Position numbers and translations under genes: made by a program
In this document: positions 1 to 64,000 of the stretch, in pieces
Layout: each line of letters starts with the position of its first letter
Position numbering within the stretch: position 1 is the first letter of the stretch
Notes under the pieces: generated by a model
What the model was told of the DNA's origin: nothing
Seen by the model: the letters and a program-made list of their open reading frames with translations, nothing else
Database searches by the model: none
NCBI GenBank assembly: GCA_015063135.1
Contig: SUTA01000009.1
Span: 1 to 64,000, forward strand
DNA from: Thermoplasmata archaeon
GTDB lineage: Archaea > Thermoplasmatota > Thermoplasmata > Methanomassiliicoccales > Methanomethylophilaceae
Length of the DNA: 64,000 nt
Reading direction: 5' to 3'

Positions 1-225
1 GAACTCACTTTCATCTTGTTGTACCTGACATGTTTCAAGGAGAAATACGGTGGATACAGCAGTTGGAAGGGGTATGATTTCCCGACGCTGGACCGGTTGG
101 AAGAGAAGGGTCTGATCATGCAAGGTAGGAACAAACACCGTTGCAAATCAGTATACATCCCAGAAGAGTCTGTGGCCAAAGCAAGAGAATTGCTCCTGAA
201 GTACGGGATATCCGATCGGGAATGA
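1..225 (+). CDS. DUF6429-like small protein, 5' end outside window
   Basis: The frame is open from the first base of the window and ends with TGA at 223-225, so the start lies upstream. The visible part holds a SWKGYDF motif followed by LDRLEEKGLI and a C-terminal KARELLLKYG, the pattern I associate with the DUF6429 family of short proteins of unknown function. The layout (short helices, 'leucine-aspartate-arginine-leucine-glutamate-glutamate-lysine-glycine' segment) resembles a winged-helix-like fold, but that is inference. Function is unknown. No CGA or TAG occurs in frame. Confidence 0.5.
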   Translation, partial: ELTFILLYLTCFKEKYGGYSSWKGYDFPTLDRLEEKGLIMQGRNKHRCKSVYIPEESVAKARELLLKYGISDRE

Positions 226-319
226 TCGTTCGACGATTCTCAGAACGATTGATTACACGATTGGATCCAAGAGCGGTCAGGAAGCATCCCATACCAATCA
301 TGATGCATACCGTCCGGCA

Positions 320-1726
320 TCATCCGTTAAAGAGGGTAGGTGGAGCCTTATCTCCATAAAGCGTCTTTCCATCGATCAGGATGATGCCGTTCTCTTCCGA
401 GTAATCGATAAGATCCTGTTCGAATCCCAACGCAGAGAACAGAACGAAGATGACATTCTCCGTGAACTTCGCGACCTTCGCTCTGGATATAAGCGTATTG
501 TACGCAGTGAATCCCACGGGTTTCCTGCTGAGTTTGCACTCTCCCACCAATGTGCGTATCAGGCGATGTTCGTCTGATATTTTTGCTACGACATCTATGT
601 CCACGTCAGTGTCATCGATCCTTCCCCACCACTGACCACGTTCAATCACGGTATATTTCGAGTCCAGCCATTCGCCGCACAGTTTCTCGAACAGCTGCCC
701 AATCTGACTGTTTATATCGTTCTTGAGGAAATCATATACAGCAGATTTCGAAGAACCGTTCTCGATCATCCTGATATTGTTGCTTATGATGTTGTAGGAG
801 AATGAGATGAAAGGGTCCTTGATGGAATACACCGGTTTCTTCGGGGAGTTCCCCATAGGGGTCCTGCGTTCCACGATACCGACGAATTCCAGATTGTCCA
901 GCAGCCTCTTGCATGCGGCGCGGTCCATCATCAGTTTGTCGGCTATCTCGGATTGTCTCACCGTCCCGTCCGCAATGCATTTGACGGCCCCGGTGTAATC
1001 CCTGTTCCCATCGAATTCCTGGAGGATGATGCTTGCCGCATCACCCCTCCATGAACTGTCATCGTCGAAGAATTTCTCCTCTATGAGCTGCCGATAATCC
1101 TTGCCATCTGTATTCAGATGATAGTAAGGGATCCCTCCGACGGTGCAGTACCATCTCAGGGACGTTTCGCAATCCATATTCGGATGGAATTCCCTGCATG
1201 CCTCTATCGATAGGGGTTTGATCTGTTTCCTGTTATCGAACCTTCCGTACAGGGGTTTGCCGGCATCCTCGGTCTCCCTGCGCATGACGGAGACCGATGA
1301 GCCGCAGATGACGAACATGCAGTCCAGTCCTTTCAGGGCCTTGTCCAACGATTTCTGTATCACGGAGGAGGCCTGAGGTGTAGATTCCAACAGATAGGGG
1401 AGTTCATCAAAGATGACCAGGGTATGTTCCTGCTCGCAAATCTCCTCTATCGTTTTCATCAGATGCGATAGATCCTGCGATTGCGGGATATCCTCTCCAA
1501 GGAATTCAGATATGTCCAGTGATAATGATGAAAGGTTCTCGTAATACGATCCTTTGATCCCATGCAGATAAAGGGTCCTTTTACCTTTACCGAATTCTCT
1601 AAGGATAGATGTCTTGCCCACCCTCCTGCGACCCCATATGCAACAGGTGACCAGTCCTTTCCTGTTCCAAAGGCCCTCAAGATATGCCAGTTCCGAGTTT
1701 CTTCCAATGAGCTCTCTATCCGACAT
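320..1726 (-). CDS. Archaeal AAA+ ATPase with DUF234 C-terminal domain
   Basis: A 468-residue protein beginning MSDRELIGR. Residues about 28-40 carry a Walker A motif (GRRRVGKTS), and TLVIFDELPYLLE near residue 105 is Walker B. The central part contains a winged helix, and the C-terminal part (from about residue 330, with GECKLSRKP) matches the DUF234 nuclease-like domain of the large archaeal ATPase family. These proteins are multi-copy in Thermoplasmata and methanogens, and their cellular role is not established; a toxin-like or mobile role has been suggested. It stands alone, reading toward the window edge, with an inverted repeat just upstream of its start. It ends in TGA. Codon use is more A/T-rich than in the housekeeping genes to the right, consistent with an accessory origin. 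Confidence 0.85.
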   Translation of the reverse strand: MSDRELIGRNSELAYLEGLWNRKGLVTCCIWGRRRVGKTSILREFGKGKRTLYLHGIKGSYYENLSSLSLDISEFLGEDIPQSQDLSHLMKTIEEICEQEHTLVIFDELPYLLESTPQASSVIQKSLDKALKGLDCMFVICGSSVSVMRRETEDAGKPLYGRFDNRKQIKPLSIEACREFHPNMDCETSLRWYCTVGGIPYYHLNTDGKDYRQLIEEKFFDDDSSWRGDAASIILQEFDGNRDYTGAVKCIADGTVRQSEIADKLMMDRAACKRLLDNLEFVGIVERRTPMGNSPKKPVYSIKDPFISFSYNIISNNIRMIENGSSKSAVYDFLKNDINSQIGQLFEKLCGEWLDSKYTVIERGQWWGRIDDTDVDIDVVAKISDEHRLIRTLVGECKLSRKPVGFTAYNTLISRAKVAKFTENVIFVLFSALGFEQDLIDYSEENGIILIDGKTLYGDKAPPTLFNG

Positions 1727-1767
1727 ATTGAATGGATAGATTTTTGATAATAAAACAACTTCTTAAC

Positions 1768-1788
1768 TAATTGTTTTAGGAACAATTA
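1768..1788. promoter_or_regulatory. Inverted repeat upstream of the DUF234 ATPase
   Basis: Eight-base arms TAATTGTT and AACAATTA are separated by 5 bases in a very A/T-rich stretch (1740-1815), about 40 bases upstream of the ATPase start. Size and position suit a regulator site or a promoter-proximal hairpin; no regulator is assigned. The rest of 1727-1867 is A/T-rich with no gene that I can see. Confidence 0.35.
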
Positions 1789-1867
1789 ATTTTTTAATTA
1801 ATTCAAAATCAATTAACCATATTATCGGTGCGAGTAACACATCATAGATGTCTCCTAATGTCATTCG

Positions 1868-2734
1868 TCATTCCGATCTTCTGCTTCCATGCCTGTCCAT
1901 CATCTTCTTCGACAGGAGAAGGAACACGAAGACAGCGCTCAGGATCAGCACCACCGTGGCCCCCGGAGGGGTGTCCATGGACAGCGAGAGGAACAAACCC
2001 ATTATCGATAGGACCACAGCGAAGAATGTTCCCAGCAGCATCGTGCCCCTCAGGTCCTTCGAGAATAGATTGGCCATGGCGGCAGGTATGGTCATGAGGG
2101 CCATTATCATCACTATGCCGACCACGTTGGCCACCATCACGCAGGTGACGGCGATCAGGATGTACAGGATCAGATCCAGGATATCGGTGTTGATGCCGCT
2201 GACCTTAGCATGTATCCTGTCGAATGTCAGTATCATAAGGTCGCGATAGAAGAACGCCATGACCGACAGGACCACAGCTGTCATGATACCCATCACCAGG
2301 AGTTTAGTGGAATCGATCAGCAGCATGTTCCCGAACAGGATCGATTCGTATGATGAAGGCACAATGACGCTGCGGTCCATATAGCACATGAATATGACTC
2401 CCAACGCCATACCTACGGCCCAGAGGGAGCCGATGACGGTATCCTCCCTGAGCTCATCGACCTTCTAGCACAGGGCCATCAGTATGGCCGCCACCAGACT
2501 GAATATCAGCGCACCGATCATGGGCGTCATCCATGAAACGGCGAAAACGGACATCAGGTAGTAGGCGAAACCCACACCACCGAAGGTCGTGTGGGCGATG
2601 CCCCCAGTCACGGCGACCATACGGTTCACGACGACGTATGTGCCGATGACTCCGCACAGGAGACAGGCCAGGGTCGTGCCGATGAACATGTTCTGGATGA
2701 GCGGGATGCCAAGATACTCGATGATGCTGGTCAT
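1868..2734 (-). CDS. znuB: Zinc ABC transporter permease with one in-frame TAG (ZnuB-like)
   Basis: Integral membrane subunit of a zinc/manganese-type ABC importer. The first 89 residues (MTSIIEYLG onward; motif GGIAHTTFGGVG) are followed by a TAG codon at 2465-2467 and then, in the same frame, by KVDELREDTVIG and LWAVGMALGV, the normal continuation of the ZnuB family. The remaining transmembrane segments run to TGA at 1868. Read through the TAG, the protein is 288 residues, the usual family length, with residue 90 at a cytoplasmic loop. In Methanomassiliicoccales TAG encodes pyrrolysine in methylamine methyltransferases, so pyrrolysine or another residue could be inserted here. The alternative is a nonsense mutation. 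The start ATG overlaps the znuC stop (ATGA). Confidence 0.8.
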
Positions 2735-3432
2735 AGTAGACCATCCCCGCAGACATGTCCGTGATGGTCATCTTCGTGGACCTCGGATACCGTACGATCG
2801 ACCCGGACGATCCTTGTCACGCTGTCCTCGATGCCACTGAGGTCATGGGTTATCATCATGATCGTGGCACCGTCGGATGAGGCTTTTCTCAAGATATCAT
2901 AGACTCCGGAACGCATCTCCGGATCCAGGCTCGCCGTGGGTTCGTCGAGCAGGAGTATCTCAGGATTTGACACCAGCGCCCTGGCCAGAAGGGTTCTCTG
3001 AAGCTGACCGCCGGAAAGGTCCCCGATCCTCCTGTCCGCGAAAGCGTCCACGCCGGTGTATTCCATCGCTCTTCTTATCAGATCGTCATTGCCTTTCGAG
3101 GAAAATGGATTGATGGTCTGCATGGAACGCAGGCCCATGCCGACCACATCCTTCGCAAGCGAAGGATATTTACGGTCGAACGATCCGAACTGCGGCACGT
3201 AGCCTATGCTCCTGCATCCTTTCGAAGGTGCGGCGCCCATCACACTCACCGAACCCGATGTGGGCTGGATGAGACCAAGTATAGTGCGGAAGAGTGTCGT
3301 CTTGCCGCCTCCGTTGGGCCCCACTATGGCAATGAAATCCCCCTTATGGAGCTCAAGGTCCACATTGCGGAGTATAGTGTTCCCGGCATATCCTGCGGAA
3401 ACGCCGGTGAGTGAGATGAGCGCTTCTGTCAT
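2731..3432 (-). CDS. znuC: Zinc ABC transporter ATP-binding protein (ZnuC-like)
   Basis: A 233-residue ATPase that energises the importer. It starts MTEALISL at 3432, four bases after the znuA stop; a longer frame to 3483 would overlap znuA and is not used. It shows Walker A (GPNGGGKTTLF, about residue 38), Q-loop, signature LSGGQLQRT, Walker B EILLLDEPTASLD and the switch histidine in MITHDLSG. The stop TGA overlaps the start of the permease, so the two are translationally coupled. Gene order znuA-znuC-znuB is that of a complete zinc uptake operon. Confidence 0.9.
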   Translation of the reverse strand: MTEALISLTGVSAGYAGNTILRNVDLELHKGDFIAIVGPNGGGKTTLFRTILGLIQPTSGSVSVMGAAPSKGCRSIGYVPQFGSFDRKYPSLAKDVVGMGLRSMQTINPFSSKGNDDLIRRAMEYTGVDAFADRRIGDLSGGQLQRTLLARALVSNPEILLLDEPTASLDPEMRSGVYDILRKASSDGATIMMITHDLSGIEDSVTRIVRVDRTVSEVHEDDHHGHVCGDGLL

Positions 3433-3436
3433 TCTA

Positions 3437-4381
3437 TCACGCGGACTGGAGATCCGACTTGAGGAAGTCAAGGAATTCTGCAACCGCTTTTATCATGTCG
3501 TCAGCCGTCGGGTTCACAACATGTACCGTGATCCCGGCTTCCTCCAGTGCTTTGCGTCCTTCGTAACCCTCGTCGGTGGTCGACACGAATATGGAATCAC
3601 ATCCCTCTTCTATGACGATCCTCGCAGCCTCGGCTGGACTTACCTCTCCATCTTCTTCGACGGACTCCTGGTGGAAGTCGGCACCGAATCCCTCAGCGTA
3701 CTGTTCCAAGAGATACTGCCATGCAGGGTGCCACACCATGACGTGGGTGTGCTCATCTCCAACAATCGCAGCGATCTCCCTCATCTTAGCATCCACGGCA
3801 TCGATCCTCTCGTCGTACGCCTTCAGGTTTTTGGCGTACTCCGATGCATTGGTCGGATCAAGTTCAGAGATCTTCTTCGCCATGAGCGATGCGATATCCC
3901 TGAGAATCTCGGGGGATGTCCAGATATGAGGGTCGTAAGCGGACTCCTCATGCTCTTCCTCGTGATCGTGTTCTTCATCATCATGGTGGTGATGGTGGGT
4001 GTTCGGGAGCGGAGTGTACTCGATGCTCTTCGCTATGTCCACAACTATCACGCTGGACGGGATGTCCTTCTGAACGGCGTCGAAGAATGCGGTTTCCCAT
4101 TCAACGCCGCTGCCTATCTTGAAATAAAGTTTGGATTTGTAAAGGTCAGAGATATTGCTGGGTGTGGAGTAGTCCTCGTGGGGGCTCACATTGGATCCCA
4201 TCATGGAAGCGACCCTGTATCTATCTCCGACTATGTCCTCGACGATATCCTTCTCCCAGCTCATGGTCACGGTTATGGTGTCCCTTTTGTCATCGCTGTC
4301 CCCGTTCATGAGGAATACAGCACCTATGCCGGCGACTGCTATTATCGCTACGGCGACTGCTATGATTGAAGTTGAATTCAT
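3437..4381 (-). CDS. znuA: Zinc-binding periplasmic-type substrate-binding protein (ZnuA-like)
   Basis: Extracytoplasmic binding component, 314 residues. The N-terminus (residues 1-25) is one hydrophobic segment that anchors the protein or acts as a signal. Motifs typical of cluster A-I metal-binding proteins are visible: SWEKDIVEDIVGDRY near the start, a metal-ligand histidine in SPHEDYSTP, and YDPHIWTSPE. Between them is a charged loop with five consecutive histidines followed by an acidic DDEEHDHEEEHEE run, the hallmark of zinc-specific ZnuA proteins. It is the first gene of the znu operon; a palindrome lies upstream. It ends in TGA. Confidence 0.9.
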   Translation of the reverse strand: MNSTSIIAVAVAIIAVAGIGAVFLMNGDSDDKRDTITVTMSWEKDIVEDIVGDRYRVASMMGSNVSPHEDYSTPSNISDLYKSKLYFKIGSGVEWETAFFDAVQKDIPSSVIVVDIAKSIEYTPLPNTHHHHHDDEEHDHEEEHEESAYDPHIWTSPEILRDIASLMAKKISELDPTNASEYAKNLKAYDERIDAVDAKMREIAAIVGDEHTHVMVWHPAWQYLLEQYAEGFGADFHQESVEEDGEVSPAEAARIVIEEGCDSIFVSTTDEGYEGRKALEEAGITVHVVNPTADDMIKAVAEFLDFLKSDLQSA

Positions 4382-4401
4382 AAAAGGTTGTTGACTATTT
4401 G

Positions 4402-4413
4402 ATTATTAATAAT
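4402..4413. promoter_or_regulatory. 12-bp perfect palindrome upstream of znuA
   Basis: ATTATTAATAAT is self-complementary and lies about 20 bases upstream of the znuA start, with a second TTAATAATA-type half at 4425-4433. Palindromes of this kind are common operators of metal-responsive repressors, and a zinc importer is a natural target. It also overlaps where the TATA box must lie. Assignment as an operator is inference. Confidence 0.35.
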
Positions 4414-4592
4414 TTGACTTAATGTTAATAATATTTGAAGTTTTTGAGCCTCGATTATAATAACTGACTCGAACACTTTATGACTTTAAGTCTAAGGGTC
4501 AACGAAGGATGGATTACATGAGAGGATACTGTCATGACGGAATGTTCTAACGAACAGTCGTATCCAGGAAAAGTACGTTTTAAGCAATTCTG

Positions 4593-4638
4593 GAAAACGG
4601 GAAAATGCCCATTTAGGCCATTTTAGAAAACGGGAAAA
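4593..4638. repeat. Two direct copies of GAAAACGGGAAAA upstream of the DUF4143 ATPase
   Basis: The 13-base element occurs at 4593-4605 and again at 4626-4638, 33 bases apart centre to centre (about three helical turns), just ahead of the TATA box of the next gene. The rest of 4382-4676 is A/T-rich and shows no gene. Confidence 0.5.
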
Positions 4639-4649
4639 ATAGAAAGACC

Positions 4650-4658
4650 TATATTATA
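4650..4658 (+). promoter_or_regulatory. TATA box of the DUF4143 ATPase gene
   Basis: TATATTATA lies about 25 bases before the start ATG at 4677, so transcription would begin at or near the start codon and give a leaderless mRNA. No Shine-Dalgarno sequence precedes the ATG, in agreement. Confidence 0.5.
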
Positions 4659-4676
4659 CGAAGCTATCTAAACAAT

Positions 4677-6029
4677 ATGGTCGCTGTAGCCAGTATCTTC
4701 AGACGCAAAGCATATGATGTCCTCAGAGATTGGAAGGACAGGTCCAATGGTTCCACTGCAATGCTAATCGAGGGTTCGAGAAGAGTCGGAAAATCCACAT
4801 TGGCGAAGAGCTTCGGCGACAGAGAATATTCAGTGTGCGTCGTCATCGATTTCTCCAAAGCATCTCCGAGGCTGAAGGACCTGTTCGACGATCTGGAAGA
4901 CATCGATGCACTATTGAGGGGGCTGCAGCTCCATACCAAGAGGATATTCAAGGAAAGGGATACTTTGATTGTCTTCGATGAGGTCCAGAGATTTCCTCGT
5001 GCAAGGGAATCCATCAAGGCCCTGGTTCAGGATGGTAGGTATGATTATATCGAAACTGGTTCGCTGATATCCATCAAGAAGAATGTGGAGAACATACTCA
5101 TTCCGAGCGAGGAAGAATCTTTCATACTTCACCCGATGGACTTTGAGGAATTCCTCTGGGCGAATGGGAACGAGACGTTTGGGCTTCTGGAGGGCGTATT
5201 CAGGGACAGGAAGGGCCTTGACGATTCCATCCATTCCGTGATGATGAAGCGTTATATGGAATACATAGCGGTCGGCGGGATGCCGCAGGCGGTGGAAGCG
5301 TTCGTAAACGGGAAGAGCTATCAGGAGATAGACAGGGTCAAGAGGAACATAATAAAACTGTACATGGACGACTTCAGGAAGATCGATAGCAGCGGTATGA
5401 TAGGGAGATATTACTCCAACATACCTTCGGAACTGTCAAGAGAGACGATGCGCTACAGGACCACCAACATCGACGAGAGTGTGGGTCCGAACAGGGAAAA
5501 GGAACTGTTCGCCGAACTGGAGGATTCGAAGACCGTCATAGTCAATCGTCATGTCAATGATCCGCGTGTCGGTATGAGCATGACGCTGGATCCTGATTTC
5601 TTCAAGATGTATTTGGAGGACACAGGATTGTTCGTCACTCTCTGTTTCATGGATAAGGACATATCGGACAATATCATCTATGAGCACCTGGTATCGGGAA
5701 AACTGCCTGCGAATCTGGGGTATGTGTTCGAGAATGCGGTAGCGCAGGCGCTTGTCGCTGCTGGATACAAGACGTTCTACCATACATTCCCTAAAGAAGA
5801 CAATAGACATTACTACGAGATCGATTTCATCATCCCGTCCGGTAAGAAGATAATCCCGATAGAGGTGAAATCTTCCAAGATCAGACCGCACAAATCCATG
5901 GACAAGTTCATTGAGAAACATGGCAGAGATATCGATGTCCCGATTATCATATCGACCAAGAATATCGGGGAGGTCGACAGTATTATGAACATCCCCATAT
6001 ACATGACTGGTTTTCTGAACAGGAAATGA
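4677..6029 (+). CDS. AAA+ ATPase with DUF4143 C-terminal domain
   Basis: A 450-residue protein. Walker A is GSRRVGKST (about residue 33) and Walker B is LIVFDEVQRFPRARE (about 98). The region FILHPMDFEEFLWANG is a conserved feature of this ATPase class, and the C-terminal DUF4143 part carries EIDFIIPSGKKIIPIEVKSS, a restriction-endonuclease-like EVK motif. Such proteins are abundant and multi-copy in archaea and anaerobes; their function is unresolved, with roles in defence or as toxin-like nucleases proposed. The start is fixed by the TATA box 25 bases upstream. It ends in TGA, and about 28 arginine codons contain no CGA. Confidence 0.85.
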   Translation: MVAVASIFRRKAYDVLRDWKDRSNGSTAMLIEGSRRVGKSTLAKSFGDREYSVCVVIDFSKASPRLKDLFDDLEDIDALLRGLQLHTKRIFKERDTLIVFDEVQRFPRARESIKALVQDGRYDYIETGSLISIKKNVENILIPSEEESFILHPMDFEEFLWANGNETFGLLEGVFRDRKGLDDSIHSVMMKRYMEYIAVGGMPQAVEAFVNGKSYQEIDRVKRNIIKLYMDDFRKIDSSGMIGRYYSNIPSELSRETMRYRTTNIDESVGPNREKELFAELEDSKTVIVNRHVNDPRVGMSMTLDPDFFKMYLEDTGLFVTLCFMDKDISDNIIYEHLVSGKLPANLGYVFENAVAQALVAAGYKTFYHTFPKEDNRHYYEIDFIIPSGKKIIPIEVKSSKIRPHKSMDKFIEKHGRDIDVPIIISTKNIGEVDSIMNIPIYMTGFLNRK

Positions 6030-6270
6030 CAATGGATGATAATAATAGTGAGAAGCAGGTCGTATTATCGACACACCTCTTATTACCATATTCACTTCGG
6101 ATATTGTCATATGAATGGTCTTCAGACCAACGATTTTAATTGGAATAATTACGGAACAGGGCCTAACAGGTGAAACCCATTCTCCCCTCTCCATTTAGTT
6201 ACATTCTTACAAGATATATCTATAATGTCTCCTATCGGGAAGCAGAATTCATCTGGTTTTCAGTCATTTA

Positions 6271-6286
6271 TTTATATATGTATATA
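6271..6286 (+). promoter_or_regulatory. TATA-rich promoter of the InlB-repeat gene
   Basis: TTTATATATGTATATA sits 30-45 bases before the ATG at 6316. The rest of the 6030-6315 gap shows no gene that I can support. Confidence 0.45.
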
Positions 6287-6315
6287 CGCCGATTATCAGC
6301 CAGAGAATAATCACT

Positions 6316-7322
6316 ATGGACTCAAAAGTCATTGTAGCTATTGCTGCAGTAGTAGTGGTCGTGGCCGTTGCAGGGATCGCACTCTTCGCGATGTCCAGTG
6401 GAAACGGTGGCGACGCTCCCTCCGATGGTATCCTTTATGATGGGAACGGGGGAAAACTGCCCAATGGCGATAAAACATACAGCAAACACTCAACAAGCGT
6501 AGATACATGCTCATTCGTAAAGGAGGCTACCACTGGATCATCTGGAACACCAAGTCCGACGGTAGTGGTACAAACTATAACGAGAACTCAGTCGCACCGG
6601 CGAAGACCACGCTCTATGCCCAGTGGTCCAATGCAAACACGCTTTTCGGTAACAACGACGCCATCGCCTACATTTCTATATTCGTCGCCGACAGCAACGG
6701 CGGCAAAGAAGTAAACATCGACACTGGTTATGCCGATCTGCCCTCCAGCGCCGTATTCATCGCCAAGCCGCAGTCCAGCGTTACGCTCAAGGCGTACGTC
6801 GACGGGAAGGGCATCATCGCTGAGAAACCCGATTCGAAGAGATACATCGAGTACAGGACCGGAACAAAGGCCGTCGCGTTCGAGAACTGCAGGATCAGGG
6901 ATGACGGCTCGGCCGTGTTCGAAGTGAGGCAGACCGTCTCCAACCAGAACATCTTCCTCGGCTGTTTCAGCACTTCCGCCATCGCTGTCCTGGATATTAA
7001 AGGAACTAGAGATGTCCTTACGGACATAATGGATTTCAGCATCAAGGGGTACTCGGGTCCAATCGAGATCAACAACACCGGATCCATCATGATCGGAGCC
7101 AATCCCGAGATCAGCATCAAGGCCATGAAATCAGGAACCACCGTGGAATACGACGGCGAGTCCATCATTTTCACCCTGGATGGAAAGAAATACAATGTCC
7201 AGTTCAATTTCTCGAATGGAGCGGAGTTGGGCGGAGTGTCCGTAGAAGGGGACACCGCAGTCATCACCTTCACATTCGATCCCAGCATGGATCCCGTGTT
7301 CTACCGTGTCATAGGCCAGTGA
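6316..7322 (+). pseudogene. Frameshifted surface protein with InlB/Listeria-Bacteroides repeat
   Basis: The gene opens at 6316 with a hydrophobic anchor (MDSKVIVAIAAVVVVVAVAG) and continues into YDGNGGKLPNGDKTY, the start of a Listeria-Bacteroides (Flg_new) repeat. At about 6521-6527 the frame changes: the expected GYHWIIWNTKSDGSG and TLYAQW of the same repeat are encoded one frame over, and the rest (to TGA at 7320-7322) follows in that frame. Adding one G in the AAGGAGGCT stretch restores a single 335-residue protein. Either the copy is inactivated or a base was missed in assembly. The C-terminal 250 residues are beta-rich and extracellular in character; I recognise no enzyme domain. Confidence 0.65.
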
Positions 7323-7328
7323 AACCTG

Positions 7329-7349
7329 GAAGGGGGCACCGCCCCCTTC
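7329..7349 (+). terminator. Hairpin after the InlB-repeat gene
   Basis: Nine-base arms GAAGGGGGC and GCCCCCTTC with a 3-base loop start 7 bases after the TGA. A strong G+C hairpin that probably ends or protects the transcript. Confidence 0.6.
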
Positions 7350-7463
7350 AAACCATTTCAATGCATTGCAAGCACGGTGGTTTCCCTCCGTAACCTAACC
7401 GATTGTCAAGGCCCGTGTCTTAAAAACCCGAAAATCGAGTTTTCCGAAGATGCTGGACAAGAA

Positions 7464-7577
7464 TGGTCCCCACTCCCTGATTTGAACAGGGGGCCTGCTG
7501 ATTTCAGCGGCTGTATCGGATTTCCTTCCGAAAACACTCTACAGTCAGCCGCTCTGGCCAGTCTGAGCTAAGTGGGG
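7464..7577 (-). tRNA. tRNA-Tyr (GTA) with a 36-base intron
   Basis: Acceptor arms CCCCACT and AGTGGGG, D-stem GCTC/GAGC, anticodon stem GCTGA/TCAGC with loop CTGTAGA, T-arm CCCTG/CAGGG with TTCAAAT, discriminator A and an encoded CCA. The C1-G72 pair is the archaeal tyrosine identity element. The exons are interrupted after position 37 by a 36-base intron (7503-7538), the canonical archaeal site; flanking bases can form a bulge-helix-bulge. The mature tRNA is 78 nt including CCA. Confidence 0.92.
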
Positions 7578-7615
7578 ACAAATCGAAGATATCGGCATGG
7601 TATATAACCGTAACG

Positions 7616-8353
7616 TCAGCCGATGTAGGAAAGATCGTTGCGGCCGGCCGCGAGACTCTGGACCTCGTCGTTCAGCTGGTCGATCATCTGGACCGACTCG
7701 TCGAAGTCGGAGAGGTCCATCTCGATGCTCAGGATCCCCAGGACAGCCCTTACGACGCACCTGGCGCTCTTATGGTCAAGGATGGCCCCGGAGGTCTCCC
7801 CGATGATGCTTACGGCGTCTATGCCGTACGCCTGTGCCAGCGCGATGAACATGGCTGCCGCGCCGACGATGCCGCCCGCGGGCTCGCCCTCGTAGAACCC
7901 TATCCCGTGCTGCTCCAGCCCCTCCTTGAGGGATTTATCGCTCACGACCCCCAGCACCCTGGGGTCGGTGACGACCTCCCCGATGCCGTAGCCGCCGAGC
8001 GTGATCACGAGCTCCGGGTCGTAGCGGACGATGATGTCGAAGATCCTCTTGGACAGCTGGTACTGCCCCTGGGGGGTGGCTCCCTGGTACTCGCCCAGCA
8101 GGAAGACCACGTCGCGGTCGCCCACACGGCACCAGCGGAGCTCGTGCTCCGCGGGGACGGCCTCGCACCCCTCGCCGACGACGACCTGCGGCGGCAGCTC
8201 GTCCGACATCAGCGTCAGGAACGTCTCCGCCTCCAATTTGGAGGCCATGAAATCGGCGGCAATCTTCCCGACGTTCCCGACTCCGGGGAGGCCGGTTATG
8301 AATATGATGCGGTCCAGCTTGGGACGGGAGTACCAGGTGACGATATCGCTCAT
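7616..8353 (-). CDS. PAC2 / proteasome assembly chaperone 2 family protein
   Basis: A 245-residue protein with FITGLPGVGNVGKIAADF at the N-terminus and ITLGGYGIGEV and GGIVGAAAMF later, the pattern of the archaeal PAC2 (COG1938/DUF75) family related to eukaryotic proteasome assembly chaperone 2. It has no catalytic motif; its function in archaea is inferred from that relationship. It is the last gene of the L44e-S27e-eIF2alpha-nop10 operon, and its ATG lies inside the 3' end of nop10. The order aIF2alpha-nop10-PAC2 is conserved in Euryarchaeota. It ends in TGA. Confidence 0.85.
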   Translation of the reverse strand: MSDIVTWYSRPKLDRIIFITGLPGVGNVGKIAADFMASKLEAETFLTLMSDELPPQVVVGEGCEAVPAEHELRWCRVGDRDVVFLLGEYQGATPQGQYQLSKRIFDIIVRYDPELVITLGGYGIGEVVTDPRVLGVVSDKSLKEGLEQHGIGFYEGEPAGGIVGAAAMFIALAQAYGIDAVSIIGETSGAILDHKSARCVVRAVLGILSIEMDLSDFDESVQMIDQLNDEVQSLAAGRNDLSYIG

Positions 8354-8516
8354 CCTTCATCGACTCCAGCTTCGCCATGCGGCGGTACTTGCCCATGCGG
8401 TCCTCCGGGGAGTACCTCGGCGGAACGGGGCATGAAGTGGGGGCGCCGCAAGAAACGCACTTATCGGAGAGGGCGTACCTCCCGCATGCAGTGCAGCGCC
8501 TCATCTGCGAGCTCAT
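8346..8516 (-). CDS. nop10: Nop10, H/ACA RNP pseudouridine synthase subunit
   Basis: A 56-residue protein of the H/ACA guide RNP, which supports Cbf5 in rRNA pseudouridylation. MRRCTACGRY, KCVSCG and PPRYSPEDRMGKYRR reproduce the Nop10 zinc ribbon and C-terminal helix; family length is 55-60. The start ATG at 8516 overlaps the eIF2alpha frame end (ATGA). The frame meets CGA at 8346-8348, right at family length; with the standard code it would run to 7935 inside the PAC2 gene with no homology. It overlaps the PAC2 start by 8 bases. Its earlier arginines use AGG and CGC only. Confidence 0.85.
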
Positions 8517-8518
8517 GT

Positions 8519-9301
8519 TCGCTTGCTCTCGCGGGTCAGCGTGGCCTTCCCGCCGTTGGACACGAGGTCGTCTATGGCCGCCTTGGAGACCTTCTTCATG
8601 ATCTCCTCGGCCTCCTTGTACTCGGATGCCGTGACGACGACCCTGTACCTGGGGCAGCCCACGCAGGTGATGCCGACATCCTCGCCGTCCGCCGCGGCCA
8701 GCCCGGCCAGCAGCGCGTTCTTGACGACTTCCATCCCATCTGGGGCGGAGGACGTCATCTCGAGGATGCCCTCGATGTGGACGGTCGGCGGTGCGACGTT
8801 CTCCCTGGCGACCTCTATGAACGCGTCGGTCCAGGTCCCCGAGAACTCGGAGAGGAAGTCGTCGGTCTCGGCTACGGCGTACTCGAACGCCGCATAAAGT
8901 GTCTCGTAAGCTTCCAGCAGGTCGTTTCCGAACTCGTCGTAGGCCTTGTCCACGGAGATCCCCGCCCTCTCGGCGACGATCTCCATGAGCTTCTCTGCCT
9001 TCTTCTCGTTCTTCCACTGCTGGATCTTCTCCCTCTTCTGGTGCTCGTTGACCGATTTGAGGGAGAGGTCGATGTGGCCTTTAGAAGAATCGACGCCCAG
9101 AACCTTGCAGACGATCTTCTGGCCTTCCTTGACGTAATCCCTGATGTATTTAACCCAGCCAGAGGCTACATCCCTGACATGGACGAAACCCTCTTTGTCG
9201 TCGTACTCGTCGAGTGTGACGAACGCACCGAAGTTCTTCACGTTCTTGACGGTGCAGACGACGAGGTCGCCGTTCTCGGGGAAGCCTTTGGTCCTGGACA
9301 T
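8519..9301 (-). CDS. eif2a: Translation initiation factor aIF2 subunit alpha
   Basis: Brings initiator tRNA to the ribosome as part of the aIF2 heterotrimer. The 260-residue protein has an N-terminal S1 domain (DLVVCTVKNVKNFGAFVTLDEY; KVLGVDSSKGHIDLSLK), a helical middle part (QQWKNEKKAEKLMEIVAE) and a C-terminal alpha-beta domain with a CVGCPRYRVVV strand. The frame reads ESK then CGA (8519-8521), ACA, TGA (8513). I take CGA as the terminator; if it is read as Arg, two residues are added. The start overlaps the S27e stop as TGATG. Confidence 0.9.
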
Positions 9302-9468
9302 CAGCCGACGACCTCAAGGACTTCGCCCTTGATCTCCCCGATACCGCCCTTGGGGACGATGAGGGTGGCGCCGCAGACGTGACAGGTGACCTTGGTGGCG
9401 GCCTTTCTGAAAGCGATCTGCTCGTTTTCGCAGTCGGGGCATTTGATCTTGATGAAATCTCCGGTCAT
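9301..9468 (-). CDS. rps27e: Small ribosomal subunit protein eS27 (S27e)
   Basis: A 55-residue zinc-ribbon ribosomal protein: [16 protein letters not shown] and [10 protein letters not shown] carry the four cysteines. Length matches archaeal S27e. It lies between L44e (5 bases upstream) and aIF2alpha, the standard archaeal arrangement. It ends in TGA, overlapping the next ATG. Confidence 0.95.
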
Positions 9469-9473
9469 GTTGA

Positions 9474-9752
9474 TCACTCCGTGAGCTCGAACTTCTTCGC
9501 GCGGATGCAGGGGGAGATGTTGGCCTTCTTGCACTGGGTGCATCTGTACCTGAGGTTGATCCTCTTGGTGGGCTTCTCCCTTCCCTCGGGCTTGGGCCTG
9601 GGGAAACCTCCGTAACCGGCGGTGACCTTTCTGAATCTCCTCTGACCCCATTTGAGCTCGCTGGCTTTCTTCTTCTTGACCCTCTCCACTTCCTGCTCGG
9701 TGTGGGTCTGGCAGTAGGGGCAGTACCTCTTGATCGTTCTGGGCATTTTCAT
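9474..9752 (-). CDS. rpl44e: Large ribosomal subunit protein eL42 (L44e)
   Basis: A 92-residue ribosomal protein at the E site. It has [24 protein letters not shown] near the N-terminus and [14 protein letters not shown] near the C-terminus, giving the zinc-binding cysteines. It is the first gene of the operon, with a TATA box about 50 bases upstream. It ends in TGA. Confidence 0.95.
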
Positions 9753-9798
9753 GTTTAATCACCCAAGTGAATGGATGGGTTTCCCCTAAAAAGCAGGT

Positions 9799-9808
9799 CA
9801 TATAAAAA
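9799..9808 (-). promoter_or_regulatory. TATA box of the L44e-S27e-aIF2alpha-nop10-PAC2 operon
   Basis: On the minus strand the element reads TTTTTATA; it lies about 50 bases before the L44e ATG, giving a leader of roughly 20-25 bases. The rest of the 9753-9845 gap shows no gene. Confidence 0.5.
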
Positions 9809-9845
9809 GGTTCTACATGACCAGCGGAGGATGGCAGTATCTATC

Positions 9846-10553
9846 TTATCCCTTTTTAAGAGCGGAGTCCGCCATCGATGTGATGTTCCCGTCGGGATCG
9901 CATATGAGGACGTCCACCGCGGTGTTCAGGAACAGGCCGTTCTCGACCACCCCGGGCTTGGCGTCCACCATGGTCTCCAGGTAGAACGGGTTGTCGATGC
10001 CGTTGGGGAACCTGCAGTCGTAGATGTAGTTCCCGCCGTCTGTGACGAAGGGCTTCCCGTCCCTCATCCTGAGGACGGGCTCGCATCCCTGCCTCTGAAG
10101 GGCGTACCTGGTGTGCTGGTGGCCGAACTGGAGCACCTCCACCGGGAGGGGCGCCTTGGTGCCGAGCTTTTCGACCAGCTTGGAGGAGTCGGCGACGATG
10201 ACCTCCCTCTCCGTGGCCGCGGCGACGATCTTCTCCCTGAGGAGGGCGCCTCCAAGGCCCTTGATGAGGTTCATCTTGGGGTCGACCTCGTCGGCGCCGT
10301 CGATGGTGACGTGCAGCCTGTCGACCTCGTCGAGCTCGACGACCCTTATGCCGCATTCCCTGGCAAGGTCCTCGCTCTGGACGGATGTAGCGACGCATGT
10401 GAGGTCGTACCCGGATGCGACGAGCTCCCCGATCCTCTTGATGGCGTAGTACGCGGTGGACCCTGTGCCGAGCCCGACGTTCATTCCGTCCTTGACGTAC
10501 CTGTTAACCGCTTCCTCGGCGACCGCCTTCTTCATACCGGCTGCGTCCAACAT
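9846..10553 (-). CDS. rpiA: Ribose-5-phosphate isomerase A
   Basis: Interconverts ribose-5-phosphate and ribulose-5-phosphate. A 235-residue protein with GLGTGSTAYYAIKRI (phosphate loop), TIDGADEVD with the catalytic aspartates, IKGLGGALLREKIV with the conserved lysine, and GNYIYDCRF. Length and motifs are complete. It is monocistronic between the L44e operon and the 10.6 kb intergenic stretch. It ends in TAA, one of only three TAA stops in the window. The start MLDAAG could also be the internal MKKAVAEEA. Confidence 0.95.
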   Translation of the reverse strand: MLDAAGMKKAVAEEAVNRYVKDGMNVGLGTGSTAYYAIKRIGELVASGYDLTCVATSVQSEDLARECGIRVVELDEVDRLHVTIDGADEVDPKMNLIKGLGGALLREKIVAAATEREVIVADSSKLVEKLGTKAPLPVEVLQFGHQHTRYALQRQGCEPVLRMRDGKPFVTDGGNYIYDCRFPNGIDNPFYLETMVDAKPGVVENGLFLNTAVDVLICDPDGNITSMADSALKKG

Positions 10554-10800
10554 CCTTCCAGCTCCATGGGGCTATGGGCTCATCAAGTCAAATAACTAAC
10601 GGGGCCGTACTTCTGAATCATGCTACGACCGACCCGGATCTGCGAAAGATGCTGATGATTCTACGATTCACGTTTTGATATAGGTAAAGCCAGCATTAAG
10701 CGGGGAAGCATATTGCATGGGTCACCGGGGCGGAAGTCCAGCACGTGACGACTTCCCAGCCTCGCGAGCCGGGCTCCGTGTCCTCGAAGGAGGTGATCTC

Positions 10801-10893
10801 ATCGCCGACAAAGGAAAGGACCAGGGCCACACGCTCGACAAGCTAACCCTGGTCCTCGAAGTGATCCGGCTCTTGGTCGAATTGCTTCGCTGA
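10801..10893 (+). CDS. Putative 30-residue peptide behind a strong ribosome binding site
   Basis: AAGGAGGTGAT at 10787-10797 is an unusually good Shine-Dalgarno sequence. Seven bases after GGAGG comes ATC (10801), followed by an open frame ending in TGA at 10891-10893. The peptide is charged at the N-terminus (ADKGKDQGHTLDK) and leucine/valine-rich at the C-terminus (LTLVLEVIRLLVELL), a short amphipathic helix. A UUCG hairpin follows directly. An upstream in-frame ATG at 10717 would give 58 residues but passes a CGA codon at 10765-10767, which looks like a terminator in this genome. ATC would be a rare start, or a mutated ATG. I recognise no family. Confidence 0.4.
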   Translation: MADKGKDQGHTLDKLTLVLEVIRLLVELLR

Positions 10894-10903
10894 AAACCAC
10901 TTA

Positions 10904-10921
10904 CCTCCCCTTCGGGGGAGG
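10904..10921 (+). terminator. UUCG-capped hairpin after the small ORF
   Basis: Seven-base arms CCTCCCC and GGGGAGG close a TTCG tetraloop, 10 bases after the TGA at 10893. This structure suggests a discrete short transcript covering about 10.7-10.92 kb. The rest of 10554-11023 shows no other gene. Confidence 0.6.
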
Positions 10922-11023
10922 GCTGCAGTTCGCGATTATGATTGTCGGATGACGGATTTAACCGTTGCTGAGCATACGGGCCCTCGGGCACCCAATAAAT
11001 ACGGGTCGTCCGTTCCCATTGGC

Positions 11024-11704
11024 ATGAAGCTCGCGTCCCTCTACTCCGGCGGGAAGGATTCCACTTTCTCGATGTACCTGGCGGAGCAGATGGGGCACGA
11101 GGTGCCGATCATGGTCAACATCATGCCCGAGGATGCGGCATCGTGGATCTTCCACACCCCGAACCTAGGGGTGGTCCCCGCCATGGCAGAGGCCATGGGG
11201 AAGACCCTGGTGACCGCTCCCAGCACCGGGACCGAGGAAGGCGACATGGAGGGGCTCAGGAGGGCCCTCGAGGGCCTGGACGTCGACGGCGTCGTCACCG
11301 GCGCGGTATGGTCCGACTACCAGTGGGACAGGATGAACCTCGTCTGCGGTGACCTGGGCCTGAAGGTCGTCTCCCCCATGTGGAGGAAGGACCAGGACAT
11401 GCTCATGGAGTCCATGATCGACTCCGGGATCGTCGCGGTCGTCGTAGGATGCTTCGCCGAAGGCTTCGACGAATCGTGGCTCGGCAGGAGGCTGGACCTC
11501 GAGGCCCTGGACGAGCTCAGGGCCCTGAGGAAGAGGTACGGGATCAGCGTGATGGGCGAGGGCGGGGAGTACGAATCCATGACCCTCGACTCGCCGATGC
11601 ACAGATACCCGCTCAGGATCGCGTCCTCCAAGAAGGTCTGGAGGAGGAACGAGGGGCTGCTGAAGGTGGGTGCCCTCGAGCCCTGCGCAGGGCCTTCGGA
11701 ACGA
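11024..11704 (+). CDS. dph6: Diphthine--ammonia ligase family ATP pyrophosphatase (Dph6-like)
   Basis: Amidates diphthine on elongation factor 2, the last step of diphthamide synthesis. [20 protein letters not shown] contains the PP-loop SGGKDS, and [16 protein letters not shown] is the conserved C-terminal half of the family. The start MKLASL is chosen by homology; the frame is open upstream. It is 226 residues ending at CGA (11702-11704); with the standard code it would run to 11758 inside the opposing copper ATPase. It converges on copA and overlaps it by 29 bases. No other CGA is in frame. Confidence 0.85.
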
Positions 11705-13883
11705 ATCCCCTCATCCTGGCCGCATTGGTCACCACTGATATCGAGGACATCGACATAGCCAGCGCGGAGATCATGGGCATCTCCGACACCAGTCCGTCGT
11801 AGCCGAGGACCACCGGGAGGCCGGCGGCTATCGGGATGCACACGGCATTGTAGCAGAATGCGAAGAACAGGTTCTGCCTGACGTTGCGTATGGTGGCCCT
11901 CCCGATCTCCAGGGCGGCCGGGACGCTCCTTAGGTCATCGTTCATCATCACGATGTCAGCGGACTCGATGGCTATGTCCGTCCCCGAACCCACGGCTATG
12001 CCTATGTCGGCCTGGGTGAGCGCCGGGGCGTCGTTGATGCCGTCCCCGACCATGGCGACGCGCTTCTGCGCGACCTGCTTCTTCTTGACGAGTGCCAGCT
12101 TATCCCCGGGACGCGCCTCCGCATGGACCTCTTCGATGCCCACCGAGGACGCTATGGCATCGGCGGTGGACTGCCGGTCGCCGGTGATCATCACCGTGGT
12201 GATGCCGTCGGATTTCAGGGCCGATATGGCGTTCGGGGCCTCCGGCCTCATAGGGTCGCGGATGCCGATTCTTCCGATGTACGATCCGTCCGATGAGGCG
12301 TAGATGTACGTGACGCCGTCGTCGATCTCCTCCGGGAGGCCGCTCGCGCCCTCCTCGGAGAGGAACCTACGGCTCCCGATGGCGATGCGCTTGCCGTCCA
12401 CCGTGCACCTGACCCCGCCGCCGGTGACGCTCTCGAAGCCCGAATGATCCGGGATGTCCGCGCCCTGCTCCTTTGCGTACCTCACGACGGCCTCGCCGAG
12501 CGGGTGCTCGGAATCCGATTCCGCGGCGGCCACTGTGCCCAGGATGTCCCCATCGACGGAGGACACCTCCGGCCTGCCCATGGTTATGGTGCCGGTCTTG
12601 TCCATCATCACCGTGTCGACCTTGGATGCGGCCTCGAGCGAAGCCGCGGTCTTGTATAGGATCCCGTGCCTGGATCCGTTCCCCGTGCCCACCACGATGG
12701 CCAGCGGGGTGGCCAGACCGAGGGCGCACGGGCACGATATGACCAGGACCGAGATCGCTATTGTGAGGGCGAACTGCGCGTCCTTCCCGGCGATGAGCCA
12801 TATGATGCAGCATGCCGCCGCTATTGCGATCACAGCGGGCACGAAGACCGCGGCCACCCGGTCCGCCAGGCCCGCCACAGGAGCCTTGGTCCCCTGGGCC
12901 ATCTCCATCATCCTGGCTATCTGGAAGAGCACGGTGTCCTCGCCGGTCTTGTCGACCCTCGCCCTCAGGCTCCCGGAGCCGTTGACGGTGGCCCCGTAGA
13001 CCACGTCCCCGGGCCCCTTGGTGACGGGGATGCTCTCGCCCGTGAGCATGCTCTCGTTGATCGAGGAGGATCCCTCGATGACGGTGCCGTCGGTGGGGAC
13101 CTTGTCGCCTGGGCGTATCAGCATGACGTCCCCCGGGACCAGTTCGGACGCGGGGATCGTCATCTCGGCCCCGTCCCTGAGCACCGTGGCCTCGTCGGCC
13201 GCCATGGACAGGAGCTTCCTCAAGGAATCGTTGGTGGACGACTTGGACCTGGCCTCGATGTACTTCCCGACGCTCACCAATGCGATGATCATCCCGACGG
13301 AGTCGTAGCTCAGGGAGTGGGCGGCATGGACGTCGCCGGTCGACACCAGGTACGTGTTGTATAGCCCCAGGACAAGCGATGCCGTGGTGCCGAGGGCCAC
13401 CAGGGAGTCCATGGTGGGGCTCCTGGAGAACAGCGCCGGATAGCCCTTCCTGTAGAAGCGCCGGCCGGCATATATGATCGGCACGCACAGTGCCAGCTGC
13501 GCGAGGCAGTAGTACAGGGCACCGTCCCTGTCGCCCGGTATGTCGAAGAGCCCGACCATGGGGCCCATCGCCAGGACTGACAGCGGTATCGCGAACGCGA
13601 TGGCTATGGCGAGGTCCCTGCCCTGCCTCCTTACGGCCTCCCTCTCCTCGCGCGCTGCCTTCTCGCGGTCGTCGCTTATCAGGGAGTACCCTGCGGACGC
13701 GACCGCCTTGGCTATCGCCTGGTCGGACTCCGGGGTGCCGTCGTAGATAACGGTGGCTGTGTTGTTCCCGAAGTTCGCCGATACGGACTCCACGCCGGGG
13801 ACTGAGCCTATGGCCCTCTCGATCCTGTTGGAGCAGGCGACACAGGTCATGCCGCCTATGCGGAAGACCCGCGTCCTGCTCAT
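11676..13883 (-). CDS. copA: Copper-exporting P-type ATPase (CopA-like)
   Basis: Pumps Cu(I) out of the cytoplasm. The 735-residue protein has one N-terminal heavy-metal domain ([12 protein letters not shown]), eight transmembrane segments with the CPC motif ([15 protein letters not shown]), TGES, the phosphorylation site DKTGTITMG and the hinge [11 protein letters not shown]. It ends [11 protein letters not shown] followed by CGA (11676-11678). With the standard code the frame would run 21 more codons, antisense to dph6. About 50 earlier arginine codons contain no CGA. The ATG overlaps the stop of the CopZ chaperone gene (ATGA). Confidence 0.93.
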
Positions 13884-14101
13884 GAGAAGAGGCCTTTCTT
13901 GACGGAGGCCCTGAACCCTGCGTCCACGACGGCGGAGATCAGCGCCTCGTCGGGGACGCCCTCGTGGGTGACTGTGGCGGTGCCCTTCTTGAGGCTGACC
14001 TCGACGGCAGAGACGCCATCGAGGGCCTCCAGGCCTTTCTGGACCTTGCCGACGCATCCTTCGCACATCATTCCCTCTATCTTCAGAGTGGTTTTCGCCA
14101 T
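13880..14101 (-). CDS. copZ: Heavy-metal-associated copper chaperone (CopZ-like)
   Basis: A 73-residue HMA domain, [24 protein letters not shown], with the metal-binding MxCxxC loop, then [14 protein letters not shown]. It delivers Cu(I) to the adjacent ATPase, with which it is translationally coupled (ATGA). It ends in TGA. Confidence 0.9.
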
Positions 14102-14135
14102 GCCCGGGGGAATGCCCTGAGTGCTTTTAAAATGG

Positions 14136-15113
14136 TCGCAGGGGCTCGGACGCGAGCCGGACGATCGTCTTGAAGACCGCTATCGCGTCATCGTAATCCA
14201 TGTAGCCGCTGTCGTGGCCGCCGGACCCGCGGCTGACGGCGGTCTCCGGGTGGTACTGGATGCCGACTGCGAACGTCCTGTCGGCCCTCTCCACGCCCTC
14301 TATTATAGCGACCCCTCCGGCATAGGACATCGCCGAGACGGTCAGCGACGTGCCCTCGACCGACAGCACGGCCTGGTGGTGCCAGGACGGGCACCTCTCC
14401 AGCAGGGCCTTCCCATATATCGAATGGAGGATCGTCCCCTCGAAGACCTCCACCGAATGCTTGGCGAAGTCGCGGTATCCGGACTGCGGCATCGGATTCC
14501 TGTGCTCATAGCCGTACGGGACGCCCTGGTCCTCGAAATAGCCCTGTATGTCCTGGACCATCGCGGCGCCGGAGACCACGGATAGCATCTGCATCCCGCG
14601 GCATATGGCCAGGACCGGTATGTCCATGTCCAGGCAGTAGGACATCGTGAGGTAGTCGGACACATCCCTCTCCGGGTTGCTCGGGACGTCCTCGCCGGTG
14701 TCGACCCATGGCTGCGGGTCGGCGTACAGGTTGGGCGAGATGTCCTCCCCTCCGGTGAACACGACCGCCCTCAGGCTCCCGACGGCCTCGGCCGCGTTGG
14801 ATGCGCGCCATGTCCCGGCTTTGACCGTCTGCGCGGCCTCCGGGCCGAGCATCCCGTTCTCCTCCAGACCGGAGACGAGCTTGCCGCGGTCGTCGTATTC
14901 CAGGTTGTCGCAGAAGACCTGGCCGAGCATCACGTATGTGCCTCCGGCCTCCTCGATGGACTTGCAGGCGTCCACCAGCGTCTCGGGGCTTCCCTCGCGC
15001 CATGCGACCCCCACCTTGACCTCGGGGCCGCTGGAGTTCATCAGGGCCAAGCCCAGCGATGCGAGCGCCACCAGGGCCACTACGGCGATGACGGCGACCT
15101 TGGCGTTGTCCAT
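14136..15113 (-). CDS. Membrane-anchored class I glutamine amidotransferase-like hydrolase (peptidase C26)
   Basis: A 325-residue protein with an N-terminal transmembrane helix (residues 5-24) that places the enzyme domain outside the membrane. The domain resembles gamma-glutamyl-GABA hydrolases (C26): AVVFTGGEDISP, the nucleophile Cys in VLAICRGMQMLS, and the catalytic His in GIQYHPE. The substrate is not predictable; extracytoplasmic location is unusual for the family. It ends at CGA (14136-14138), then CCA TTT TAA (14127). Its ATG follows the helicase CGA with one base between them. Confidence 0.8.
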
Positions 15114-15114
15114 C

Positions 15115-18100
15115 TCGCGCCCTCTCTATGGCCTCTACTATCCTGGCGATCTCCTTGTCGGGGTTCTTCCACATGCCGGGGGTCCACACCCTGTGGATCC
15201 TCCAGCCGCGGGACTCCAGGTACTTCTGGCGGTGGTAGTCCCTCTCCCTGGTGGACGAGGACATCTCGTACAGCCTGCTGTCGCACTCTATGCCCAGGAT
15301 GTACCTGTCGCCCTGCTTCACCGCCAGGTCGATGCTGTAGCCGCCGATTCCGACGTTGCGCTCGACGGTGTAGCCCTTGCGGATGAGGATCGCGTTGACC
15401 CTGTCGGCCACCGTGGACGGCGCCATGTCCCTGGGGTCCTCCCACCTGGCGTCCCCGAAGGACTGCAGGATGGAGTCCGCCAGCTCCCTGTTGCCGTCGC
15501 TGATGGCGTCGGCGTACTGGAGGTACTTCTTCAGGATCTTCGGGCCGTCGTTCTTGACGTCCTCCACCTGGAGGTCCTCGGGCTCGAAGGACCTGACGAT
15601 CATGATCTTCCTCTTGGCCCTAGAGATGGCGACGTTGAGCCTGTTCTCCCCGCCGCGGTTGTTCAGCCACCCGAACCTCTGCATGAGCTTGCCCTCGGAG
15701 TTCCTCGCGTAGCCGATGGAGAAGATGATGACATCTCTCTCGTCGCCCTGGACGGACTCGATGTTCTTGATGAACAGTCCCGTGTCCTCGCCGTTGTCGA
15801 ACCTGTTTGTCTCGTCGTTGACGATCTTGCCGAACGAGGGGTCCCTGGCGCACTCGTCGTCCAGGACATCGTTGATCAGGTCCCTCTGGGACGCGTTGAA
15901 GGTGATGACGCCGATGGTCTCGTTCTCCTTCCTGGTGGCGAAGAACTCCCTCAGCAGGGAGACCACCTTGTCAGCCTCGGCGCGGTTGGACTTGTCCTCC
16001 CAGAGGCCGTCCACCCTGAACACCTCTATGGGCGGCCTGGGCGGCTGGATGACGTTGGGGGAGACGTACAGCCTCCCGCCGTAGAACGCGTAGTTGCTGA
16101 ATGCTATGAGCTCCTCGTACTTCGACCTGTAATGGAAGTTGAGCAGGATCGAGTCGTACCTGGCCCTGGCCAGGTCCAGAAGGGACTCCTCCTCCAGGGC
16201 CGCCCCGATCTCGTCGTCGAGGTCCTCCTCGTCGGACTCGAACTCCATCCTGCCGGTCCCGAGGCTGGAGGGCCTCAGCTGCTTGTGGTCGCCGGCGACG
16301 ACGACCTTCTTGGCGCGGAATATGGAGGGTATCCCCTTCTCGACGTACATCTGCGATGCCTCGTCGAAGATCAGCAGGTCGAAGATCCCCATCTCCATGG
16401 GAAGGATCTCTGACACGACCTCGGGGGTCAGCAGCCATACGCGGACGCCCTTGAACAGCTCGTAGCCGTAGCGGGCGATGAACTTGTTGAGGTTCCATTT
16501 CCTCTTGGACTCCACGATCCTGTTGATGTCGCCGCGCCTCTTGGACTCGGTGATGTACTTCAGGTTCTCCTGGAAGACCTCCTCGACCTTGTCCTTGGAT
16601 AGGTTCCTCTTCTCCACGATCTTCCTGTCCATGTCGGCGACGATGCTGTCGAAGTCCCATATCTGCTGCATTATGTCCTTGTGGGACGCGTCGAACCTCT
16701 GGAGGTGGTCGTTCAGGATGTACTTGTAGATGCTGTCGTTGCTGGTGCGGTCGTCCATGTTGGTCTTCGCGGAGACGCCCAGGATGTCCGCTCCGTACAT
16801 CCTCTCGTTGCCCGAGAGCTTGCTGTAGACGGTGGACACCGTGGAGAAGGCCTCGTAGCTGTCCAGGCCCTCGCAGATCCTCCCGGGGTCGTCCATCAGC
16901 GTGCGGAGCGTGTGCTCGTTGTAGTTGGAGAAGTACTTGTCCGCCATGAGGGTGGCCTCGCGGGTCACCTTGCCCTTGGAGAACAACCTGCTGACGAAGC
17001 CCTTGGAGTTGAACTCGATCATCTGCCTCTCCAGGTCCATCAGGTCGGCCTTCATCTCGCCGATGCTGAACTCGGACAGGTCCGGCTTCATCTGCGTCAT
17101 CCAGGGGTTCTCAGCGGAGAGCCTGGAGTACTCCTTGAAGTTCCTCATGGCCACGGCGTCGCCGAACTTCCTGTGGAGCTCCTTGACCTCGGGGTACTTG
17201 GCGGACAGCAGGGGCTGCTCGACCGTCTCCTTTATCATCCTGTACTCCTCGAACTGCCTCTTGTCGCCCAGGTCCAGCCAGCGCTCCATGGAGTACAGCT
17301 TGTACGGGGCGATGCCGAAGTCGCCCGGGCTGTACATGACGTCGGCGATGTTCTTCAGCATGGAGACGTCGCCGTCTATGCTCTCCGATATGGACTCCAG
17401 GTCCGTCCCGGTCCTGGGGACGGAGGTCTTCAGCATGCGCTCCAGCTGCCTGTAGAAGATGTCCTTGTTGGCCACGTCGTCGATCAGCAGGCAGTACTTC
17501 GACAGGGTCCCGAGGCGGGAGTAGACCACGTCCAGCGCGGTCTTCTTCTCGGACACCATGATCACGGTCTTGCCCTTCAGGACGGCAGAGGCTATCAGTC
17601 CGGTGATGACCTGGGACTTGCCGGTGCCGGGGGGCCCCTGGACCACGAGCTCGTCCTCCCTGTCCACGGCGGTCAGGATGTTCTCCTGGGCGCTGTTGAG
17701 CTGGTTCAGGTAGACGAGGTCCCTCTCGGATGCCTCCATGCCCTTGCTCCTGATCTCCTCCTCGGAGAGCGGGGCGGGCAGGTCCGAGAGGAAGTCGGAC
17801 CTGTTGAGGTCGGCCACCAGGTCGTTGAGGATCCCGTTGATCTCCCTGCTGGCCAGCATGGTGTCGAAGTCCCTCTGGATCGAGCTGGAGTACGTGGGGT
17901 ACTTGCCCAGGACCACGTTCTGGACGATCTCCATGTCCCCGGCGAGGTACTGGGGGAACTCGCCCACCCTGTAGTCCACGAACTGCGATGGGTATCCGCC
18001 GGCGTCGTTCAGGACGATGCCGCTGTCCCTGTAGAACGCGATGAGTTCGTCCAGGAACGTCGCCTCGTCGTAATCCTCGATGATGTTGCTCGGCAGGGGC

Positions 18101-18846
18101 GCGTTCCTGCCGGTGGATTTGATGTAGCCCAAGATCAGCGTGTTGTTGTACATCGCGTCCCTGGACGGGTCGGGCACCAGCGTCATGGTGCGGCTGTCCC
18201 TCTCCAGCAGGACCGGGAACAGGGCCAACGGCGCCCTGATGTCGAAATCGTTGTTGGGCATCTTGCCCTGAACGAACGGGTAGCCGATGTACAGGTCGTA
18301 CTGTCCCTTGTCCCTCAGCTCCCTGTTGACCTCGCGGTATATCTCGTTGAGCTGCTTGTACACGCGGGCCTCGGCGGGGCTCTTGGCCGAGTCGCAGAGC
18401 TGCAGGGACCTGGTCCTGCCGAACACGAGGTCCAGGGGGTCCTGGCCCTCCACGGACATGAGGTCGAACGTGTTCTTCTTGGACATCCTGCCCTGGAACA
18501 GCAGGCGGTTCCCCCTGCTGATGTTGATGAGCTTCTTCTCGAGCTCCCTGAGCGTCTTCGCGGCGTCGGCGTCTATGTTCCCGCCGTTGGCGGCCGTGAT
18601 GGCGTACTTCCTGGTGACCCTCAGGAAGTCCTCGCCGTACTGCTCCACGAACCTCTGCCCCACGCCCACGATGGCGGAGAAGTCCTCCACCTTGGTCGGC
18701 ACGCGCTGGGCCATCTCCCTGAGCGCCTCGTCGGAGCAGACGTTCGGCACCCTGCCATTAGACATCCTGTACTCCTCGCGCAGCCGCTCCCTCAGGTCGT
18801 ACAGCTCGCTGTAGAGGTCATCTTCCAATCCCATGGCCGGCCCCAT
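15115..18846 (-). CDS. Large superfamily 1 helicase with HRDC, DUF4011-type core and DUF559 nuclease-like end
   Basis: A 1243-residue protein. Residues about 35-85 form an HRDC-like helical domain (EALREMAQRVPTKVEDFSAI). The helicase core has VVQGPPGTGKSQVITGL (Walker A, about residue 405), LLIFDEASQMYVEKG, GDHKQLRPS and the motif VI region NVAISRAKRKIMIVRS. The last 100 residues (ERNVGIGGYSIDLAV, GIECDSRLYEMSS, RGWRIHRVWT) match the DUF559/Vsr-like nuclease fold seen at the end of DNA2/NAM7-type helicases. A role in DNA repair or defence is inference. About 100 arginine codons contain no CGA until CGA at 15115-15117, exactly after the nuclease domain; the standard code would add 203 nonsense residues. 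An alternative start is ATG 18834. Confidence 0.85.
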
Positions 18847-18896
18847 CGCGTTCTATGTAGTAAAGGGTTTTTCAACGGGGAGCGGATGCGGATGGC

Positions 18897-19286
18897 ATGA
18901 TGCAGCCCGGCATGAAGGCGGAGAAGAGGATTACGGTAGGCCCTGAGGACACTGCCGAGATGGTCGGCAGCGGCACGCTGCCCGTGCTGGCGACCCCGAG
19001 GATGATCGCCCTGATCGAGGCGACGGCATCCGCGGCTGCGGCCCCCGGCCTGGAGCCTGGCACATCCACCGTCGGCACCCTCGTGAACGTCGCCCACACG
19101 TCCGCCACCCCCGTCGGGATGGAGGTCGTCTGCACGGCCGAGCTGGTCGAGGTAGACAGGCGCCGCCTGGTCTTCCAGGTCGAGGTCCGCGACGCCTCCG
19201 GGCCCGTGGGTTCCGGCACCCACGAGAGGTTCGTCGTTGACGATGCGAAGTTCATGGCCAAGGCGGAGTCCAAGCTCGGAGCCTGA
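18897..19286 (+). CDS. Thioesterase-like hotdog protein (fluoroacetyl-CoA thioesterase type)
   Basis: A 129-residue hotdog-fold protein with LVNVAHTSATPVGMEVVCTAELVEVDRRRLVFQVE and GSGTHERFVVD, the FlK-type thioesterase pattern. It probably hydrolyses a small acyl-CoA; the substrate is unknown. The Met at residue 2 or 6 could also be the start. It ends in TGA at 19284-19286, overlapping the 3' end of the opposing permease by 11 bases. Confidence 0.75.
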   Translation: MMQPGMKAEKRITVGPEDTAEMVGSGTLPVLATPRMIALIEATASAAAAPGLEPGTSTVGTLVNVAHTSATPVGMEVVCTAELVEVDRRRLVFQVEVRDASGPVGSGTHERFVVDDAKFMAKAESKLGA

Positions 19287-20547
19287 AGATCAGCGCCGGG
19301 AGCAGGAGGCTCCCGCACAGGACGGCCCTGCCCGTGCCGCAAACGTTGGGGATGAACCCCGCCACGGAGCAGAGGACCATGACGGCCAGCCCGTAGGGGC
19401 CCGTCAGGAGCAGCACCAGGATTGACACCAGCAGCGCCACCGCCGTGCTCATCCTGCGCTGGTCCATGCGCCCGATGACCCTCGAGAAGACCCTCCCGGA
19501 GGCAATGGTCAGGTAGAACCCTGCGGCGGAGGCCACCGCGGCCGCCAGGAGCAGGGCGAGGAAGGTGGGCGACATGAACCCCGACACCGAGTCCCCGGCG
19601 ACCTCCCAGACCGCCAGAGCGATGCCCGTGCGCCCCCTGCCGGACACCGACAGCGTAACCAGTGCCAGCACCGAGGTGACCGTGCCTATCGAAGCCACTG
19701 TTGCTATGAACCTCTCCGGGCGGCTCTCCGGCATCACGCTCGCCGCCATCGACGCCCCAACGGTGGAGGTTATCCCGGGGAACCACCCCGCTATGCACCC
19801 GGTGACGACGCCTTTGAGCCCCGGCCATATCCCGACCGGGTCCTCGCGGCCCCGCCTCTGGGGCGGCCGGCCCCCCGCTTCGCCCGCCGACAGCAGGATC
19901 GGGAGCCCGAAGAGGCCCGTCAGCATCGGGAACATCACCGAGCCCTCCCCCAGGATCCCTTCCACCGGGATGGGCCTTGTCATGCACGCGTAGCCTATCG
20001 CCCCGGAGATCAGGAACGCGGCGGCCCCGGAGAGGCCCGTCCTGGGTCCGTGCCTGAACTCCCCCGCGACGAGTACGAACGCGGCGATGCCCAGGACCAT
20101 GGGCGTCGCGGCGTCCACGATGCCGTAGGCGCCGTTGAGCATGGCGTACTGCATCGGGATGCTGAGGGCGATGGCCGCGGAGCACCCCACGAGGCTGCCT
20201 ATCGCCGCGGCGGAGACCGCCTCCTGGCCCAGGCCCTGCAGGAGCAGCCTGTGGCCCGGGAGGACCGACACGGCGTCCTCGGAATCGGGGGCCCCCAGGA
20301 ACACGGACGGGACGAAATCCACGAAGGAGTGGACCACTCCGGCCGCCACGATGCAGCAGCAGACGAGGATGGAGATCCAAGCGTCGGGAACCGTACCGCC
20401 GATGGTCTGAGAGATCGGCGCGTACGAAGATAGCAAGAGCGCAGCCAAGGTGTTGACGTGGATCCCCGGGACCAGTCCGCTGACCAGCCCCAGGACCGAC
20501 CCTGCCAGCGAGGTGATGACGATCGCAGCGAGCAGCAGAGGGTCCAT
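19276..20547 (-). CDS. TctA-family membrane permease
   Basis: A 423-residue membrane protein with about ten transmembrane segments. GLVSGLVPGIHVNTLAALLL and FLGAPDSEDAVSVLPGH, with the repeated KGVVTGCIAGWFPGI, identify the TctA (PF01970) permease family in its archaeal stand-alone form, without TctB/TctC neighbours. The substrate is unknown; tricarboxylates are transported by bacterial relatives. A TATA box 25 bases upstream suggests a leaderless transcript. It ends LIFRL then CGA (19276-19278); the standard code would add eight residues. Confidence 0.8.
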
Positions 20548-20570
20548 GACCCCGTTTCGCCGCTGACGGG

Positions 20571-20578
20571 TTATAAAG
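20571..20578 (-). promoter_or_regulatory. TATA box of the TctA-like permease gene
   Basis: TTTATAA on the minus strand, about 25 bases before the ATG at 20547, so the mRNA is probably leaderless. Confidence 0.5.
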
Positions 20579-20592
20579 CAGGCACCGTGCGG

Positions 20593-21156
20593 TCACAGAA
20601 TGACGGGACGGCCGTCCCTGACCCCTATATCGAGCATCGTGCGGATGTTCAGGCCGGTCCGGCGGCGGACCTCGTCGAGGTCGTCCGACTTGTTGTATAC
20701 CACGGCGGTTACGACGACCTCCGCGCCGGCGGACTGCAGCCCCTTAGACAGTGCCAGCAGCGTGCCGCCGGTGCTCACGACATCGTCGATTATGGCCACG
20801 CGGTCGCCCTTTGAGACGCCGTTGATGTACATCCTGGATTCGGAGTACCCGGTCTTCGTGACGACCTCTATTTCCCCTGGAAGTCCGTACTCCCGCTTGC
20901 GCATGACGGAGAATGGGATGCGGGTTTGGAGCGAAACCCCCGCCGCAAGGTGTATCCCCATGGCCTCGGGGGCAAGGATCAGGTCTATGCCGCCCTTGCA
21001 CAGGTCACAGAGCCCCCCGACCACCTCTTCCAGTAGAGCAGGGTCCACCTTCGGGATGCCGTCGCTGATCGGATTCACGAAATACGGGTATCCGCCCTTA
21101 TCCACGATCGGGCTCTCCAGATAGGCCTTCTCCAGCAGCGGGAACCTTCCTGCCAT
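20593..21156 (-). CDS. hpt: Hypoxanthine/guanine phosphoribosyltransferase, archaeal type
   Basis: Purine salvage enzyme. A 187-residue protein with IVDKGGYPYFVNPISDGIP near the N-terminus and the PRPP loop RVAIIDDVVSTGGTLLAL. This N-terminal layout is that of archaeal HGPRTases rather than bacterial Hpt or Apt. The start MAGRF at 21156 is preferred over 21174 because the shared TATA box lies about 25 bases upstream. It is divergent from tyrS and ends in TGA. Confidence 0.88.
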   Translation of the reverse strand: MAGRFPLLEKAYLESPIVDKGGYPYFVNPISDGIPKVDPALLEEVVGGLCDLCKGGIDLILAPEAMGIHLAAGVSLQTRIPFSVMRKREYGLPGEIEVVTKTGYSESRMYINGVSKGDRVAIIDDVVSTGGTLLALSKGLQSAGAEVVVTAVVYNKSDDLDEVRRRTGLNIRTMLDIGVRDGRPVIL

Positions 21157-21174
21157 GTTACGTGGATTGTGCAC

Positions 21175-21187
21175 CTTTTTTATATTA
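21175..21187. promoter_or_regulatory. Shared bidirectional TATA region between hpt and tyrS
   Basis: The TTTTTTATATTAT run lies 20-30 bases from both divergent start codons (21156 minus, 21213 plus). On the minus strand it reads ATAATATAAAAAA. One A/T box seems to serve both genes. Confidence 0.5.
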
Positions 21188-21212
21188 TTCGCGGATGCGG
21201 AGAGCGATTGCG

Positions 21213-22280
21213 ATGGACATCGAAGAGAGATTCGCGCTGGTTACAAGGAACTCCGAGGAGGTCGTCTCCGAGGATGAGCTCAGGAAGCTGCTTGCCGAGA
21301 AGGAGCAGCCTGTGGCATATATCGGCTTCGAGCCCTCCGGCATGGTCCATCTCGGCTGGGTCCTGGTCGCTCAGAAGATCAAGGACCTTTGCAACGCCGG
21401 GTTCAAGGTCATCATATTCTGGGCCGACTGGCACGCCTACATCAACGACAAGCTCGGCGGGAACCTGGACAACATCAGGATCTGCGCCAGGTACATGGAG
21501 GATTGCTTCCTCGCCCTCGGCGTCCCAAGGGACAAGATCGAGTTCAAGTACGCCAGCGAGCTGGTCTCCGAGACCGAGTACTGGGAGAAGGTCATCAAGG
21601 TCGGCAAGGCCACCACCCTCGCCAGGGTCAAGAGGGCCATGACCATCATGGGGAGGTCCGAGAACGACGACAACATCGACGCCGCCAAGGTCTTCTACCC
21701 CATCCTGCAGGCCACCGACATCTTCTGCATGGACGTGGACCTCGCCTACGCCGGGCTCGACCAGAGGAGGGCGCACATGCTCGCACGCGACGCGGCGGAG
21801 AAGCTGGGCTGGAGGAAGCCCCTCGCCCTGCACACCCCCCTGCTCCCCGGCCTTAAGGGCGGGAACAGGATGGACCCCGTGGAGAGCAAGATGTCCAAGA
21901 GCGACCCCAGCGGCAACATCACGATCCACGACGACAGGGACGCCATCGCCCAGAAGATGAAGAAGGCGTTCTGCCCGCCCGAGAAGGAGCACGAGAACGA
22001 GAACCCCGTGCTGATGCTGTGCAAGCACATCATCCTCCCCAGGAACGGCGAGGTCTTCGTCGACCGCCCCGAGAAGTACGGGGGCCCCGTGACCTACCAC
22101 AGCTACGAGGAGCTCACCGACGCGTACTTCAGCAGCGCCCTGTCCCCCTTCGACCTGAAGACGGGAGTCACCGACGGCATGGCCAAGACCCTCGCGCCCG
22201 TGGCGGAGTACTTCGAGGCCCACCCCGAGAACCGCCAGGCCCTCATGGACGTCCTGGCGACGGTGAAGAAGCTGCGCTGA
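21213..22280 (+). CDS. tyrS: Tyrosyl-tRNA synthetase
   Basis: Charges tRNA-Tyr. A 355-residue archaeal TyrRS with AYIGFEPSGMVHLGW (HIGH-region variant) and KMSKSDPSGNITIHD (KMSKS loop). The start MDIEERFAL matches the family; an upstream in-frame ATG (21162) would place the TATA box inside the gene. It ends CTG CGC TGA at 22278-22280, one base short of the opposing DHH gene's CGA terminator. No CGA occurs among its roughly 20 arginine codons. Confidence 0.95.
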   Translation: MDIEERFALVTRNSEEVVSEDELRKLLAEKEQPVAYIGFEPSGMVHLGWVLVAQKIKDLCNAGFKVIIFWADWHAYINDKLGGNLDNIRICARYMEDCFLALGVPRDKIEFKYASELVSETEYWEKVIKVGKATTLARVKRAMTIMGRSENDDNIDAAKVFYPILQATDIFCMDVDLAYAGLDQRRAHMLARDAAEKLGWRKPLALHTPLLPGLKGGNRMDPVESKMSKSDPSGNITIHDDRDAIAQKMKKAFCPPEKEHENENPVLMLCKHIILPRNGEVFVDRPEKYGGPVTYHSYEELTDAYFSSALSPFDLKTGVTDGMAKTLAPVAEYFEAHPENRQALMDVLATVKKLR

Positions 22281-22281
22281 T

Positions 22282-23256
22282 TCGCTGCCTGTCCCTTATG
22301 GAGCGGAAGAAGTCCATAGCCCTGGACATGCACATCGAGAGCATCGCCTCAGGGTCCCCTATGCCGGATATCCCTGCGGCTCCGCTGTGACCTCCGCCAT
22401 CAGACCCCGTCTCGGAACCGAGCCCCTTCATGAGCTCTCCGAGGTGGAGGCCCTTGGCGACGATGTCCTGGGTGGCCCTGCTGGAGACCCTGTAGGTTTC
22501 CCCGCGCTGGGATGCCACGAAGGCGACGTCCGCGCCGGAATCCACCATCGCTCTCGCGACGGATGCCTCGTAGTTCCCGCAGACAGCGGTGGCGACGATG
22601 CACTCGCCGACCCTGTCGAACTTCAGATTCCCGAGCCCCTTCATGACCGCGACCCTCTCCGAGATCGTCATGGGGTTGTCCGAGATGGCGTTGACCTCCT
22701 CCATGCAGAAGCCGTGGAGCTCCATGAGGTCCGCGAAGGCCCTCAGGGTCCTGGGGTCTGCGAACCTCAGGTGGGCGGTATCCGACATGATGCCGCAGAG
22801 CAGCGCCAGGGCGGCGTCCCTGTCGATCTCGGCGCCCGCATGCTCCATGACGTCCTTGACGACCTCGCAGCAGGAGGTCCTGCCCTCCTGGCAGTAGAAT
22901 ACGTCCACATCCCACTTGCCGGTGGGCATGTGGTGGTCGATGACGACGGCCGAGCGGGGGATTTCGAGATCGGCCTCCAGCTGCTCAGGGGACGACGTGT
23001 CCACGATGAAGATGGAATCGTAGGACGAGAGGTCGCACCCCTCGATGACCGGGATCCCCATATTGGCGACCACGTTCTTCGTGAGGCGGTCCATCCCGTT
23101 GGGCGCGTAGATATCGGCCTTGAAGCCCCTGGCCAGCGCATAGGCCGACCCCATGGCGTCCATATCGGCGTTCGAATGGACAAGAATGACCTTCTTCCCT
23201 GAGGCCAGCTTCGCGCATACCGCGTCCAACATACCGTTCGCGATAGTTTCAGACAA
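22282..23256 (-). CDS. DHH/DHHA1 family phosphoesterase
   Basis: A 324-residue protein with HSNADMDAMGSA (DHH-type metal motif), SIFIVDTSSPEQL, AVVIDHHMP (the DHH motif) and a C-terminal GGGHSGAAG motif of the DHHA1 domain. It resembles NrnA-like oligoribonuclease/pAp phosphatases and archaeal RecJ-like proteins; the exact substrate is open. It ends RSIRDRQ then CGA (22282-22284), one base from the tyrS stop. Under the standard code it would continue 13 codons antisense to tyrS. Confidence 0.85.
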
Positions 23257-23287
23257 TAAAAAGGAAAGGGTTTGCGGAGAGCCTGTT

Positions 23288-23310
23288 GAAGGAGGGCGTT
23301 GCCTCCGTTC
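23288..23310 (-). terminator. Hairpin after the 153-residue membrane-anchored protein gene
   Basis: On the minus strand GAACGGAGG and CCTCCTTC pair around a 6-base loop with one bulged C, starting 5 bases after the TGA at 23315. Confidence 0.45.
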
Positions 23311-23314
23311 AGCA

Positions 23315-23776
23315 TCATGGGTCGTAGTTCGTCACGAAGACGCCCATATTCACCGCGGCTGACCCGTTGGGGGTGAACTTTATGCAGGCGGTGCCGGAAT
23401 CCTGGATCACCGGGTCATCGGCGGTGGTGTTCGGCAGCACTATCGAGACGTAGTTTGTGTCGAACTCGCCGGGAATCACTATCTTGCTGCCCTTCAGGGA
23501 CAGCTCCGCGGACGGGTTCTTGGATACCAGCACGATGACCGGTTTGTCGGGGATATCGAACGTCCCTCCGGCATCGATAAGGGTCCTATCCGAGGATCCC
23601 TCCTGGCCAAGGTACAGATTGAACAGATAGTCGGCCATGTTCTTCTCGGCGACCAGCTGGACGCCGTTGGTGACATCGGCGACCTTCTTACCGTCGTCCT
23701 TCAGCAGGACCACGGCCGCTCCAGCAGCCGCTGCAACCACTACGGCTGCGACTATTACAATGAGCATCTTGTTCAT
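23315..23776 (-). CDS. Membrane-anchored hypothetical protein
   Basis: A 153-residue protein with an N-terminal hydrophobic helix (residues 3-25, MLIVIVAAVVVAAAAGAAVV) and a soluble extracellular domain rich in beta-branched residues. It has no motif I recognise. It follows the ABC-2 exporter genes on the same strand, with a 122-base gap once the permease is ended at its CGA; this gap includes an A/T-rich element that may be its own promoter. It ends in TGA. Confidence 0.6.
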   Translation of the reverse strand: MNKMLIVIVAAVVVAAAAGAAVVLLKDDGKKVADVTNGVQLVAEKNMADYLFNLYLGQEGSSDRTLIDAGGTFDIPDKPVIVLVSKNPSAELSLKGSKIVIPGEFDTNYVSIVLPNTTADDPVIQDSGTACIKFTPNGSAAVNMGVFVTNYDP

Positions 23777-23898
23777 GCTATCGCATGAGAAGACGGCCTA
23801 CGGGGATGATAAATGTTCCCGGCAGGCAGCGGATTTCGAATGCGTCGTGCACCCGACCGCGGCCCGGATCGCCCCGGACCGCGGCCGGCATCGGGGCA

Positions 23899-25266
23899 TC
23901 GCCCCTTCCTGAACTTCTGGACGGCCTTGCTCTGGCCCAGCCCGGTGATCAGTATATCCGAGCCGTACAGCCTCACGGTGATGAGGATGGTGACCGCCGC
24001 GAACACGGCCATGTACGCTATCCCGGTGAATACCAGCGTGTAGTCCCCGAACATGAGGGACTGCACCGCGATCATCGGATGGGAGAACGGTATGGCGAAG
24101 GTGACTCCCTTGATGACCATCCCGGAGCCGTACCATCCCGAGAACATGATGACGAACATCGGGAGCATGGCCATGATGCTCAGGGGCATGGTCATGGTCT
24201 GGGCGGACTTGTAGTTCTTCGCGAAGGCTCCTAGGATCATGCAGATGCCCAGGGCGCAGACGATGGCCAGGAACATGGACAGCATCAGGATGGCGTAATC
24301 CGTCATGGTGAGGGCTATGCCTATGTCGGCGAGACTCACATCGCCCGCCACCGACGACAGGGGATTCATCATGTTGGTCATGTAGAAGCTCATGCCCACC
24401 ATGTACGCCGCGCCGTAGACCAGCCCCACTATGGCCGCGGCGATGATCTTCCCGGTGACGATGGATGTCCTCCTGATCGGGAGCGTCAGCAGCGTCTCCA
24501 GGGTCTTGTTCTCCTTCTCGGAGCCCATGGAGCTGATGACGATGCTGCCGACCATCATGATGATGATCATGATGATTATCGGGACCATCATCGTGCTGCT
24601 GGACACCGCAGAAGAGATGGCCTGGGGGGTCACCCCGGTGCACTCCTTTCCGTTGACGACGGTGTTGAGGTACTCGTCCCCGTACTTGACCGGGTGGGCG
24701 AGGAAGCTGTACTGGCTCTTGTCCTCTATGCTGCTCTTGATGAGGAAGGCGGACAGGTCGTCGCTCATGGCCGCCACCAGCGTGGAGACGGTCGTGGAGG
24801 ACACCGAGCCGAACATGCCGGTCGGCTCGTAGAGGTAATATTGGTAAACCGCCGGGCGGACTATCTGCTCGGAGCCTGCCATATCGCTCTCGATCTTCTC
24901 GCCGAAGCCCTTCTCCAGCACTATCAGCGCGTTGACCTCGTTCTCGACCATGACGTCGTGGATGTCCCCGGCGAGCTCGACCTTCTTGACGTAGTTGCCG
25001 ATCTCCTCCGCCGGCACCTTCGATCTCTCGTAGACCTCGTAGAAGTACGTGTAGGCATCCCACTCGGTTCCGTCCTCGAGGGTGACGTCCCCGTCCTCCC
25101 AGTTTGCTATGCCGAACACCGGCAGCGCCTTGGCCTTGTCCACCTCGCCGCCGATCAGCCCGCCGAGCCCGGCGAACAGCATGACCATGACGAGGACGGA
25201 TACGATGGAGCCGGGGGTCAGGAGCTCCCTGAGCTCCTTCTTGACGATGTTGGTGAGGTGGGTCAT
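23899..25266 (-). CDS. ABC-2 type transporter permease
   Basis: A 455-residue membrane subunit of an exporter, of the NatB type: one N-terminal transmembrane helix, a large external domain (residues about 45-190), then six helices including GSIVISSMGSEKENKTLETLLTLPIRR, the conserved ABC-2 cytoplasmic loop. The ATG overlaps the stop of the ATPase gene (ATGA). It ends QKFRKG then CGA (23899-23901). Under the standard code it would gain a 41-residue arginine/proline-rich tail through the downstream promoter region. Confidence 0.85.
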
Positions 25267-26000
25267 TGGGATCCCTCCGCGCCCTTGATGACCTTGACGA
25301 ATACCTCCTCGAGGGATTTCGCGCCGTACTGGTTCTTCAGTTCCTCGGGGTTGCCGAGCAGCACGAGGTTGCCGTGGTCTATGAGTCCGACGCGGTCGCA
25401 CAGCATCTCCACCTCGAACATGTTGTGCGAGGACATGATCACCGTCACGCCGGAAGCGGCGATGGAGCGGATGATCTCCCTTATCTCGAACGCGTTGATG
25501 ACGTCCAATCCGGATGTGACCTCGTCCATGATGGCGAGCTTCGGGGACGGCATGATGGCCCTGGCAATGAGCAGCCTGCGCATCATCCCCTTGCTGTAGG
25601 TGTCCACCTTGGAGTCGATCCTGTCGCCCAGGTCGGCGAGCTCGATCCCCTTCTGGACCATGGCGTCCTTCTCGGCGCCGGTGGCGAAGAAGTTGGCTAT
25701 GAACTCCAGGTACCTCCTTCCGGTGAGGTCCTTGTACGCGCCGGCGTCCTCGGGCAGGTAGCTGATGAGCTCCCTGACCTTGTCCGGCTCCTTGGCCACG
25801 TCGTATCCGTAGACCTGGATGCTCCCGGAGGTGATCCTGAGGAGGGTGGAGATCATCCTGAGGGTGGTGGTCTTCCCCGCTCCGTTATGGCCGATGAGGC
25901 CGAAGATCTCGCCCTCCTTCACGGTGAGGGATATCCCGTGGACGGCCTCCCTGTTGCCGTAGGACTTATGGACATCGTCTAGAACGAGTGCGTCCGTCAT
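25263..26000 (-). CDS. ABC transporter ATP-binding protein
   Basis: A 245-residue ATPase of the CcmA/NatA class. It has Walker A GHNGAGKTTTLR, signature YSKGMMRRLLIARAI, Walker B KLAIMDEVTSGLD, and the switch histidine in VIMSSHNM. It pairs with the adjacent ABC-2 permease; the cargo is unknown (Na+ or small hydrophobic compounds in relatives). It ends in TGA. Confidence 0.92.
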   Translation of the reverse strand: MTDALVLDDVHKSYGNREAVHGISLTVKEGEIFGLIGHNGAGKTTTLRMISTLLRITSGSIQVYGYDVAKEPDKVRELISYLPEDAGAYKDLTGRRYLEFIANFFATGAEKDAMVQKGIELADLGDRIDSKVDTYSKGMMRRLLIARAIMPSPKLAIMDEVTSGLDVINAFEIREIIRSIAASGVTVIMSSHNMFEVEMLCDRVGLIDHGNLVLLGNPEELKNQYGAKSLEEVFVKVIKGAEGSQ

Positions 26001-26086
26001 GGAGACCCCAACGGCATCCGATTATTTACGGTTGGCAGTCGCCGGGGCAATGGATGGAGAAGATGTAAAGGGTTTGTGGAACGCGA

Positions 26087-26455
26087 TCGCTCCTCGTCCT
26101 CGTTGGAGGGCGCGGAGGCACCGCCCATGGCGGCGCTGATGGTCTGCTGGAGCACGGTGTACTTCTCCTTGAGGGAGGTCTCCTGGCGCTCCATGCTGCT
26201 GATCCTGACCTCCATCATCTCGATGGAGTCGTCGAGCTCCGCCTTCAGGGCATCGACGTCGTCGACCTTGATCAGCAGGGATCCGGCCGTCCTGTAGACG
26301 GTGCCGGTGCTCTTCTCGAGCTCCTCGCGGGTCCTGACGAGCTCCCTCCTCTGGGCGTCCATCTGGACCTTCTGGGTGGTGATGGCCTGCAGCTGCTGCT
26401 GGACCTGCTGGAACTGAGCGATCTGGTTCTGGAGCTGGGGGCTGATTCCGTTCAT
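26087..26455 (-). CDS. pfdB: Prefoldin subunit beta
   Basis: Chaperone subunit that hands unfolded proteins to the thermosome. The 122-residue protein is two coiled-coil helices (LQNQIAQFQQVQQQLQAITTQK and DDSIEMMEVRISSMERQE) joined by the beta-hairpin region. Length is exactly that of archaeal prefoldin beta when it ends at CGA (26087-26089, after NEDEE). The standard code would add 29 residues running through the promoter of the ABC operon. It is the last gene of the psmA-to-pcc1 operon. Confidence 0.93.
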
Positions 26456-26459
26456 GTCT

Positions 26460-26690
26460 TCACCTGGTCAAATCGCCGATGTCCTCAACGACTTTGATGC
26501 ATTCGAGGTACGAGTTCACCGCCGCCCTCATGGCGGAGGTGTCGGAGGCGGTTATGCGGATCACCGCTGCGCCGTCCTCCCGAATGATCTCCGTGGAGGT
26601 CCTGGGCAGTTCCCTGCCCGCCTCCGGGGAGATGGCAGCGGCCGCCGTGCCGGCGGCCGGGCCCTCGATCCTCAGTTCGGCTCTGAGCAT
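26460..26690 (-). CDS. pcc1: KEOPS complex subunit Pcc1
   Basis: A 76-residue Pcc1-type protein, part of the complex that makes t6A on tRNA. VIRITASDTSAMRAAVNSYLECIKVVED is the conserved C-terminal helix. The position between rpoP and prefoldin beta is the usual archaeal one. It ends in TGA four bases before the pfdB start. Confidence 0.88.
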   Translation of the reverse strand: MLRAELRIEGPAAGTAAAAISPEAGRELPRTSTEIIREDGAAVIRITASDTSAMRAAVNSYLECIKVVEDIGDLTR

Positions 26691-26691
26691 G

Positions 26692-26823
26692 TCAGTCGGA
26701 TTTCAGGACCTTCTTCACGTTGGGTCTCTCCTTGAAGAAGATCTTGGATCCGCACTTCTCGCACTGGAGTCCCAGCGCGTTGACGTTCCTGACGGGCTCG
26801 TTGCACTTTGCGCATCTGTACAT
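26692..26823 (-). CDS. rpoP: DNA-directed RNA polymerase subunit P (Rpb12-like)
   Basis: A 43-residue zinc ribbon, MYRCAKCNEPV then LQCEKCGSKIFFKERP, identical in layout to archaeal RpoP. It is too short for most gene callers. It starts at 26823 and ends in TGA overlapping the pcc1 start region. It lies directly downstream of L37Ae, as in other Euryarchaeota. Confidence 0.92.
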   Translation of the reverse strand: MYRCAKCNEPVRNVNALGLQCEKCGSKIFFKERPNVKKVLKSD

Positions 26824-26839
26824 TCGGACCACCGCGGGT

Positions 26840-27088
26840 TCACTCTTCGACCTGGGAGAGCTCCTTCTTGGTCTTGGGGGTGTAAGCCTCGGCGGCGAAC
26901 TTGACGCCGCAGTGCTTGCAGCTCCAGATGCCGGAGCTGACCCTCTTGACCGCCATGTGGTGGCAGACGGGGCACTCGTGCTTGGCTTTCTGAGTGGCCT
27001 CGATGGACTTTATCCTGTTGCGCACGACGACGCCGTACCTGGCACCGAACCTGCCGGAGGATCCTGCTTTCTGTGTTCTCTTCGACAT
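26840..27088 (-). CDS. rpl37ae: Large ribosomal subunit protein eL43 (L37Ae)
   Basis: An 82-residue zinc-ribbon ribosomal protein: SSGRFGARYGVVVRNRIKSIE, then CPVCHHMAVKRVSSGIWSC with its CxxC pairs, then KHCGVKFA. Complete length. It sits between rrp42 (6 bases upstream) and rpoP. It ends in TGA. Confidence 0.95.
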   Translation of the reverse strand: MSKRTQKAGSSGRFGARYGVVVRNRIKSIEATQKAKHECPVCHHMAVKRVSSGIWSCKHCGVKFAAEAYTPKTKKELSQVEE

Positions 27089-27094
27089 GATGAA

Positions 27095-27868
27095 TCACCC
27101 GATGATTTTCCTTATCTCGATTCCCTTCTCGACGGCCCTGTCGAGGCACTGGCTCAGTTCCTCGAGGGTGATCGATCCGCGACCGCCTTTCTGCATGGCC
27201 CTGAAGTTACCGTTGTCGTCGGTGGTGACCGTCAGACGCGCGCTCGAGATCTGTTCTTCGTCGAAATTTGGGTCTACTATTAAATGATTTCCGAGTTTGC
27301 ACTCCGTTATGGATATTGGCGTGCAGGTGATGGGCAGGGGCTTGTTCTCGCCCTTGCCGTACTGCTCGCCGGGGATGGTGGCGTTCTTGAGGGCGCACAC
27401 CGCGGCCAGGTTGGCAGCGTCGAACAGGTTGCCGTCGTGGTTGATGGCGTAGATGTCGACGAAGCACATCCAGACCTCCTCTCCGGGGACGATGCACAGG
27501 GCCTCGACGTCGACCATGCCGGACTCGCGGATTCCGCGGTCCACGACACGGGCGAGCTCGATGGCGTCCTCGCCGGGCGGACCGGACTCGAAGGTGGGGT
27601 GGGCCATGGGGATGAGCTCGGCCCCGGTGGTCAGGACTCCGATGTTGGGGGTGTCCGGGAACGGGGTCCCGGGGATGATCTTGACTCCGGCCATGACGAC
27701 GGTCTTGCCGATCTTGACCTTGGCGGATCCGTCGGCGGACTCGATGAGGCCGGTCTCGACGGAGATCTTCCTGAGGTCGGTGGGGGTCCTGCCGTCGACC
27801 CTCTTGCCCTGCTCCAGCAGGTTCATCATGTGGTCGCGCTTGATCTCGGACATCATCTCGACGCTCAT
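27095..27868 (-). CDS. rrp42: Exosome complex subunit Rrp42
   Basis: Non-catalytic RNase PH-like subunit of the archaeal exosome hexamer, 257 residues. Motifs include [34 protein letters not shown] and [16 protein letters not shown]. Its ATG overlaps the rrp41 stop (ATGA), so the pair is coupled. The start [10 protein letters not shown] is set by that overlap. It ends in TGA. Confidence 0.95.
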
Positions 27869-28611
27869 TCCGACACCTCCTCTCTGTTGGCGGAGTAGCG
27901 GCGCTTGAGGGCGTCCCTCTGGAGGTCGTAGACCTCGTGGCACGCTCCGACGGCCATCTCGATGGCGTGGTCGAACTCCTCGCGGGTCATGTTGCCGTCC
28001 ATCTGCAGCAGGACGATCTCGTCGGTGCTGGGGATGATGGCGATGGGCACATCCGCCTGGCCGTAGTTGTCCTCCTCCTTGTTCAGGTCGAGGAGCACGT
28101 GGCCGTCGGCCTTCCCGGCGGCGATGGCGGGGACGATGTCCCTCATGGGGATGCCCGCGTCGGCCAGGGCGACGGATGCGGCGGTGAGGCCGGCGCACCT
28201 GGTGCCCGCGTTGGCCTGAAGGATCTCGATGTACACGTCGATGGACGCGCGGGGGTACAGCTCGGTGAGAACGACTTTCTCGAGGGCCTCGGAGATGATC
28301 TTGGAGATCTCGATGGACCTCCTGTCCGGGCCGGGCCTCTTCCTGTCGCTGACGGAGTAGGTCTCCATGTTGTACTTGCACTGCACGATCGCCTTGGTGG
28401 GGTCCTGCAGGTGCCTGGGGTGGCACTCCCTGGGACCGTAGACGGCCGCCAGGACCTTGTTCTTGCCGATCTCGACGTAGGCGGATCCGTCCGCGTTGTC
28501 GAGGACGCCGGCCTCGATCTTGATGGGCCTGTGCTGCTCGGCGGTCCTGCCGTCGATCCTCATCCCGTTCTCATCAACCAGAACCATGTCTGTGTGTCCG
28601 CTCATGGTCAC
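27865..28611 (-). CDS. rrp41: Exosome complex catalytic subunit Rrp41
   Basis: Phosphorolytic 3'-5' exoribonuclease, 248 residues. It has [20 protein letters not shown], the phosphate-binding [19 protein letters not shown] segment and [17 protein letters not shown] with the catalytic acidic residue. It forms the active site with Rrp42. The start MTMSGH could be shortened by two codons. It ends in TGA. Confidence 0.95.
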
Positions 28612-29315
28612 TCATCCTCCTTGTAACCCTCTTCCTGAGGGATCCTTCCCTCGATAAACTCCTTGACCGCGTCGGTGAGGTTCCCGGACTGGGCCTTGTT
28701 CTCAATCATGGCGATGGCCTCGGCGGCGACATCGCAGTTCTCTTCATCCCCGTCGATCCAGATGCGGCCGTTCTGCCCCACGGTGATGCGGCAGTCGGTC
28801 ATGTTCTTCAGCATCGAGATCATGGACCCGCTCTTCCCGATGACCCTGGACACCTTGGAGCAGGGGATCGTGACGATCCTCCCGCCGGTGATGCGCCTGA
28901 GGCCGGAGTCCTTCATGGTGACCTGGATCTTCCTGCTCTCGTCCACGGACAGGATCTTCAGGATGACCACGTTGCCCATGCCGAGGTACTTGGATGTGTC
29001 CCCGAACTCCACCTTCCACGGGACCTCGCTCACATGGAGCGGGGCGGGGTACGGTGCGTTTATGTCGACCATCCAGTTGGACGGCCCGATATCGTTGATC
29101 ACGCCGATCACGGTGTCCCCGGCCTTGGGCATGTAGCAGCCCTTCAGCGGGATGACGCCCACGGTGTTCTGGAACACGTTCCTGACACCGGTGATGCTGG
29201 CGCGGACCTTGCCATCGACGACGTATGCGTTGTCGCCCGGTTTCATCCCCGTCTCGTCGAGGACGTCGCCCGGGACCACGATCTCGCGCGTCTGTCTGGC
29301 GTTTCTCTTTTCCAT
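28608..29315 (-). CDS. rrp4: Exosome complex RNA-binding subunit Rrp4
   Basis: Cap subunit of the exosome, 235 residues, with an N-terminal domain ([14 protein letters not shown]), a central S1 domain ([20 protein letters not shown]) and a KH domain ([17 protein letters not shown]). Order rrp4-rrp41-rrp42 is universal in archaeal exosome operons. It ends in TGA overlapping the next start. Confidence 0.95.
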
Positions 29316-29334
29316 TTTATCACTCTCGCGAATG

Positions 29335-30039
29335 TCAATTAATCAATTTGACGGAGGCCGAGCCCTTGGTCTTGTGCTTCAGCTTGTCCGTCATCTCAGT
29401 TATCAGCCCTGCGGGGATCTCCATGACCCCGATCCAGGAGCCATCGGCGGTCCACTCCTCCCTCTCCACCAATCCGTAGTGGATGAGGTCCTCGTAGCAG
29501 CGCCCGTAGTCGGCTCCCGAGAGCTTCACGGCCACCTTGCTCTTCTCGAACCTGATCGGGATGAGCGGCCTGAGGAGCTTCATGGCCTCCTCTATCTCCT
29601 TGTCCAGAGGCTTGAACGGGTCGACGTGGAACTTGGCCTCCTCCAGCGCCATCTGTATCCTGATGGGCGGGTGGGGGGTCTTGGTCTGGGGGTTTATCGC
29701 GTTGGCCGCGATGTATGTGATGACCTGGTTCATCTTCGCGTCGAGCATCGCCTTGCGCTGCTCGGCGGTCATCTGGACCTCCCCCTTCTCAACGATCTTC
29801 CTCGCGATCTCCGCGATGTCCTCTGTTCCGAACGCCTCCTTGATCTTGTCCTCCGCGGGCCTGGTGCCCTTGGAGGCGTTCTTGAAGACGTCCTCGACCG
29901 CCATGTAGTCCAGGATGTCGTAGGGCTTCCCCTGCTTGATGAGGTCCACGATCTTCGGGTCCAGGAGGATCTCGAAGGTCTCGCCGTGACTCTCGAGCCT
30001 GGCAACGATGGCGTCGTCTAGGTTGACCATCTCGCTCAC
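29335..30039 (-). CDS. sdo1: Ribosome maturation protein SDO1 (SBDS homologue)
   Basis: A 234-residue three-domain SBDS protein that helps release aIF6 from the large subunit. IVARLESHGETFEILLDP, IARKIVEKGEVQMTAEQRK and HPPIRIQMALEEAKFHVDPFKP are the classic motifs. The start is GTG at 30039, which shares bases with the psmA TGA (GTGA); an internal ATG at 30030 is the alternative. It ends in TGA. Confidence 0.93.
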   Translation of the reverse strand: MSEMVNLDDAIVARLESHGETFEILLDPKIVDLIKQGKPYDILDYMAVEDVFKNASKGTRPAEDKIKEAFGTEDIAEIARKIVEKGEVQMTAEQRKAMLDAKMNQVITYIAANAINPQTKTPHPPIRIQMALEEAKFHVDPFKPLDKEIEEAMKLLRPLIPIRFEKSKVAVKLSGADYGRCYEDLIHYGLVEREEWTADGSWIGVMEIPAGLITEMTDKLKHKTKGSASVKLIN

Positions 30040-30746
30040 AGCTTGGAGATGAGCTTGGAGATCTCCTTCTCGGAGAGCCTCCTGAACCTGGCGTCCTTCT
30101 CGGCGACGCCGATCTCGACGGCCTCGGCCTTGAGGTCGTCCTCTATGGCGGCCTTCAGCGCCTTGAGGGCGAGGACCAGCGCGTCGTCCCTGGACATGTC
30201 GTCCTGGAACTCCTTCTCGAACATCTCCATGACGACCTGGCGGCCGCTTCCGATGCTCGTGGCCTTGTACGCGACGAGGGCCCCGCTCGGGTCGGTCTCG
30301 TAAAGGTGCGCTCCGTCGTCATCGGTTCCCGCGACGAGCAGGGCGGTCCCGAAGGGGCGCCCTCCGCCGTACTGGGTGTAGTTCTGCTTGATGTCGCAGA
30401 TCCTCTTGACGAGCATGGATACGGAGATGTTCTCGCCGTACTGTACCCTGTGGGTCTGGGCCTGCTTCCTGGCCTCATCGACGAGGACCCTGGCGTCGGC
30501 GACGAGACCGGATGTTGCGCATCCGATGTAGTCATCGATGTCGTGGATCTTCTCGGTGGACTTGGGCTCCAGCAGCCTGCTGGGCGTCTTCTTGTCGACG
30601 ACGAGGGCCACTCCGCCCTTGAACTTGATTCCGATCGTGGTCGAGCCTTTCTTGACCGCCTCGCGGGCGTACTCGACCTGGAAAAGCCTTCCATCGGGGG
30701 AGAAAACGGTGATGCCCCTGTCATAAGCCATCTGTCCGGGTTGCAT
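30036..30746 (-). CDS. psmA: Proteasome subunit alpha
   Basis: A 236-residue alpha-ring subunit of the 20S proteasome. YDRGITVFSPDGRLFQVEYAREAVKKGSTTIG is the alpha-type signature with the N-terminal gating helix; no catalytic threonine, as expected. It is the first gene of the proteasome-exosome operon; a TATA box lies about 45 bases upstream. It ends in TGA. Confidence 0.95.
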   Translation of the reverse strand: MQPGQMAYDRGITVFSPDGRLFQVEYAREAVKKGSTTIGIKFKGGVALVVDKKTPSRLLEPKSTEKIHDIDDYIGCATSGLVADARVLVDEARKQAQTHRVQYGENISVSMLVKRICDIKQNYTQYGGGRPFGTALLVAGTDDDGAHLYETDPSGALVAYKATSIGSGRQVVMEMFEKEFQDDMSRDDALVLALKALKAAIEDDLKAEAVEIGVAEKDARFRRLSEKEISKLISKL

Positions 30747-30791
30747 TAAACTCTACGCTCCTCTTTTATTAGGCGACCCTATCCTACCCTC

Positions 30792-30799
30792 CTATAAAG
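30792..30799 (-). promoter_or_regulatory. TATA box of the psmA-exosome operon
   Basis: CTTTATAGG on the minus strand, about 46 bases before the psmA ATG. It lies just beyond the pop5 CGA (30817-30819). If CGA were arginine, pop5 would be translated through this promoter. Confidence 0.45.
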
Positions 30800-30816
30800 A
30801 AGTATTGGGGTAGCGC

Positions 30817-31116
30817 TCGCTTCTTGCGGCGGGGCACCCTGAGCTCCGGGTACCTGTCGCGGAGCGTCTTGAGGGTCCCAGACGTGAGCACGGGCTCCGA
30901 GCCGGGGAAAGCGCCGGTGACGGCGGAGATCGCGGATTCCACCTCGGCGGGGCTGCAGCGTACCACCGCCCAGCCATCCCCGCACGTGATAACCTTCAGC
31001 CCCGGGATCGGCCCGGAGAACGGCTCCAAGGCCTTCACGAGACCGTCCCTGCGGAGATCGCTGGGCACGCGCATCGCGACGTAGCGCCTCCTCCCGCGGA
31101 CCGATTTCACGACCAT
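30817..31116 (-). CDS. rnp2: Ribonuclease P protein component 2 (Pop5)
   Basis: RNase P protein for tRNA 5' processing; 99 residues. GRRRYVAMRVPSDLRRDGLVKAL and DGWAVVRCSPAEVESAISAVTG fit the Pop5/Rpp14 family. MVVKSVRGRR at 31116 is chosen as start. It ends LRVPRRKK then CGA (30817-30819). The standard-code frame would add ten residues and stop at a TAG (30784-30786), crossing the psmA promoter; so TAG need not be a stop here. Confidence 0.82.
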
Positions 31117-31650
31117 GGACCTCCATCGGCGCCGGGGTTTTAACCATATCGAATGGCGGCTGGTTCGCCTACTTTTCAAGTTGGAGCCGGAAGGATTCGG
31201 AACGGGTTGCCATCGGACTCTCGGTTGTTACTAATCGATTATTCGTGTTACTAGTTGGATGGATTGCGATTCCAGCCCGTGGATGGAAATACCCAGACTC
31301 AAAAATATTAGTGTTTTTTTATGCTTATTATATTTAAATCATGTGGTTAAGTAAATCATTGTGTTATCAACAAAAAACACCCTGATCGATTCATACAAGA
31401 ATGTGGATTTTTAACCATTATACTTGTAGAATTATCCATTTAGATAATCCTTGATAAAACATAAAAATTCATTGCTGGCTATTTAATTTTTAGCCTACCC
31501 TAAATAAATTAGGAACGCTTTTAGACCAGAAATCAGAATGCCCTTTTACAATAAGATGATACTATAAATGCCTTTCTTAAATCCCTTAATATATTATCCC
31601 CTGTATTACAGAAATCATTCCAAACACCGTTTGGTAACGGAGGCAAAGAT
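31117..31650. other. AT-rich intergenic region with the hdrA promoter
   Basis: About 530 bases between divergent pop5 and hdrA, strongly A/T-rich in 31290-31640. It has no open frame or structured RNA that I can support. The best TATA candidate for the hydrogenase operon is TTAATATATTAT at about 31583-31594, which would leave a leader of roughly 35 bases. Further A/T boxes (near 31330, 31480, 31560) allow several promoters or operator sites. Confidence 0.5.
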
Positions 31651-34600
31651 TTGACAAAATCGGCTTTGGTAATCGGTGGAGGAATCGCGGGAATCCAGGC
31701 TTCCCTGGATCTTGCTGACAGGGGCATCCATGTCTATCTCGTTGAGAGGGACGCCACCATCGGTGGTGTGATGTGCCGTCTGGACAAGACGTTCCCTACG
31801 AACGACTGTTCCGCGTGTATCCTCTCGCCTAAAATGGCGGATTGTAACGGACACCCGAACATCACCACCCTGACCTACCACGAGGTCCTCAGTGTTGATG
31901 GGAAGGCGGGAGACTTCAAGGTGAAGGTCCTCAAGAAGGCAAGGTACGTCAACCCCAAGGAGTGTACCGGCTGCGGAGACTGCATCGCGAAGTGCCCCGT
32001 GAAGAACATCCCCGACAAGTACGAGTTCGGGCTCACCAACAGGAAAGCGATCTACATCCCCCACGCTCAGGCCGTCCCCCGTGTCGCCCTGATCGACAAG
32101 GACTACTGCAACATGCTCAAGAAGGGCAAGTGCGGTCTCTGCCAGAAGACTTGCGGCAAGGGAGCGATCCACTACGACGACAAAGATGAGGAGATCACCC
32201 TCGAGGTCGGATCCATCATCGCCGCGGCCGGATTCAAGGTCTGGGACGCGAAGATCGCCACCGAGTACGGCTACGGCAAATTCCAGAACGTCGTGACCGC
32301 CATCGAGTACGAGAGGATCATGTGCGCCTCCGGACCCAACAGGGGACACATCGTCATGCCCTCTTCCGGAGAGGACCCCAAGAAGATCGCTTTCATCCAG
32401 TGCTGCGGATCCAGGTCCGAGAAGAAAGGCTGGAAGAAGTACTGCTCCTCCGTGTGCTGCATGTACGCGACGAAGCAGGCCATGATCACCAAGGAGCACG
32501 GAGACCTCCAGGAGGACATCTTCTTCATGGACATCAGGTCCTATGGAAAGGAGTTCGAGGCCTACATCCACCGCGGTGAGGACGAGTACGGAATCAACAT
32601 GCACAGGGGCGCCCGCGTCTCCAACGTCGAGGAGGACCCTGTGACCAAGAAGCTGACCATCAGCTACACCGACGATGAGAACAACGGAGTCTCCGAGGAG
32701 TTCGACATGGTCGTCCTGTCCATCGGACTCGCACCCCCGGAGGGCGCCGAGGAGTTCGCCAAGACCCTCGGAATCGAGCTCAACGAGTACGGGTTCTGCA
32801 AGACTTCCGTCTACCACCCGCTCGAGACCACCAGAGAGGGTATCTTCGTCACCGGAGCCTTCGCCGCTCCCAAGGACATCCCCACCTCCGTCGCCGAGGC
32901 AAGCGGAGCTTCCGCCAAGGCCGGAGCCTGGATCGTCGACGAGAACTTCGAGCGCTGCGCTCCCAAGAAGTACCCCGAGGAGAAGAACGTCGAGGGAGTC
33001 CCGCCCCGCGTCGGTGTCTGGGTCTGCCACTGCGGTATCAACATCGGATCCGTGGTCGATGTCCCCAGCGTCGTCGAGTACGCGAAGACTCTGCCCAACG
33101 TCGTCATCGCGAACGAGTCCCAGTACGCTTGCGCACAGGACTGCCTCGAGAGCATCTCCGCCGCGATCAAAGAGCACGACCTCAACAGGGTCGTCGTCGC
33201 CTCATGCACCCCCAGGACCCACGAGCCCCTCTTCAGGGAGGCCTGCAGGGACGGAGGTCTGAACAAGTACCTGTGCAACATGGCCAACATCCGCGACCAG
33301 TGCTCCTGGATCCACATGCACGAGCACGAGGCCGCCACCAAGAAGGCCAAGGACCTGCTCAGGATGGCCATCGCCAAAGCGAGCCTGCTCGAGCCCCTCG
33401 TCGGTTCCGAGATCCCGGTCACCAACGCCGCCGCCGTCATCGGTGGAGGTATCACCGGTATGACCGCCGCTCTGGACATCGCCGCTCAGGGATACCCTGT
33501 CCACCTCGTCGAGAGGGAGAAGGAGCTGGGAGGATTCGCCCGCAACTTCCGCCACAAGGAGGATGGAATCGCTGTCCAGGACTTCCTGGCCGAGACCATC
33601 AAGAAAGTCGAGAGCAACAAGCTGATCCAGGTGCACAAGGGCGTCACCGTCAAGGACATCCCCGGATTCGTCGGCAACTTCAAGCTGCAGCTGAGCGACG
33701 GCGGAGAGTACCCCGTCGGAGCCGTTCTGTTCGCAGTCGGAGCAGCCGCCTACGAGCCCACCGAGTACAACTTCGGCAAGGACGACAAGGTCATGACCCA
33801 GATCGTCGCCGAGAAGCAGATCGAGGAGGGCAAGTTCAAGGGACAGGACGTCGTCTTCATCCAGTGCGTCGGATCCAGGAACGACCAGGTCAAGTACTGC
33901 AGCCGTGTCTGCTGCGCCGCCTCCCTGAGGATGGCCATCCAGATCAAACTGCAGAACCCCATGGCCAACGTCACCATCATCCACAAGGACATCAGGACCT
34001 ACGGATTCCGCGAGGAGCTCTACAACAGGGCCTGCCAGATGGGCGTCAAGTTCCTGAGGTACCCTGTCAACGACGCCATGCCCGCGTACGACGGAAAGGT
34101 CGTCAAGGCCTACGACGCCACTCTCGGCGCCGAGCTCGAGATCCCCGTCGACACCGTCGTCCTGGCCGCCGGTATCACCCCCATGAGGGAGGAGAAGGAG
34201 GTCCTGGCCAAGATGGTGAAGGTCCCCATCTCCAAAGACGGATTCTACTTCGAGGCCCACCAGAAGCTGAGGCCCGTCGACTTCGCCACCGAGGGTGTCT
34301 ACGTCGCCGGAGCAGCCCACTGGCCCAAGTTCATGGACGAGTGCATCGCCCAGGCCTCCGGAGCCGCATCCAGGATGCTGACCGTCATCTCCAAGGACAA
34401 GTTCATCTCCGAGGGTATCGTCGCCGTGTCCAACCACAACCTGTGCGACGGATGCGGAGTCTGCGTCGGATGCTGCGACTTCAACGCCATCCAGCTCGAG
34501 GAGCAGCCCAACGGAACCCTCAAGTCCGTGGTCAACCCCGGTCTGTGCAAGGGATGCGGATGCTGCGTCGCCTCCTGCCCCGCAGGTGCGATGGAGCAGA

Positions 34601-34671
34601 GAGGATTCAGGAACAAGCAGATCATCGCTGAGATCGACGCTTGCCTGGACTACCCCGTAGGAGGAGAGTGA
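31651..34671 (+). CDS. hdrA: Heterodisulfide reductase subunit A, tandem (two-flavin) form
   Basis: Electron-bifurcating flavoprotein of the MvhADG-HdrABC complex; it splits H2 electrons between ferredoxin and CoM-S-S-CoB. At 1006 residues it is much longer than the usual HdrA (about 650). Residues 1-450 form an extra thioredoxin-reductase-like FAD module (GGGIAG at 9-14) carrying the inserted ferredoxin cluster (CTGCGDCIAKCP, 105-116) and FIQCCGSR. From residue 455 a second unit follows: the HdrA N-terminal cluster domain (VWVCHCGINIG, Cys 459/461; SCTPRTHEP), a second FAD site (GGGITG, 598-603), FIQCVGSRN, and two C-terminal 4Fe-4S motifs (Cys 932-942 and 966-976). Start is TTG with GGAGG 7 bases upstream. 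It ends in TGA. Confidence 0.93.
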   Translation: MTKSALVIGGGIAGIQASLDLADRGIHVYLVERDATIGGVMCRLDKTFPTNDCSACILSPKMADCNGHPNITTLTYHEVLSVDGKAGDFKVKVLKKARYVNPKECTGCGDCIAKCPVKNIPDKYEFGLTNRKAIYIPHAQAVPRVALIDKDYCNMLKKGKCGLCQKTCGKGAIHYDDKDEEITLEVGSIIAAAGFKVWDAKIATEYGYGKFQNVVTAIEYERIMCASGPNRGHIVMPSSGEDPKKIAFIQCCGSRSEKKGWKKYCSSVCCMYATKQAMITKEHGDLQEDIFFMDIRSYGKEFEAYIHRGEDEYGINMHRGARVSNVEEDPVTKKLTISYTDDENNGVSEEFDMVVLSIGLAPPEGAEEFAKTLGIELNEYGFCKTSVYHPLETTREGIFVTGAFAAPKDIPTSVAEASGASAKAGAWIVDENFERCAPKKYPEEKNVEGVPPRVGVWVCHCGINIGSVVDVPSVVEYAKTLPNVVIANESQYACAQDCLESISAAIKEHDLNRVVVASCTPRTHEPLFREACRDGGLNKYLCNMANIRDQCSWIHMHEHEAATKKAKDLLRMAIAKASLLEPLVGSEIPVTNAAAVIGGGITGMTAALDIAAQGYPVHLVEREKELGGFARNFRHKEDGIAVQDFLAETIKKVESNKLIQVHKGVTVKDIPGFVGNFKLQLSDGGEYPVGAVLFAVGAAAYEPTEYNFGKDDKVMTQIVAEKQIEEGKFKGQDVVFIQCVGSRNDQVKYCSRVCCAASLRMAIQIKLQNPMANVTIIHKDIRTYGFREELYNRACQMGVKFLRYPVNDAMPAYDGKVVKAYDATLGAELEIPVDTVVLAAGITPMREEKEVLAKMVKVPISKDGFYFEAHQKLRPVDFATEGVYVAGAAHWPKFMDECIAQASGAASRMLTVISKDKFISEGIVAVSNHNLCDGCGVCVGCCDFNAIQLEEQPNGTLKSVVNPGLCKGCGCCVASCPAGAMEQRGFRNKQIIAEIDACLDYPVGGE

Positions 34672-34676
34672 TTACG

Positions 34677-35096
34677 ATGGCTGACTTCGAACCTAGGATC
34701 GTTACCTTCTGCTGCAACTGGTGCTCCTACGCGGGCGCCGACGGAGCAGGAGTCGCGAGGCTTCAGATGCCCACCAACTTCCGTATCATCAGGACCATGT
34801 GCTCCGCGCGTGTCGACCCCGAGTTCATCCTCAGGGCCTTCTCCAAAGGAGCCGACGGCGTGATGGTTCTCGGATGCCACCCCGCTGACTGCCACTACAT
34901 CGGCGGCAACTACAGGGCCAGGAGGAGGATCGCCCTCCTCAGGATGGTCCTGGAGCAGTACGGATTCGACCCCAAGAGGCTCAAGCTCGAGTGGGTCTCC
35001 GCTTCCGAGGGAGAGAAATTCCAGAAGACCGTGTGCGAGTTCATCGACACCATCAAGGCCCTCGGGCCGACCCCCCTGCAGAAGGAGGCGAACTGA
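34677..35096 (+). CDS. mvhD: F420-non-reducing hydrogenase iron-sulfur subunit D
   Basis: A 139-residue 2Fe-2S protein that links the hydrogenase MvhAG to HdrA. TFCCNWCSYAGADGAG and MVLGCHPADCHYIGGN hold the cluster cysteines. The start MADFEPR follows hdrA by 5 bases, with a GGAGGAG site before it. It ends in TGA directly before mvhG. Confidence 0.95.
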   Translation: MADFEPRIVTFCCNWCSYAGADGAGVARLQMPTNFRIIRTMCSARVDPEFILRAFSKGADGVMVLGCHPADCHYIGGNYRARRRIALLRMVLEQYGFDPKRLKLEWVSASEGEKFQKTVCEFIDTIKALGPTPLQKEAN

Positions 35097-36305
35097 ATGG
35101 GATTCTTCAGCAAGATATTCAAGAAGGAAGAGAAAGCAGAGCCCGCCAAGAAGGCTGCAGCACCCGTCAAGGACGCAGCCAAGGAGGCGGCGGCATGCGG
35201 ATGCGAGACCAAGGACGCGAACGCAGTCGTCGGACTCCAGGCAGCGGACCTGGGAGAGCTCCTCCCCGGCGCGCCCCCGGGCGGAAAGATCAAGCTAGCC
35301 ATCTACTGGGCAGCCGCCTGCGGTGGATGCGACGTCTCCATCCTGGATACCAACGAGAGGATCCTGACCGTCGGAGACATGGCCGACATCGTCATGTGGC
35401 CCATCGCAGCCGATGGGAAGGAGAAGGACATCGCCGCCATGGACGACGGCGAGATCACCGTCTCCATCATCTCCGGAGCCGTCAGGAACGCCGAGAACCA
35501 GCACATGGTCAAACTGCTCAGGCAGAAGTCCAAGATCGTCGTCGCCTACGGAACCTGCGCCTGCTTCGGCGGAAGCCCCGCCCTGGCCAACCTGGTCTCC
35601 GGTGCCGATGAGATCCTCGACTACGTCTACACCAAGACCCCGACCACCGCCAACTTCCAGGCCGACTACAGCAAAGACAAGCCCGTGATCCCCCAGTACA
35701 GCTACCAGGCTCCCGAGGGAGAACTGACCCTGCCCATGCTCTTCGACACCGTCAAGACGCTGGACCAGGTCATCGACGTGGACTACTTCGTCCCCGGATG
35801 CCCTCCCCTGCAGGAGACCATCAGCCACATGCTGAAGGCCGTCGCGGACTTCGCCTACGCCGGAGTCGCCCTCCCGCCCAAGGGAACCATGATCGGTGTC
35901 ACCACCAAGACCCTGTGCGAGGAGTGCCCCAGGAAGAAGGAGAACGCCAGGATCACCAAGATCTGCGAGCCCTACCAGGTCAACATCGACCCCGAGAAGT
36001 GCCTGATGGACCAGGGAATCCTGTGCCTCGGACCCGCCACCATCGGCGGATGCGGCGCAAGGTGCACCAGGGTCGGCCAGCCCTGCCGCGGATGCTACGG
36101 ACCCACCGAGGACGTGCAGGAGCAGGGAGCCAGTATCTTCACCGCCGTCGCGTCCATGTTCCCCATCAGGGAGGACGATGGAATCATCGGCGAGGACGAG
36201 ATCATCGAGATCATGAGCACGATCAAGGACCCGCTCGGGTACTTCTACGCGTTCACTCTCGGAAAGTCTCTCATCAAGAGGGCTGTAAAAGAAGGAGGTC
36301 AGTAA
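35097..36305 (+). CDS. mvhG: F420-non-reducing hydrogenase small subunit with N-terminal extension
   Basis: Iron-sulfur subunit of the [NiFe] hydrogenase, 402 residues. LAIYWAAACGGCDVSILD, TCACFGGSPA, DYFVPGCPP and the C-terminal cysteines (LCLGPATIGGCGARC, QPCRGCYGP) bind the clusters. The first 60 residues are an added, lysine/alanine-rich segment (FFSKIFKKEEKAEPAKK) that includes a CGC motif and is absent from canonical MvhG as I know it. It immediately follows the mvhD stop. It ends in TAA. Confidence 0.94.
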   Translation: MGFFSKIFKKEEKAEPAKKAAAPVKDAAKEAAACGCETKDANAVVGLQAADLGELLPGAPPGGKIKLAIYWAAACGGCDVSILDTNERILTVGDMADIVMWPIAADGKEKDIAAMDDGEITVSIISGAVRNAENQHMVKLLRQKSKIVVAYGTCACFGGSPALANLVSGADEILDYVYTKTPTTANFQADYSKDKPVIPQYSYQAPEGELTLPMLFDTVKTLDQVIDVDYFVPGCPPLQETISHMLKAVADFAYAGVALPPKGTMIGVTTKTLCEECPRKKENARITKICEPYQVNIDPEKCLMDQGILCLGPATIGGCGARCTRVGQPCRGCYGPTEDVQEQGASIFTAVASMFPIREDDGIIGEDEIIEIMSTIKDPLGYFYAFTLGKSLIKRAVKEGGQ

Positions 36306-37823
36306 ATGGCTGCACCTATCATTTGGGATGACAAGAAGAAAGTCACTGAGAAGCGTGTGACCGTCGACCCCATCACCCGTCTCGAGGGACACGGAAAGAT
36401 CGAGATCTTCCTCGACGACAAGGGAGACGTCACCAACGCCTACTGGCAGGTCCCGGAGCTGAGAGGCTTCGAGAGATTCTGCATCGGAAGGAAAGTAACC
36501 GAGCTGAACCAGATCACCGCCAGGCTCTGCGGTGTGTGCCCCGGCGCGCACCACCTTGCCTCCACCAAGGCGATCGACGGATGCTACAACGCGAAGCCCA
36601 CGCCGACCGCGTTCCTCCTGAGGGACACGTTCTACAACGCGCACTTCGTGCACAGCCACATCGCGCACTTCTACGCACTGGCTGCACCCGACTTCGTCTG
36701 CGGCCCCGCTGCACCCGCGGCGGAGAGGAACGTCCTGGGAGTCGTCGCCCGCGTCGGCCTCGACCTCGGTGGCGCCGTCCTCAAGACCAGGGCCGAGGCC
36801 CAGAAGGTCCAGGCTATCATCGGCGGAAAGCCCACCCACCCCGTCATGGGAGTCCCCGGCGGAGTGACCAAGGCCATCAGCAAGGAGGAGCAGAAGGAGA
36901 TCATCGGCTACGCCGAGGGAATGGTCGAGTTCGCCAAGACCTCCCTGCAGGTCTTCAAGGACGTCGTCCTGGCCAACAAGGAGTACATGGACATCGTGCT
37001 GAACAAGGACCTGTACTACCACGAGACCTACCACATGGGACTCGTGAACGACAAGGGCCAGTTCGAGATCCACGACGGAAAGGTCAAGGTCGTCAACCAG
37101 AAGGGCGAGCAGACCCACCTGTACGACCCCTACGACTACCTCGACAACATCGGAGAGGCGGTCGAGCCCTGGTCCTTCGAGAAGTTCCCCTACCTGAGGA
37201 ACCCCGGCTGGAAGGACCTCGTCGACGGACCCGAGAGCGGAATCTACAGGGCCACCCCCCTGTCCAGGCTCAACGTCGCCAAGGAGATGCCCACCCCCAT
37301 CGCTCAGGAAGCCTTCCTCGAGTACAAGGGCATCCTGAAGGACGCCGGTGTCGAGGGTCCCTGCCAGTTCACTCTGGCGACCCACTGGGCCAGGATCATC
37401 GAGCTGATCTGCTGCGCAGAGAAGTGCCTGATCGATGCCCAGAACCCCGACATCACCAACGGAGACATCAAGCAGACCGACCTGATCCCCGGCGGACGCG
37501 GAGTCGGATGCGTCGAGGCCCCCAGGGGAACCCTGACGCACGACTACACCTGCGACGAGAACGGAATCGTCACTGCTTGCAACATGGTCGTCGGAACCAC
37601 CAACAACAACCCGCCGATCTGCATGGATGTCGCCAAGGTCGCGAAGGCCCTGATCCACAACTTCGAGGTCTCCCCCGGTCTGCTGAACATGGTCGAGATG
37701 GCGTTCAGGGCATACGACCCCTGCAACTCCTGCGCCACGCACAGCCTGCCCGGCCAGATGCCTCTGACCGCTGTGATCAGGAACGCCGACGGATCCATCT
37801 ACGACACCGTCACCCGCAACTGA
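36306..37823 (+). CDS. mvhA: F420-non-reducing [NiFe] hydrogenase large subunit
   Basis: Catalytic subunit, 505 residues as precursor. RLCGVCPGAHHLAST near residue 75 and DPCNSCATH near the C-terminus provide the four nickel-ligand cysteines. The 26 residues after the final His form the peptide normally removed by a HycI-type maturation protease. It oxidises H2 and passes electrons via MvhG/MvhD to HdrA. No hdrB, hdrC or protease gene is in this window. It ends in TGA, followed by a terminator hairpin. Confidence 0.96.
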   Translation: MAAPIIWDDKKKVTEKRVTVDPITRLEGHGKIEIFLDDKGDVTNAYWQVPELRGFERFCIGRKVTELNQITARLCGVCPGAHHLASTKAIDGCYNAKPTPTAFLLRDTFYNAHFVHSHIAHFYALAAPDFVCGPAAPAAERNVLGVVARVGLDLGGAVLKTRAEAQKVQAIIGGKPTHPVMGVPGGVTKAISKEEQKEIIGYAEGMVEFAKTSLQVFKDVVLANKEYMDIVLNKDLYYHETYHMGLVNDKGQFEIHDGKVKVVNQKGEQTHLYDPYDYLDNIGEAVEPWSFEKFPYLRNPGWKDLVDGPESGIYRATPLSRLNVAKEMPTPIAQEAFLEYKGILKDAGVEGPCQFTLATHWARIIELICCAEKCLIDAQNPDITNGDIKQTDLIPGGRGVGCVEAPRGTLTHDYTCDENGIVTACNMVVGTTNNNPPICMDVAKVAKALIHNFEVSPGLLNMVEMAFRAYDPCNSCATHSLPGQMPLTAVIRNADGSIYDTVTRN

Positions 37824-37833
37824 TTCCTAAACC

Positions 37834-37852
37834 GAGGGGGGCCTCCCCCCTC
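37834..37852 (+). terminator. Hairpin ending the hdrA-mvhDGA operon
   Basis: Eight-base arms GAGGGGGG and CCCCCCTC with a 3-base loop start 10 bases after the mvhA TGA. A TATA box (TTTTTATAA, about 37863-37871) for the nitroreductase gene follows. Confidence 0.65.
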
Positions 37853-37892
37853 CCATTTACAGTTTTTATAACAATATCCTGATTGCCACATC

Positions 37893-38408
37893 ATGGATTT
37901 CATCGAGCTCGCCGAGAAGCGCTACTCAGTCAGGAAGTACCAGGACAGGCAGGTCTCCAAGGACGACCTGGACAGGGTCATCAGGGCCGCCATGCTGGCA
38001 CCCACCGGGAAGAACAACCAGCCCTTCAGGATCTACGTCCTGCAGTCGAAGGAGGCCGTCGCGAAGATGGCGGGGCTCTCCCCCTGCGTGTTCGGGGCGC
38101 CCACCGTGCTGCTCTTCGCATACAGCAGGACGGAAGAATGGGAGAACCCCCTCGAGGAGGGCGTTCACTCCGGCGACCAGGATGTCTCCATCGTCGCCAC
38201 CCACGCAATGATGGAGGCTGCGGACATCGGCCTCGGGACCTGCTGGTGCAACTACTTCCCCAACTCCGAGGCGGAGAAGGTGTTCGGCCTCCCGCAGAAC
38301 GAGCGCGTGGTGCTGTTCATGCCGATAGGCTACCCCGCCGAGGATTCCGCGCCCTCTGCGATGCATTCGGCCAGCAGGCCCGTGGAGGAAGTAGTGAAGT
38401 ACCTGCGA
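37893..38408 (+). CDS. Nitroreductase family protein
   Basis: FMN-dependent oxidoreductase, 171 residues. MDFIELAEKRYSVRKYQDRQV and MLAPTGKNNQPFRIYV are the family N-terminus; EAADIGLGTCWCNYF and a FMPIGYPAE end complete it. The substrate is unknown. It ends VVKYL at CGA (38406-38408). One base further on, the opposing metallophosphoesterase also ends at CGA. Under the standard code the two genes would overlap by 131 bases. Confidence 0.85.
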
Positions 38409-38409
38409 A

Positions 38410-39210
38410 TCGGGAGTACTTCGCCCTGCGCTTGGGGTCGTCCTTGAACCTGGAGTAATCCTTCCCGTCGACCATCAGGTCAGCCCTCCTGCCCAGGTCT
38501 ATCCCGTCCAGGAGATAGATGCGGGCATCGTCCAGGTCGAGCCATCCGCTGTTCAGGATCGGCCCCAGGAGGTCCTCGTCTATGACGTTGACGGGGGACC
38601 CTCCCAGCATCCTGTTGAACGCTGGAACCACCAGGAACGATTCCGGGAGCCTGGCGTATCTGTCGGAGCTCCCGACGCTGAACCTGCCGCGGAACCAGCA
38701 CGGCTCCGTGGTGCGGCGCCCGACGCCGTCCTTGAACATGACGGCGGGATGGTTGTGGGCCATCACGAGGGTCCCACAGGCCATGACCTCGTCCGACGGC
38801 CACGTATGGCCGTGGACGAATCCCACGCCGTCCCTCACCAGCCCCGTCGCGGGCCTTATCCTGACCCTCCCGGGCAGAAACTCCTCTATCTGGGTATCGT
38901 GGTTCCCGCGGACCACGGAGACCTCCGTGAAGCGCTCCAGGAGCGCTTCGAAGAAGTCCGGGATCTCCGCGAACTCCTGCTTAGTGGAACCAGGGACGGA
39001 GTCCTTCACGTCCCCTATGACGATCAGCTTGTCTATGTCCTCGTCTGCGGACGAGATTATTGAATCCAGCATGTCGCTGGTGCGCGAGACCAGGTGGAAG
39101 CCCTTGGCCCTCAGATGCGATTCTACGCCTATGTGCAGGTCACCTATGACCAGGCTCCTGCCGGCCCTGAGGGCCGGTACGCCGTGGACGGGCTGCAGGT
39201 CCATGCTCAC
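38410..39210 (-). CDS. Metallophosphoesterase (archaeal MJ0037-like)
   Basis: A 266-residue calcineurin-like phosphoesterase: VIGDLHIGVE (first metal motif), LIVIGDVKDS, VVRGNHDTQIEEF, FVHGHTWP and LVMAHNHPAV give the binuclear metal ligands. The family often neighbours DNA repair helicase genes in archaea; the substrate is unknown. It ends RRAKYS then CGA (38410-38412). It overlaps the nnr stop by four bases (ATGA) at its start. Confidence 0.82.
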
Positions 39211-40571
39211 CTCAGGCCGTCCCTCAGGACGTGCGGGATCTCCTCGATGACGTCCGATGCGATCAGGCCGTAGGACTTGTCGGCGAAGGCCCTATCCCCC
39301 GCAGAGCCGCAGATGTACGCCGCCAGGCACGCCGCATCGAACTGGCACATGCCCTTGGAGAGCAGGGCCGCGGCGCATCCTGCGAGGACGTCGCCGGTCC
39401 CGCCGCAGGTCATGCCGGCATTGCCGGTGCGGTTGACCCTGGTACGGGAGCCGTCTGATATCCTGTCCTCCTTCCCCTTGAGAAGGACCGCGCCGTAGCG
39501 CCCGGCGACGGCCTCCAAGGGGCCCTCGAGGGCCTTGAACTCGCCCGCGTGGGGCGTCAGAATGGCATTCGGAAGCTCCATGGATGCCGCGACCGCTATG
39601 GCGTCCGCATCGATCACCATAGGCTTCCTGCATCTGGAGATGAACTGCCTGACGGCCTCCAGGGTATCGACGGCCGAACCCAGGCCGGGACCGACGAGCA
39701 CCGCGTCGTACCTCTCCGAGAGCTCCAGGAGCATGTCCACGGATTCAGCGGTGAGGCGGGTACCCGGGAGCATCGTCCCCGTGATCTCGGGGCAGGCGGA
39801 CGCCGCTATGGAGAAAGCGCTCTGAGGGCAGCAGAGGTGGACCAGGTCCGCCCCTGCGCGCATGGCCGCCCTGCAGGCCAGCGCCGGAGCGCCGAAGTAC
39901 GGCCCTCCGCAGATGGCCAGCAGCCTGCCGTTGGCGCCCTTGTGGCTGCCGCTGTCGGGCACGGGGTACCTGAGCATGTCGCCCGGACCGACGGCCCTCC
40001 AGGCATCCTCCGGGATGCCTATGCCGGCGACGATGACCCTGTAGGGAGCGCCCTCCATGCCCTCCTTCCTGTCGTGGAACGTCACGACCTCCCCGGGCTC
40101 TATGGCCGCGGTTGTGCCGAACCCCGAGGGCACGTCGAGCGACACGATCGGCTTCCCGCAGGAGTTAGCATCATTGATGAACGTGAGGTACGGGTCCTTG
40201 ACCTCGCCCGAGATCCCGGTTCCGAGGGCGCAGTCGACGATCACATCGCCTCTGGAGAGGACCTCTTTGGAGTATTGGACAATATCGCACTCCAGAACTG
40301 AATAATAATCGCGGGCCGCGTCGGTCCTGATGTTGGATGCTTTCTTCAGAAGGGCCACGGTGCACCTGGACGGGTCCAGCTTTAGGGCCGCGGCGAATCC
40401 ATCGCCGCCGTTGTTGCCGGTTCCGCACACGAAAACGTAGGACTTCCCGGGATAATTCTCCTCCAGGAACGCCGCGACGGCGGCGCCTGCATTGCCCATG
40501 AGCTCCTTCACGGAGACCCCGAGGGCCTCGGAATTGGCGTCCAGGACCCTGGATTCCAGGGGCGTGATCAT
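39207..40571 (-). CDS. nnr: Bifunctional NAD(P)H-hydrate epimerase/dehydratase
   Basis: Repairs hydrated NAD(P)H. A 454-residue fusion: N-terminal YjeF_N epimerase (FVCGTGNNGGDGFAAAL; IVDCALGTGISGEV; LDVPSGFGTT) and C-terminal YjeF_C dehydratase (ANGRLLAICGGPYFGAP; VGPGLGS; ILTPHAGEF; NAGMTCGGTGDVLAGC). Both active sites look complete. It follows SRP19 by four bases on the same strand. It ends in TGA. Confidence 0.93.
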   Translation of the reverse strand: MITPLESRVLDANSEALGVSVKELMGNAGAAVAAFLEENYPGKSYVFVCGTGNNGGDGFAAALKLDPSRCTVALLKKASNIRTDAARDYYSVLECDIVQYSKEVLSRGDVIVDCALGTGISGEVKDPYLTFINDANSCGKPIVSLDVPSGFGTTAAIEPGEVVTFHDRKEGMEGAPYRVIVAGIGIPEDAWRAVGPGDMLRYPVPDSGSHKGANGRLLAICGGPYFGAPALACRAAMRAGADLVHLCCPQSAFSIAASACPEITGTMLPGTRLTAESVDMLLELSERYDAVLVGPGLGSAVDTLEAVRQFISRCRKPMVIDADAIAVAASMELPNAILTPHAGEFKALEGPLEAVAGRYGAVLLKGKEDRISDGSRTRVNRTGNAGMTCGGTGDVLAGCAAALLSKGMCQFDAACLAAYICGSAGDRAFADKSYGLIASDVIEEIPHVLRDGLR

Positions 40572-40575
40572 GCTA

Positions 40576-40872
40576 TCACTTCTTGGAGTTCTCGACCAGG
40601 ATCTTGCCGATCTCCCTGAGGAGCTCGGTCTTCTGGAGCTTGCCCCTCTCGACGCGGACACATCCGTGGCGGGCGCGGTGGGTCTTGGGATAGGACATGT
40701 TCTCCAGGACCTCGTACTCCAGGTCGAGGATCGTGGCGCCCTTAGCTATGATATCCAGGTCGGGGTCCTTCACGCAGAGCTCCTTGGAGAGCCTCCTGCC
40801 TTCGGCCCTCGTGCGGCCGCTGTCGAAATACTCGGGCCACAGGGTTATCGCTACATCCGGGTCGTATGCCAT
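40576..40872 (-). CDS. srp19: Signal recognition particle subunit SRP19
   Basis: A 98-residue RNA-binding protein that assembles the archaeal SRP. ALIT-type start AITLWPEYFDSGRTRAEGRR, then LEYEVLENMSYPKTHRARHGCVRV, matches archaeal SRP19. MAYDPDV at 40872 is taken as the start. It ends in TGA. Confidence 0.92.
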   Translation of the reverse strand: MAYDPDVAITLWPEYFDSGRTRAEGRRLSKELCVKDPDLDIIAKGATILDLEYEVLENMSYPKTHRARHGCVRVERGKLQKTELLREIGKILVENSKK

Positions 40873-40922
40873 GTTACCACCTAAAGGAGAGGTCATTATA
40901 ATAATTTAGTAGAAGGGGAAAG

Positions 40923-40936
40923 GCCCCCGGAGGGGC
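40923..40936 (-). terminator. Small GC hairpin downstream of S8e
   Basis: GCCCC and GGGGC pair around a TCCG loop between the S8e stop (40963) and the SRP19 start region. It could end the S8e transcript. Confidence 0.4.
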
Positions 40937-40962
40937 TATAGAAGTGGTTTGTGTCAATGTGA

Positions 40963-41343
40963 TTACTCGAGCAGGACTGCATTGATCGCCCCGTCCTGGC
41001 CGGGCCTGGACGTGACGATGGCGTCGCCGATCTCGGTGGAGATGGTCGCGCCCTTGTTCATGATGTTACGCTGAACGTAGTTAGGGTCAGCGGGGTTCGT
41101 CTTGACGGTGAGGATCTTGACCTTCTTCACGGTGTTGGTCTTCTTGTCGACGACGTTTGCGTACTCTGCGCTGAGCATACCAACCTTGACACTGCCGCCG
41201 CGTCCGCGATACTGCTTGAGGGACTGCTCGCCGATCTTGGTGAACTGCTTCTCTCTGCCGATCTCGAACTTGCGCTTGCCCTGTGCGGAGACGAGCCTGC
41301 CTCCGGTGGACTTCCTGTTGGATTCACCCTGCCAAAGTGCCAT
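40963..41343 (-). CDS. rps8e: Small ribosomal subunit protein eS8 (S8e)
   Basis: A 126-residue ribosomal protein: MALWQGESNRKSTGGRLVSA at the N-terminus, the glycine-rich QYRGRGGSVKVG and VQRNIMNKGATISTEIGDA at the C-terminus. Complete length. It ends in TAA. The start at 41343 is preferred to 41352. Confidence 0.95.
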   Translation of the reverse strand: MALWQGESNRKSTGGRLVSAQGKRKFEIGREKQFTKIGEQSLKQYRGRGGSVKVGMLSAEYANVVDKKTNTVKKVKILTVKTNPADPNYVQRNIMNKGATISTEIGDAIVTSRPGQDGAINAVLLE

Positions 41344-41434
41344 TGTAATCAACCCTCGAATTATGGTTCCCTATATAAGCATTAGCCCTGTCCACCCTTA
41401 ATATAAGGGGGTAATGAAGGGGTTTTCGGCCGAT

Positions 41435-42079
41435 TCGGCTCCTTCCGGGGCCGATGAGCCGCACGTCGACCTTGCCGTCGACGATGTCGATGACCGCGGC
41501 ATAGCCGCTCATGGCGGGGCCGGGGTTCACGAACGTGGTGCCGCCGTAGGTCTTGACGCCGATGGCCTCGTGGATGTGCCCGGACATCGCGAGGATGGGG
41601 TGGTACTCGTCCACGATCCTCTTGACGGCGGGGCTCCCGACGCTCTGGCCGGACGGGATCTGGTCCAGGATGCCGTAGGACGGGACGTGGGTCATGAGGA
41701 CCATGCCCTCCTTGGCGTTCGCCTTCAGGCCGTCGTAGAGCTCGTCCTCGGTGAGCTCGAAGGGGGAGTTGAATATGGTTATGTTGGATCCCCCGATGCC
41801 GCAGAAGCGGTAGCCGCCGATGTCGGCGCCCTTGCCGTGCATGTCCACGCACACCCCGGAGACCTTCTGGGGCATGTCGCGGGCATCGCAGTTCCCTGGC
41901 AGGCAGTACACCTTGGCCTTGATGCCGGAGATGATCTCCGCTGCCTCCTCCCCGGTGCCCATGTCGGTGACGTCGCCGAGGCATACGACGAACTCGGCGC
42001 CGCTCTTGGCGATCTCCGCGTTGATCCACTCGATAGCGGACTTCTTCTGGTGCAGATCCGTGAAGACAAGGAATCTCAT
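41435..42079 (-). CDS. Metallophosphoesterase (YfcE/MJ0936-like)
   Basis: A 214-residue phosphoesterase with MRFLVFTDLHQKKSAI (first aspartate and histidine), VVCLGDVTDM, CLPGNCDA in place of the usual GNHD, MLTHVP and MSGHIHEA. The asparagine-cysteine-aspartate variation is typical for one archaeal subgroup. The substrate is unknown. It ends RLIGPGRS then CGA (41435-41437). The standard-code frame would run 36 more residues through the S8e promoter and into S8e. Confidence 0.82.
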
Positions 42080-42113
42080 AGAGCGCGAATCTGCTACCGC
42101 AGTATATAAATGG

Positions 42114-42602
42114 TCATGCTTCCGGAGGCTCTTCGAGCCTCTTGCAGGCCAGATTCGTGATGTATCCGACCCCGAACATGATGCAAGCGCCCACGGCCAC
42201 CGGCATCAGCAGGAAATCCCAGGCGGGGGCCGCCAGGGTGACCGTTATGAGGGCGGTGGCGCCGCCCGGCGGGTGCACTATGTCCAGGATGACCATCAGG
42301 AAGATCGATATGGCGACCGCCGCGGCGGCGGTGTACCAGAAGCTGCCTACCAGAATAGCCAGCGAGAGGCCGACGATTCCGGAGACGATGTGCCCTCCGA
42401 TGACGTTCTGCACCCTGGCGGCGGGGCTTTTGGGCATGGCGAAGATGATGACCGCGGAGGCTCCGAAGGACGCCATGAACAGGGGCTCCCCGCACTCGAA
42501 GGCGATGTAGCAGATGATGGCTATCGCGACGGCGGAGCCGACGACGCGCACCAACTGGGGCTTCGTCATCCTCTTCCCGAGCGTCTCCTTCCAATCCGCC
42601 AT
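42114..42602 (-). CDS. HPP family membrane protein
   Basis: A 162-residue integral membrane protein with four to five helices. FMASFGASAVIIFAMPKSPAARVQNVIGGH and ILDIVHPPGGATALI contain the HPP motif that names the family (nitrite transport has been proposed for relatives). It stands between tRNA-Val and a divergently placed phosphoesterase. It ends in TGA. Confidence 0.85.
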   Translation of the reverse strand: MADWKETLGKRMTKPQLVRVVGSAVAIAIICYIAFECGEPLFMASFGASAVIIFAMPKSPAARVQNVIGGHIVSGIVGLSLAILVGSFWYTAAAAVAISIFLMVILDIVHPPGGATALITVTLAAPAWDFLLMPVAVGACIMFGVGYITNLACKRLEEPPEA

Positions 42603-42624
42603 GGTACCATCATAAGGATATGGG

Positions 42625-42700
42625 TGGTGGACCCGGCCGGGATTGAACCGGCGACCTTCGCCTTGTAAGGGCGACGTCATAACCACTAGACCACGGGTCC
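42625..42700 (-). tRNA. tRNA-Val (TAC)
   Basis: Acceptor GGACCCG/CGGGTCC, anticodon stem TCGCC/GGCGA with loop CTTACAA (anticodon TAC), T-arm GCCGG/CCGGC with TTCAATC, discriminator A and encoded CCA. Total 76 bases, no intron. Confidence 0.93.
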
Positions 42701-42773
42701 GCTGGGGCGAATAACGGCGGTTCGGTATTAAAGGGTAGGGGTATGGCTTATATCCCCACGGGCATGGCGGTGC

Positions 42774-43286
42774 ATGCTCACTTGCGCAGACGAGCCGGAG
42801 GTGACCGGGGAGGTCTGGAACCTCTACATGGGGTCGTTCACCGACCCGGAGAGGATACCCAGGGCCAACCTCGACAGGGCCCTCTCGGCCGGGGGGTTCC
42901 TGCACGTTTTCCGCGACGAGGGCGAATTCATAGGCTTCGCGTACGGCTTCTCCAACTCGGGGATCGCGTTCCTGGTGTACCTCGCCACGGTGCCCGAGGT
43001 CCGCGGCAGGGGGTACGGGAAGGAGATACTGGCACTCCTGCGCTCCATGCACCCGGACGAGAGGATCTTCCTCGTGACGGAGATGTGCGACGAGTCCGCG
43101 GACGACTATGGGATGAGAGTCCGCAGGCAGGACTACTACCTCAGGAACGGCTGCTCCCGCACCGGCTGCACCGTGGTCACCGACGGGGTGGTGATGGACA
43201 CGATGGCCGTCCAGGGGGAGCTCTCGGTCGATGAGATGTCCGAAGCCGTCAGGTACTACGAGGACGTCCACAACGGCAGGCTGCGA
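42774..43286 (+). CDS. GNAT family N-acetyltransferase
   Basis: A 170-residue acetyltransferase: FIGFAYGFSNSGIAFLVYLATVPEVRGRGYGKEIL contains the acetyl-CoA binding (V/A)xxxxRGxGYG motif. Acceptor unknown. It ends DVHNGRL at CGA (43284-43286); the standard frame to TGA at 43355 would cover the promoter of the Fic gene. Internal arginines use AGG, CGC, AGA only. Confidence 0.82.
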
Positions 43287-43323
43287 GCGCTGGCCCATCG
43301 TCATTCCACGAAGTCGGTGGGCA

Positions 43324-43332
43324 CTTTATCTA
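43324..43332 (+). promoter_or_regulatory. TATA box of the Fic gene
   Basis: CTTTATCTA lies about 32-39 bases before the Fic ATG (43363) and lies downstream of the GNAT CGA terminator. Confidence 0.4.
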
Positions 43333-43362
43333 TCGGGGATGCTATACAGTCCTGATCTTCCC

Positions 43363-44319
43363 ATGTGCGGATACGAACCCAAATTCACTGTATCTGCCGA
43401 GTGCATCAACCTCGTCGCAGACATCTCGGCCATGCTGGCCAAGATCGAGCCTAGCTCGATCTCCAGAGACGTCAGGCTGAGGAAGATCAACAGGGTGAAG
43501 TCGATCCAATCCTCCCTCCAGATAGAGGCCAACTCGATGACCGTCGAGCAGGTGACCGCCATAATCGACGGCAAGCGCGTCCTCGGGCCCCCGAGGGAGA
43601 TCCTGGAGGTGCAGAACGCCATCCGCTCGTACGACATGATCCCTGAGCTGGACCCGTTCTCGGTCGAGGACCTCCTGAGGCTCCACGGCGCCATGATGGC
43701 GGGCCTGACCGACCAGGCGGGCATGTTCCGCAGCGTGGGAGTGAACGTGGTGAACTCGGCCACCGGAGAGGTCATACACCACGCTCCGCACCCCGACTTC
43801 GTGCCCAGGTTCATCGGGGAGCTCCTGGAGTGGGCGGCGTCCTCAGAGCACCATCCCCTCATCGTGAGCTGCGTGTTCCACCACGAATTCGAGTTCATAC
43901 ACCCGTTCACCGACGGCAACGGCCGCACAGGGAGGCTCTGGCAGACGCTGATGCTCACGAGATGGAACCCGGTCTTCGAATGGATCCCCGTGGAATCCGC
44001 AGTCAGGGACCGCAGGTACGACTACTACAGGGCGATAAGGGAGGCGACGGATGCGGATGACACCTGCGTCTTCATCGAGTTCATGCTGAGGGCCATCCGG
44101 GATGCCCTTGATGAGATGGCCAAAGCCCGCGGGGGGACGGAAGAAGCGGTTCTGGGCTTGATCGCGTCCGGATCCTACTCGAATGCGAGGGATGCGGCAG
44201 AGAGGCTTGGGGTGTCTGTGAAGACCGTGGAACGCTCCATTTCAGTACTCAAGGAGCAAGGCAGGATCGTCAGAGAAGGCTCGGACAAGAAAGGATCGTG
44301 GGTCATCGCCAAGGAGCGA
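43363..44319 (+). CDS. Fic family protein with C-terminal winged helix
   Basis: Probable AMP-transferase, 318 residues. The active motif HPFTDGNGRTGR (about residue 186) is intact. An N-terminal SSLQIEANSMT resembles the autoinhibitory SSxIEGN helix, with Ala for Gly. The C-terminus is a winged helix (ARDAAERLGVSVKTVERSISVLKEQGRI). Such proteins may act on a partner or as regulators. The frame reaches CGA at 44317-44319 after WVIAKE. If CGA were read, a tail of three CPCK repeats would follow to TGA at 44391; this is the 12-base tandem repeat described separately. Confidence 0.85.
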
Positions 44320-44360
44320 TGTCCGTGTAAATGTCCGTGTAAATGTCCGTGTAAATGTCC
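44319..44360 (+). repeat. 12-base tandem repeat downstream of the Fic stop
   Basis: The unit ATGTCCGTGTAA occurs at 44319-44330, 44331-44342 and 44343-44354, with half a copy to 44360. In the Fic frame it would encode repeated Cys-Pro-Cys-Lys. It sits directly after the CGA codon and before the next gene's ATG at 44432. Confidence 0.85.
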
Positions 44361-44431
44361 AGCCATCGCTTGGAACGCCCGCATCGACTGACCCCGCACT
44401 ATAAGAATGGGCATAGACCTATACCTTTGTC

Positions 44432-45580
44432 ATGGACAGGAAGGTCAAGGGCATAGCGATATCGGCAGTCGCAGCTTTGATCCTGATAGCGGCGATCCTC
44501 GCCCTCATCCCCCGCGGTTCCGATGAGCCCACCGTCATAAAGGCCCAAGTCACCGGGTTGGATGCCTTCGATAACTTTGTCCTGGACGTCACGGAGGAGC
44601 AGCTCCACGGCATAGGGGCGGATGTGGGCCACGAGATGTACCTGGACGTCAACGGAGAGCGCATCATAGCGATACATTCCCATAACTGGAGCGGGGTGCC
44701 GCATGCCGCAGTCTTCCTCAACCACAGCCAATCCACGAACGAAATATCCCTCGGGATGTACAACGCACATCCATGAGGAGATCCAGCTCCATACCGGGGA
44801 CGAGGTGGGCATCTCCTACAAGGGGCCCAACAAGTACTACGATTCCCTCGACAAGTACCTGAGGCCTTTCTCAGGCAATGCCGACGACTATGACGACGAG
44901 GAGACTTTCGCCAACTTCCGCATGCTCACCGGAGGCTCCCTCAGGGACGATCTGATAACCGCTCGGCGTCCCCGTGGACGACCAAGGACGAGCGCGTGTT
45001 CTCCGTCAACAGGCTATGCGGCGAGGCGGGGATCGAATCCATGCTCATACTCGACATCGGCCAGGAGGACCTTGCAGAGGCGGCCCTCCCGTACAAGGAC
45101 CTCTACTGCTACGGGCTGCTCGAATCCGGACGCGTCCAGGCCAGCAAGCTCCATCCCGCCGTGCTCAACGACACCGAGGACATCGGGGAGTTCTTCGAGA
45201 TGCTGAATAAAGCCGAGGGCAAGGTGGACATCGCATGCAAGTACGGGAAGGACCGCACTGGCACCTACTGCGCGATGCTGCAGGCCCTCGCAGGGGCCTC
45301 GTACCAGGAGATCTGCGACGAGTTCATGAGGTCCATGACCAACTATTACGGCATCGAGAAGGGGACCGCCGAGTACAAGGCGGTGGAGAGCATATACATC
45401 TGCCCGCTGCTGTACTCGATCCAGCACCCCGAGATCATAGGCAATTACCACAAGGTCGACTGGGACAGCATCGAGTACAAGCCGTTCGATCCGCACGATG
45501 CGGTGTACAGCTTCCTCACGTCATACGCGGGCATAGACCCCGGGCTGATCGACGAGGTCATAGAGAAGATCACGGCGCGA
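44432..45580 (+). pseudogene. Membrane-anchored tyrosine phosphatase-like gene with two compensating frame changes
   Basis: It starts with an anchor helix (MDRKVKGIAISAVAALILIA). The frame shifts at about 44766 (a TGA follows at 44774) and returns to the first frame at about 44955. Between them, sensible sequence (EIQLHTGDEVGISYKG, FANFRMLTGGSLRDD) is read one frame over. The final part has RSASPWTTKDERVFSVNRL and the phosphatase loop DIACKYGKDRTGTYC (CX5R), as in Y_phosphatase3 proteins. Total length is a multiple of three, about 382 residues. It ends at CGA (45578-45580, after VIEKITA); the standard code would run to TAG at 45601. Real mutation or two assembly errors. Confidence 0.65.
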
Positions 45581-45647
45581 GGGCGCCTAGCACAGCGATA
45601 GTGGACAGCGATCCCGTCCACCAATGGACAATCTGAGTGAAGATGAA

Positions 45648-45724
45648 TGGTGGACAAGGCGAGATTCGAACTCGCGACCTCTACCTTGCGAAGGTAGCAC
45701 GCTACCGGGCTGCGTCACTTGCCC
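45648..45724 (-). tRNA. tRNA-Ala (CGC)
   Basis: Acceptor GGGCAAG/CTTGTCC includes the G3-U70 wobble pair that identifies alanine tRNA. Anticodon stem CTACC/GGTAG with loop TTCGCAA gives anticodon CGC. T-arm GCGAG/CTCGC, discriminator A, encoded CCA. 77 bases, no intron. Confidence 0.93.
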
Positions 45725-45814
45725 ATGGAAAATCCCGGCACGCCCAGTTAGAGACGACTCAGATAAAAACCTATCTGATATGGAGCGGGCCGCCCATCCT
45801 CGGTCCCTCCGGCC

Positions 45815-46723
45815 TCATTCCGCCACGCACTCGGCGAAGATGTCCCTCAGCCTCTCGTTGGCCTCCCTTATGCGCAGGTCGTTGACGTCCACGTAGCACC
45901 TGAGCGTGGTGGACACGTCCGCGTGGCGCATCATGGCCTTGACCGTCTGGAGGTCGCACTCCGCATCGTAGTAGAGCAAGGTGGCGTACAGCCTCCTGAG
46001 CGAGTGGGTGGTCATCTTGAACCCGCACCTGCTGCCCAGATCGGAGACGACCTTGGACAGCTGGGTCGGGGGCATCTTGTGCAGGCGGCCGCGGTGGTCC
46101 CTCACCTGGATCAGGTAATCGTCCATTGAGACGCCCTGCTTCATGTCCGATGCCCTGTAGGCCGCTATGGCATCGAGCACCGGCTTGTTCAGGTGCACGG
46201 AGGCCACCAGGCCCTCTTCCCCGTGGCCCTTCCCGTGGACCGTGAGCACCTCGCCCGAGATGTCCGCGTTGGTGATGGAGACGATCTCCGCCCTCCTGAG
46301 CCCCAGGAGGCCCCCCAGCAGCAGCACCAGCCTCTCCATCTCGTCGGACGACCTGTAGGCCGCCACGAACTCCTCCTTGGTTATGAAGACGCGGTCGCGC
46401 ACGTCCCTGTTGTACAGGATGTTCGCGTCCTTCACCGGGTCCTTGCCCGTGTGGTACTGTATCATGTTGGCCAGGCTGCGCAGGTAGGCGCGCTTCACCC
46501 CCTCCTTCAGCCTCAGGGCCTCCCAGAGGTAGATGACCTCCCCCTGGCCTATGTACGCCGCCTTGGTGCTGAACCCGGCCGCGTCCAGGGCCGCCAGGCA
46601 CTGGTAAACGTTGTTGCGGTGAGTCATCACCGTATTCGACTTCCTACCGTTCCTGCGGAGCTCGGCGAGCCACTCGTCGGTCTCCGTCAGGAGCGCGTCC
46701 TTGTCCCTGAACGATTGGATCAT
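45815..46723 (-). CDS. Tyrosine recombinase / XerA-like integrase
   Basis: A 302-residue site-specific recombinase. The catalytic residues are visible: Arg in GLLGLRRAEIVSI, HxxR in THSLRRLYATLLY, His in VKAMMRHADVSTTLRCY, and the tyrosine in CYVDVNDLR. It lies next to tRNA-Ala but on its 5' side, and I see no duplicated tRNA 3' end, so no integrated element can be delimited. A chromosomal XerA role is possible. It ends in TGA; about 30 arginines contain no CGA. Confidence 0.82.
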   Translation of the reverse strand: MIQSFRDKDALLTETDEWLAELRRNGRKSNTVMTHRNNVYQCLAALDAAGFSTKAAYIGQGEVIYLWEALRLKEGVKRAYLRSLANMIQYHTGKDPVKDANILYNRDVRDRVFITKEEFVAAYRSSDEMERLVLLLGGLLGLRRAEIVSITNADISGEVLTVHGKGHGEEGLVASVHLNKPVLDAIAAYRASDMKQGVSMDDYLIQVRDHRGRLHKMPPTQLSKVVSDLGSRCGFKMTTHSLRRLYATLLYYDAECDLQTVKAMMRHADVSTTLRCYVDVNDLRIREANERLRDIFAECVAE

Positions 46724-46828
46724 GGGCGCTTCCAGCCCAAACCCACGTTAAAACCCCCCTGACCTACAATTTTCGGGGGCAAGCCTATCCCAACCCATGT
46801 TATATAAGCACAGGGCGATACGGGGCGC

Positions 46829-47455
46829 ATGAAATCCACAATCGTTCTGCTCGGGCCCCCTGGCTCCGGCAAAGGCACCCAGGGAGAAAAGCTGTCCGAC
46901 GAGTTCGGGTACGTCAGGCTCTCCACCGGCGACATGCTCCGCGAGGCCGTGAGGAACGGCACCGAGCTGGGCAAGAAGGCCAAGTCCTACATGGATGCCG
47001 GCGGGCTGGTCCCCAACGACATCATCATCGGCCTCATGAAGGAGAAGATCGCCGCCTGCAACGGCAAGGTCCTCCTGGACGGGTTCCCCCGCACCGTGGA
47101 GCAGGCCGACGCCCTGGCCGAGCAGCTCGATGTCGATCTGGCACTGAACCTGGACGTCGCCGACGAGGAGCTCATCTCCAGGCTCACCAACAGGCGCTCC
47201 TGCCCCGACTGCAACGCCGTGTACCACCTGGTCACCAAGAAGCCCAAGAAGGACGGCGTCTGCGACAAGTGCGGCGCCCAGCTCTACCAGAGGGACGACG
47301 ACAAGGAAGCGACCGTCAAGAACAGGCTGGAGGTCTACCGCAAGAACACCATGCCCCTCATCGACTACTACCAGAAGAAGGGCACCCTCGTGACAATCAT
47401 GGGCGTCGGGTCCATCGACGAGATCTACGAGAAGGTCAGGAAGGCCGTCCAGCGA
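46829..47455 (+). CDS. adk: Adenylate kinase
   Basis: AMP + ATP to 2 ADP; 208 residues. LLGPPGSGKGTQGEKL (P-loop), DGFPRTVEQADAL, and a lid domain with four cysteines (SCPDCNAVY, CDKCGAQL) that binds zinc. The family length is reached at CGA (47453-47455, after VRKAVQ), 8 bases before a perfect 10-base hairpin. The standard code would translate through that hairpin and toward tRNA-Gln (to 47584), which is implausible. Confidence 0.93.
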
Positions 47456-47463
47456 ATTTCCAT

Positions 47464-47485
47464 GCGGGGAGGCCCGCCTCCCCGC
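47464..47485 (+). terminator. Ten-base-pair hairpin after adk
   Basis: GCGGGGAGGC and GCCTCCCCGC form a near-continuous palindrome with a 2-base centre, starting 8 bases after the adk CGA codon. Its placement independently marks the CGA as the gene end. Confidence 0.7.
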
Positions 47486-47582
47486 CCCTTACCTTTGTGC
47501 CAGACGTCCCGATCCATTCCTTCTACGAGATGCTGGCCATACCCCAATCTTTATCTATCTCCACTCTTTCGGGTGATTCAAT

Positions 47583-47655
47583 AGCCTCGTAGTGTAGTGG
47601 TCAATCATTGGGGACTCTGGATCCCCGGACCCAAGTTCGAATCTTGGCGAGGCTA
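47583..47655 (+). tRNA. tRNA-Gln (CTG)
   Basis: Acceptor AGCCTCG/CGAGGCT, anticodon stem GGGGA/TCCCC with loop CTCTGGA (anticodon CTG), T-arm CCAAG/CTTGG with TTCGAAT, discriminator A. CCA is not encoded (CTC follows). A TTTATCTA element at about 47550 is a candidate promoter. Confidence 0.9.
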
Positions 47656-47739
47656 CTCATCCCCCTTCTCCTCGGTGCATCCATCCTCCCAGTCAATACG
47701 CTTATTAGGGCGCGCGCGTATGGACGCCCAGTTGATACC

Positions 47740-48897
47740 ATGATCAGCAGAGACGAGGTTCTGGGCAATCTTGAGAGGTACGACCTCAAGAAGGCCAAGA
47801 TAGGCGTGGTCGCATCCCACTCCGCGCTCGACACCTGCGACGGGGCCATATCCGAGGGATTCCAGACCGTCGCCGTGTGCCAGCAGGGCAGGGACGCCAC
47901 ATTCTCCAAGTACTTCAAGTCCCAGAGGGACGCCAGCGGCAACATCGTCAGGGGAGTCGTGGACGAGCCCATGGTGCTGGACAAGTTCAGCAGCATCCTC
48001 AAGCCCGAGGTCCAGGACAGCCTGATGAAAAACAACGTCCTGTTCATCCCTAACAGGTCCTTCGTGTCCTACTGCGGGATCGACGCCGTGGAGAACGACT
48101 TCAAGGTGCCGATGGTCGGCAGCAGGAACCTGCTCCGCTCCGAGGAGAGGGGCGACGAGAGGGACTACTACTGGATCCTCGAGAAGGCCGGAATGCCGTT
48201 CCCCAAGAAGGTCGAGAAGCCCGAGGACATCGACGGCCTCACCATCATCAAGGTCCACCACAAGGTCAAGAAGCTCGAGAGGGGCTTCTTCACCGCCAAG
48301 GACTACGACCAGTTCGTCGAGAAGTCCACCGAGCTCATCAAGCAGGGCGTCATCGAGGAGGACTTCCTCAAGAGCGCCAGGATGGAGCAGTACATCATCG
48401 GGCCCGTGTTCAACCTGGACTTCTTCTACTCCCCGCTGGAGGAGAAGGGATCCAAGATCGAGCTCCTGGGCATCGACTGGAGGTTCGAGTCCTCCCTGGA
48501 CGGATACTGCAGGCTCCCCGGCAAGCAGCAGGTGGAGCTAGAGAACGACGGCATCATCCCCGAGTACACCGTGTGCGGCCACAACTCCGCCACCCTCAGG
48601 GAGTCCCTCCTGGACAAGGCCTTCGAGATGGCCGAGAAGTACGTCGCCGCATCCAAGAAGTACTACGACCCCGGCATCATCGGGCCCTTCTGCCTGCAGA
48701 CATGCGTGGACAAGGACCTGAACTTCTACATCTACGACGTCGCGCCCCGCATCGGAGGTGGCACCAACGTGCACATGAGCGTGGGCCACCCCTACGGCAA
48801 CGCCCTCTGGAGGAGAGAGATGTCCACAGGAAGGAGGCTCTCCATGGAGGTCCGCAGAGCCATCGAGCAGGAGCGCATAGAGGAGATCATCACATGA
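47740..48897 (+). CDS. purP: PurP-type ATP-grasp ligase (AICAR formylation)
   Basis: Formate-dependent formylation of AICAR in archaeal purine synthesis, or a close PurP paralogue. A 385-residue protein with VASHSALDTCDGAISEGFQTVAVC, KVHHKVKKLERGFF, DVAPRIGGGTNVHM and GHPYGNALWR. MISRDEV at 47740 is the start. It ends in TGA overlapping the next gene's ATG (ATGA). All arginines are AGG, CGC or AGA. Confidence 0.88.
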   Translation: MISRDEVLGNLERYDLKKAKIGVVASHSALDTCDGAISEGFQTVAVCQQGRDATFSKYFKSQRDASGNIVRGVVDEPMVLDKFSSILKPEVQDSLMKNNVLFIPNRSFVSYCGIDAVENDFKVPMVGSRNLLRSEERGDERDYYWILEKAGMPFPKKVEKPEDIDGLTIIKVHHKVKKLERGFFTAKDYDQFVEKSTELIKQGVIEEDFLKSARMEQYIIGPVFNLDFFYSPLEEKGSKIELLGIDWRFESSLDGYCRLPGKQQVELENDGIIPEYTVCGHNSATLRESLLDKAFEMAEKYVAASKKYYDPGIIGPFCLQTCVDKDLNFYIYDVAPRIGGGTNVHMSVGHPYGNALWRREMSTGRRLSMEVRRAIEQERIEEIIT

Positions 48898-49532
48898 AGT
48901 ACGCCTACGCAGCCATAGCAGCCGTCGCCATCATGGCGGCGGCATTCTGCCTGGTCCCCATGGCCGAGTCCGACGCCGCGGAGGCGTCCTGCTCGATCGG
49001 CCCCGCCCAGGCCGGGAGCTTCGACACCATGAACGGCGGGAAGATCACCATCGCGATCAACCACAACTCCTTCGAGTTCGACCTGAAGATCACCGTCACC
49101 GAGAGCGGCTCGACCTACAAGCACGTGGAGACCCAGACCATCGCGAAGGGCCAGGACGAGATCGTCATAAAGATGGGCGACATGGACAGCTCCGGCACCC
49201 ATACCATCACGATCGTCCTGGAGCCCGCCCCCGGGTCCGGCGCCACCCTGTCCTGGTACGAGCAGTCCATGTCGATCAAGGTCGGCAGCAACCCCCTGTC
49301 CAACTGGACCACCTACGCGATCATCATCGTCGCCGTGGCCCTGATTGCCATCGTCGCGTTCATCTTCATCCGCGGAAGCACCGAGAAGAAGGCCAAGGAG
49401 CAGACCATGACCTTCGAGGAACTCGAGGCCGAGAGGAAGGCCGAGATGGCCGCGAAGGCCGACAAGAAGGGCACCCAGCCCAAGGCCTCCTCCACCGAGA
49501 GGAAGAAGTACAAGGCCGGCAAGAAGGACTGA
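48894..49532 (+). CDS. Secreted/membrane protein with C-terminal anchor, unknown function
   Basis: A 212-residue protein with a signal peptide (residues 1-25), a beta-rich extracellular domain (FEFDLKITVTESGSTYKH) of about 110 residues, a transmembrane helix near residues 142-160 (YAIIIVAVALIAIVAFIFI), and a highly charged cytoplasmic tail rich in Lys and Glu. I recognise no family. It overlaps the purP stop by four bases. It shares the 'extracellular beta domain then membrane' layout with the two MscS genes downstream. It ends in TGA. Confidence 0.7.
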   Translation: MKYAYAAIAAVAIMAAAFCLVPMAESDAAEASCSIGPAQAGSFDTMNGGKITIAINHNSFEFDLKITVTESGSTYKHVETQTIAKGQDEIVIKMGDMDSSGTHTITIVLEPAPGSGATLSWYEQSMSIKVGSNPLSNWTTYAIIIVAVALIAIVAFIFIRGSTEKKAKEQTMTFEELEAERKAEMAAKADKKGTQPKASSTERKKYKAGKKD

Positions 49533-49546
49533 GCCAAACCCGTTCC

Positions 49547-49564
49547 AGGGGGCTCCGGCCCCCT
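49547..49564 (+). terminator. Hairpin after the 212-residue membrane protein gene
   Basis: AGGGGGC and GCCCCCT close a TCCG loop, 14 bases after the TGA. The rest of the gap to 49633 contains an A-rich leader but no gene. Confidence 0.6.
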
Positions 49565-49633
49565 CATCCCCCCTTCTGGCACCTGCGTCCCACGAACGCT
49601 GCGTTTTTCTACGTACAACCCGTTCCGATCGCC

Positions 49634-51217
49634 ATGAGAGGCCGTCTTGTCGCGCTGTTCGCAGCCGTGCTCTCGGTCGCCATGTTCTTGGCGCCGGCGC
49701 TGTGCGAGCCTGCGGACGCGATATCCGACGGCGACTACAGGGTGACCATACCCCAGTGGGAGGGGCCTGGCACCATCAATTACATCACCATAGGCAACGG
49801 GCACACGATGGATATCGTGGTCTACGTCGAGAACTTCACGGACCACTACATGGACGTCGATTTCGCCGGCGAAACCTATTACGACTACATCCACGGGAGC
49901 AGGATTGCGAACGTCACCCTGCCCCCCGCCGACGGCGAGACCGCATTGATGATCGAGGAGACCTTCGTCATCAGCGCGGACGAGACGGCTCCCGCCCGCG
50001 TCAACCTGGACCTCGACCTGGTCATAACCATCACGGACCTCTACGACGGGACATCCGAGAAGGTCGTGGTGATGTTCGAGGTCGAGGTGGTCAACGCGTT
50101 CGACCTGACCAGCTCCTTCAACAGGTTCTTCGGCATCATCCCCAACACCCTGCCGGCGCCGTTCAACACGTCGATGACGGCGTTCCTGGTCACCCTGGCG
50201 GCCTTCATAGGGATAGCCCTGCTGGCCGCCATGGCCCTGATGCCGGTATTCAGGAGATACACCTACATGGGGACCAGGTACAAGGGCTGGCGCCTGCTGT
50301 GGCCCCTGGGCCTGGCCACGGTATCAATATCCCTCCTGATCTTCACGCAGATAGGCCCCTGGATACTTGGGTACGACCTCACGACCACTGACGTCGTCGA
50401 GAGGGTCTGCACGGCGATCCTGGTCGTCATGCTGTTCGTGGCCGTGTGGAAGGGCTACTCCGCGGCGGTCTACGGCCTGCTGAGGAGGATAGACACCGAC
50501 GAGGGCTACAAGCAGAACACGCTGGGGCCGGTGCTCAGCTCCCTTGGCATGGTCGCCCTCTGGGGGGTCGGCGCGGCGATCATCCTGATCGTCATGGGCG
50601 TGGACCCCGTCAGCGTCCTGGTGAGCTCTAGCCTGATCACCCTCGGCGTCTCCATAGGAGCGAAGGATGTGCTGTCCAGGATGTTCAACGGGATCAACAT
50701 CATCCTATCGAAGAGGTTCAGAGTGGGGGACTTCATAACCGTCGGGGACCACCATTACTTCGTTAGGTACGTGGGCATCATGTACACCGAGCTATGGGGC
50801 AAGAAGAGGGACAGGGTGACGGTGGTGCCCAACAACACCATGGCGGAATTACCCGTCGAGGACAGCGAGATCTTCACGGACTCCTACGTATTCATGGTGG
50901 ATTTCACGGTGCCCTACGGGACGGACCTTAAGGCCCTGGAGGCGAAGGTACTGGAGTTCGCGAACGGCCTGGACTTCGTCAAGAAGGGCGAGGACATAGG
51001 GCCCTCGTTCAGGCTCCAGTCGTTCGATGATTCGGGGATCAGGGTGGCGCTCAAGGTCTGGAAGCCGTTCAATATCAGCGAGAAGCGGATCCGCAGGTTG
51101 TTGTACGAGATGTTGCAGAAGGAGGGCATCAATGTGCCCTACAGCAGGTTGGAGATCATGATAACAAACGGGGAGTCGGGGGATAGCATGGAATCGGATT
51201 GGAGGTCGAAGGAATGA
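49634..51217 (+). CDS. Mechanosensitive channel MscS family, with extracellular domain (copy 1)
   Basis: A 527-residue channel. Signal peptide (1-25), then an extracellular beta domain of about 160 residues (IGNGHTMDIVVYVENFTDHYMD), then SFNRFFGIIPNTLPAPF at the membrane border, four to five helices and the MscS core (SLITLGVSIGAKDVLSRMFNGINI, FRVGDFITVGD, VTVVPNNTMAE). Releases solutes on hypo-osmotic shock. It has a close tandem paralogue immediately downstream, coupled by ATGA. It ends in TGA. Confidence 0.88.
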   Translation: MRGRLVALFAAVLSVAMFLAPALCEPADAISDGDYRVTIPQWEGPGTINYITIGNGHTMDIVVYVENFTDHYMDVDFAGETYYDYIHGSRIANVTLPPADGETALMIEETFVISADETAPARVNLDLDLVITITDLYDGTSEKVVVMFEVEVVNAFDLTSSFNRFFGIIPNTLPAPFNTSMTAFLVTLAAFIGIALLAAMALMPVFRRYTYMGTRYKGWRLLWPLGLATVSISLLIFTQIGPWILGYDLTTTDVVERVCTAILVVMLFVAVWKGYSAAVYGLLRRIDTDEGYKQNTLGPVLSSLGMVALWGVGAAIILIVMGVDPVSVLVSSSLITLGVSIGAKDVLSRMFNGINIILSKRFRVGDFITVGDHHYFVRYVGIMYTELWGKKRDRVTVVPNNTMAELPVEDSEIFTDSYVFMVDFTVPYGTDLKALEAKVLEFANGLDFVKKGEDIGPSFRLQSFDDSGIRVALKVWKPFNISEKRIRRLLYEMLQKEGINVPYSRLEIMITNGESGDSMESDWRSKE

Positions 51218-52869
51218 GCGCTGTTTTTTCTACTGGCCGCGCGATACGCAGAGGGATGAACGCTAAGAGGGTCGCGATAGCGGCCGCAGTCATTATGGCA
51301 GCCATGTGCCTCGTACCTATGCTGGCGGAGGACGGCGAAGCCGTCACGGAAGACGACTTCAAGGTCTCCATGCCCCTCTGGTATACGGACGAGCCCAACC
51401 ACGTGACGATCGGCAACGGGCACTCCAAGTCATTCATCATCTACGTCCAGAACTTCAGCGAACATATCATGGACGTCGCTTTCATCAATTTGATTCTCGG
51501 CAATAATGTCAGCGGCTCCGAGATCCGGAACCTTACCCTGATGGGCGCCGGGGACCCGAACGGGGGCGACCTCCTCAAGGTGGAATACACCCTCAGCGTG
51601 GATGAGCTGTCGAGATCGTACAAGAGCGTAGTTGTCCGGCTGAACATCATGCTAACGGACCTGACGGACGACAGCACGAAGTCCAAGACGCTCATCTTCG
51701 ATGTCACCATCAAGTCCAGCTTCGACATGTCCGGCAGCTACAACAGGTTCTTCGGCATAATCCCCAACACCCTGCCGGCACCGTTCGACACCTCCGTCAC
51801 CCCGTTCGTCGTCACGCTGCTCGTCATCCTGGGCATCGCCGGCATAGTCATCAAGATGCTGATCCCCAGGCTCGGGGCGATGATGTCGGAGCACGCCACG
51901 GAGAAGACCACCAGGAGAGGAAAGATCCTGCTCACCCTGGGCGTCCTGATCATCGCCCTGATGATATTCATGGACCCGGGGCTGAAGATCCTGGGCATCA
52001 GCCTCGAATGGTACTACTACCTCGACAAGATCTCCCTCACGGTCCTGACTATAGTGCTGGCGGTGACCATATGGAAGATCTACATGATCGTGTCCGAGAG
52101 CATGCTCTACAGGCTCGGGAAGATCGAGGATTCCCGCGTGGACCTGACGCTGCTGCCTATCTTCGCCATGTTCGGTAAGCTGATCCTCTGGATCGGGGGC
52201 CTGGGGACCATCCTGCACCTGTACGGCATCGACCTGTCCGGGATACTGGTCAGCGCGGGCATCGTCACATTGGGCATCACGCTGGGCGCCCAGAGCGTCA
52301 TATCCCAGTTCTTCAGCGGCATGTCGCTGCTGCTCACCCGGCCGTTCAGCAGGGGCGAGTACATCGAGCTCAACGGCCAGACGTACATCGTCAGCAAGGT
52401 CAAGCTGATGTACACCGAGTTCTTCGGCGTCGACCAGGACCGCATCATCACCATGCCCAACAACGCCGTCGCTGCGGCGACCATCGTTAACCTGAGCAAG
52501 TACGACAGGGCCTACAGGCTGTACATCGGGTTCACGATCCCCTACGGCATCGACGTGGACAAGGCCGAGGAGGTCATGCTGCAGCTCGCCGAGGAGAGCG
52601 AGCACGTCGTGCACGACTACACCAAGTACAGGAAGCCCGCGGTGAGGCTGATAGATTTCCAGCCGTCCGGAGTGGAGCTGAGGCTCGAGGTCACCATCAA
52701 GGACTACGCCCGCATGAGGGTGATCCAGTCCGACCTCAAGAAGGAGCTCTACGTCAGGCTGGCCGAGAACGGCATCCACGCTCCGTACAACAGGCTGGAC
52801 GTCACCATCCTCAACTACGAGAGCGAGGGCAATCCCGGCAATGCCGAGCGCCCGGCTCCGGGAGAGTGA
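51214..52869 (+). CDS. Mechanosensitive channel MscS family, with extracellular domain (copy 2)
   Basis: A 551-residue paralogue of the preceding gene with the same layout: signal or anchor, extracellular domain (IGNGHSKSFIIYVQNFSEHIMD), the nearly identical YNRFFGIIPNTLPAPFDTS, and the pore helix GIVTLGITLGAQSVISQFFSGMSLL, then RGEYIELNG and ITMPNNAVAAA. The start at 51214 overlaps the upstream TGA; an internal ATG at 51256 is possible. A GC hairpin follows the TGA. Confidence 0.88.
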   Translation: MSAVFSTGRAIRRGMNAKRVAIAAAVIMAAMCLVPMLAEDGEAVTEDDFKVSMPLWYTDEPNHVTIGNGHSKSFIIYVQNFSEHIMDVAFINLILGNNVSGSEIRNLTLMGAGDPNGGDLLKVEYTLSVDELSRSYKSVVVRLNIMLTDLTDDSTKSKTLIFDVTIKSSFDMSGSYNRFFGIIPNTLPAPFDTSVTPFVVTLLVILGIAGIVIKMLIPRLGAMMSEHATEKTTRRGKILLTLGVLIIALMIFMDPGLKILGISLEWYYYLDKISLTVLTIVLAVTIWKIYMIVSESMLYRLGKIEDSRVDLTLLPIFAMFGKLILWIGGLGTILHLYGIDLSGILVSAGIVTLGITLGAQSVISQFFSGMSLLLTRPFSRGEYIELNGQTYIVSKVKLMYTEFFGVDQDRIITMPNNAVAAATIVNLSKYDRAYRLYIGFTIPYGIDVDKAEEVMLQLAEESEHVVHDYTKYRKPAVRLIDFQPSGVELRLEVTIKDYARMRVIQSDLKKELYVRLAENGIHAPYNRLDVTILNYESEGNPGNAERPAPGE

Positions 52870-52884
52870 AAACATTAAGCGGGA

Positions 52885-52904
52885 CCCGGGCCTCGCGGCC
52901 CGGG
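52885..52904. terminator. Bidirectional GC hairpin between MscS copy 2 and the small membrane gene
   Basis: CCCGGGCC and GGCCCGGG close a TCGC loop. It lies 15 bases after the MscS TGA and 18 bases after the opposing gene's CGA, so it can serve both convergent genes only if that CGA is their gene end. Confidence 0.6.
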
Positions 52905-52921
52905 ATCCCCGGGTTTACCAT

Positions 52922-53167
52922 TCGCACTTTGCGCTTCTTCAGGATGATTGCGGCGGCGATGGCGAGTATGACGACGGCGATGATTATCGCGACGTAGAGG
53001 ACGGTATTGCTGCCGGAACTGTCGCCCTGCGGTGAATCGTCCTCGACCATGTGCTCGATGGAATCGCCGGGGAAGAACTTCCCGCCGAGGTTCTCCACGA
53101 TGGGCTCCAGCTCCTTCCCGCTGGCATCGTAGAACACGTGATCTGGGAACGTTACCGCACACGGCAT
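52922..53167 (-). CDS. Small membrane-anchored hypothetical protein
   Basis: An 81-residue protein: an N-terminal soluble part (VFYDASGKELEPIVENLGGKFFPGD), a serine/glycine linker, and a C-terminal transmembrane helix (VLYVAIIIAVVILAIAAAIIL) with a basic KKRKV end. The frame ends at CGA (52922-52924); with the standard code it runs 36 residues through the terminator hairpin into the MscS gene. Family unknown. Confidence 0.65.
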
Positions 53168-53223
53168 GGCATGCGGTATTAATCAGTATGATGGCCGGTT
53201 CTCGGGTATTGGCGGTTATGCCA

Positions 53224-53721
53224 TCGGAGCCTCAGCTTGGGGTCCCTCAGGTCCAGCAGCGCCACCTGGCGCCTGTCCATGAAGAATCCCAGCTTCTTGT
53301 GCAGCATGATGGACGGGGCGTTGTCCTCCTGGATCATGCTGTGGACCACGGTGGCCCCCTGCTCCCTGCCGATGCGCGCGCACTCCCTCAGGAGCTTGAA
53401 CCCGATGGCGTTGCGGCGCATGTAGGGGTGGACGCCCATGTTCTCGATCCAGACGACGTTGGCCTCGTCGAAGACGTGGTGGAGCATCTGGGCGAAGATG
53501 AATCCGACGATCTCGCCGTCCTCCTCCGCCACCAGCGACAGCCCGCTGTCGAGGTACGCCTTGAAATGGTTCCTGCTGCTCGCGCCCAGGTTGTCCTTCC
53601 AGTCCTGCGGGAGGTCCTCCCACTTGTTCTCGAGGGTCTCGGCGAAGTACTCGCGGATGCAGGAGAGCTCCAGCTCCCTGACGGCCTCGACGTCCCTGAG
53701 GCGGACCGGGCGTATCTCCAT
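53224..53721 (-). CDS. GNAT family N-acetyltransferase (RimI-like)
   Basis: A 165-residue acetyltransferase. MEIRPVRLRDVEAVRELELSC, WIENMGVHPYMRRNAIGFKLL (acetyl-CoA loop variant) and LHKKLGFFMDRRQVALLDLRDP are the standard motifs of protein N-terminal or ribosomal acetyltransferases. It starts at 53721, two bases after the argS CGA. It ends PKLRL at CGA (53224-53226); the standard code would extend to 53179. Confidence 0.8.
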
Positions 53722-53723
53722 GA

Positions 53724-55484
53724 TCGCATCTCCTCGGGAGCGCCCATGCCCAGGCAGTCCAGGGTGTCGGCCAGGACGGTCCTGGCGCACTCCACCAGGG
53801 TCAGCCTCGCGTCCCTCTTGTCGGCCTCACCGAGCACGGAGACGTCGGCGTAGAACTTGTTGAACGCGGCGGCGACCTCGTGGGCGTACTCCGGGAGCAT
53901 GTGGACCTTCCTCATGTCGCCGGCGGCGGCGAGGACCTCGCCGTACCTGGACAGGGACTTGACGAGCGCGAGCTCGCTGGGGTGGGTGATCTTGGATGCG
54001 TCGGTGCACCTTTTGAAATCGCCGGCCTTCCTCATGACGCTGCAGGCCCTCGCGTGGGCGTACTGCAGGTACGGGCCGGAGTTGCCGTCGAAGCTGAGCG
54101 CGTCCTCCCACTTGAAGACGAACTGCTTCTCGGGCTGGACGCTGACGATGTTGTACCTGACCGCTCCGATGCCGACGATGCGGGCGATCTCCCTCATCCT
54201 CTCCTCGGGCATGTCGGAGCGGCGCTTCTTGATCTCCTGGTAGGCCCTCTCGACGGACTCGTCGATCAGGTCGTCCAGGTAGACGACGACCCCTTTCCTG
54301 GTGGACATCTTGCCCTCCGGCAGGGAGACGAACGCGTAGAACAGGGGCTCGGGCTGCTTGTCGGAACCCAGGATCTCGAGGACGGAGCAGAGCTGCTTGG
54401 ACCCGAGCTTCTGGTCTTCCCCAAGGACGTCGATGACCCTGTCCGCCCTGGTGAACTTGTCCAGGTGGTAGGCGATGTCCCTGGTGGTGTACAGGGTGGT
54501 CCCGTCGGACCTGGTGAAGGTGAACTTGGTGTTCTTGCCCTTGATTCCGAAGTCGGCGAGGTCGACGAACCAGGCGCCGTCCTCGGTCTCCCCGGCGTAC
54601 TTGGACTTCTTCAGGTCGGCCACGACCTTCTGGGCGGAGCCGTCGGCGATGTAGCCGGACTCCCAGGTGTACCTGTCGAGGGTGACGTTGATGGCGCCGA
54701 GGGTCTCCCTCAGGCCGCCGAGCATGATCTCGGCGGTGTGCCTCACGTCGGCGATGACGTTGGCATCCCCGGCCTCGAAGCCGCGGAGCATCTCGGAGAT
54801 CTCCCTCTGGACCTCTGGCTCGGCCTCCATCCTCTTGTTGGCCACGCGGTAGTTGGCCACGAGGCGGTGGTCGGTCTTGTCCCTCTCCTTCTCGTTCTGG
54901 CCGATGGTGCGGGCGTGCTCCTCCCTCTCCTCCTCGGCCTCCGCGTCGGAGACGTTGTTGACCCCCCAGGTCAGCACGACGACCTGCTTGCCCACATCGT
55001 TGACGTAGTACTCGGTGGTGACTTCGTGCCCGCACTTCTTCAGGCACCTGGCGAGTGTGTCGCCGATGATGGGGTTCCTGGCGCGGCCCACGTGGATGGG
55101 GCCGGTGGGGTTGGTCGACGTGTGCTCGACGTTGACCCTCTGCCCGGTCTTGGGATGGGACCCGTAGTCCCTCCCCTTGGAGACGATCTCCTCCATCACC
55201 GCCCCCACCATCGCGGAGGGGTCGATGTAGAAGTTGACGTAACCGTTGACGGCCTCGACGCGGGCGATGAGCCCGGCGGGCTGGATCCTGGATGCTATGG
55301 CGGAGGCGTACTCCATGGGGTTCTGCTTCGCCATCTTGGCCACGGGGAACAGCGCCATGGCGGCGTCCGCCCCCGACTTGCCGCTGACGTCCACGGGCAG
55401 CTTGGAGAGGTCGAAGCCGGTCTCGCCGACCGCGCCCTCCACGGCCCTGCGGACCTGAACAGTGAAATCGTCCATGACGGACAT
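53724..55484 (-). CDS. argS: Arginyl-tRNA synthetase
   Basis: Charges tRNA-Arg; 586 residues. NVEHTSTNPTGPIHVGRARNPIIGD contains the HIGH-type motif; GKMSTRKG is the KMSKS variant; the DALR-type anticodon domain (YAHARACSVMRK) ends in LGMGAPEEM, the usual archaeal ArgRS C-terminus (LGI-APERM-like). Directly after this terminal Met comes CGA (53724-53726). About 60 internal arginines contain no CGA. The start ATG overlaps the aRF1 terminator as CGATG. Under the standard code the ORF runs 112 residues into the GNAT gene. Confidence 0.95.
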
Positions 55485-56713
55485 CGGCTCACCTTGTACC
55501 TGAGTATGGCGGCGATCCCACCGAACGCCCTCATGAGCATGTCGCCCTCCTCGGAGTCCGGGGAGATGATCTCCACCTTTGTGTTGTACTCGTCCGCCTT
55601 CATGAAGAAGTCGTCGATGAGGTCCTCGTCCTTGATGACCTGCGCGTTGGCCTTGCACTCGGGGCACTGGATCCTCTCGTCCGCGTCGGGGACGGTCAGG
55701 TCGTGGGTGTGGCCGGAGGGGCACTGCACGGTGACCCTGCGCTTGTCCAGGGCCTCGGACAGCAGGAGCATGTCCACGGCGCCCATGTCCAGGGCGTTCC
55801 TGACCATGGCCTCGCCGTAGCAGGACAAGCCGCCGTCGGCCTTCCTGATCTCCCTGAAGAACCTCTGCATGTACTCCTTCTCCTCGGTCAGGCGCACGTC
55901 GACGATGATGCCCTTGGCGTTGTCGACCAGCTCCCTGAGGCCGGACTCGTCGGTGTAGCCCGTGTCCACGAGGGGGGAGATGACCTTCTTCCTGAGCTCG
56001 TGGTGCAGGTACTCCTCCTTGACGAAGAAGTCCTTGGTGGCTCCGGGTCCTCCGACGAGGATGCCGATGAGCTCGGGGCGGTTGAGGAAGACCTCCGTGG
56101 CGTTGTCGGCGACCTTCTTGAAGAACTCGTGGGCGGCAATCTCGATCAGCCTCTCGAAACGGACGGACGACTGACCTCCCTGGTGGTGCTTGGAGGGGAC
56201 CAGGGAGTCGAAGTGCTTCAGCACCTGTATCCTGCTGCCGCTGAGGATGCCGAGGGTGGCCTCGGACCTGTCGATGGTGATCAGGCCGTAGCTCCTCTTG
56301 TCCAGGAGCATGGCGTCGAGGGGATCGGTGAAGAAGGTGGAGTCGCACCTGTACATGAACGCGGTGATGGCCTCGGGGGGGTTGATGACGTACTGGACCA
56401 TCTTGGTCTGGTCGCCTGCGCGGGGGACCTCGCCGCAGAAGATGACCACGCCGTTCGCCGGGGGCGCCTTGTAGGTCTTGAGGCGGGCGGCGATGGAGTC
56501 GATGGCGCTCTGGACGTGGTTCATGGTCGTCTTCGACTTGATGTTGGATGCCTGAGACTGCTCGTTCCTGAGGTAGGCCATGACCTCGGAGATCTGCTTG
56601 TTCTCCGGGACGTAGACCGAGATCAGCTCGGTCCCGCGCCCCCTGTAGGATGTGATCTCCTGCATCGCCTTCTTGAAGTCGTATTTCGCCCTGTCCGCAT
56701 CGTTCTCTGCCAT
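55484..56713 (-). CDS. prf1: Peptide chain release factor aRF1
   Basis: Recognises stop codons and triggers peptide release; 409 residues. Domain 1 has GRGTELISVYVP, QASNIKSKTT (NIKS) and YRCDSTF (YxCxxxF); domain 2 has the catalytic KHHQGGQSSVRFERL (GGQ); domain 3 has a CPSGH, CPECK zinc region and FGGIAAILRY. All decoding motifs look ordinary, so no obvious change explains CGA recognition. Its own terminator is CGA (55484-55486) after RYKVS, overlapping the argS ATG. With the standard code it would run to 55295. Divergent from pyrH. Confidence 0.95.
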
Positions 56714-56752
56714 GGGTCCCCTCTCCTTATATGCGGACGCGACTGCGCGCCC

Positions 56753-56763
56753 GTATATAAGTA
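56753..56763 (-). promoter_or_regulatory. TATA box of the prf1-argS operon
   Basis: On the minus strand TACTTATATAC lies about 40-50 bases before the prf1 ATG (56713). Confidence 0.5.
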
Positions 56764-56786
56764 TAACTTTAACGGAAGGGCAATCC

Positions 56787-56793
56787 TTTATAC
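56787..56793 (+). promoter_or_regulatory. TATA box of pyrH
   Basis: TTTATAC about 30 bases before the pyrH ATG (56823); leader very short or absent. Confidence 0.45.
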
Positions 56794-56822
56794 GGTTGAA
56801 GCCGTCTGGACGGACAGGTGTT

Positions 56823-57506
56823 ATGACGGACAGCGTGGTTGTTTCGATAGGCGGCTCTATTCTCATTCCCGGCGATAACGATGCGGAGTACATCGGCAAG
56901 CTGGCCAAGATGCTCAAGGAGGTCTCGGAGGAGGTCTCGGTGTCAGTGGTCGTGGGAGGGGGGAAGACCGCCAGGTACTACGCGTCCAACGCCGCGGAGC
57001 TCGGCGGCTCCATGTTCGACCAGGACATCCTTGGGATCGAGGCCACCCGCCTGAACGCCCAGCTGCTGTCCCTGGCGCTCGGGGACATGCCCAAGAGGGT
57101 GCCCGAGACCGTGGAGCAGTTCGTGGAGGCCCGCAGGACGAGGACGATCCCCGTCATGGGCGGGACCGAGCCCGGTCACACCACGGATGCCGTCTCAGCG
57201 ATGATAGCCAAGGCGATCAAGGCCGACAGGGTGGTCAACGCCACCTCCGTGGACGCCGTCTACACCGACGACCCCAGGAAGAACCCCGGCGCGAAGAGGA
57301 TCGAGAGGATGACCATCGACGAGCTCGGGGACATCGTCTACAAGGAGCACGGAGCGTCCAAATCCAGCGTCTTCGACCCCATGGGGGTCGGGATCGCGAA
57401 GGAGAACAGGATCGATATCCTGATGGTGGACGGCAGGAACCTCGAGGAGCTCAGGAAGGCCATCCTGGGACAGCCCTTCAGCGGGACCTTCGTCGACTCT
57501 CACCGA
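56823..57506 (+). CDS. pyrH: Uridylate kinase, archaeal type
   Basis: UMP to UDP; 227 residues of the amino-acid-kinase fold. VSIGGSILIPGDN, VVVGGGKTARYYAS, IPVMGGTEPGHTTDAVSAM and NATSVDAVYTDDPRKNPGAKR match archaeal PyrH. It ends GTFVDSH at CGA (57504-57506). It converges on dtd2, which also ends at CGA, with a 14-base overlap. Under the standard code it would run 47 residues antisense to dtd2. Confidence 0.93.
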
Positions 57507-58332
57507 GCGGGTCCAGATCCGCCGAGGTCACCGTCTCGTAGCCCAGGGACTGTATTATCGCCGTTATGCGGCGCTCCTCGGGCTTCTTCATGGACTTCCT
57601 GTGCACATAGACGGAATCGGTGCCGGTGGCCTCGCATGCGAGCCTGACCATGCGGGCGACGTCCTCGTCGTCCCTGCCCTCCGTCTGGTATGAGGGCAGC
57701 ATGTGGCCGAAGGACACCCTGAACCTCAGGGCGACCTCGGTGAACCTCGGCGCGTAGTGCCCGCCGCCGACCCCCACCAGCTTCCTTGCTTCATAATCGG
57801 GGTCCAGGTCGGAGAGGACCTTCGCGAGCACCTCGGCCGCGTGCATGTTGCCCCAGTTGGTCTCGTCGCTGCCGATCTCGATGAAGAAGGTGGGTATCTC
57901 GAGCCAGGGGCCGTGGTGGGTCACCTCGAAGCAGGTCTGGGTGCCCTCCATGTCGTTGTAAGCCACTATCCTCCTCAGCGCGTCCGTCATAGCGGCGGGC
58001 GCGGGCCTGACCAGGGCGCCCTCGCGGCCGCCGTACTGGTTCTCATGGTAGTTCCCTATGGGATGCGCCGTGAGCGCGGGCTGCCCGCTCTTCGCGGAGT
58101 GCTTGGACATCACGACGACCTCGTCCGGCCTGAATGTCCCCTGGATCTCCCTGTCCAGGTCCTCGTGGCGGATGTGCATGTCCGGGATCGACAGCATGAC
58201 ATCGTCGCCCTTGGCCATGCACGGGTACCCGGCGATGGGGTCCATGTTCTCCCATCCCCCCATGTCGACCATGCATTTCCTCATGTTGACCGACGGGAGG
58301 TCGGGCTCGCTGCAAAGGAACAGCCTCCTCAT
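57493..58332 (-). CDS. dtdA: D-aminoacyl-tRNA deacylase, DTD2/GEK1 type
   Basis: Hydrolyses D-aminoacyl-tRNAs; 279 residues. MSKHSAKSGQPALTAHPIGN, EVTHHGPWLEIPTFFIEIGSDETNW and GVGGGHYAPRFTEVALR are the archaeal DTD2 motifs. MRRLFLCSEPD at 58332 is the start. It ends DPLGES followed by two CGA codons in tandem (57493-57495 and 57490-57492) before the standard TGA at 57478. Confidence 0.9.
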
Positions 58333-58436
58333 GCTACACCCGATGCGCTGAACGGATAGAAAACGGGTGCGGTCGTGCCGCCGTGGTCTGTTGAGCGTTA
58401 ACGAGCCGTTATAAACGGGTCCCGGTTGATTCAAAC

Positions 58437-59858
58437 ATGCCCGAACTGACGAAGAACGAGATGGCGCTCCTATACCTGGGCGGCTTCAGCAACTCGGACC
58501 CGGTGCTGTCGGCCAGCGTCCCCGTTGGGATGACACAGGACGGCATAGCCGGGGCCCTGGGGATCAGCCGCGGGTACGCCGCGCTGATAACCAGCAGGAT
58601 GATGGCGCTGGGGCTCGTGGAGGGCATCCAGAAGCACATAACCGGCAGCAAGGGCAGGAGGCTGGCCTACTTCCTCACCCCCAAGGGGATGGAGGAGGCC
58701 TCCCGGATAAGGAAGGGCGCGGAATCCAACGGCGATGACGTCACCGGCATGTTCCTCAGGGGCGGCGTGGACGGATGCTCCGCGGAGGAGCTGTCCGCGC
58801 TGGACCCCGACGACAGGGACGTCCTGGGATGGCTGTGCCTGATGGAATCAGATGTCATGAGGACCGAGATCCCCTCCCGCGCCGCGCCCATCCTGAGGTT
58901 CGGGAGGCGCGGCGAGGTCCGGCTGATGCCCGAGACCAGGGAGGCCATGCTGGCGACCGCCTCTGAGGAGGACCTGGTGCGCTGGCACTGCATTGCGGCC
59001 GAATGGTTCGCCGACCGCAGGCCCCAGGACCCGGAGAGGCTCATCCACCTGGCTCTCGGCAGGAGGTCCATCGAGGCCTCCGGGCTGGTGATGGAGCAGA
59101 GGTGCCGGATCCTGGACTCCCCGGACATCGTCCACCTGAGGGCGCTGAAGGAGGTCTGCAGGGTGTCGAAGGACCCGCGCGTCCATGAGACCGCGGTGAT
59201 GCTGGCACTGTCCCTCCGCGACATGGCCTCGGCCCGCGAGGTCCTCTCCGGGGCGGCCTGCCTCAAAGGCGACGGGCTCAAGGCGATGAGGGCGGAGCTA
59301 GCGATAATGGAGGGGGACTGCGCCGAGGGGCTAAGATGCGCGGTGGACTCCTACAGCGGGGACCCCGAGAGCTCGCTCAGGCTGGCCCGCGGCTACCTGG
59401 TGTCGAGGATGCCCGAGAGCGCCCTGCCCTTCATCCGCCACGCCGTGAGGGCGATGTTCAGGAGCGGGTGCCTTTTCGGGCTGGACGAGGCCTACAGGCT
59501 GGAATCGCTGGCGCTGATGAGGATCGGCGACTGCGGGAGGGCCCTGGACAGCCTGGACCTGGCCATGGAGGCCTGCACGGACGGCATCCGCGCGGAATGC
59601 ATCGAGCGGATGCGCACGGAGCTCGCCAGGATCGCGGCCTCGGAGGACGGGGTTCGCCCTGAGGGTGTCCAGATCGGATATGTACAGATCCCTGATGTCC
59701 TTTATGTCCCATTTGAGCATGGCCAGCCTCTCGAAGCCGAATCCCCATGCCAGGACCGGCACGTCGATGCCGAAGGGGGCCACGACCTCGGGCCTGAATA
59801 TGCCCGCCCCTCCGAGCTCCATCCACTTGCCGTGGAAGAAGACCTCGAGCTCCAGCGA
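58437..59858 (+). CDS. Winged-helix regulator with helical (TPR-like) C-terminus; 3' end uncertain
   Basis: Residues 1-90 form a winged helix (LTKNEMALLYLGGF, GISRGYAALITSRMMALGLVEGI, YFLTPKGMEEASRI). The rest is helical, rich in Ala/Leu/Arg pairs, TPR-like (EVCRVSKDPRVHETAVMLALSLRDMASARE). Function: likely transcription regulator. Coding character seems to fade near 59640, where the opposing pheS ends, but no TGA, TAA or CGA occurs there in frame; the first in-frame CGA is at 59856-59858 and the standard stop at 61145. A TATA box (GTTATAAACGG near 58408) precedes the start. The real end is probably near 59640-59660, perhaps after a frameshift. Confidence 0.6.
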
Positions 59859-61157
59859 GGGCTCCGTGTACGGGAAGTACGCGGGCCTGATGCGGATCTT
59901 GTCGAAGCCCATCCTGGCGTAGAACTCGCGGATGATGGAGATGAGCATGTCGAAGTTGGCGTTCTCGTCGATGACGATGCCCTCGATCTGGGTGAACTCC
60001 GGCAGGTGGGTGGAGTCGATGGACTCCTTCCTGAAGATCCTGGAGATGGAGAACGCCTTCCTGGGGGCGTCGGGGTGCTCGGCGATGTACTTGATGGAGC
60101 TGACGGTGCTGTGGGTCCTCAGGAGCGCGGCCTCGGCCCTCTCCCTGGACCACTCGCCGCCCCAGCCGGTGGAGCCGGTGTCCCCTCCGTTCTCGTGGAT
60201 CGCCCTGATCTGGGCCACCAGGGCCTCGTCGTCAATGTGGATGGAGGCGGGGTGCTCCAGGTAGAACGTGTCCTGGAGGTCCCTGGCGGGGTGGTCCTGG
60301 GGGGTGTAGAGCACATCCATGTTCCAGAACGCGGGCTGGACGTACTCGGAGGACATCTCGGTGAATCCCATGTCGGTGAACAGCCTGCGGACCTGGGCCC
60401 CGAGCCTGGTGAGGGGGTGCCTCTTCGCGGGGTAGACGGAGGGGGCGAAGGTCTGGATGTCGTACTTCCTGAACTCCGCGTCCTTCCACTCGCCGCTCTG
60501 GATGATGCGGTCGGTGATCTCGGTGATCTGCTTCTTGAGCTCGATGCCGGATGCCGCGGCCTCCTTCCCGAGGTCGGTGAGAGTGACGGTGCGGGTGGTG
60601 ACGACCTTCTCCTGGATCATGCCCTGGCGGCCCTTGAGATCCTTGATAACGGCCTTGTCGGCCTCGGCCTCGGGGACGTCGCCGGCTGCCATCCTCTTGA
60701 GGAGGGCCTCGTCGGGCATCTCCTTGGACAGCATGGCCTTTCCGTTGTCGGTCAGGACCAGGACGTTGGAGTCCCCGTCCCTGACGATGTCGGCCAGCTT
60801 CTTCCTCTTGAGCCATCCGACGGCGATCTTGTCGCCGCCCTGCATGGCCTCTGCGAGGTCGGACATGGGCATCCTGCCGCCCGCCCCGTCGACGAGCTTG
60901 ATGGCGATCCTCTCCGGGAGCCCCTGCTCCACGGCGGACCTCTCCTCGAGGGAGTAGAACTTCTCCACGGTCTCGGAGATCGCGGCCAGCCCCTTGGACT
61001 CCAGCCACGATGCGGCGCCCATGACCTCCAGCTCGATGTCGAAGTCACCCGCCGCTATGAGGTCGGCGGGGCTTGCGCTCCCGCCCCTGGCGTCCAGCGC
61101 CAGAAGCAGTCTCTTCTCGTTGTAGCTGAGTCCTTCCATTATTGAAGCGTCCACCAT
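59640..61157 (-). CDS. pheS: Phenylalanyl-tRNA synthetase alpha subunit
   Basis: 505 residues. N-terminal winged-helix domains (ALDARGGSASPADLIAAG), then the class II core: HPLTRLGAQVRRLFTDMGF, ARDLQDTFYL (motif 2 region) and APFGIDVPVLAWGFGFERLAML (motif 3). It follows trpS by 4 bases; MEGLSYN at 61139 is an alternative start. It ends LDTLRANPVL at CGA (59640-59642); the standard code would add about 100 residues antisense to the regulator. Confidence 0.94.
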
Positions 61158-61161
61158 GGGA

Positions 61162-62283
61162 TCACCATTCGAAACCGTCGTAGGTCATATCGCCGACCAC
61201 GTCGCGCGCCTTCTCCCTCTTGTCCTGGTGCTCCTCGAGGAAGACGTTGATCCTCTCGGTGAGGCACATCTTGCACTCCCCGCAGAGGATGGATCCGGAG
61301 CGGCACTTCTCCGCCAGCTCGTTGAGCCTGGCATCGTCGTGCTCGAACATGTAGTAGAAATACTTGAAGACGGCGCAGACCTCGGGATTGCCGCCCTTCT
61401 CCCTCTGCTCCTCGACGGAGACGCATCCGCCGGTGAACGCCCTGCCCACCTTCTTCTTCACCTGCTTGGGGGTGTCTGTGGTGTAGATCGTGGCGTTCTC
61501 GTCGGAGGACGACATCTTGTCGCCGCCGTTGAGGCCGGGCATCATCTTGCAGCAGATGAGCGCGGGCTTGGGATACCCCAGACCGGGGGCCACGTCCCTG
61601 GTGACCCTGAAGTGCGGGTCCTGGTCTATGCCGCAGGGGATCAGGACGGGCACCTGCCTCCCGGCGTCGATGGTCGGGAGGAACGCGGGCACGGCCTGCA
61701 TCGTCGTGTAGAATATGGAGCCGATGTTCGTGGAGTTGTCGAACCCGAACACGGCCTTGGCCGTGGAGAAGGTGACCTTCTTCGCGACGCGGAGCGCCAC
61801 GGGGTACATCTTCTGCACGTTCTTCGTGTTGAGGATTATCCTCGTCTTCTTGGGGTCGAAGCCCAGGGCGACGATGTCCAGGGCGTTCTCGTAGGCCATG
61901 GACGTCGTGTCCTCGAGGGTCATGTCCTTGAAGAGGAACTTCTCGTCGTCTGTGAGCTGGAACAGCAGGTCGGTGCCGAAGGTGTCCTGGATCCACTTGG
62001 TGAACATCCAGGGCATCATGTGGCCCAGGTGGGTGTTCCCGGAGGGGCCCCTGCCGGTGTAGAGGCAGAATCTGTCGCCCTTGTCGTAGCCGTCGAGGAT
62101 CTGGACCAGGTCCCTGTGGGTGTAGAATATCCCGCGCCTGATCATGGGGTGCACATCCCCGTACCTCTCCAATCTGGCAATGAGGGCGTCGTCTATCGGC
62201 GTGGTGCCGAACGACCTCTGGAGCGCATCGTAGTCGATGTCCCCCGTGACCTCCCATGGCGTGACCTTGAACTCCTCGGGCAT
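61162..62283 (-). CDS. trpS: Tryptophanyl-tRNA synthetase
   Basis: 373 residues. YTGRGPSGNTHLGHMMPW (HIGH region) and DKMSSSDENATIYT (KMSKS region), then archaeal/eukaryal-type insertions and a C-terminal cysteine-bearing segment (CRSGSILCGECKMC). It heads a trpS-pheS pair. A TATA box lies about 30 bases upstream. It ends in TGA. Confidence 0.95.
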   Translation of the reverse strand: MPEEFKVTPWEVTGDIDYDALQRSFGTTPIDDALIARLERYGDVHPMIRRGIFYTHRDLVQILDGYDKGDRFCLYTGRGPSGNTHLGHMMPWMFTKWIQDTFGTDLLFQLTDDEKFLFKDMTLEDTTSMAYENALDIVALGFDPKKTRIILNTKNVQKMYPVALRVAKKVTFSTAKAVFGFDNSTNIGSIFYTTMQAVPAFLPTIDAGRQVPVLIPCGIDQDPHFRVTRDVAPGLGYPKPALICCKMMPGLNGGDKMSSSDENATIYTTDTPKQVKKKVGRAFTGGCVSVEEQREKGGNPEVCAVFKYFYYMFEHDDARLNELAEKCRSGSILCGECKMCLTERINVFLEEHQDKREKARDVVGDMTYDGFEW

Positions 62284-62311
62284 GTGCTCTACCTCGTTGC
62301 GGGTAGGCGCG

Positions 62312-62323
62312 ATATATTATAAA
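62312..62323 (-). promoter_or_regulatory. TATA box of the trpS-pheS operon
   Basis: TTTATAATATAT on the minus strand, about 30 bases before the trpS ATG. A separate TAATATA element at about 62358-62364 lies 25-30 bases before the divergent CBS gene. Confidence 0.5.
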
Positions 62324-62387
62324 CCTTAGCGGGCGCGACGGCGCGCATATAGGTAAGTAATATATCGCCCAAGTGGATGCATCGGTC

Positions 62388-62870
62388 ATGACACTCAGGG
62401 TTAGGGATCTCATGACCACGGACGTGGTCACTCTGCAGCCGACGGACACCATCAAGACCGCGGCCATCAAGTTCGCGGTCGACAACATCTCCGGTGCTCC
62501 GGTCGTCGACAACCGCAACCACCTTCTCGGCATAGTGAGCCAGAACGACATCCTGAGGACCCTCCTGAAGTACCAGGACCTGCTCGACAAGGACAACCCC
62601 GAGGGGCTGTCAATCCTGAAGCACTCCCTGGACAGCGGCGAGGGCGGCGACAGGATCGTCAAGGCCGTCGACGAGATATCCGACATGGAGATCTCCACGA
62701 TCATGACCTACTCCACCCTGACGACCTCCGCGGACGCCCCCATCCTGGACGTCCTGAGGGCCATGATCACCATGGACGTCAACAGGGTCCCCGTGATCGA
62801 GAAGGGCGTCCTCATCGGAATCATCTCCAGGGGCGACATCACCTTCGCGCTCTACAAGAGAAAGGCCTGA
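62388..62870 (+). CDS. CBS domain pair protein
   Basis: A 160-residue protein of two CBS domains: RDLMTTDVVTLQPTDTIKTAAIKFAVDN with LLGIVSQNDIL, and ISTIMTYSTLTTSADAPILDVLRAMI with LIGIISRGDI. Such pairs sense adenine nucleotides or SAM in methanogens; the ligand here is unknown. It precedes the MBL gene by 2 bases. It ends in TGA. Confidence 0.88.
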   Translation: MTLRVRDLMTTDVVTLQPTDTIKTAAIKFAVDNISGAPVVDNRNHLLGIVSQNDILRTLLKYQDLLDKDNPEGLSILKHSLDSGEGGDRIVKAVDEISDMEISTIMTYSTLTTSADAPILDVLRAMITMDVNRVPVIEKGVLIGIISRGDITFALYKRKA

Positions 62871-62872
62871 CC

Positions 62873-63628
62873 ATGCTGGAAGCCCATGTGCTCGCCAGCG
62901 GCAGCGATGGCAACTGCTGCGTGATAGAGTGCGACGGCGAGGCGGTGATGATCGACTGCGGCCTCAGCTGCAGGAGGATCATGTCGCTGATGGACCAGGC
63001 CGGCGTGGACTCGTCGATGATAAAGGCCATACTCGTAACCCATGAGCACGGCGACCACATCAGCGGGGCCCAGGCCACCGCCAGGAAGCTGGACGTCCCG
63101 ATAATGACCAACCTGGCCACCTTCGAGGCCAGCGGGTTCTCCAATGTGAAGTACGTGCCGGTGGACCCGTCGAAGTCCTTCGAGGTCGGGTCCATGAAGG
63201 TCACCCCCCTGCCGACGTCCCACGACGCCGTGGACCCCCACTGCTACTTCACCGAGACCGACCAGGGCAACGTCGTCATCGCCACCGACACGGGGAAGAT
63301 GAACTTCCAGATCGCCCATGCCATATCCCTATCCGACATAGCCATCGTGGAGTCCAACTACGACATACAGATGCTCCGCGACGGCCCCTACCCCCTGATA
63401 CTCCAGAAGAGGATACGCGGCGAGTACGGCCACATGTCCAACGTGGACTGCGCCAGGACCCTGAGGGACCACATGAAGCCCGGGGCGACCGTGTTCCTGG
63501 CGCATCTTTCCAAGAACAACAACCTGCCCGACGTCGCGCGCCAGACGGTCTCCGACATCTCCGGCATTGACCGCCGGAAGATAGACTGCATGGAGTTCCA
63601 GTGCGACATCAGGACGCTGAAGAAGCGA
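62873..63628 (+). CDS. Metallo-beta-lactamase fold hydrolase (YycJ/WalJ-like)
   Basis: A 251-residue hydrolase: HVLASGSDGNCCVIE, ILVTHEHGDHISG (HxHxDH), VIATDTGKMNFQI and IVESNYDIQML match the YycJ-type MBL family, putative phosphodiesterases. It ends IRTLKK at CGA (63626-63628), 11 bases from the opposing GINS stop. With the standard code it would run 37 residues antisense to GINS. Confidence 0.87.
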
Positions 63629-63639
63629 GCGCTCCCTTC

Positions 63640-64000
63640 TCACGGCGCCGGCCTGACGATGACGGCCTTCTCCATCCTCACCAGGGCGTCCGCCATGACC
63701 TTCGGCATGGTGATCACGTCCTCCTTGGACAGCTCGTAGTCCCTCTCGGGGCCCACGAACGCCGGCAGGTCCTCCAGGACCCTCAGCAGGACCATGGTCT
63801 CCATGTCGTCCTCCGTAGGCTCCGGCACCGGCTTGGGCGCCTCCTGCATCCCGGCCATGAAGACCGCGTCGGAATCGTCAGGGAAGTCCCCAGGCATGTC
63901 GGCCGGGTCGTCGAACGGCTCGAAGTCGTCGACGGGCTCCTCCTCCGGGATCTCCGCGGGCTCGGGGGCCGGCTTGGGCTCCTCAGGGGCGGGAGCGTGC
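63640..64000 (-). CDS. GINS complex subunit (Gins51-like), partial
   Basis: Replication factor that links MCM to polymerase. Only the C-terminal 119 residues are in the window: a Pro/Glu/Asp-rich linker (PEPAEIPEEEPVDDFEP) and the B domain VLEDLPAFVGPERDYELSKEDVITMP. The frame is open at the right edge. It ends in TGA. The N-terminal helical domain lies outside. Confidence 0.8.
   Translation of the reverse strand, partial: HAPAPEEPKPAPEPAEIPEEEPVDDFEPFDDPADMPGDFPDDSDAVFMAGMQEAPKPVPEPTEDDMETMVLLRVLEDLPAFVGPERDYELSKEDVITMPKVMADALVRMEKAVIVRPAP

What the first reader, a model, noticed from the sequence alone, without database searches (positions are those of the whole stretch)
8346..63628. CGA behaves as a translation terminator: 26 gene ends, no internal use
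Seen: in-frame CGA occurs at the expected C-terminus of nop10, aIF2alpha, dph6, copA, the C26 protein, the 1243-residue helicase, the TctA-like permease, the DHH protein, the ABC-2 permease, pfdB, pop5, nitroreductase, two metallophosphoesterases, two GNATs, Fic, the tyrosine phosphatase, adk, an 81-residue membrane protein, argS, prf1, pyrH, dtd2, pheS and the MBL gene. I found no in-frame CGA inside any conserved gene body, although arginine is frequent (AGG, CGC, AGA, CGT, CGG). Read as Arg, these genes gain non-homologous tails through hairpins, promoters and neighbours. Family knowledge: argS normally ends in an APE-M-type terminus, adk, pfdB and nop10 have tight lengths; all fit CGA as the end. 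The other genes use TGA (38) or TAA (3). I know of no described archaeal code in which CGA is a stop. Inference: CGA lost its Arg meaning and became a stop codon by exchange with TGA.
Basis: partly seen in the sequence, partly recalled or inferred. Interest (0 to 1): 0.98.

Follow-up and report, generated by a model that had tools for sequence, protein, structure and literature searches.

The report
Arginine codon CGA used as stop
In an archaeon that likely belongs to a gut methanogen family, the codon CGA, which normally means arginine, is absent from the conserved gene bodies examined and stands where related genes have their stop codon, so it likely works as an extra stop signal, a kind of code change reported before in mitochondria and plastids.

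Summary
In 317 homology-supported genes of this genome (44% of the assembly read), CGA occurs 0 times in 83,659 core codons. At the exact position aligned to a relative's stop, 43 of 214 genes have CGA and 101 have TGA or TAA; every other sense codon occurs there at most 5 times. The organism likely belongs to Methanomethylophilaceae. tRNA-Arg(TCG) was not found here but was found in 27 of 31 genomes of the genus. CGA also stands at some gene ends of other species (12 of 469). The main new point is the release-factor gene prf1. In 26 of 26 other species of the genus where the site was read, prf1 carries an in-frame CGA at a conserved arginine, with conserved flanking bases; here the site is CGC. 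Among the genes examined in the genus, only prf1 and one HTH-regulator family showed an internal CGA. I infer that aRF1 reads CGA as a stop, that most species control aRF1 by read-through of their own CGA, and that this lineage lost both site and tRNA. aRF1 has Met where eRF1 has Arg68, a residue whose loss is computed to relax first-base discrimination (PMC5681627). Termination at CGA is not shown biochemically.

The parts
53724..53726 (-). CGA at the end of argS (53724-55484); standard stop only 112 codons later
   Evidence: Homologs in 35 partner genomes; the three partners printed end in TGA at this position; TIGR00456 ends at residue 586 of 586
55484..55486 (-). CGA at the end of prf1 (aRF1)
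   Evidence: The three partners printed end in TGA one codon earlier; TIGR03676 to residue 400 of 401
56483..56485 (-). prf1 codon for the conserved Arg after NIKS: CGC here, CGA in 26 of 26 other species of the genus read
56522..56524 (-). aRF1 Met at the position of human eRF1 Arg68
   Evidence: alignment to 3j5y; Met in 26 of 26 genus sequences (this one included) and 7 of 7 sister sequences
56534..56545 (-). NIKS motif of aRF1
59640..59642 (-). CGA at the end of pheS; standard stop 103 codons later
   Evidence: the three partners printed end in TGA at this position; PRK04172 to residue 504 of 505
47453..47455 (+). CGA at the end of adk; standard stop 43 codons later
   Evidence: 13 partner genomes, the three printed TGA; NF001380 to 207 of 208
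57504..57506 (+). CGA at the end of pyrH
   Evidence: 15 partner genomes; of three printed two have TGA and G009 has CGA; TIGR02076 to 281 of 284
53224..53226 (-). CGA at the end of a GNAT acetyltransferase gene
   Evidence: 35 partner genomes; of three printed two have TGA and G021 has CGA
57493..57495 (-). CGA at the end of dtd2, TGA 5 codons later
   Evidence: the NCBIfam model stops 14 residues short
22282..22284 (-). CGA at the end of the DHH protein
   Evidence: one partner
26087..26089 (-). CGA at the end of prefoldin beta
   Evidence: one partner; the NCBIfam model stops 11 residues short
63626..63628 (+). CGA at the end of the metallo-beta-lactamase-fold gene
   Evidence: one partner
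8519..8521 (-). CGA at the end of aIF2alpha, TGA two codons later
   Evidence: NF003064 to residue 259 of 260
11702..11704 (+). CGA at the end of dph6 (13 codons past the aligned end)
   Evidence: weaker than the others
11676..11678 (-). CGA at the end of the copper-type P-ATPase (26 codons past the aligned end)
   Evidence: weaker
15115..15117 (-). CGA at the end of the 1243-residue helicase
   Evidence: Pfam MTES_1575 ends at residue 1240 of 1243, profile end 96 of 96
19276..19278 (-). CGA at the end of the TctA-like permease
   Evidence: TctA to residue 410 of 423, profile 421 of 423
38410..38412 (-). CGA at the end of a metallophosphoesterase (18 codons past the aligned end)
   Evidence: weaker

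Best explanation
In this archaeon CGA is absent from 83,659 conserved codons and stands at the aligned stop position of many genes, so it likely is a stop codon, predicted to be read by the release factor aRF1. Shown: CGA avoidance inside the genes examined; its place at gene ends next to TGA; no tRNA-Arg(TCG) found; Met in place of Arg68 in aRF1; in 26 of 26 other species of the genus read, one in-frame CGA inside prf1 with conserved flanking bases. Inferred: aRF1 of this genus has a loosened NIKS loop, so it accepts C as well as U at the first base of a -GA codon, and UGA and CGA both terminate. Inferred: in most species the surviving tRNA-Arg(TCG) lets some ribosomes read through the CGA in prf1, so scarce aRF1 raises its own synthesis and abundant aRF1 stops it. 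Inferred: the lineage of this genome changed that codon to CGC and lost the tRNA, which freed CGA to become a common stop (43 of 144 aligned ends that carry TGA, TAA or CGA).
For: Ends: (CGA 43 observed, 2.5 expected at the downstream rate; pooled other species 12 observed, 1.9 expected, p = 3e-7). Bodies: 0 of 83,659 codons in G000; 21 internal CGA in 952 genes of 21 genomes, 18 of them the prf1 codon, one per genome. prf1 codon CGA in 26 of 26 species other than G000 (19, 7; 4 genomes not covered), and CGC, CGT or AGG in 7 of 7 sister loci covered. Context: preceding codon ends in T in 25 of 25, following codon CTN in 26 of 26; C after CGA is rare at G000 gene ends (4 of 67 against 27 of 159 after TGA, p = 0.03). 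tRNA-Arg(TCG) found in 27 of 31 genomes of the genus, not in G000. Its place in the one genome compared, G014, is present on one contig in G000 but rearranged and without it. G000 lies inside the genus in a 9-gene tree and a basal position is rejected (AU p = 0.02), so loss of the prf1 CGA is the simpler history. eRF1 Arg68Ala is computed to drop the penalty for a first-base C from about 6 to 1-2 kcal/mol (PMC5681627, passages seen).
Against: No protein or ribosome data. Met68 also occurs in sister genera, and Asn or Gln68 in one outgroup family, where CGA is still found inside genes, so loss of Arg68 is not sufficient. If the first base were simply ignored, CAG and CAA should be avoided, but CAG is common (1836 in G000). 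The assembly is 87% complete; Tyr and Pro-GGG tRNAs were also not typed and Trp only as an intron-bearing candidate, and I ran the intron mode of ARAGORN only on fetched stretches, so part of the tRNA absence could be incompleteness. 58 of 308 scorable G000 genes run on without a near CGA. An HTH-regulator gene has an internal CGA in four other species. The exact place of G000 inside the genus is unresolved (support 0.35).
Confidence: 0.85

Rival explanations
1. CGA is merely unassigned: with no tRNA to read it, ribosomes stall there and aPelota-type rescue frees them, so CGA ends are tolerated rather than read by aRF1.
For: tRNA-Arg(TCG) not found in G000; a second eRF1_1-domain gene besides prf1, taken for pelota, is encoded.
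Against: CGA ends occur in housekeeping genes and make up 43 of 144 aligned ends with TGA, TAA or CGA. CGA gene ends and CGA avoidance also occur in species that keep the tRNA. A conserved CGA inside the release-factor gene itself points to aRF1.
Confidence: 0.08
2. CGA still means Arg but is a very rare codon; the proteins have real C-terminal extensions and the prf1 codon is a slow codon that tunes translation.
For: CGG is also rare (79 of 83,659 in G000); tRNA-Arg(TCG) survives in most species of the genus.
Against: Partners end in a standard stop at the CGA position in 203 of 216 alignments; run-ons of up to 418 codons can pass into neighbouring genes, e.g. argS through the GNAT gene 53227-53721; profile ends coincide with CGA.
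Confidence: 0.03
3. The mRNA is edited from C to U, so CGA at gene ends becomes UGA.
For: Most partner alignments have TGA at the same place (179 of 216).
Against: It would need many separate editing sites across the genome, and it does not explain the absence of CGA inside genes or the prf1 site.
Confidence: 0.02
4. Termination at CGA is real, but the conserved prf1 CGA has another role, for example a pause that helps folding of the codon-reading domain.
For: The site lies 20 residues after the N of NIKS; no regulation was measured; another gene also holds an internal CGA in four species.
Against: It is the one internal CGA kept in every species read, and it lies in the gene whose product would read it.
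Confidence: 0.2

Closest known systems
Sense-to-stop reassignments in organelles (UCA in Sphaeropleales mitochondria, PMC6821328; UUA and UCA in peDinoflagellate plastids, PMC12574857; passages seen)
   Same: Sense codon vanishes from gene interiors, appears at homologous ends, and goes with changes in the release factor
   Different: Here a cellular archaeal genome, an arginine codon, an archaeal/eukaryal-type factor (aRF1), and a first-base change; PMC12574857 calls its plastid case the first outside mitochondria
CGA/CGG reassignments in bacteria (Absconditabacteria and others, PMC8629427; passages seen)
   Same: Arginine CGN codons lose their meaning
   Different: There they become Trp or Gln in low-GC genomes; here CGA becomes a stop in a genome of about 60% GC (window). 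Codetta by design cannot detect sense-to-stop changes (PMC9825746, passages seen)
Autoregulation of bacterial RF2 (prfB) by an in-frame UGA (recalled, no call)
   Same: A codon read by the factor lies inside its own gene
   Different: prfB uses a frameshift; the prf1 frame here is unbroken, so plain read-through by tRNA-Arg(TCG) would suffice
Pyrrolysine decoding of UAG in Methanomassiliicoccales (recalled); PylS found in this genus
   Same: Same group also has an unusual use of a stop codon
   Different: That is stop-to-sense for UAG; this is sense-to-stop for CGA

Membership tests
Sense-to-stop codon reassignment | Codon absent from conserved gene interiors | tested here: met
   0 of 83,659 core codons in G000
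Sense-to-stop codon reassignment | Codon found at homologous C-terminal ends in place of a stop | tested here: met
   43 of 214 exact positions; next most frequent sense codon 5; p = 1e-41
Sense-to-stop codon reassignment | Cognate tRNA lost | tested here: inconclusive
   Not found in G000, ancestral slot without it, but assembly 87% complete; kept in 27 of 31 genomes of the genus
Sense-to-stop codon reassignment | Release factor altered in its codon-reading domain | tested here: met
   Met at eRF1 position 68, Gln at 56, Ala at 59 in 26 of 26 genus sequences; Met68 is shared with sister genera, so the causal change is not pinned down
Sense-to-stop codon reassignment | Peptide release at the codon | not testable with these tools
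   needs biochemistry or mass spectrometry
Release-factor autoregulation of the prfB type | Conserved codon read by the factor inside its own gene | tested here: met
   CGA in prf1 in 26 of 26 other species of the genus read; not in G000. That the factor reads it is inferred
Release-factor autoregulation of the prfB type | Programmed +1 frameshift at that codon | tested here: not met
   prf1 stays in one frame across the CGA
Release-factor autoregulation of the prfB type | Factor level changes the outcome | not testable with these tools
   needs a reporter assay
CGN reassignment to another amino acid (PMC8629427 type) | Codon found inside genes at conserved positions of another residue | tested here: not met
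   no internal CGA in G000; aligned CGA columns were judged to lie outside gene bodies

The most novel reading that the evidence does not exclude
A whole genus of gut archaea uses a cellular genetic code in which CGA is a stop codon with a licensed exception: the release factor's own gene, where the last surviving meaning of CGA as arginine, and the tRNA kept mainly to read it, serve to control how much release factor is made. The lineage studied here took the final step, losing both the site and the tRNA.
Probability: 0.6. Interest if true: 0.97.

Novelty: new variant of a known kind. Interest (0 to 1): 0.95.

Why it matters
In the listings I saw (two searches listed 20 of 37 and 20 of 658 papers) there was no report of a sense codon turned into a stop in a bacterial, archaeal or nuclear genome, and PMC12574857 states that its plastid case was the first outside mitochondria. 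The genus would show the stages of such a change side by side: an avoided codon, a codon with two meanings, and a codon that is purely a stop. It would also give an archaeal release factor whose first-base specificity changed in nature, with a substitution at the residue that simulations single out. Gene catalogues for these methanogens would need correction, because standard translation adds false tails.

Tried and rejected
Ordinary explanations and dead ends. (1) Chance or rare-codon bias: rejected by the exact-position test. Of 40 homologous ORFs dropped by the filter and not overlapping kept genes, 10 hold 21 CGA, none of the 4 in G000; all 10 have clearly negative coding scores. (3) tRNA absence in several species: my first pattern missed the tRNA of the G003/G007/G009 clade because its loop has C, not T, at position 33. 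(4) G000 as the earliest branch, which would make the prf1 CGA a later gain: rejected at AU p = 0.02; the 2-gene tree alone was weak. (5) Three internal CGA beyond prf1: G014 L264 lies before the likely start codon; G007 and G009 share one site in an HTH-regulator gene, also seen in G003, and G005 has a CGA elsewhere in its homolog. (6) Viral contigs with a related prf1: none. (7) Dating the change with sister loci: L095 had 0 CGA in 3,439 codons, but the codon filter trained on the genus dropped many genes of the other sisters, so the origin is not dated; an earlier pass showed internal CGA in some sisters.
Full report
What was checked. The window is contig C35 of a 1.86 Mb assembly, 87.5% complete. 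The closest named argS relatives are metagenome genomes labelled Methanomethylophilaceae, Methanomassiliicoccaceae or Thermoplasmata, several from rumen or gut. I read 823,724 bases of this genome (window plus 40 stretches), 360,000 of G007, 420,000 of G014, 3.8 to 40 kb from 18 other species of the genus, and 400,000 of an outgroup, G036 (totals).

Gene bodies. All frames free of TAA, TAG and TGA were compared by BLASTP across genomes. A codon-usage filter in which CGA had no weight removed shadow frames, leaving 952 genes in 21 genomes of the genus. CGA occurs 0 times in the 83,659 core codons of 317 G000 genes, against CGG 79, CGC 1225, CGT 135, AGA 169, AGG 3128. Besides the three stops it is the only codon with a count of zero; the next lowest is TTA with 16. 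In all 21 genomes together there are 21 internal CGA; 18 are one codon of prf1, two are one site of an HTH-regulator gene in G007 and G009, and one lies before the likely start of its gene. The filter left out some homologs of the HTH gene: G003 has the same CGA and G005 one elsewhere in the gene.

Gene ends. In G000, 183 genes end at a standard stop at the aligned end, 67 have CGA there with the standard stop more than 10 codons beyond the aligned end, 58 run on without a near CGA and 9 are cut by a stretch end. The 58 are not explained one by one; the same class appears in G007 (22 of 182) and G014 (38 of 168), so it is at least partly a limit of the method. At the 67 CGA ends, 216 partner alignments show TGA 179, TAA 17, TAG 7, CGA 8 and other 5; the standard stop lies a median of 32 codons further. 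In the stricter test, one best partner per gene and the exact aligned position, G000 has TGA 93, TAA 8, TAG 0, CGA 43, past own stop 16, other codons 54 of 214. The CGA rate 4 to 20 codons downstream is 2.6%, so 2.5 would be expected among 97 positions without a standard stop (p = 1e-41). Four CGA also lie 4 to 20 codons before the aligned stop, of 3,638 codons. NCBIfam models for argS, aRF1, pheS, adk and aIF2alpha run to within one residue of the CGA.

Other species of the genus. Pooled over 20 other genomes, 12 of 469 exact positions are CGA, 1.9 expected (p = 3e-7). Clear cases with 11 or more partner genomes are in G001 (two), G008, G011 and G021. So CGA ends genes outside this genome too, but rarely.

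The release-factor gene. prf1 is in the window (55484 to about 56702, minus strand). In every other species of the genus where the site was read, 26 of 26, the conserved Arg 20 residues after the N of NIKS is written CGA; G002, G004, G017 and G022 were not covered. Fourteen of 14 named close loci agree, while 7 of 7 sister loci covered have CGC, CGT or AGG; the named loci may be the same genomes as some unnamed handles. The codon before ends in T in 25 of 25 and the codon after is CTN in 26 of 26. G000 has GCC CGC CTC. Against near-total avoidance elsewhere, this conservation is most likely selected. Autoregulation of aRF1 by read-through is the reading I prefer; no regulation was measured. 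C directly after CGA is rare at G000 ends (4 of 67, against 27 of 159 after TGA, p = 0.03), in line with C being a leaky context.

tRNAs. G000 has tRNA-Arg TCT, CCT, GCG and CCG among 43 tRNA genes, no TCG. TCG was found in 27 of 31 genomes of the genus, by ARAGORN for 14 and by similarity for 13; not in G000, G013, G016, G017, of which the last three are 87, 88 and 66% complete. In a clade with G003, G007, G009, G019, G023 and G042 the anticodon loop has C where T33 is usual, which may weaken it (inference). In G014 the gene lies between two genes that I take, by eye, for a thermosome and a hypE-like gene; in G000 both lie on contig C25 with about 9.4 kb of other genes between them and no tRNA there. 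A 9-gene tree puts G000 inside the genus, its exact place unresolved (support 0.35), and a basal place is rejected (AU p = 0.02). The simplest history is that the prf1 CGA is ancestral to the genus and was lost with the tRNA in this lineage.

Mechanism. Alignment to solved eRF1 and aRF1 chains shows Met at the position of eRF1 Arg68, four residues after the S of NIKS. All 26 genus sequences (G000 included) and 7 sister sequences compared have Met; 10 of 14 outgroups have Arg and 4, of one family, Asn or Gln. PMC5681627 (passages seen) computed that CGA is penalised by about 6 kcal/mol by wild-type eRF1, and that Arg68Ala drops the penalty for a first-base C to 1-2 kcal/mol. The genus further has Gln at 56 and Ala at 59, shared among the 7 sisters only with L095. 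Met68 alone is not enough: sisters with Met68 and outgroups with Asn or Gln68 still show CGA inside genes. CAG is common in G000, so the relaxed first base must be tied to G at the second; TGA is the dominant stop (159 of 183), which fits a factor tuned to -GA codons. All 31 genomes match the pyrrolysyl-tRNA synthetase model and 27 exceed its cut-off (weak matches also occur in control genomes), so UAG is likely pyrrolysine here, a possible reason for the shift to UGA (inference).

What is known. Papers seen as passages: PMC8629427, PMC5681627, PMC6821328, PMC12574857, PMC9825746. Sense-to-stop changes are described there for mitochondria and plastids; PMC12574857 calls its plastid case the first outside mitochondria. 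Codetta cannot detect such changes (PMC9825746), so its screen of 250,000 genomes could not have reported this one. Searches listed no paper whose title or abstract start reports CGA as a stop in archaea; not all matching papers were listed, and subscription journals and preprints are mostly not held.

Verdict. That CGA marks gene ends in this genome is very well supported by sequence; that aRF1 reads it is likely; that prf1 regulates itself through CGA in the rest of the genus is a specific, testable inference.

Noticed in passing
L110 (G007), L112 (G009), L108 (G003), L109 (G005): HTH-regulator gene, e.g. L110 minus-strand ORF of 445 codons, codon 165: A second gene with in-frame CGA: one aligned position in G003, G007 and G009, another position in G005; could be a second read-through gene.
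   Followed up: partly
L187 5884-5960, L188 10622-10698, L189 585-659, L334, L335, L337: tRNA-Arg(TCG) in one clade of the genus has C instead of T at position 33 of the anticodon loop.
   Followed up: partly
G001 (L107) and G006 (L333) prf1: NIKS motif of aRF1 reads NIRS in these two genomes; G001 also has several CGA gene ends.
   Followed up: no
G000:C18:72418-73092 and the genus: Pyrrolysyl-tRNA synthetase is present across the genus; TAG was at 0 of 214 exact stop positions in G000 (6 of 183 in the laxer count), so TAG is probably mainly a sense codon here.
   Followed up: partly
L095 (sister lineage): 0 CGA and 0 CGG in 3,439 codons, with CGC at the prf1 site; may belong to the same code change.
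   Followed up: partly
L059 (G000:C7:41813-41917): tRNA with an intron that ARAGORN labels Ser(CGA); the loop reads CTCATAG, so it looks like a Met tRNA.
   Followed up: no
window 15115-18846: 1243-residue protein with HRDC, SF1-type helicase and MTES_1575 nuclease-like domains, ending in CGA.
   Followed up: no
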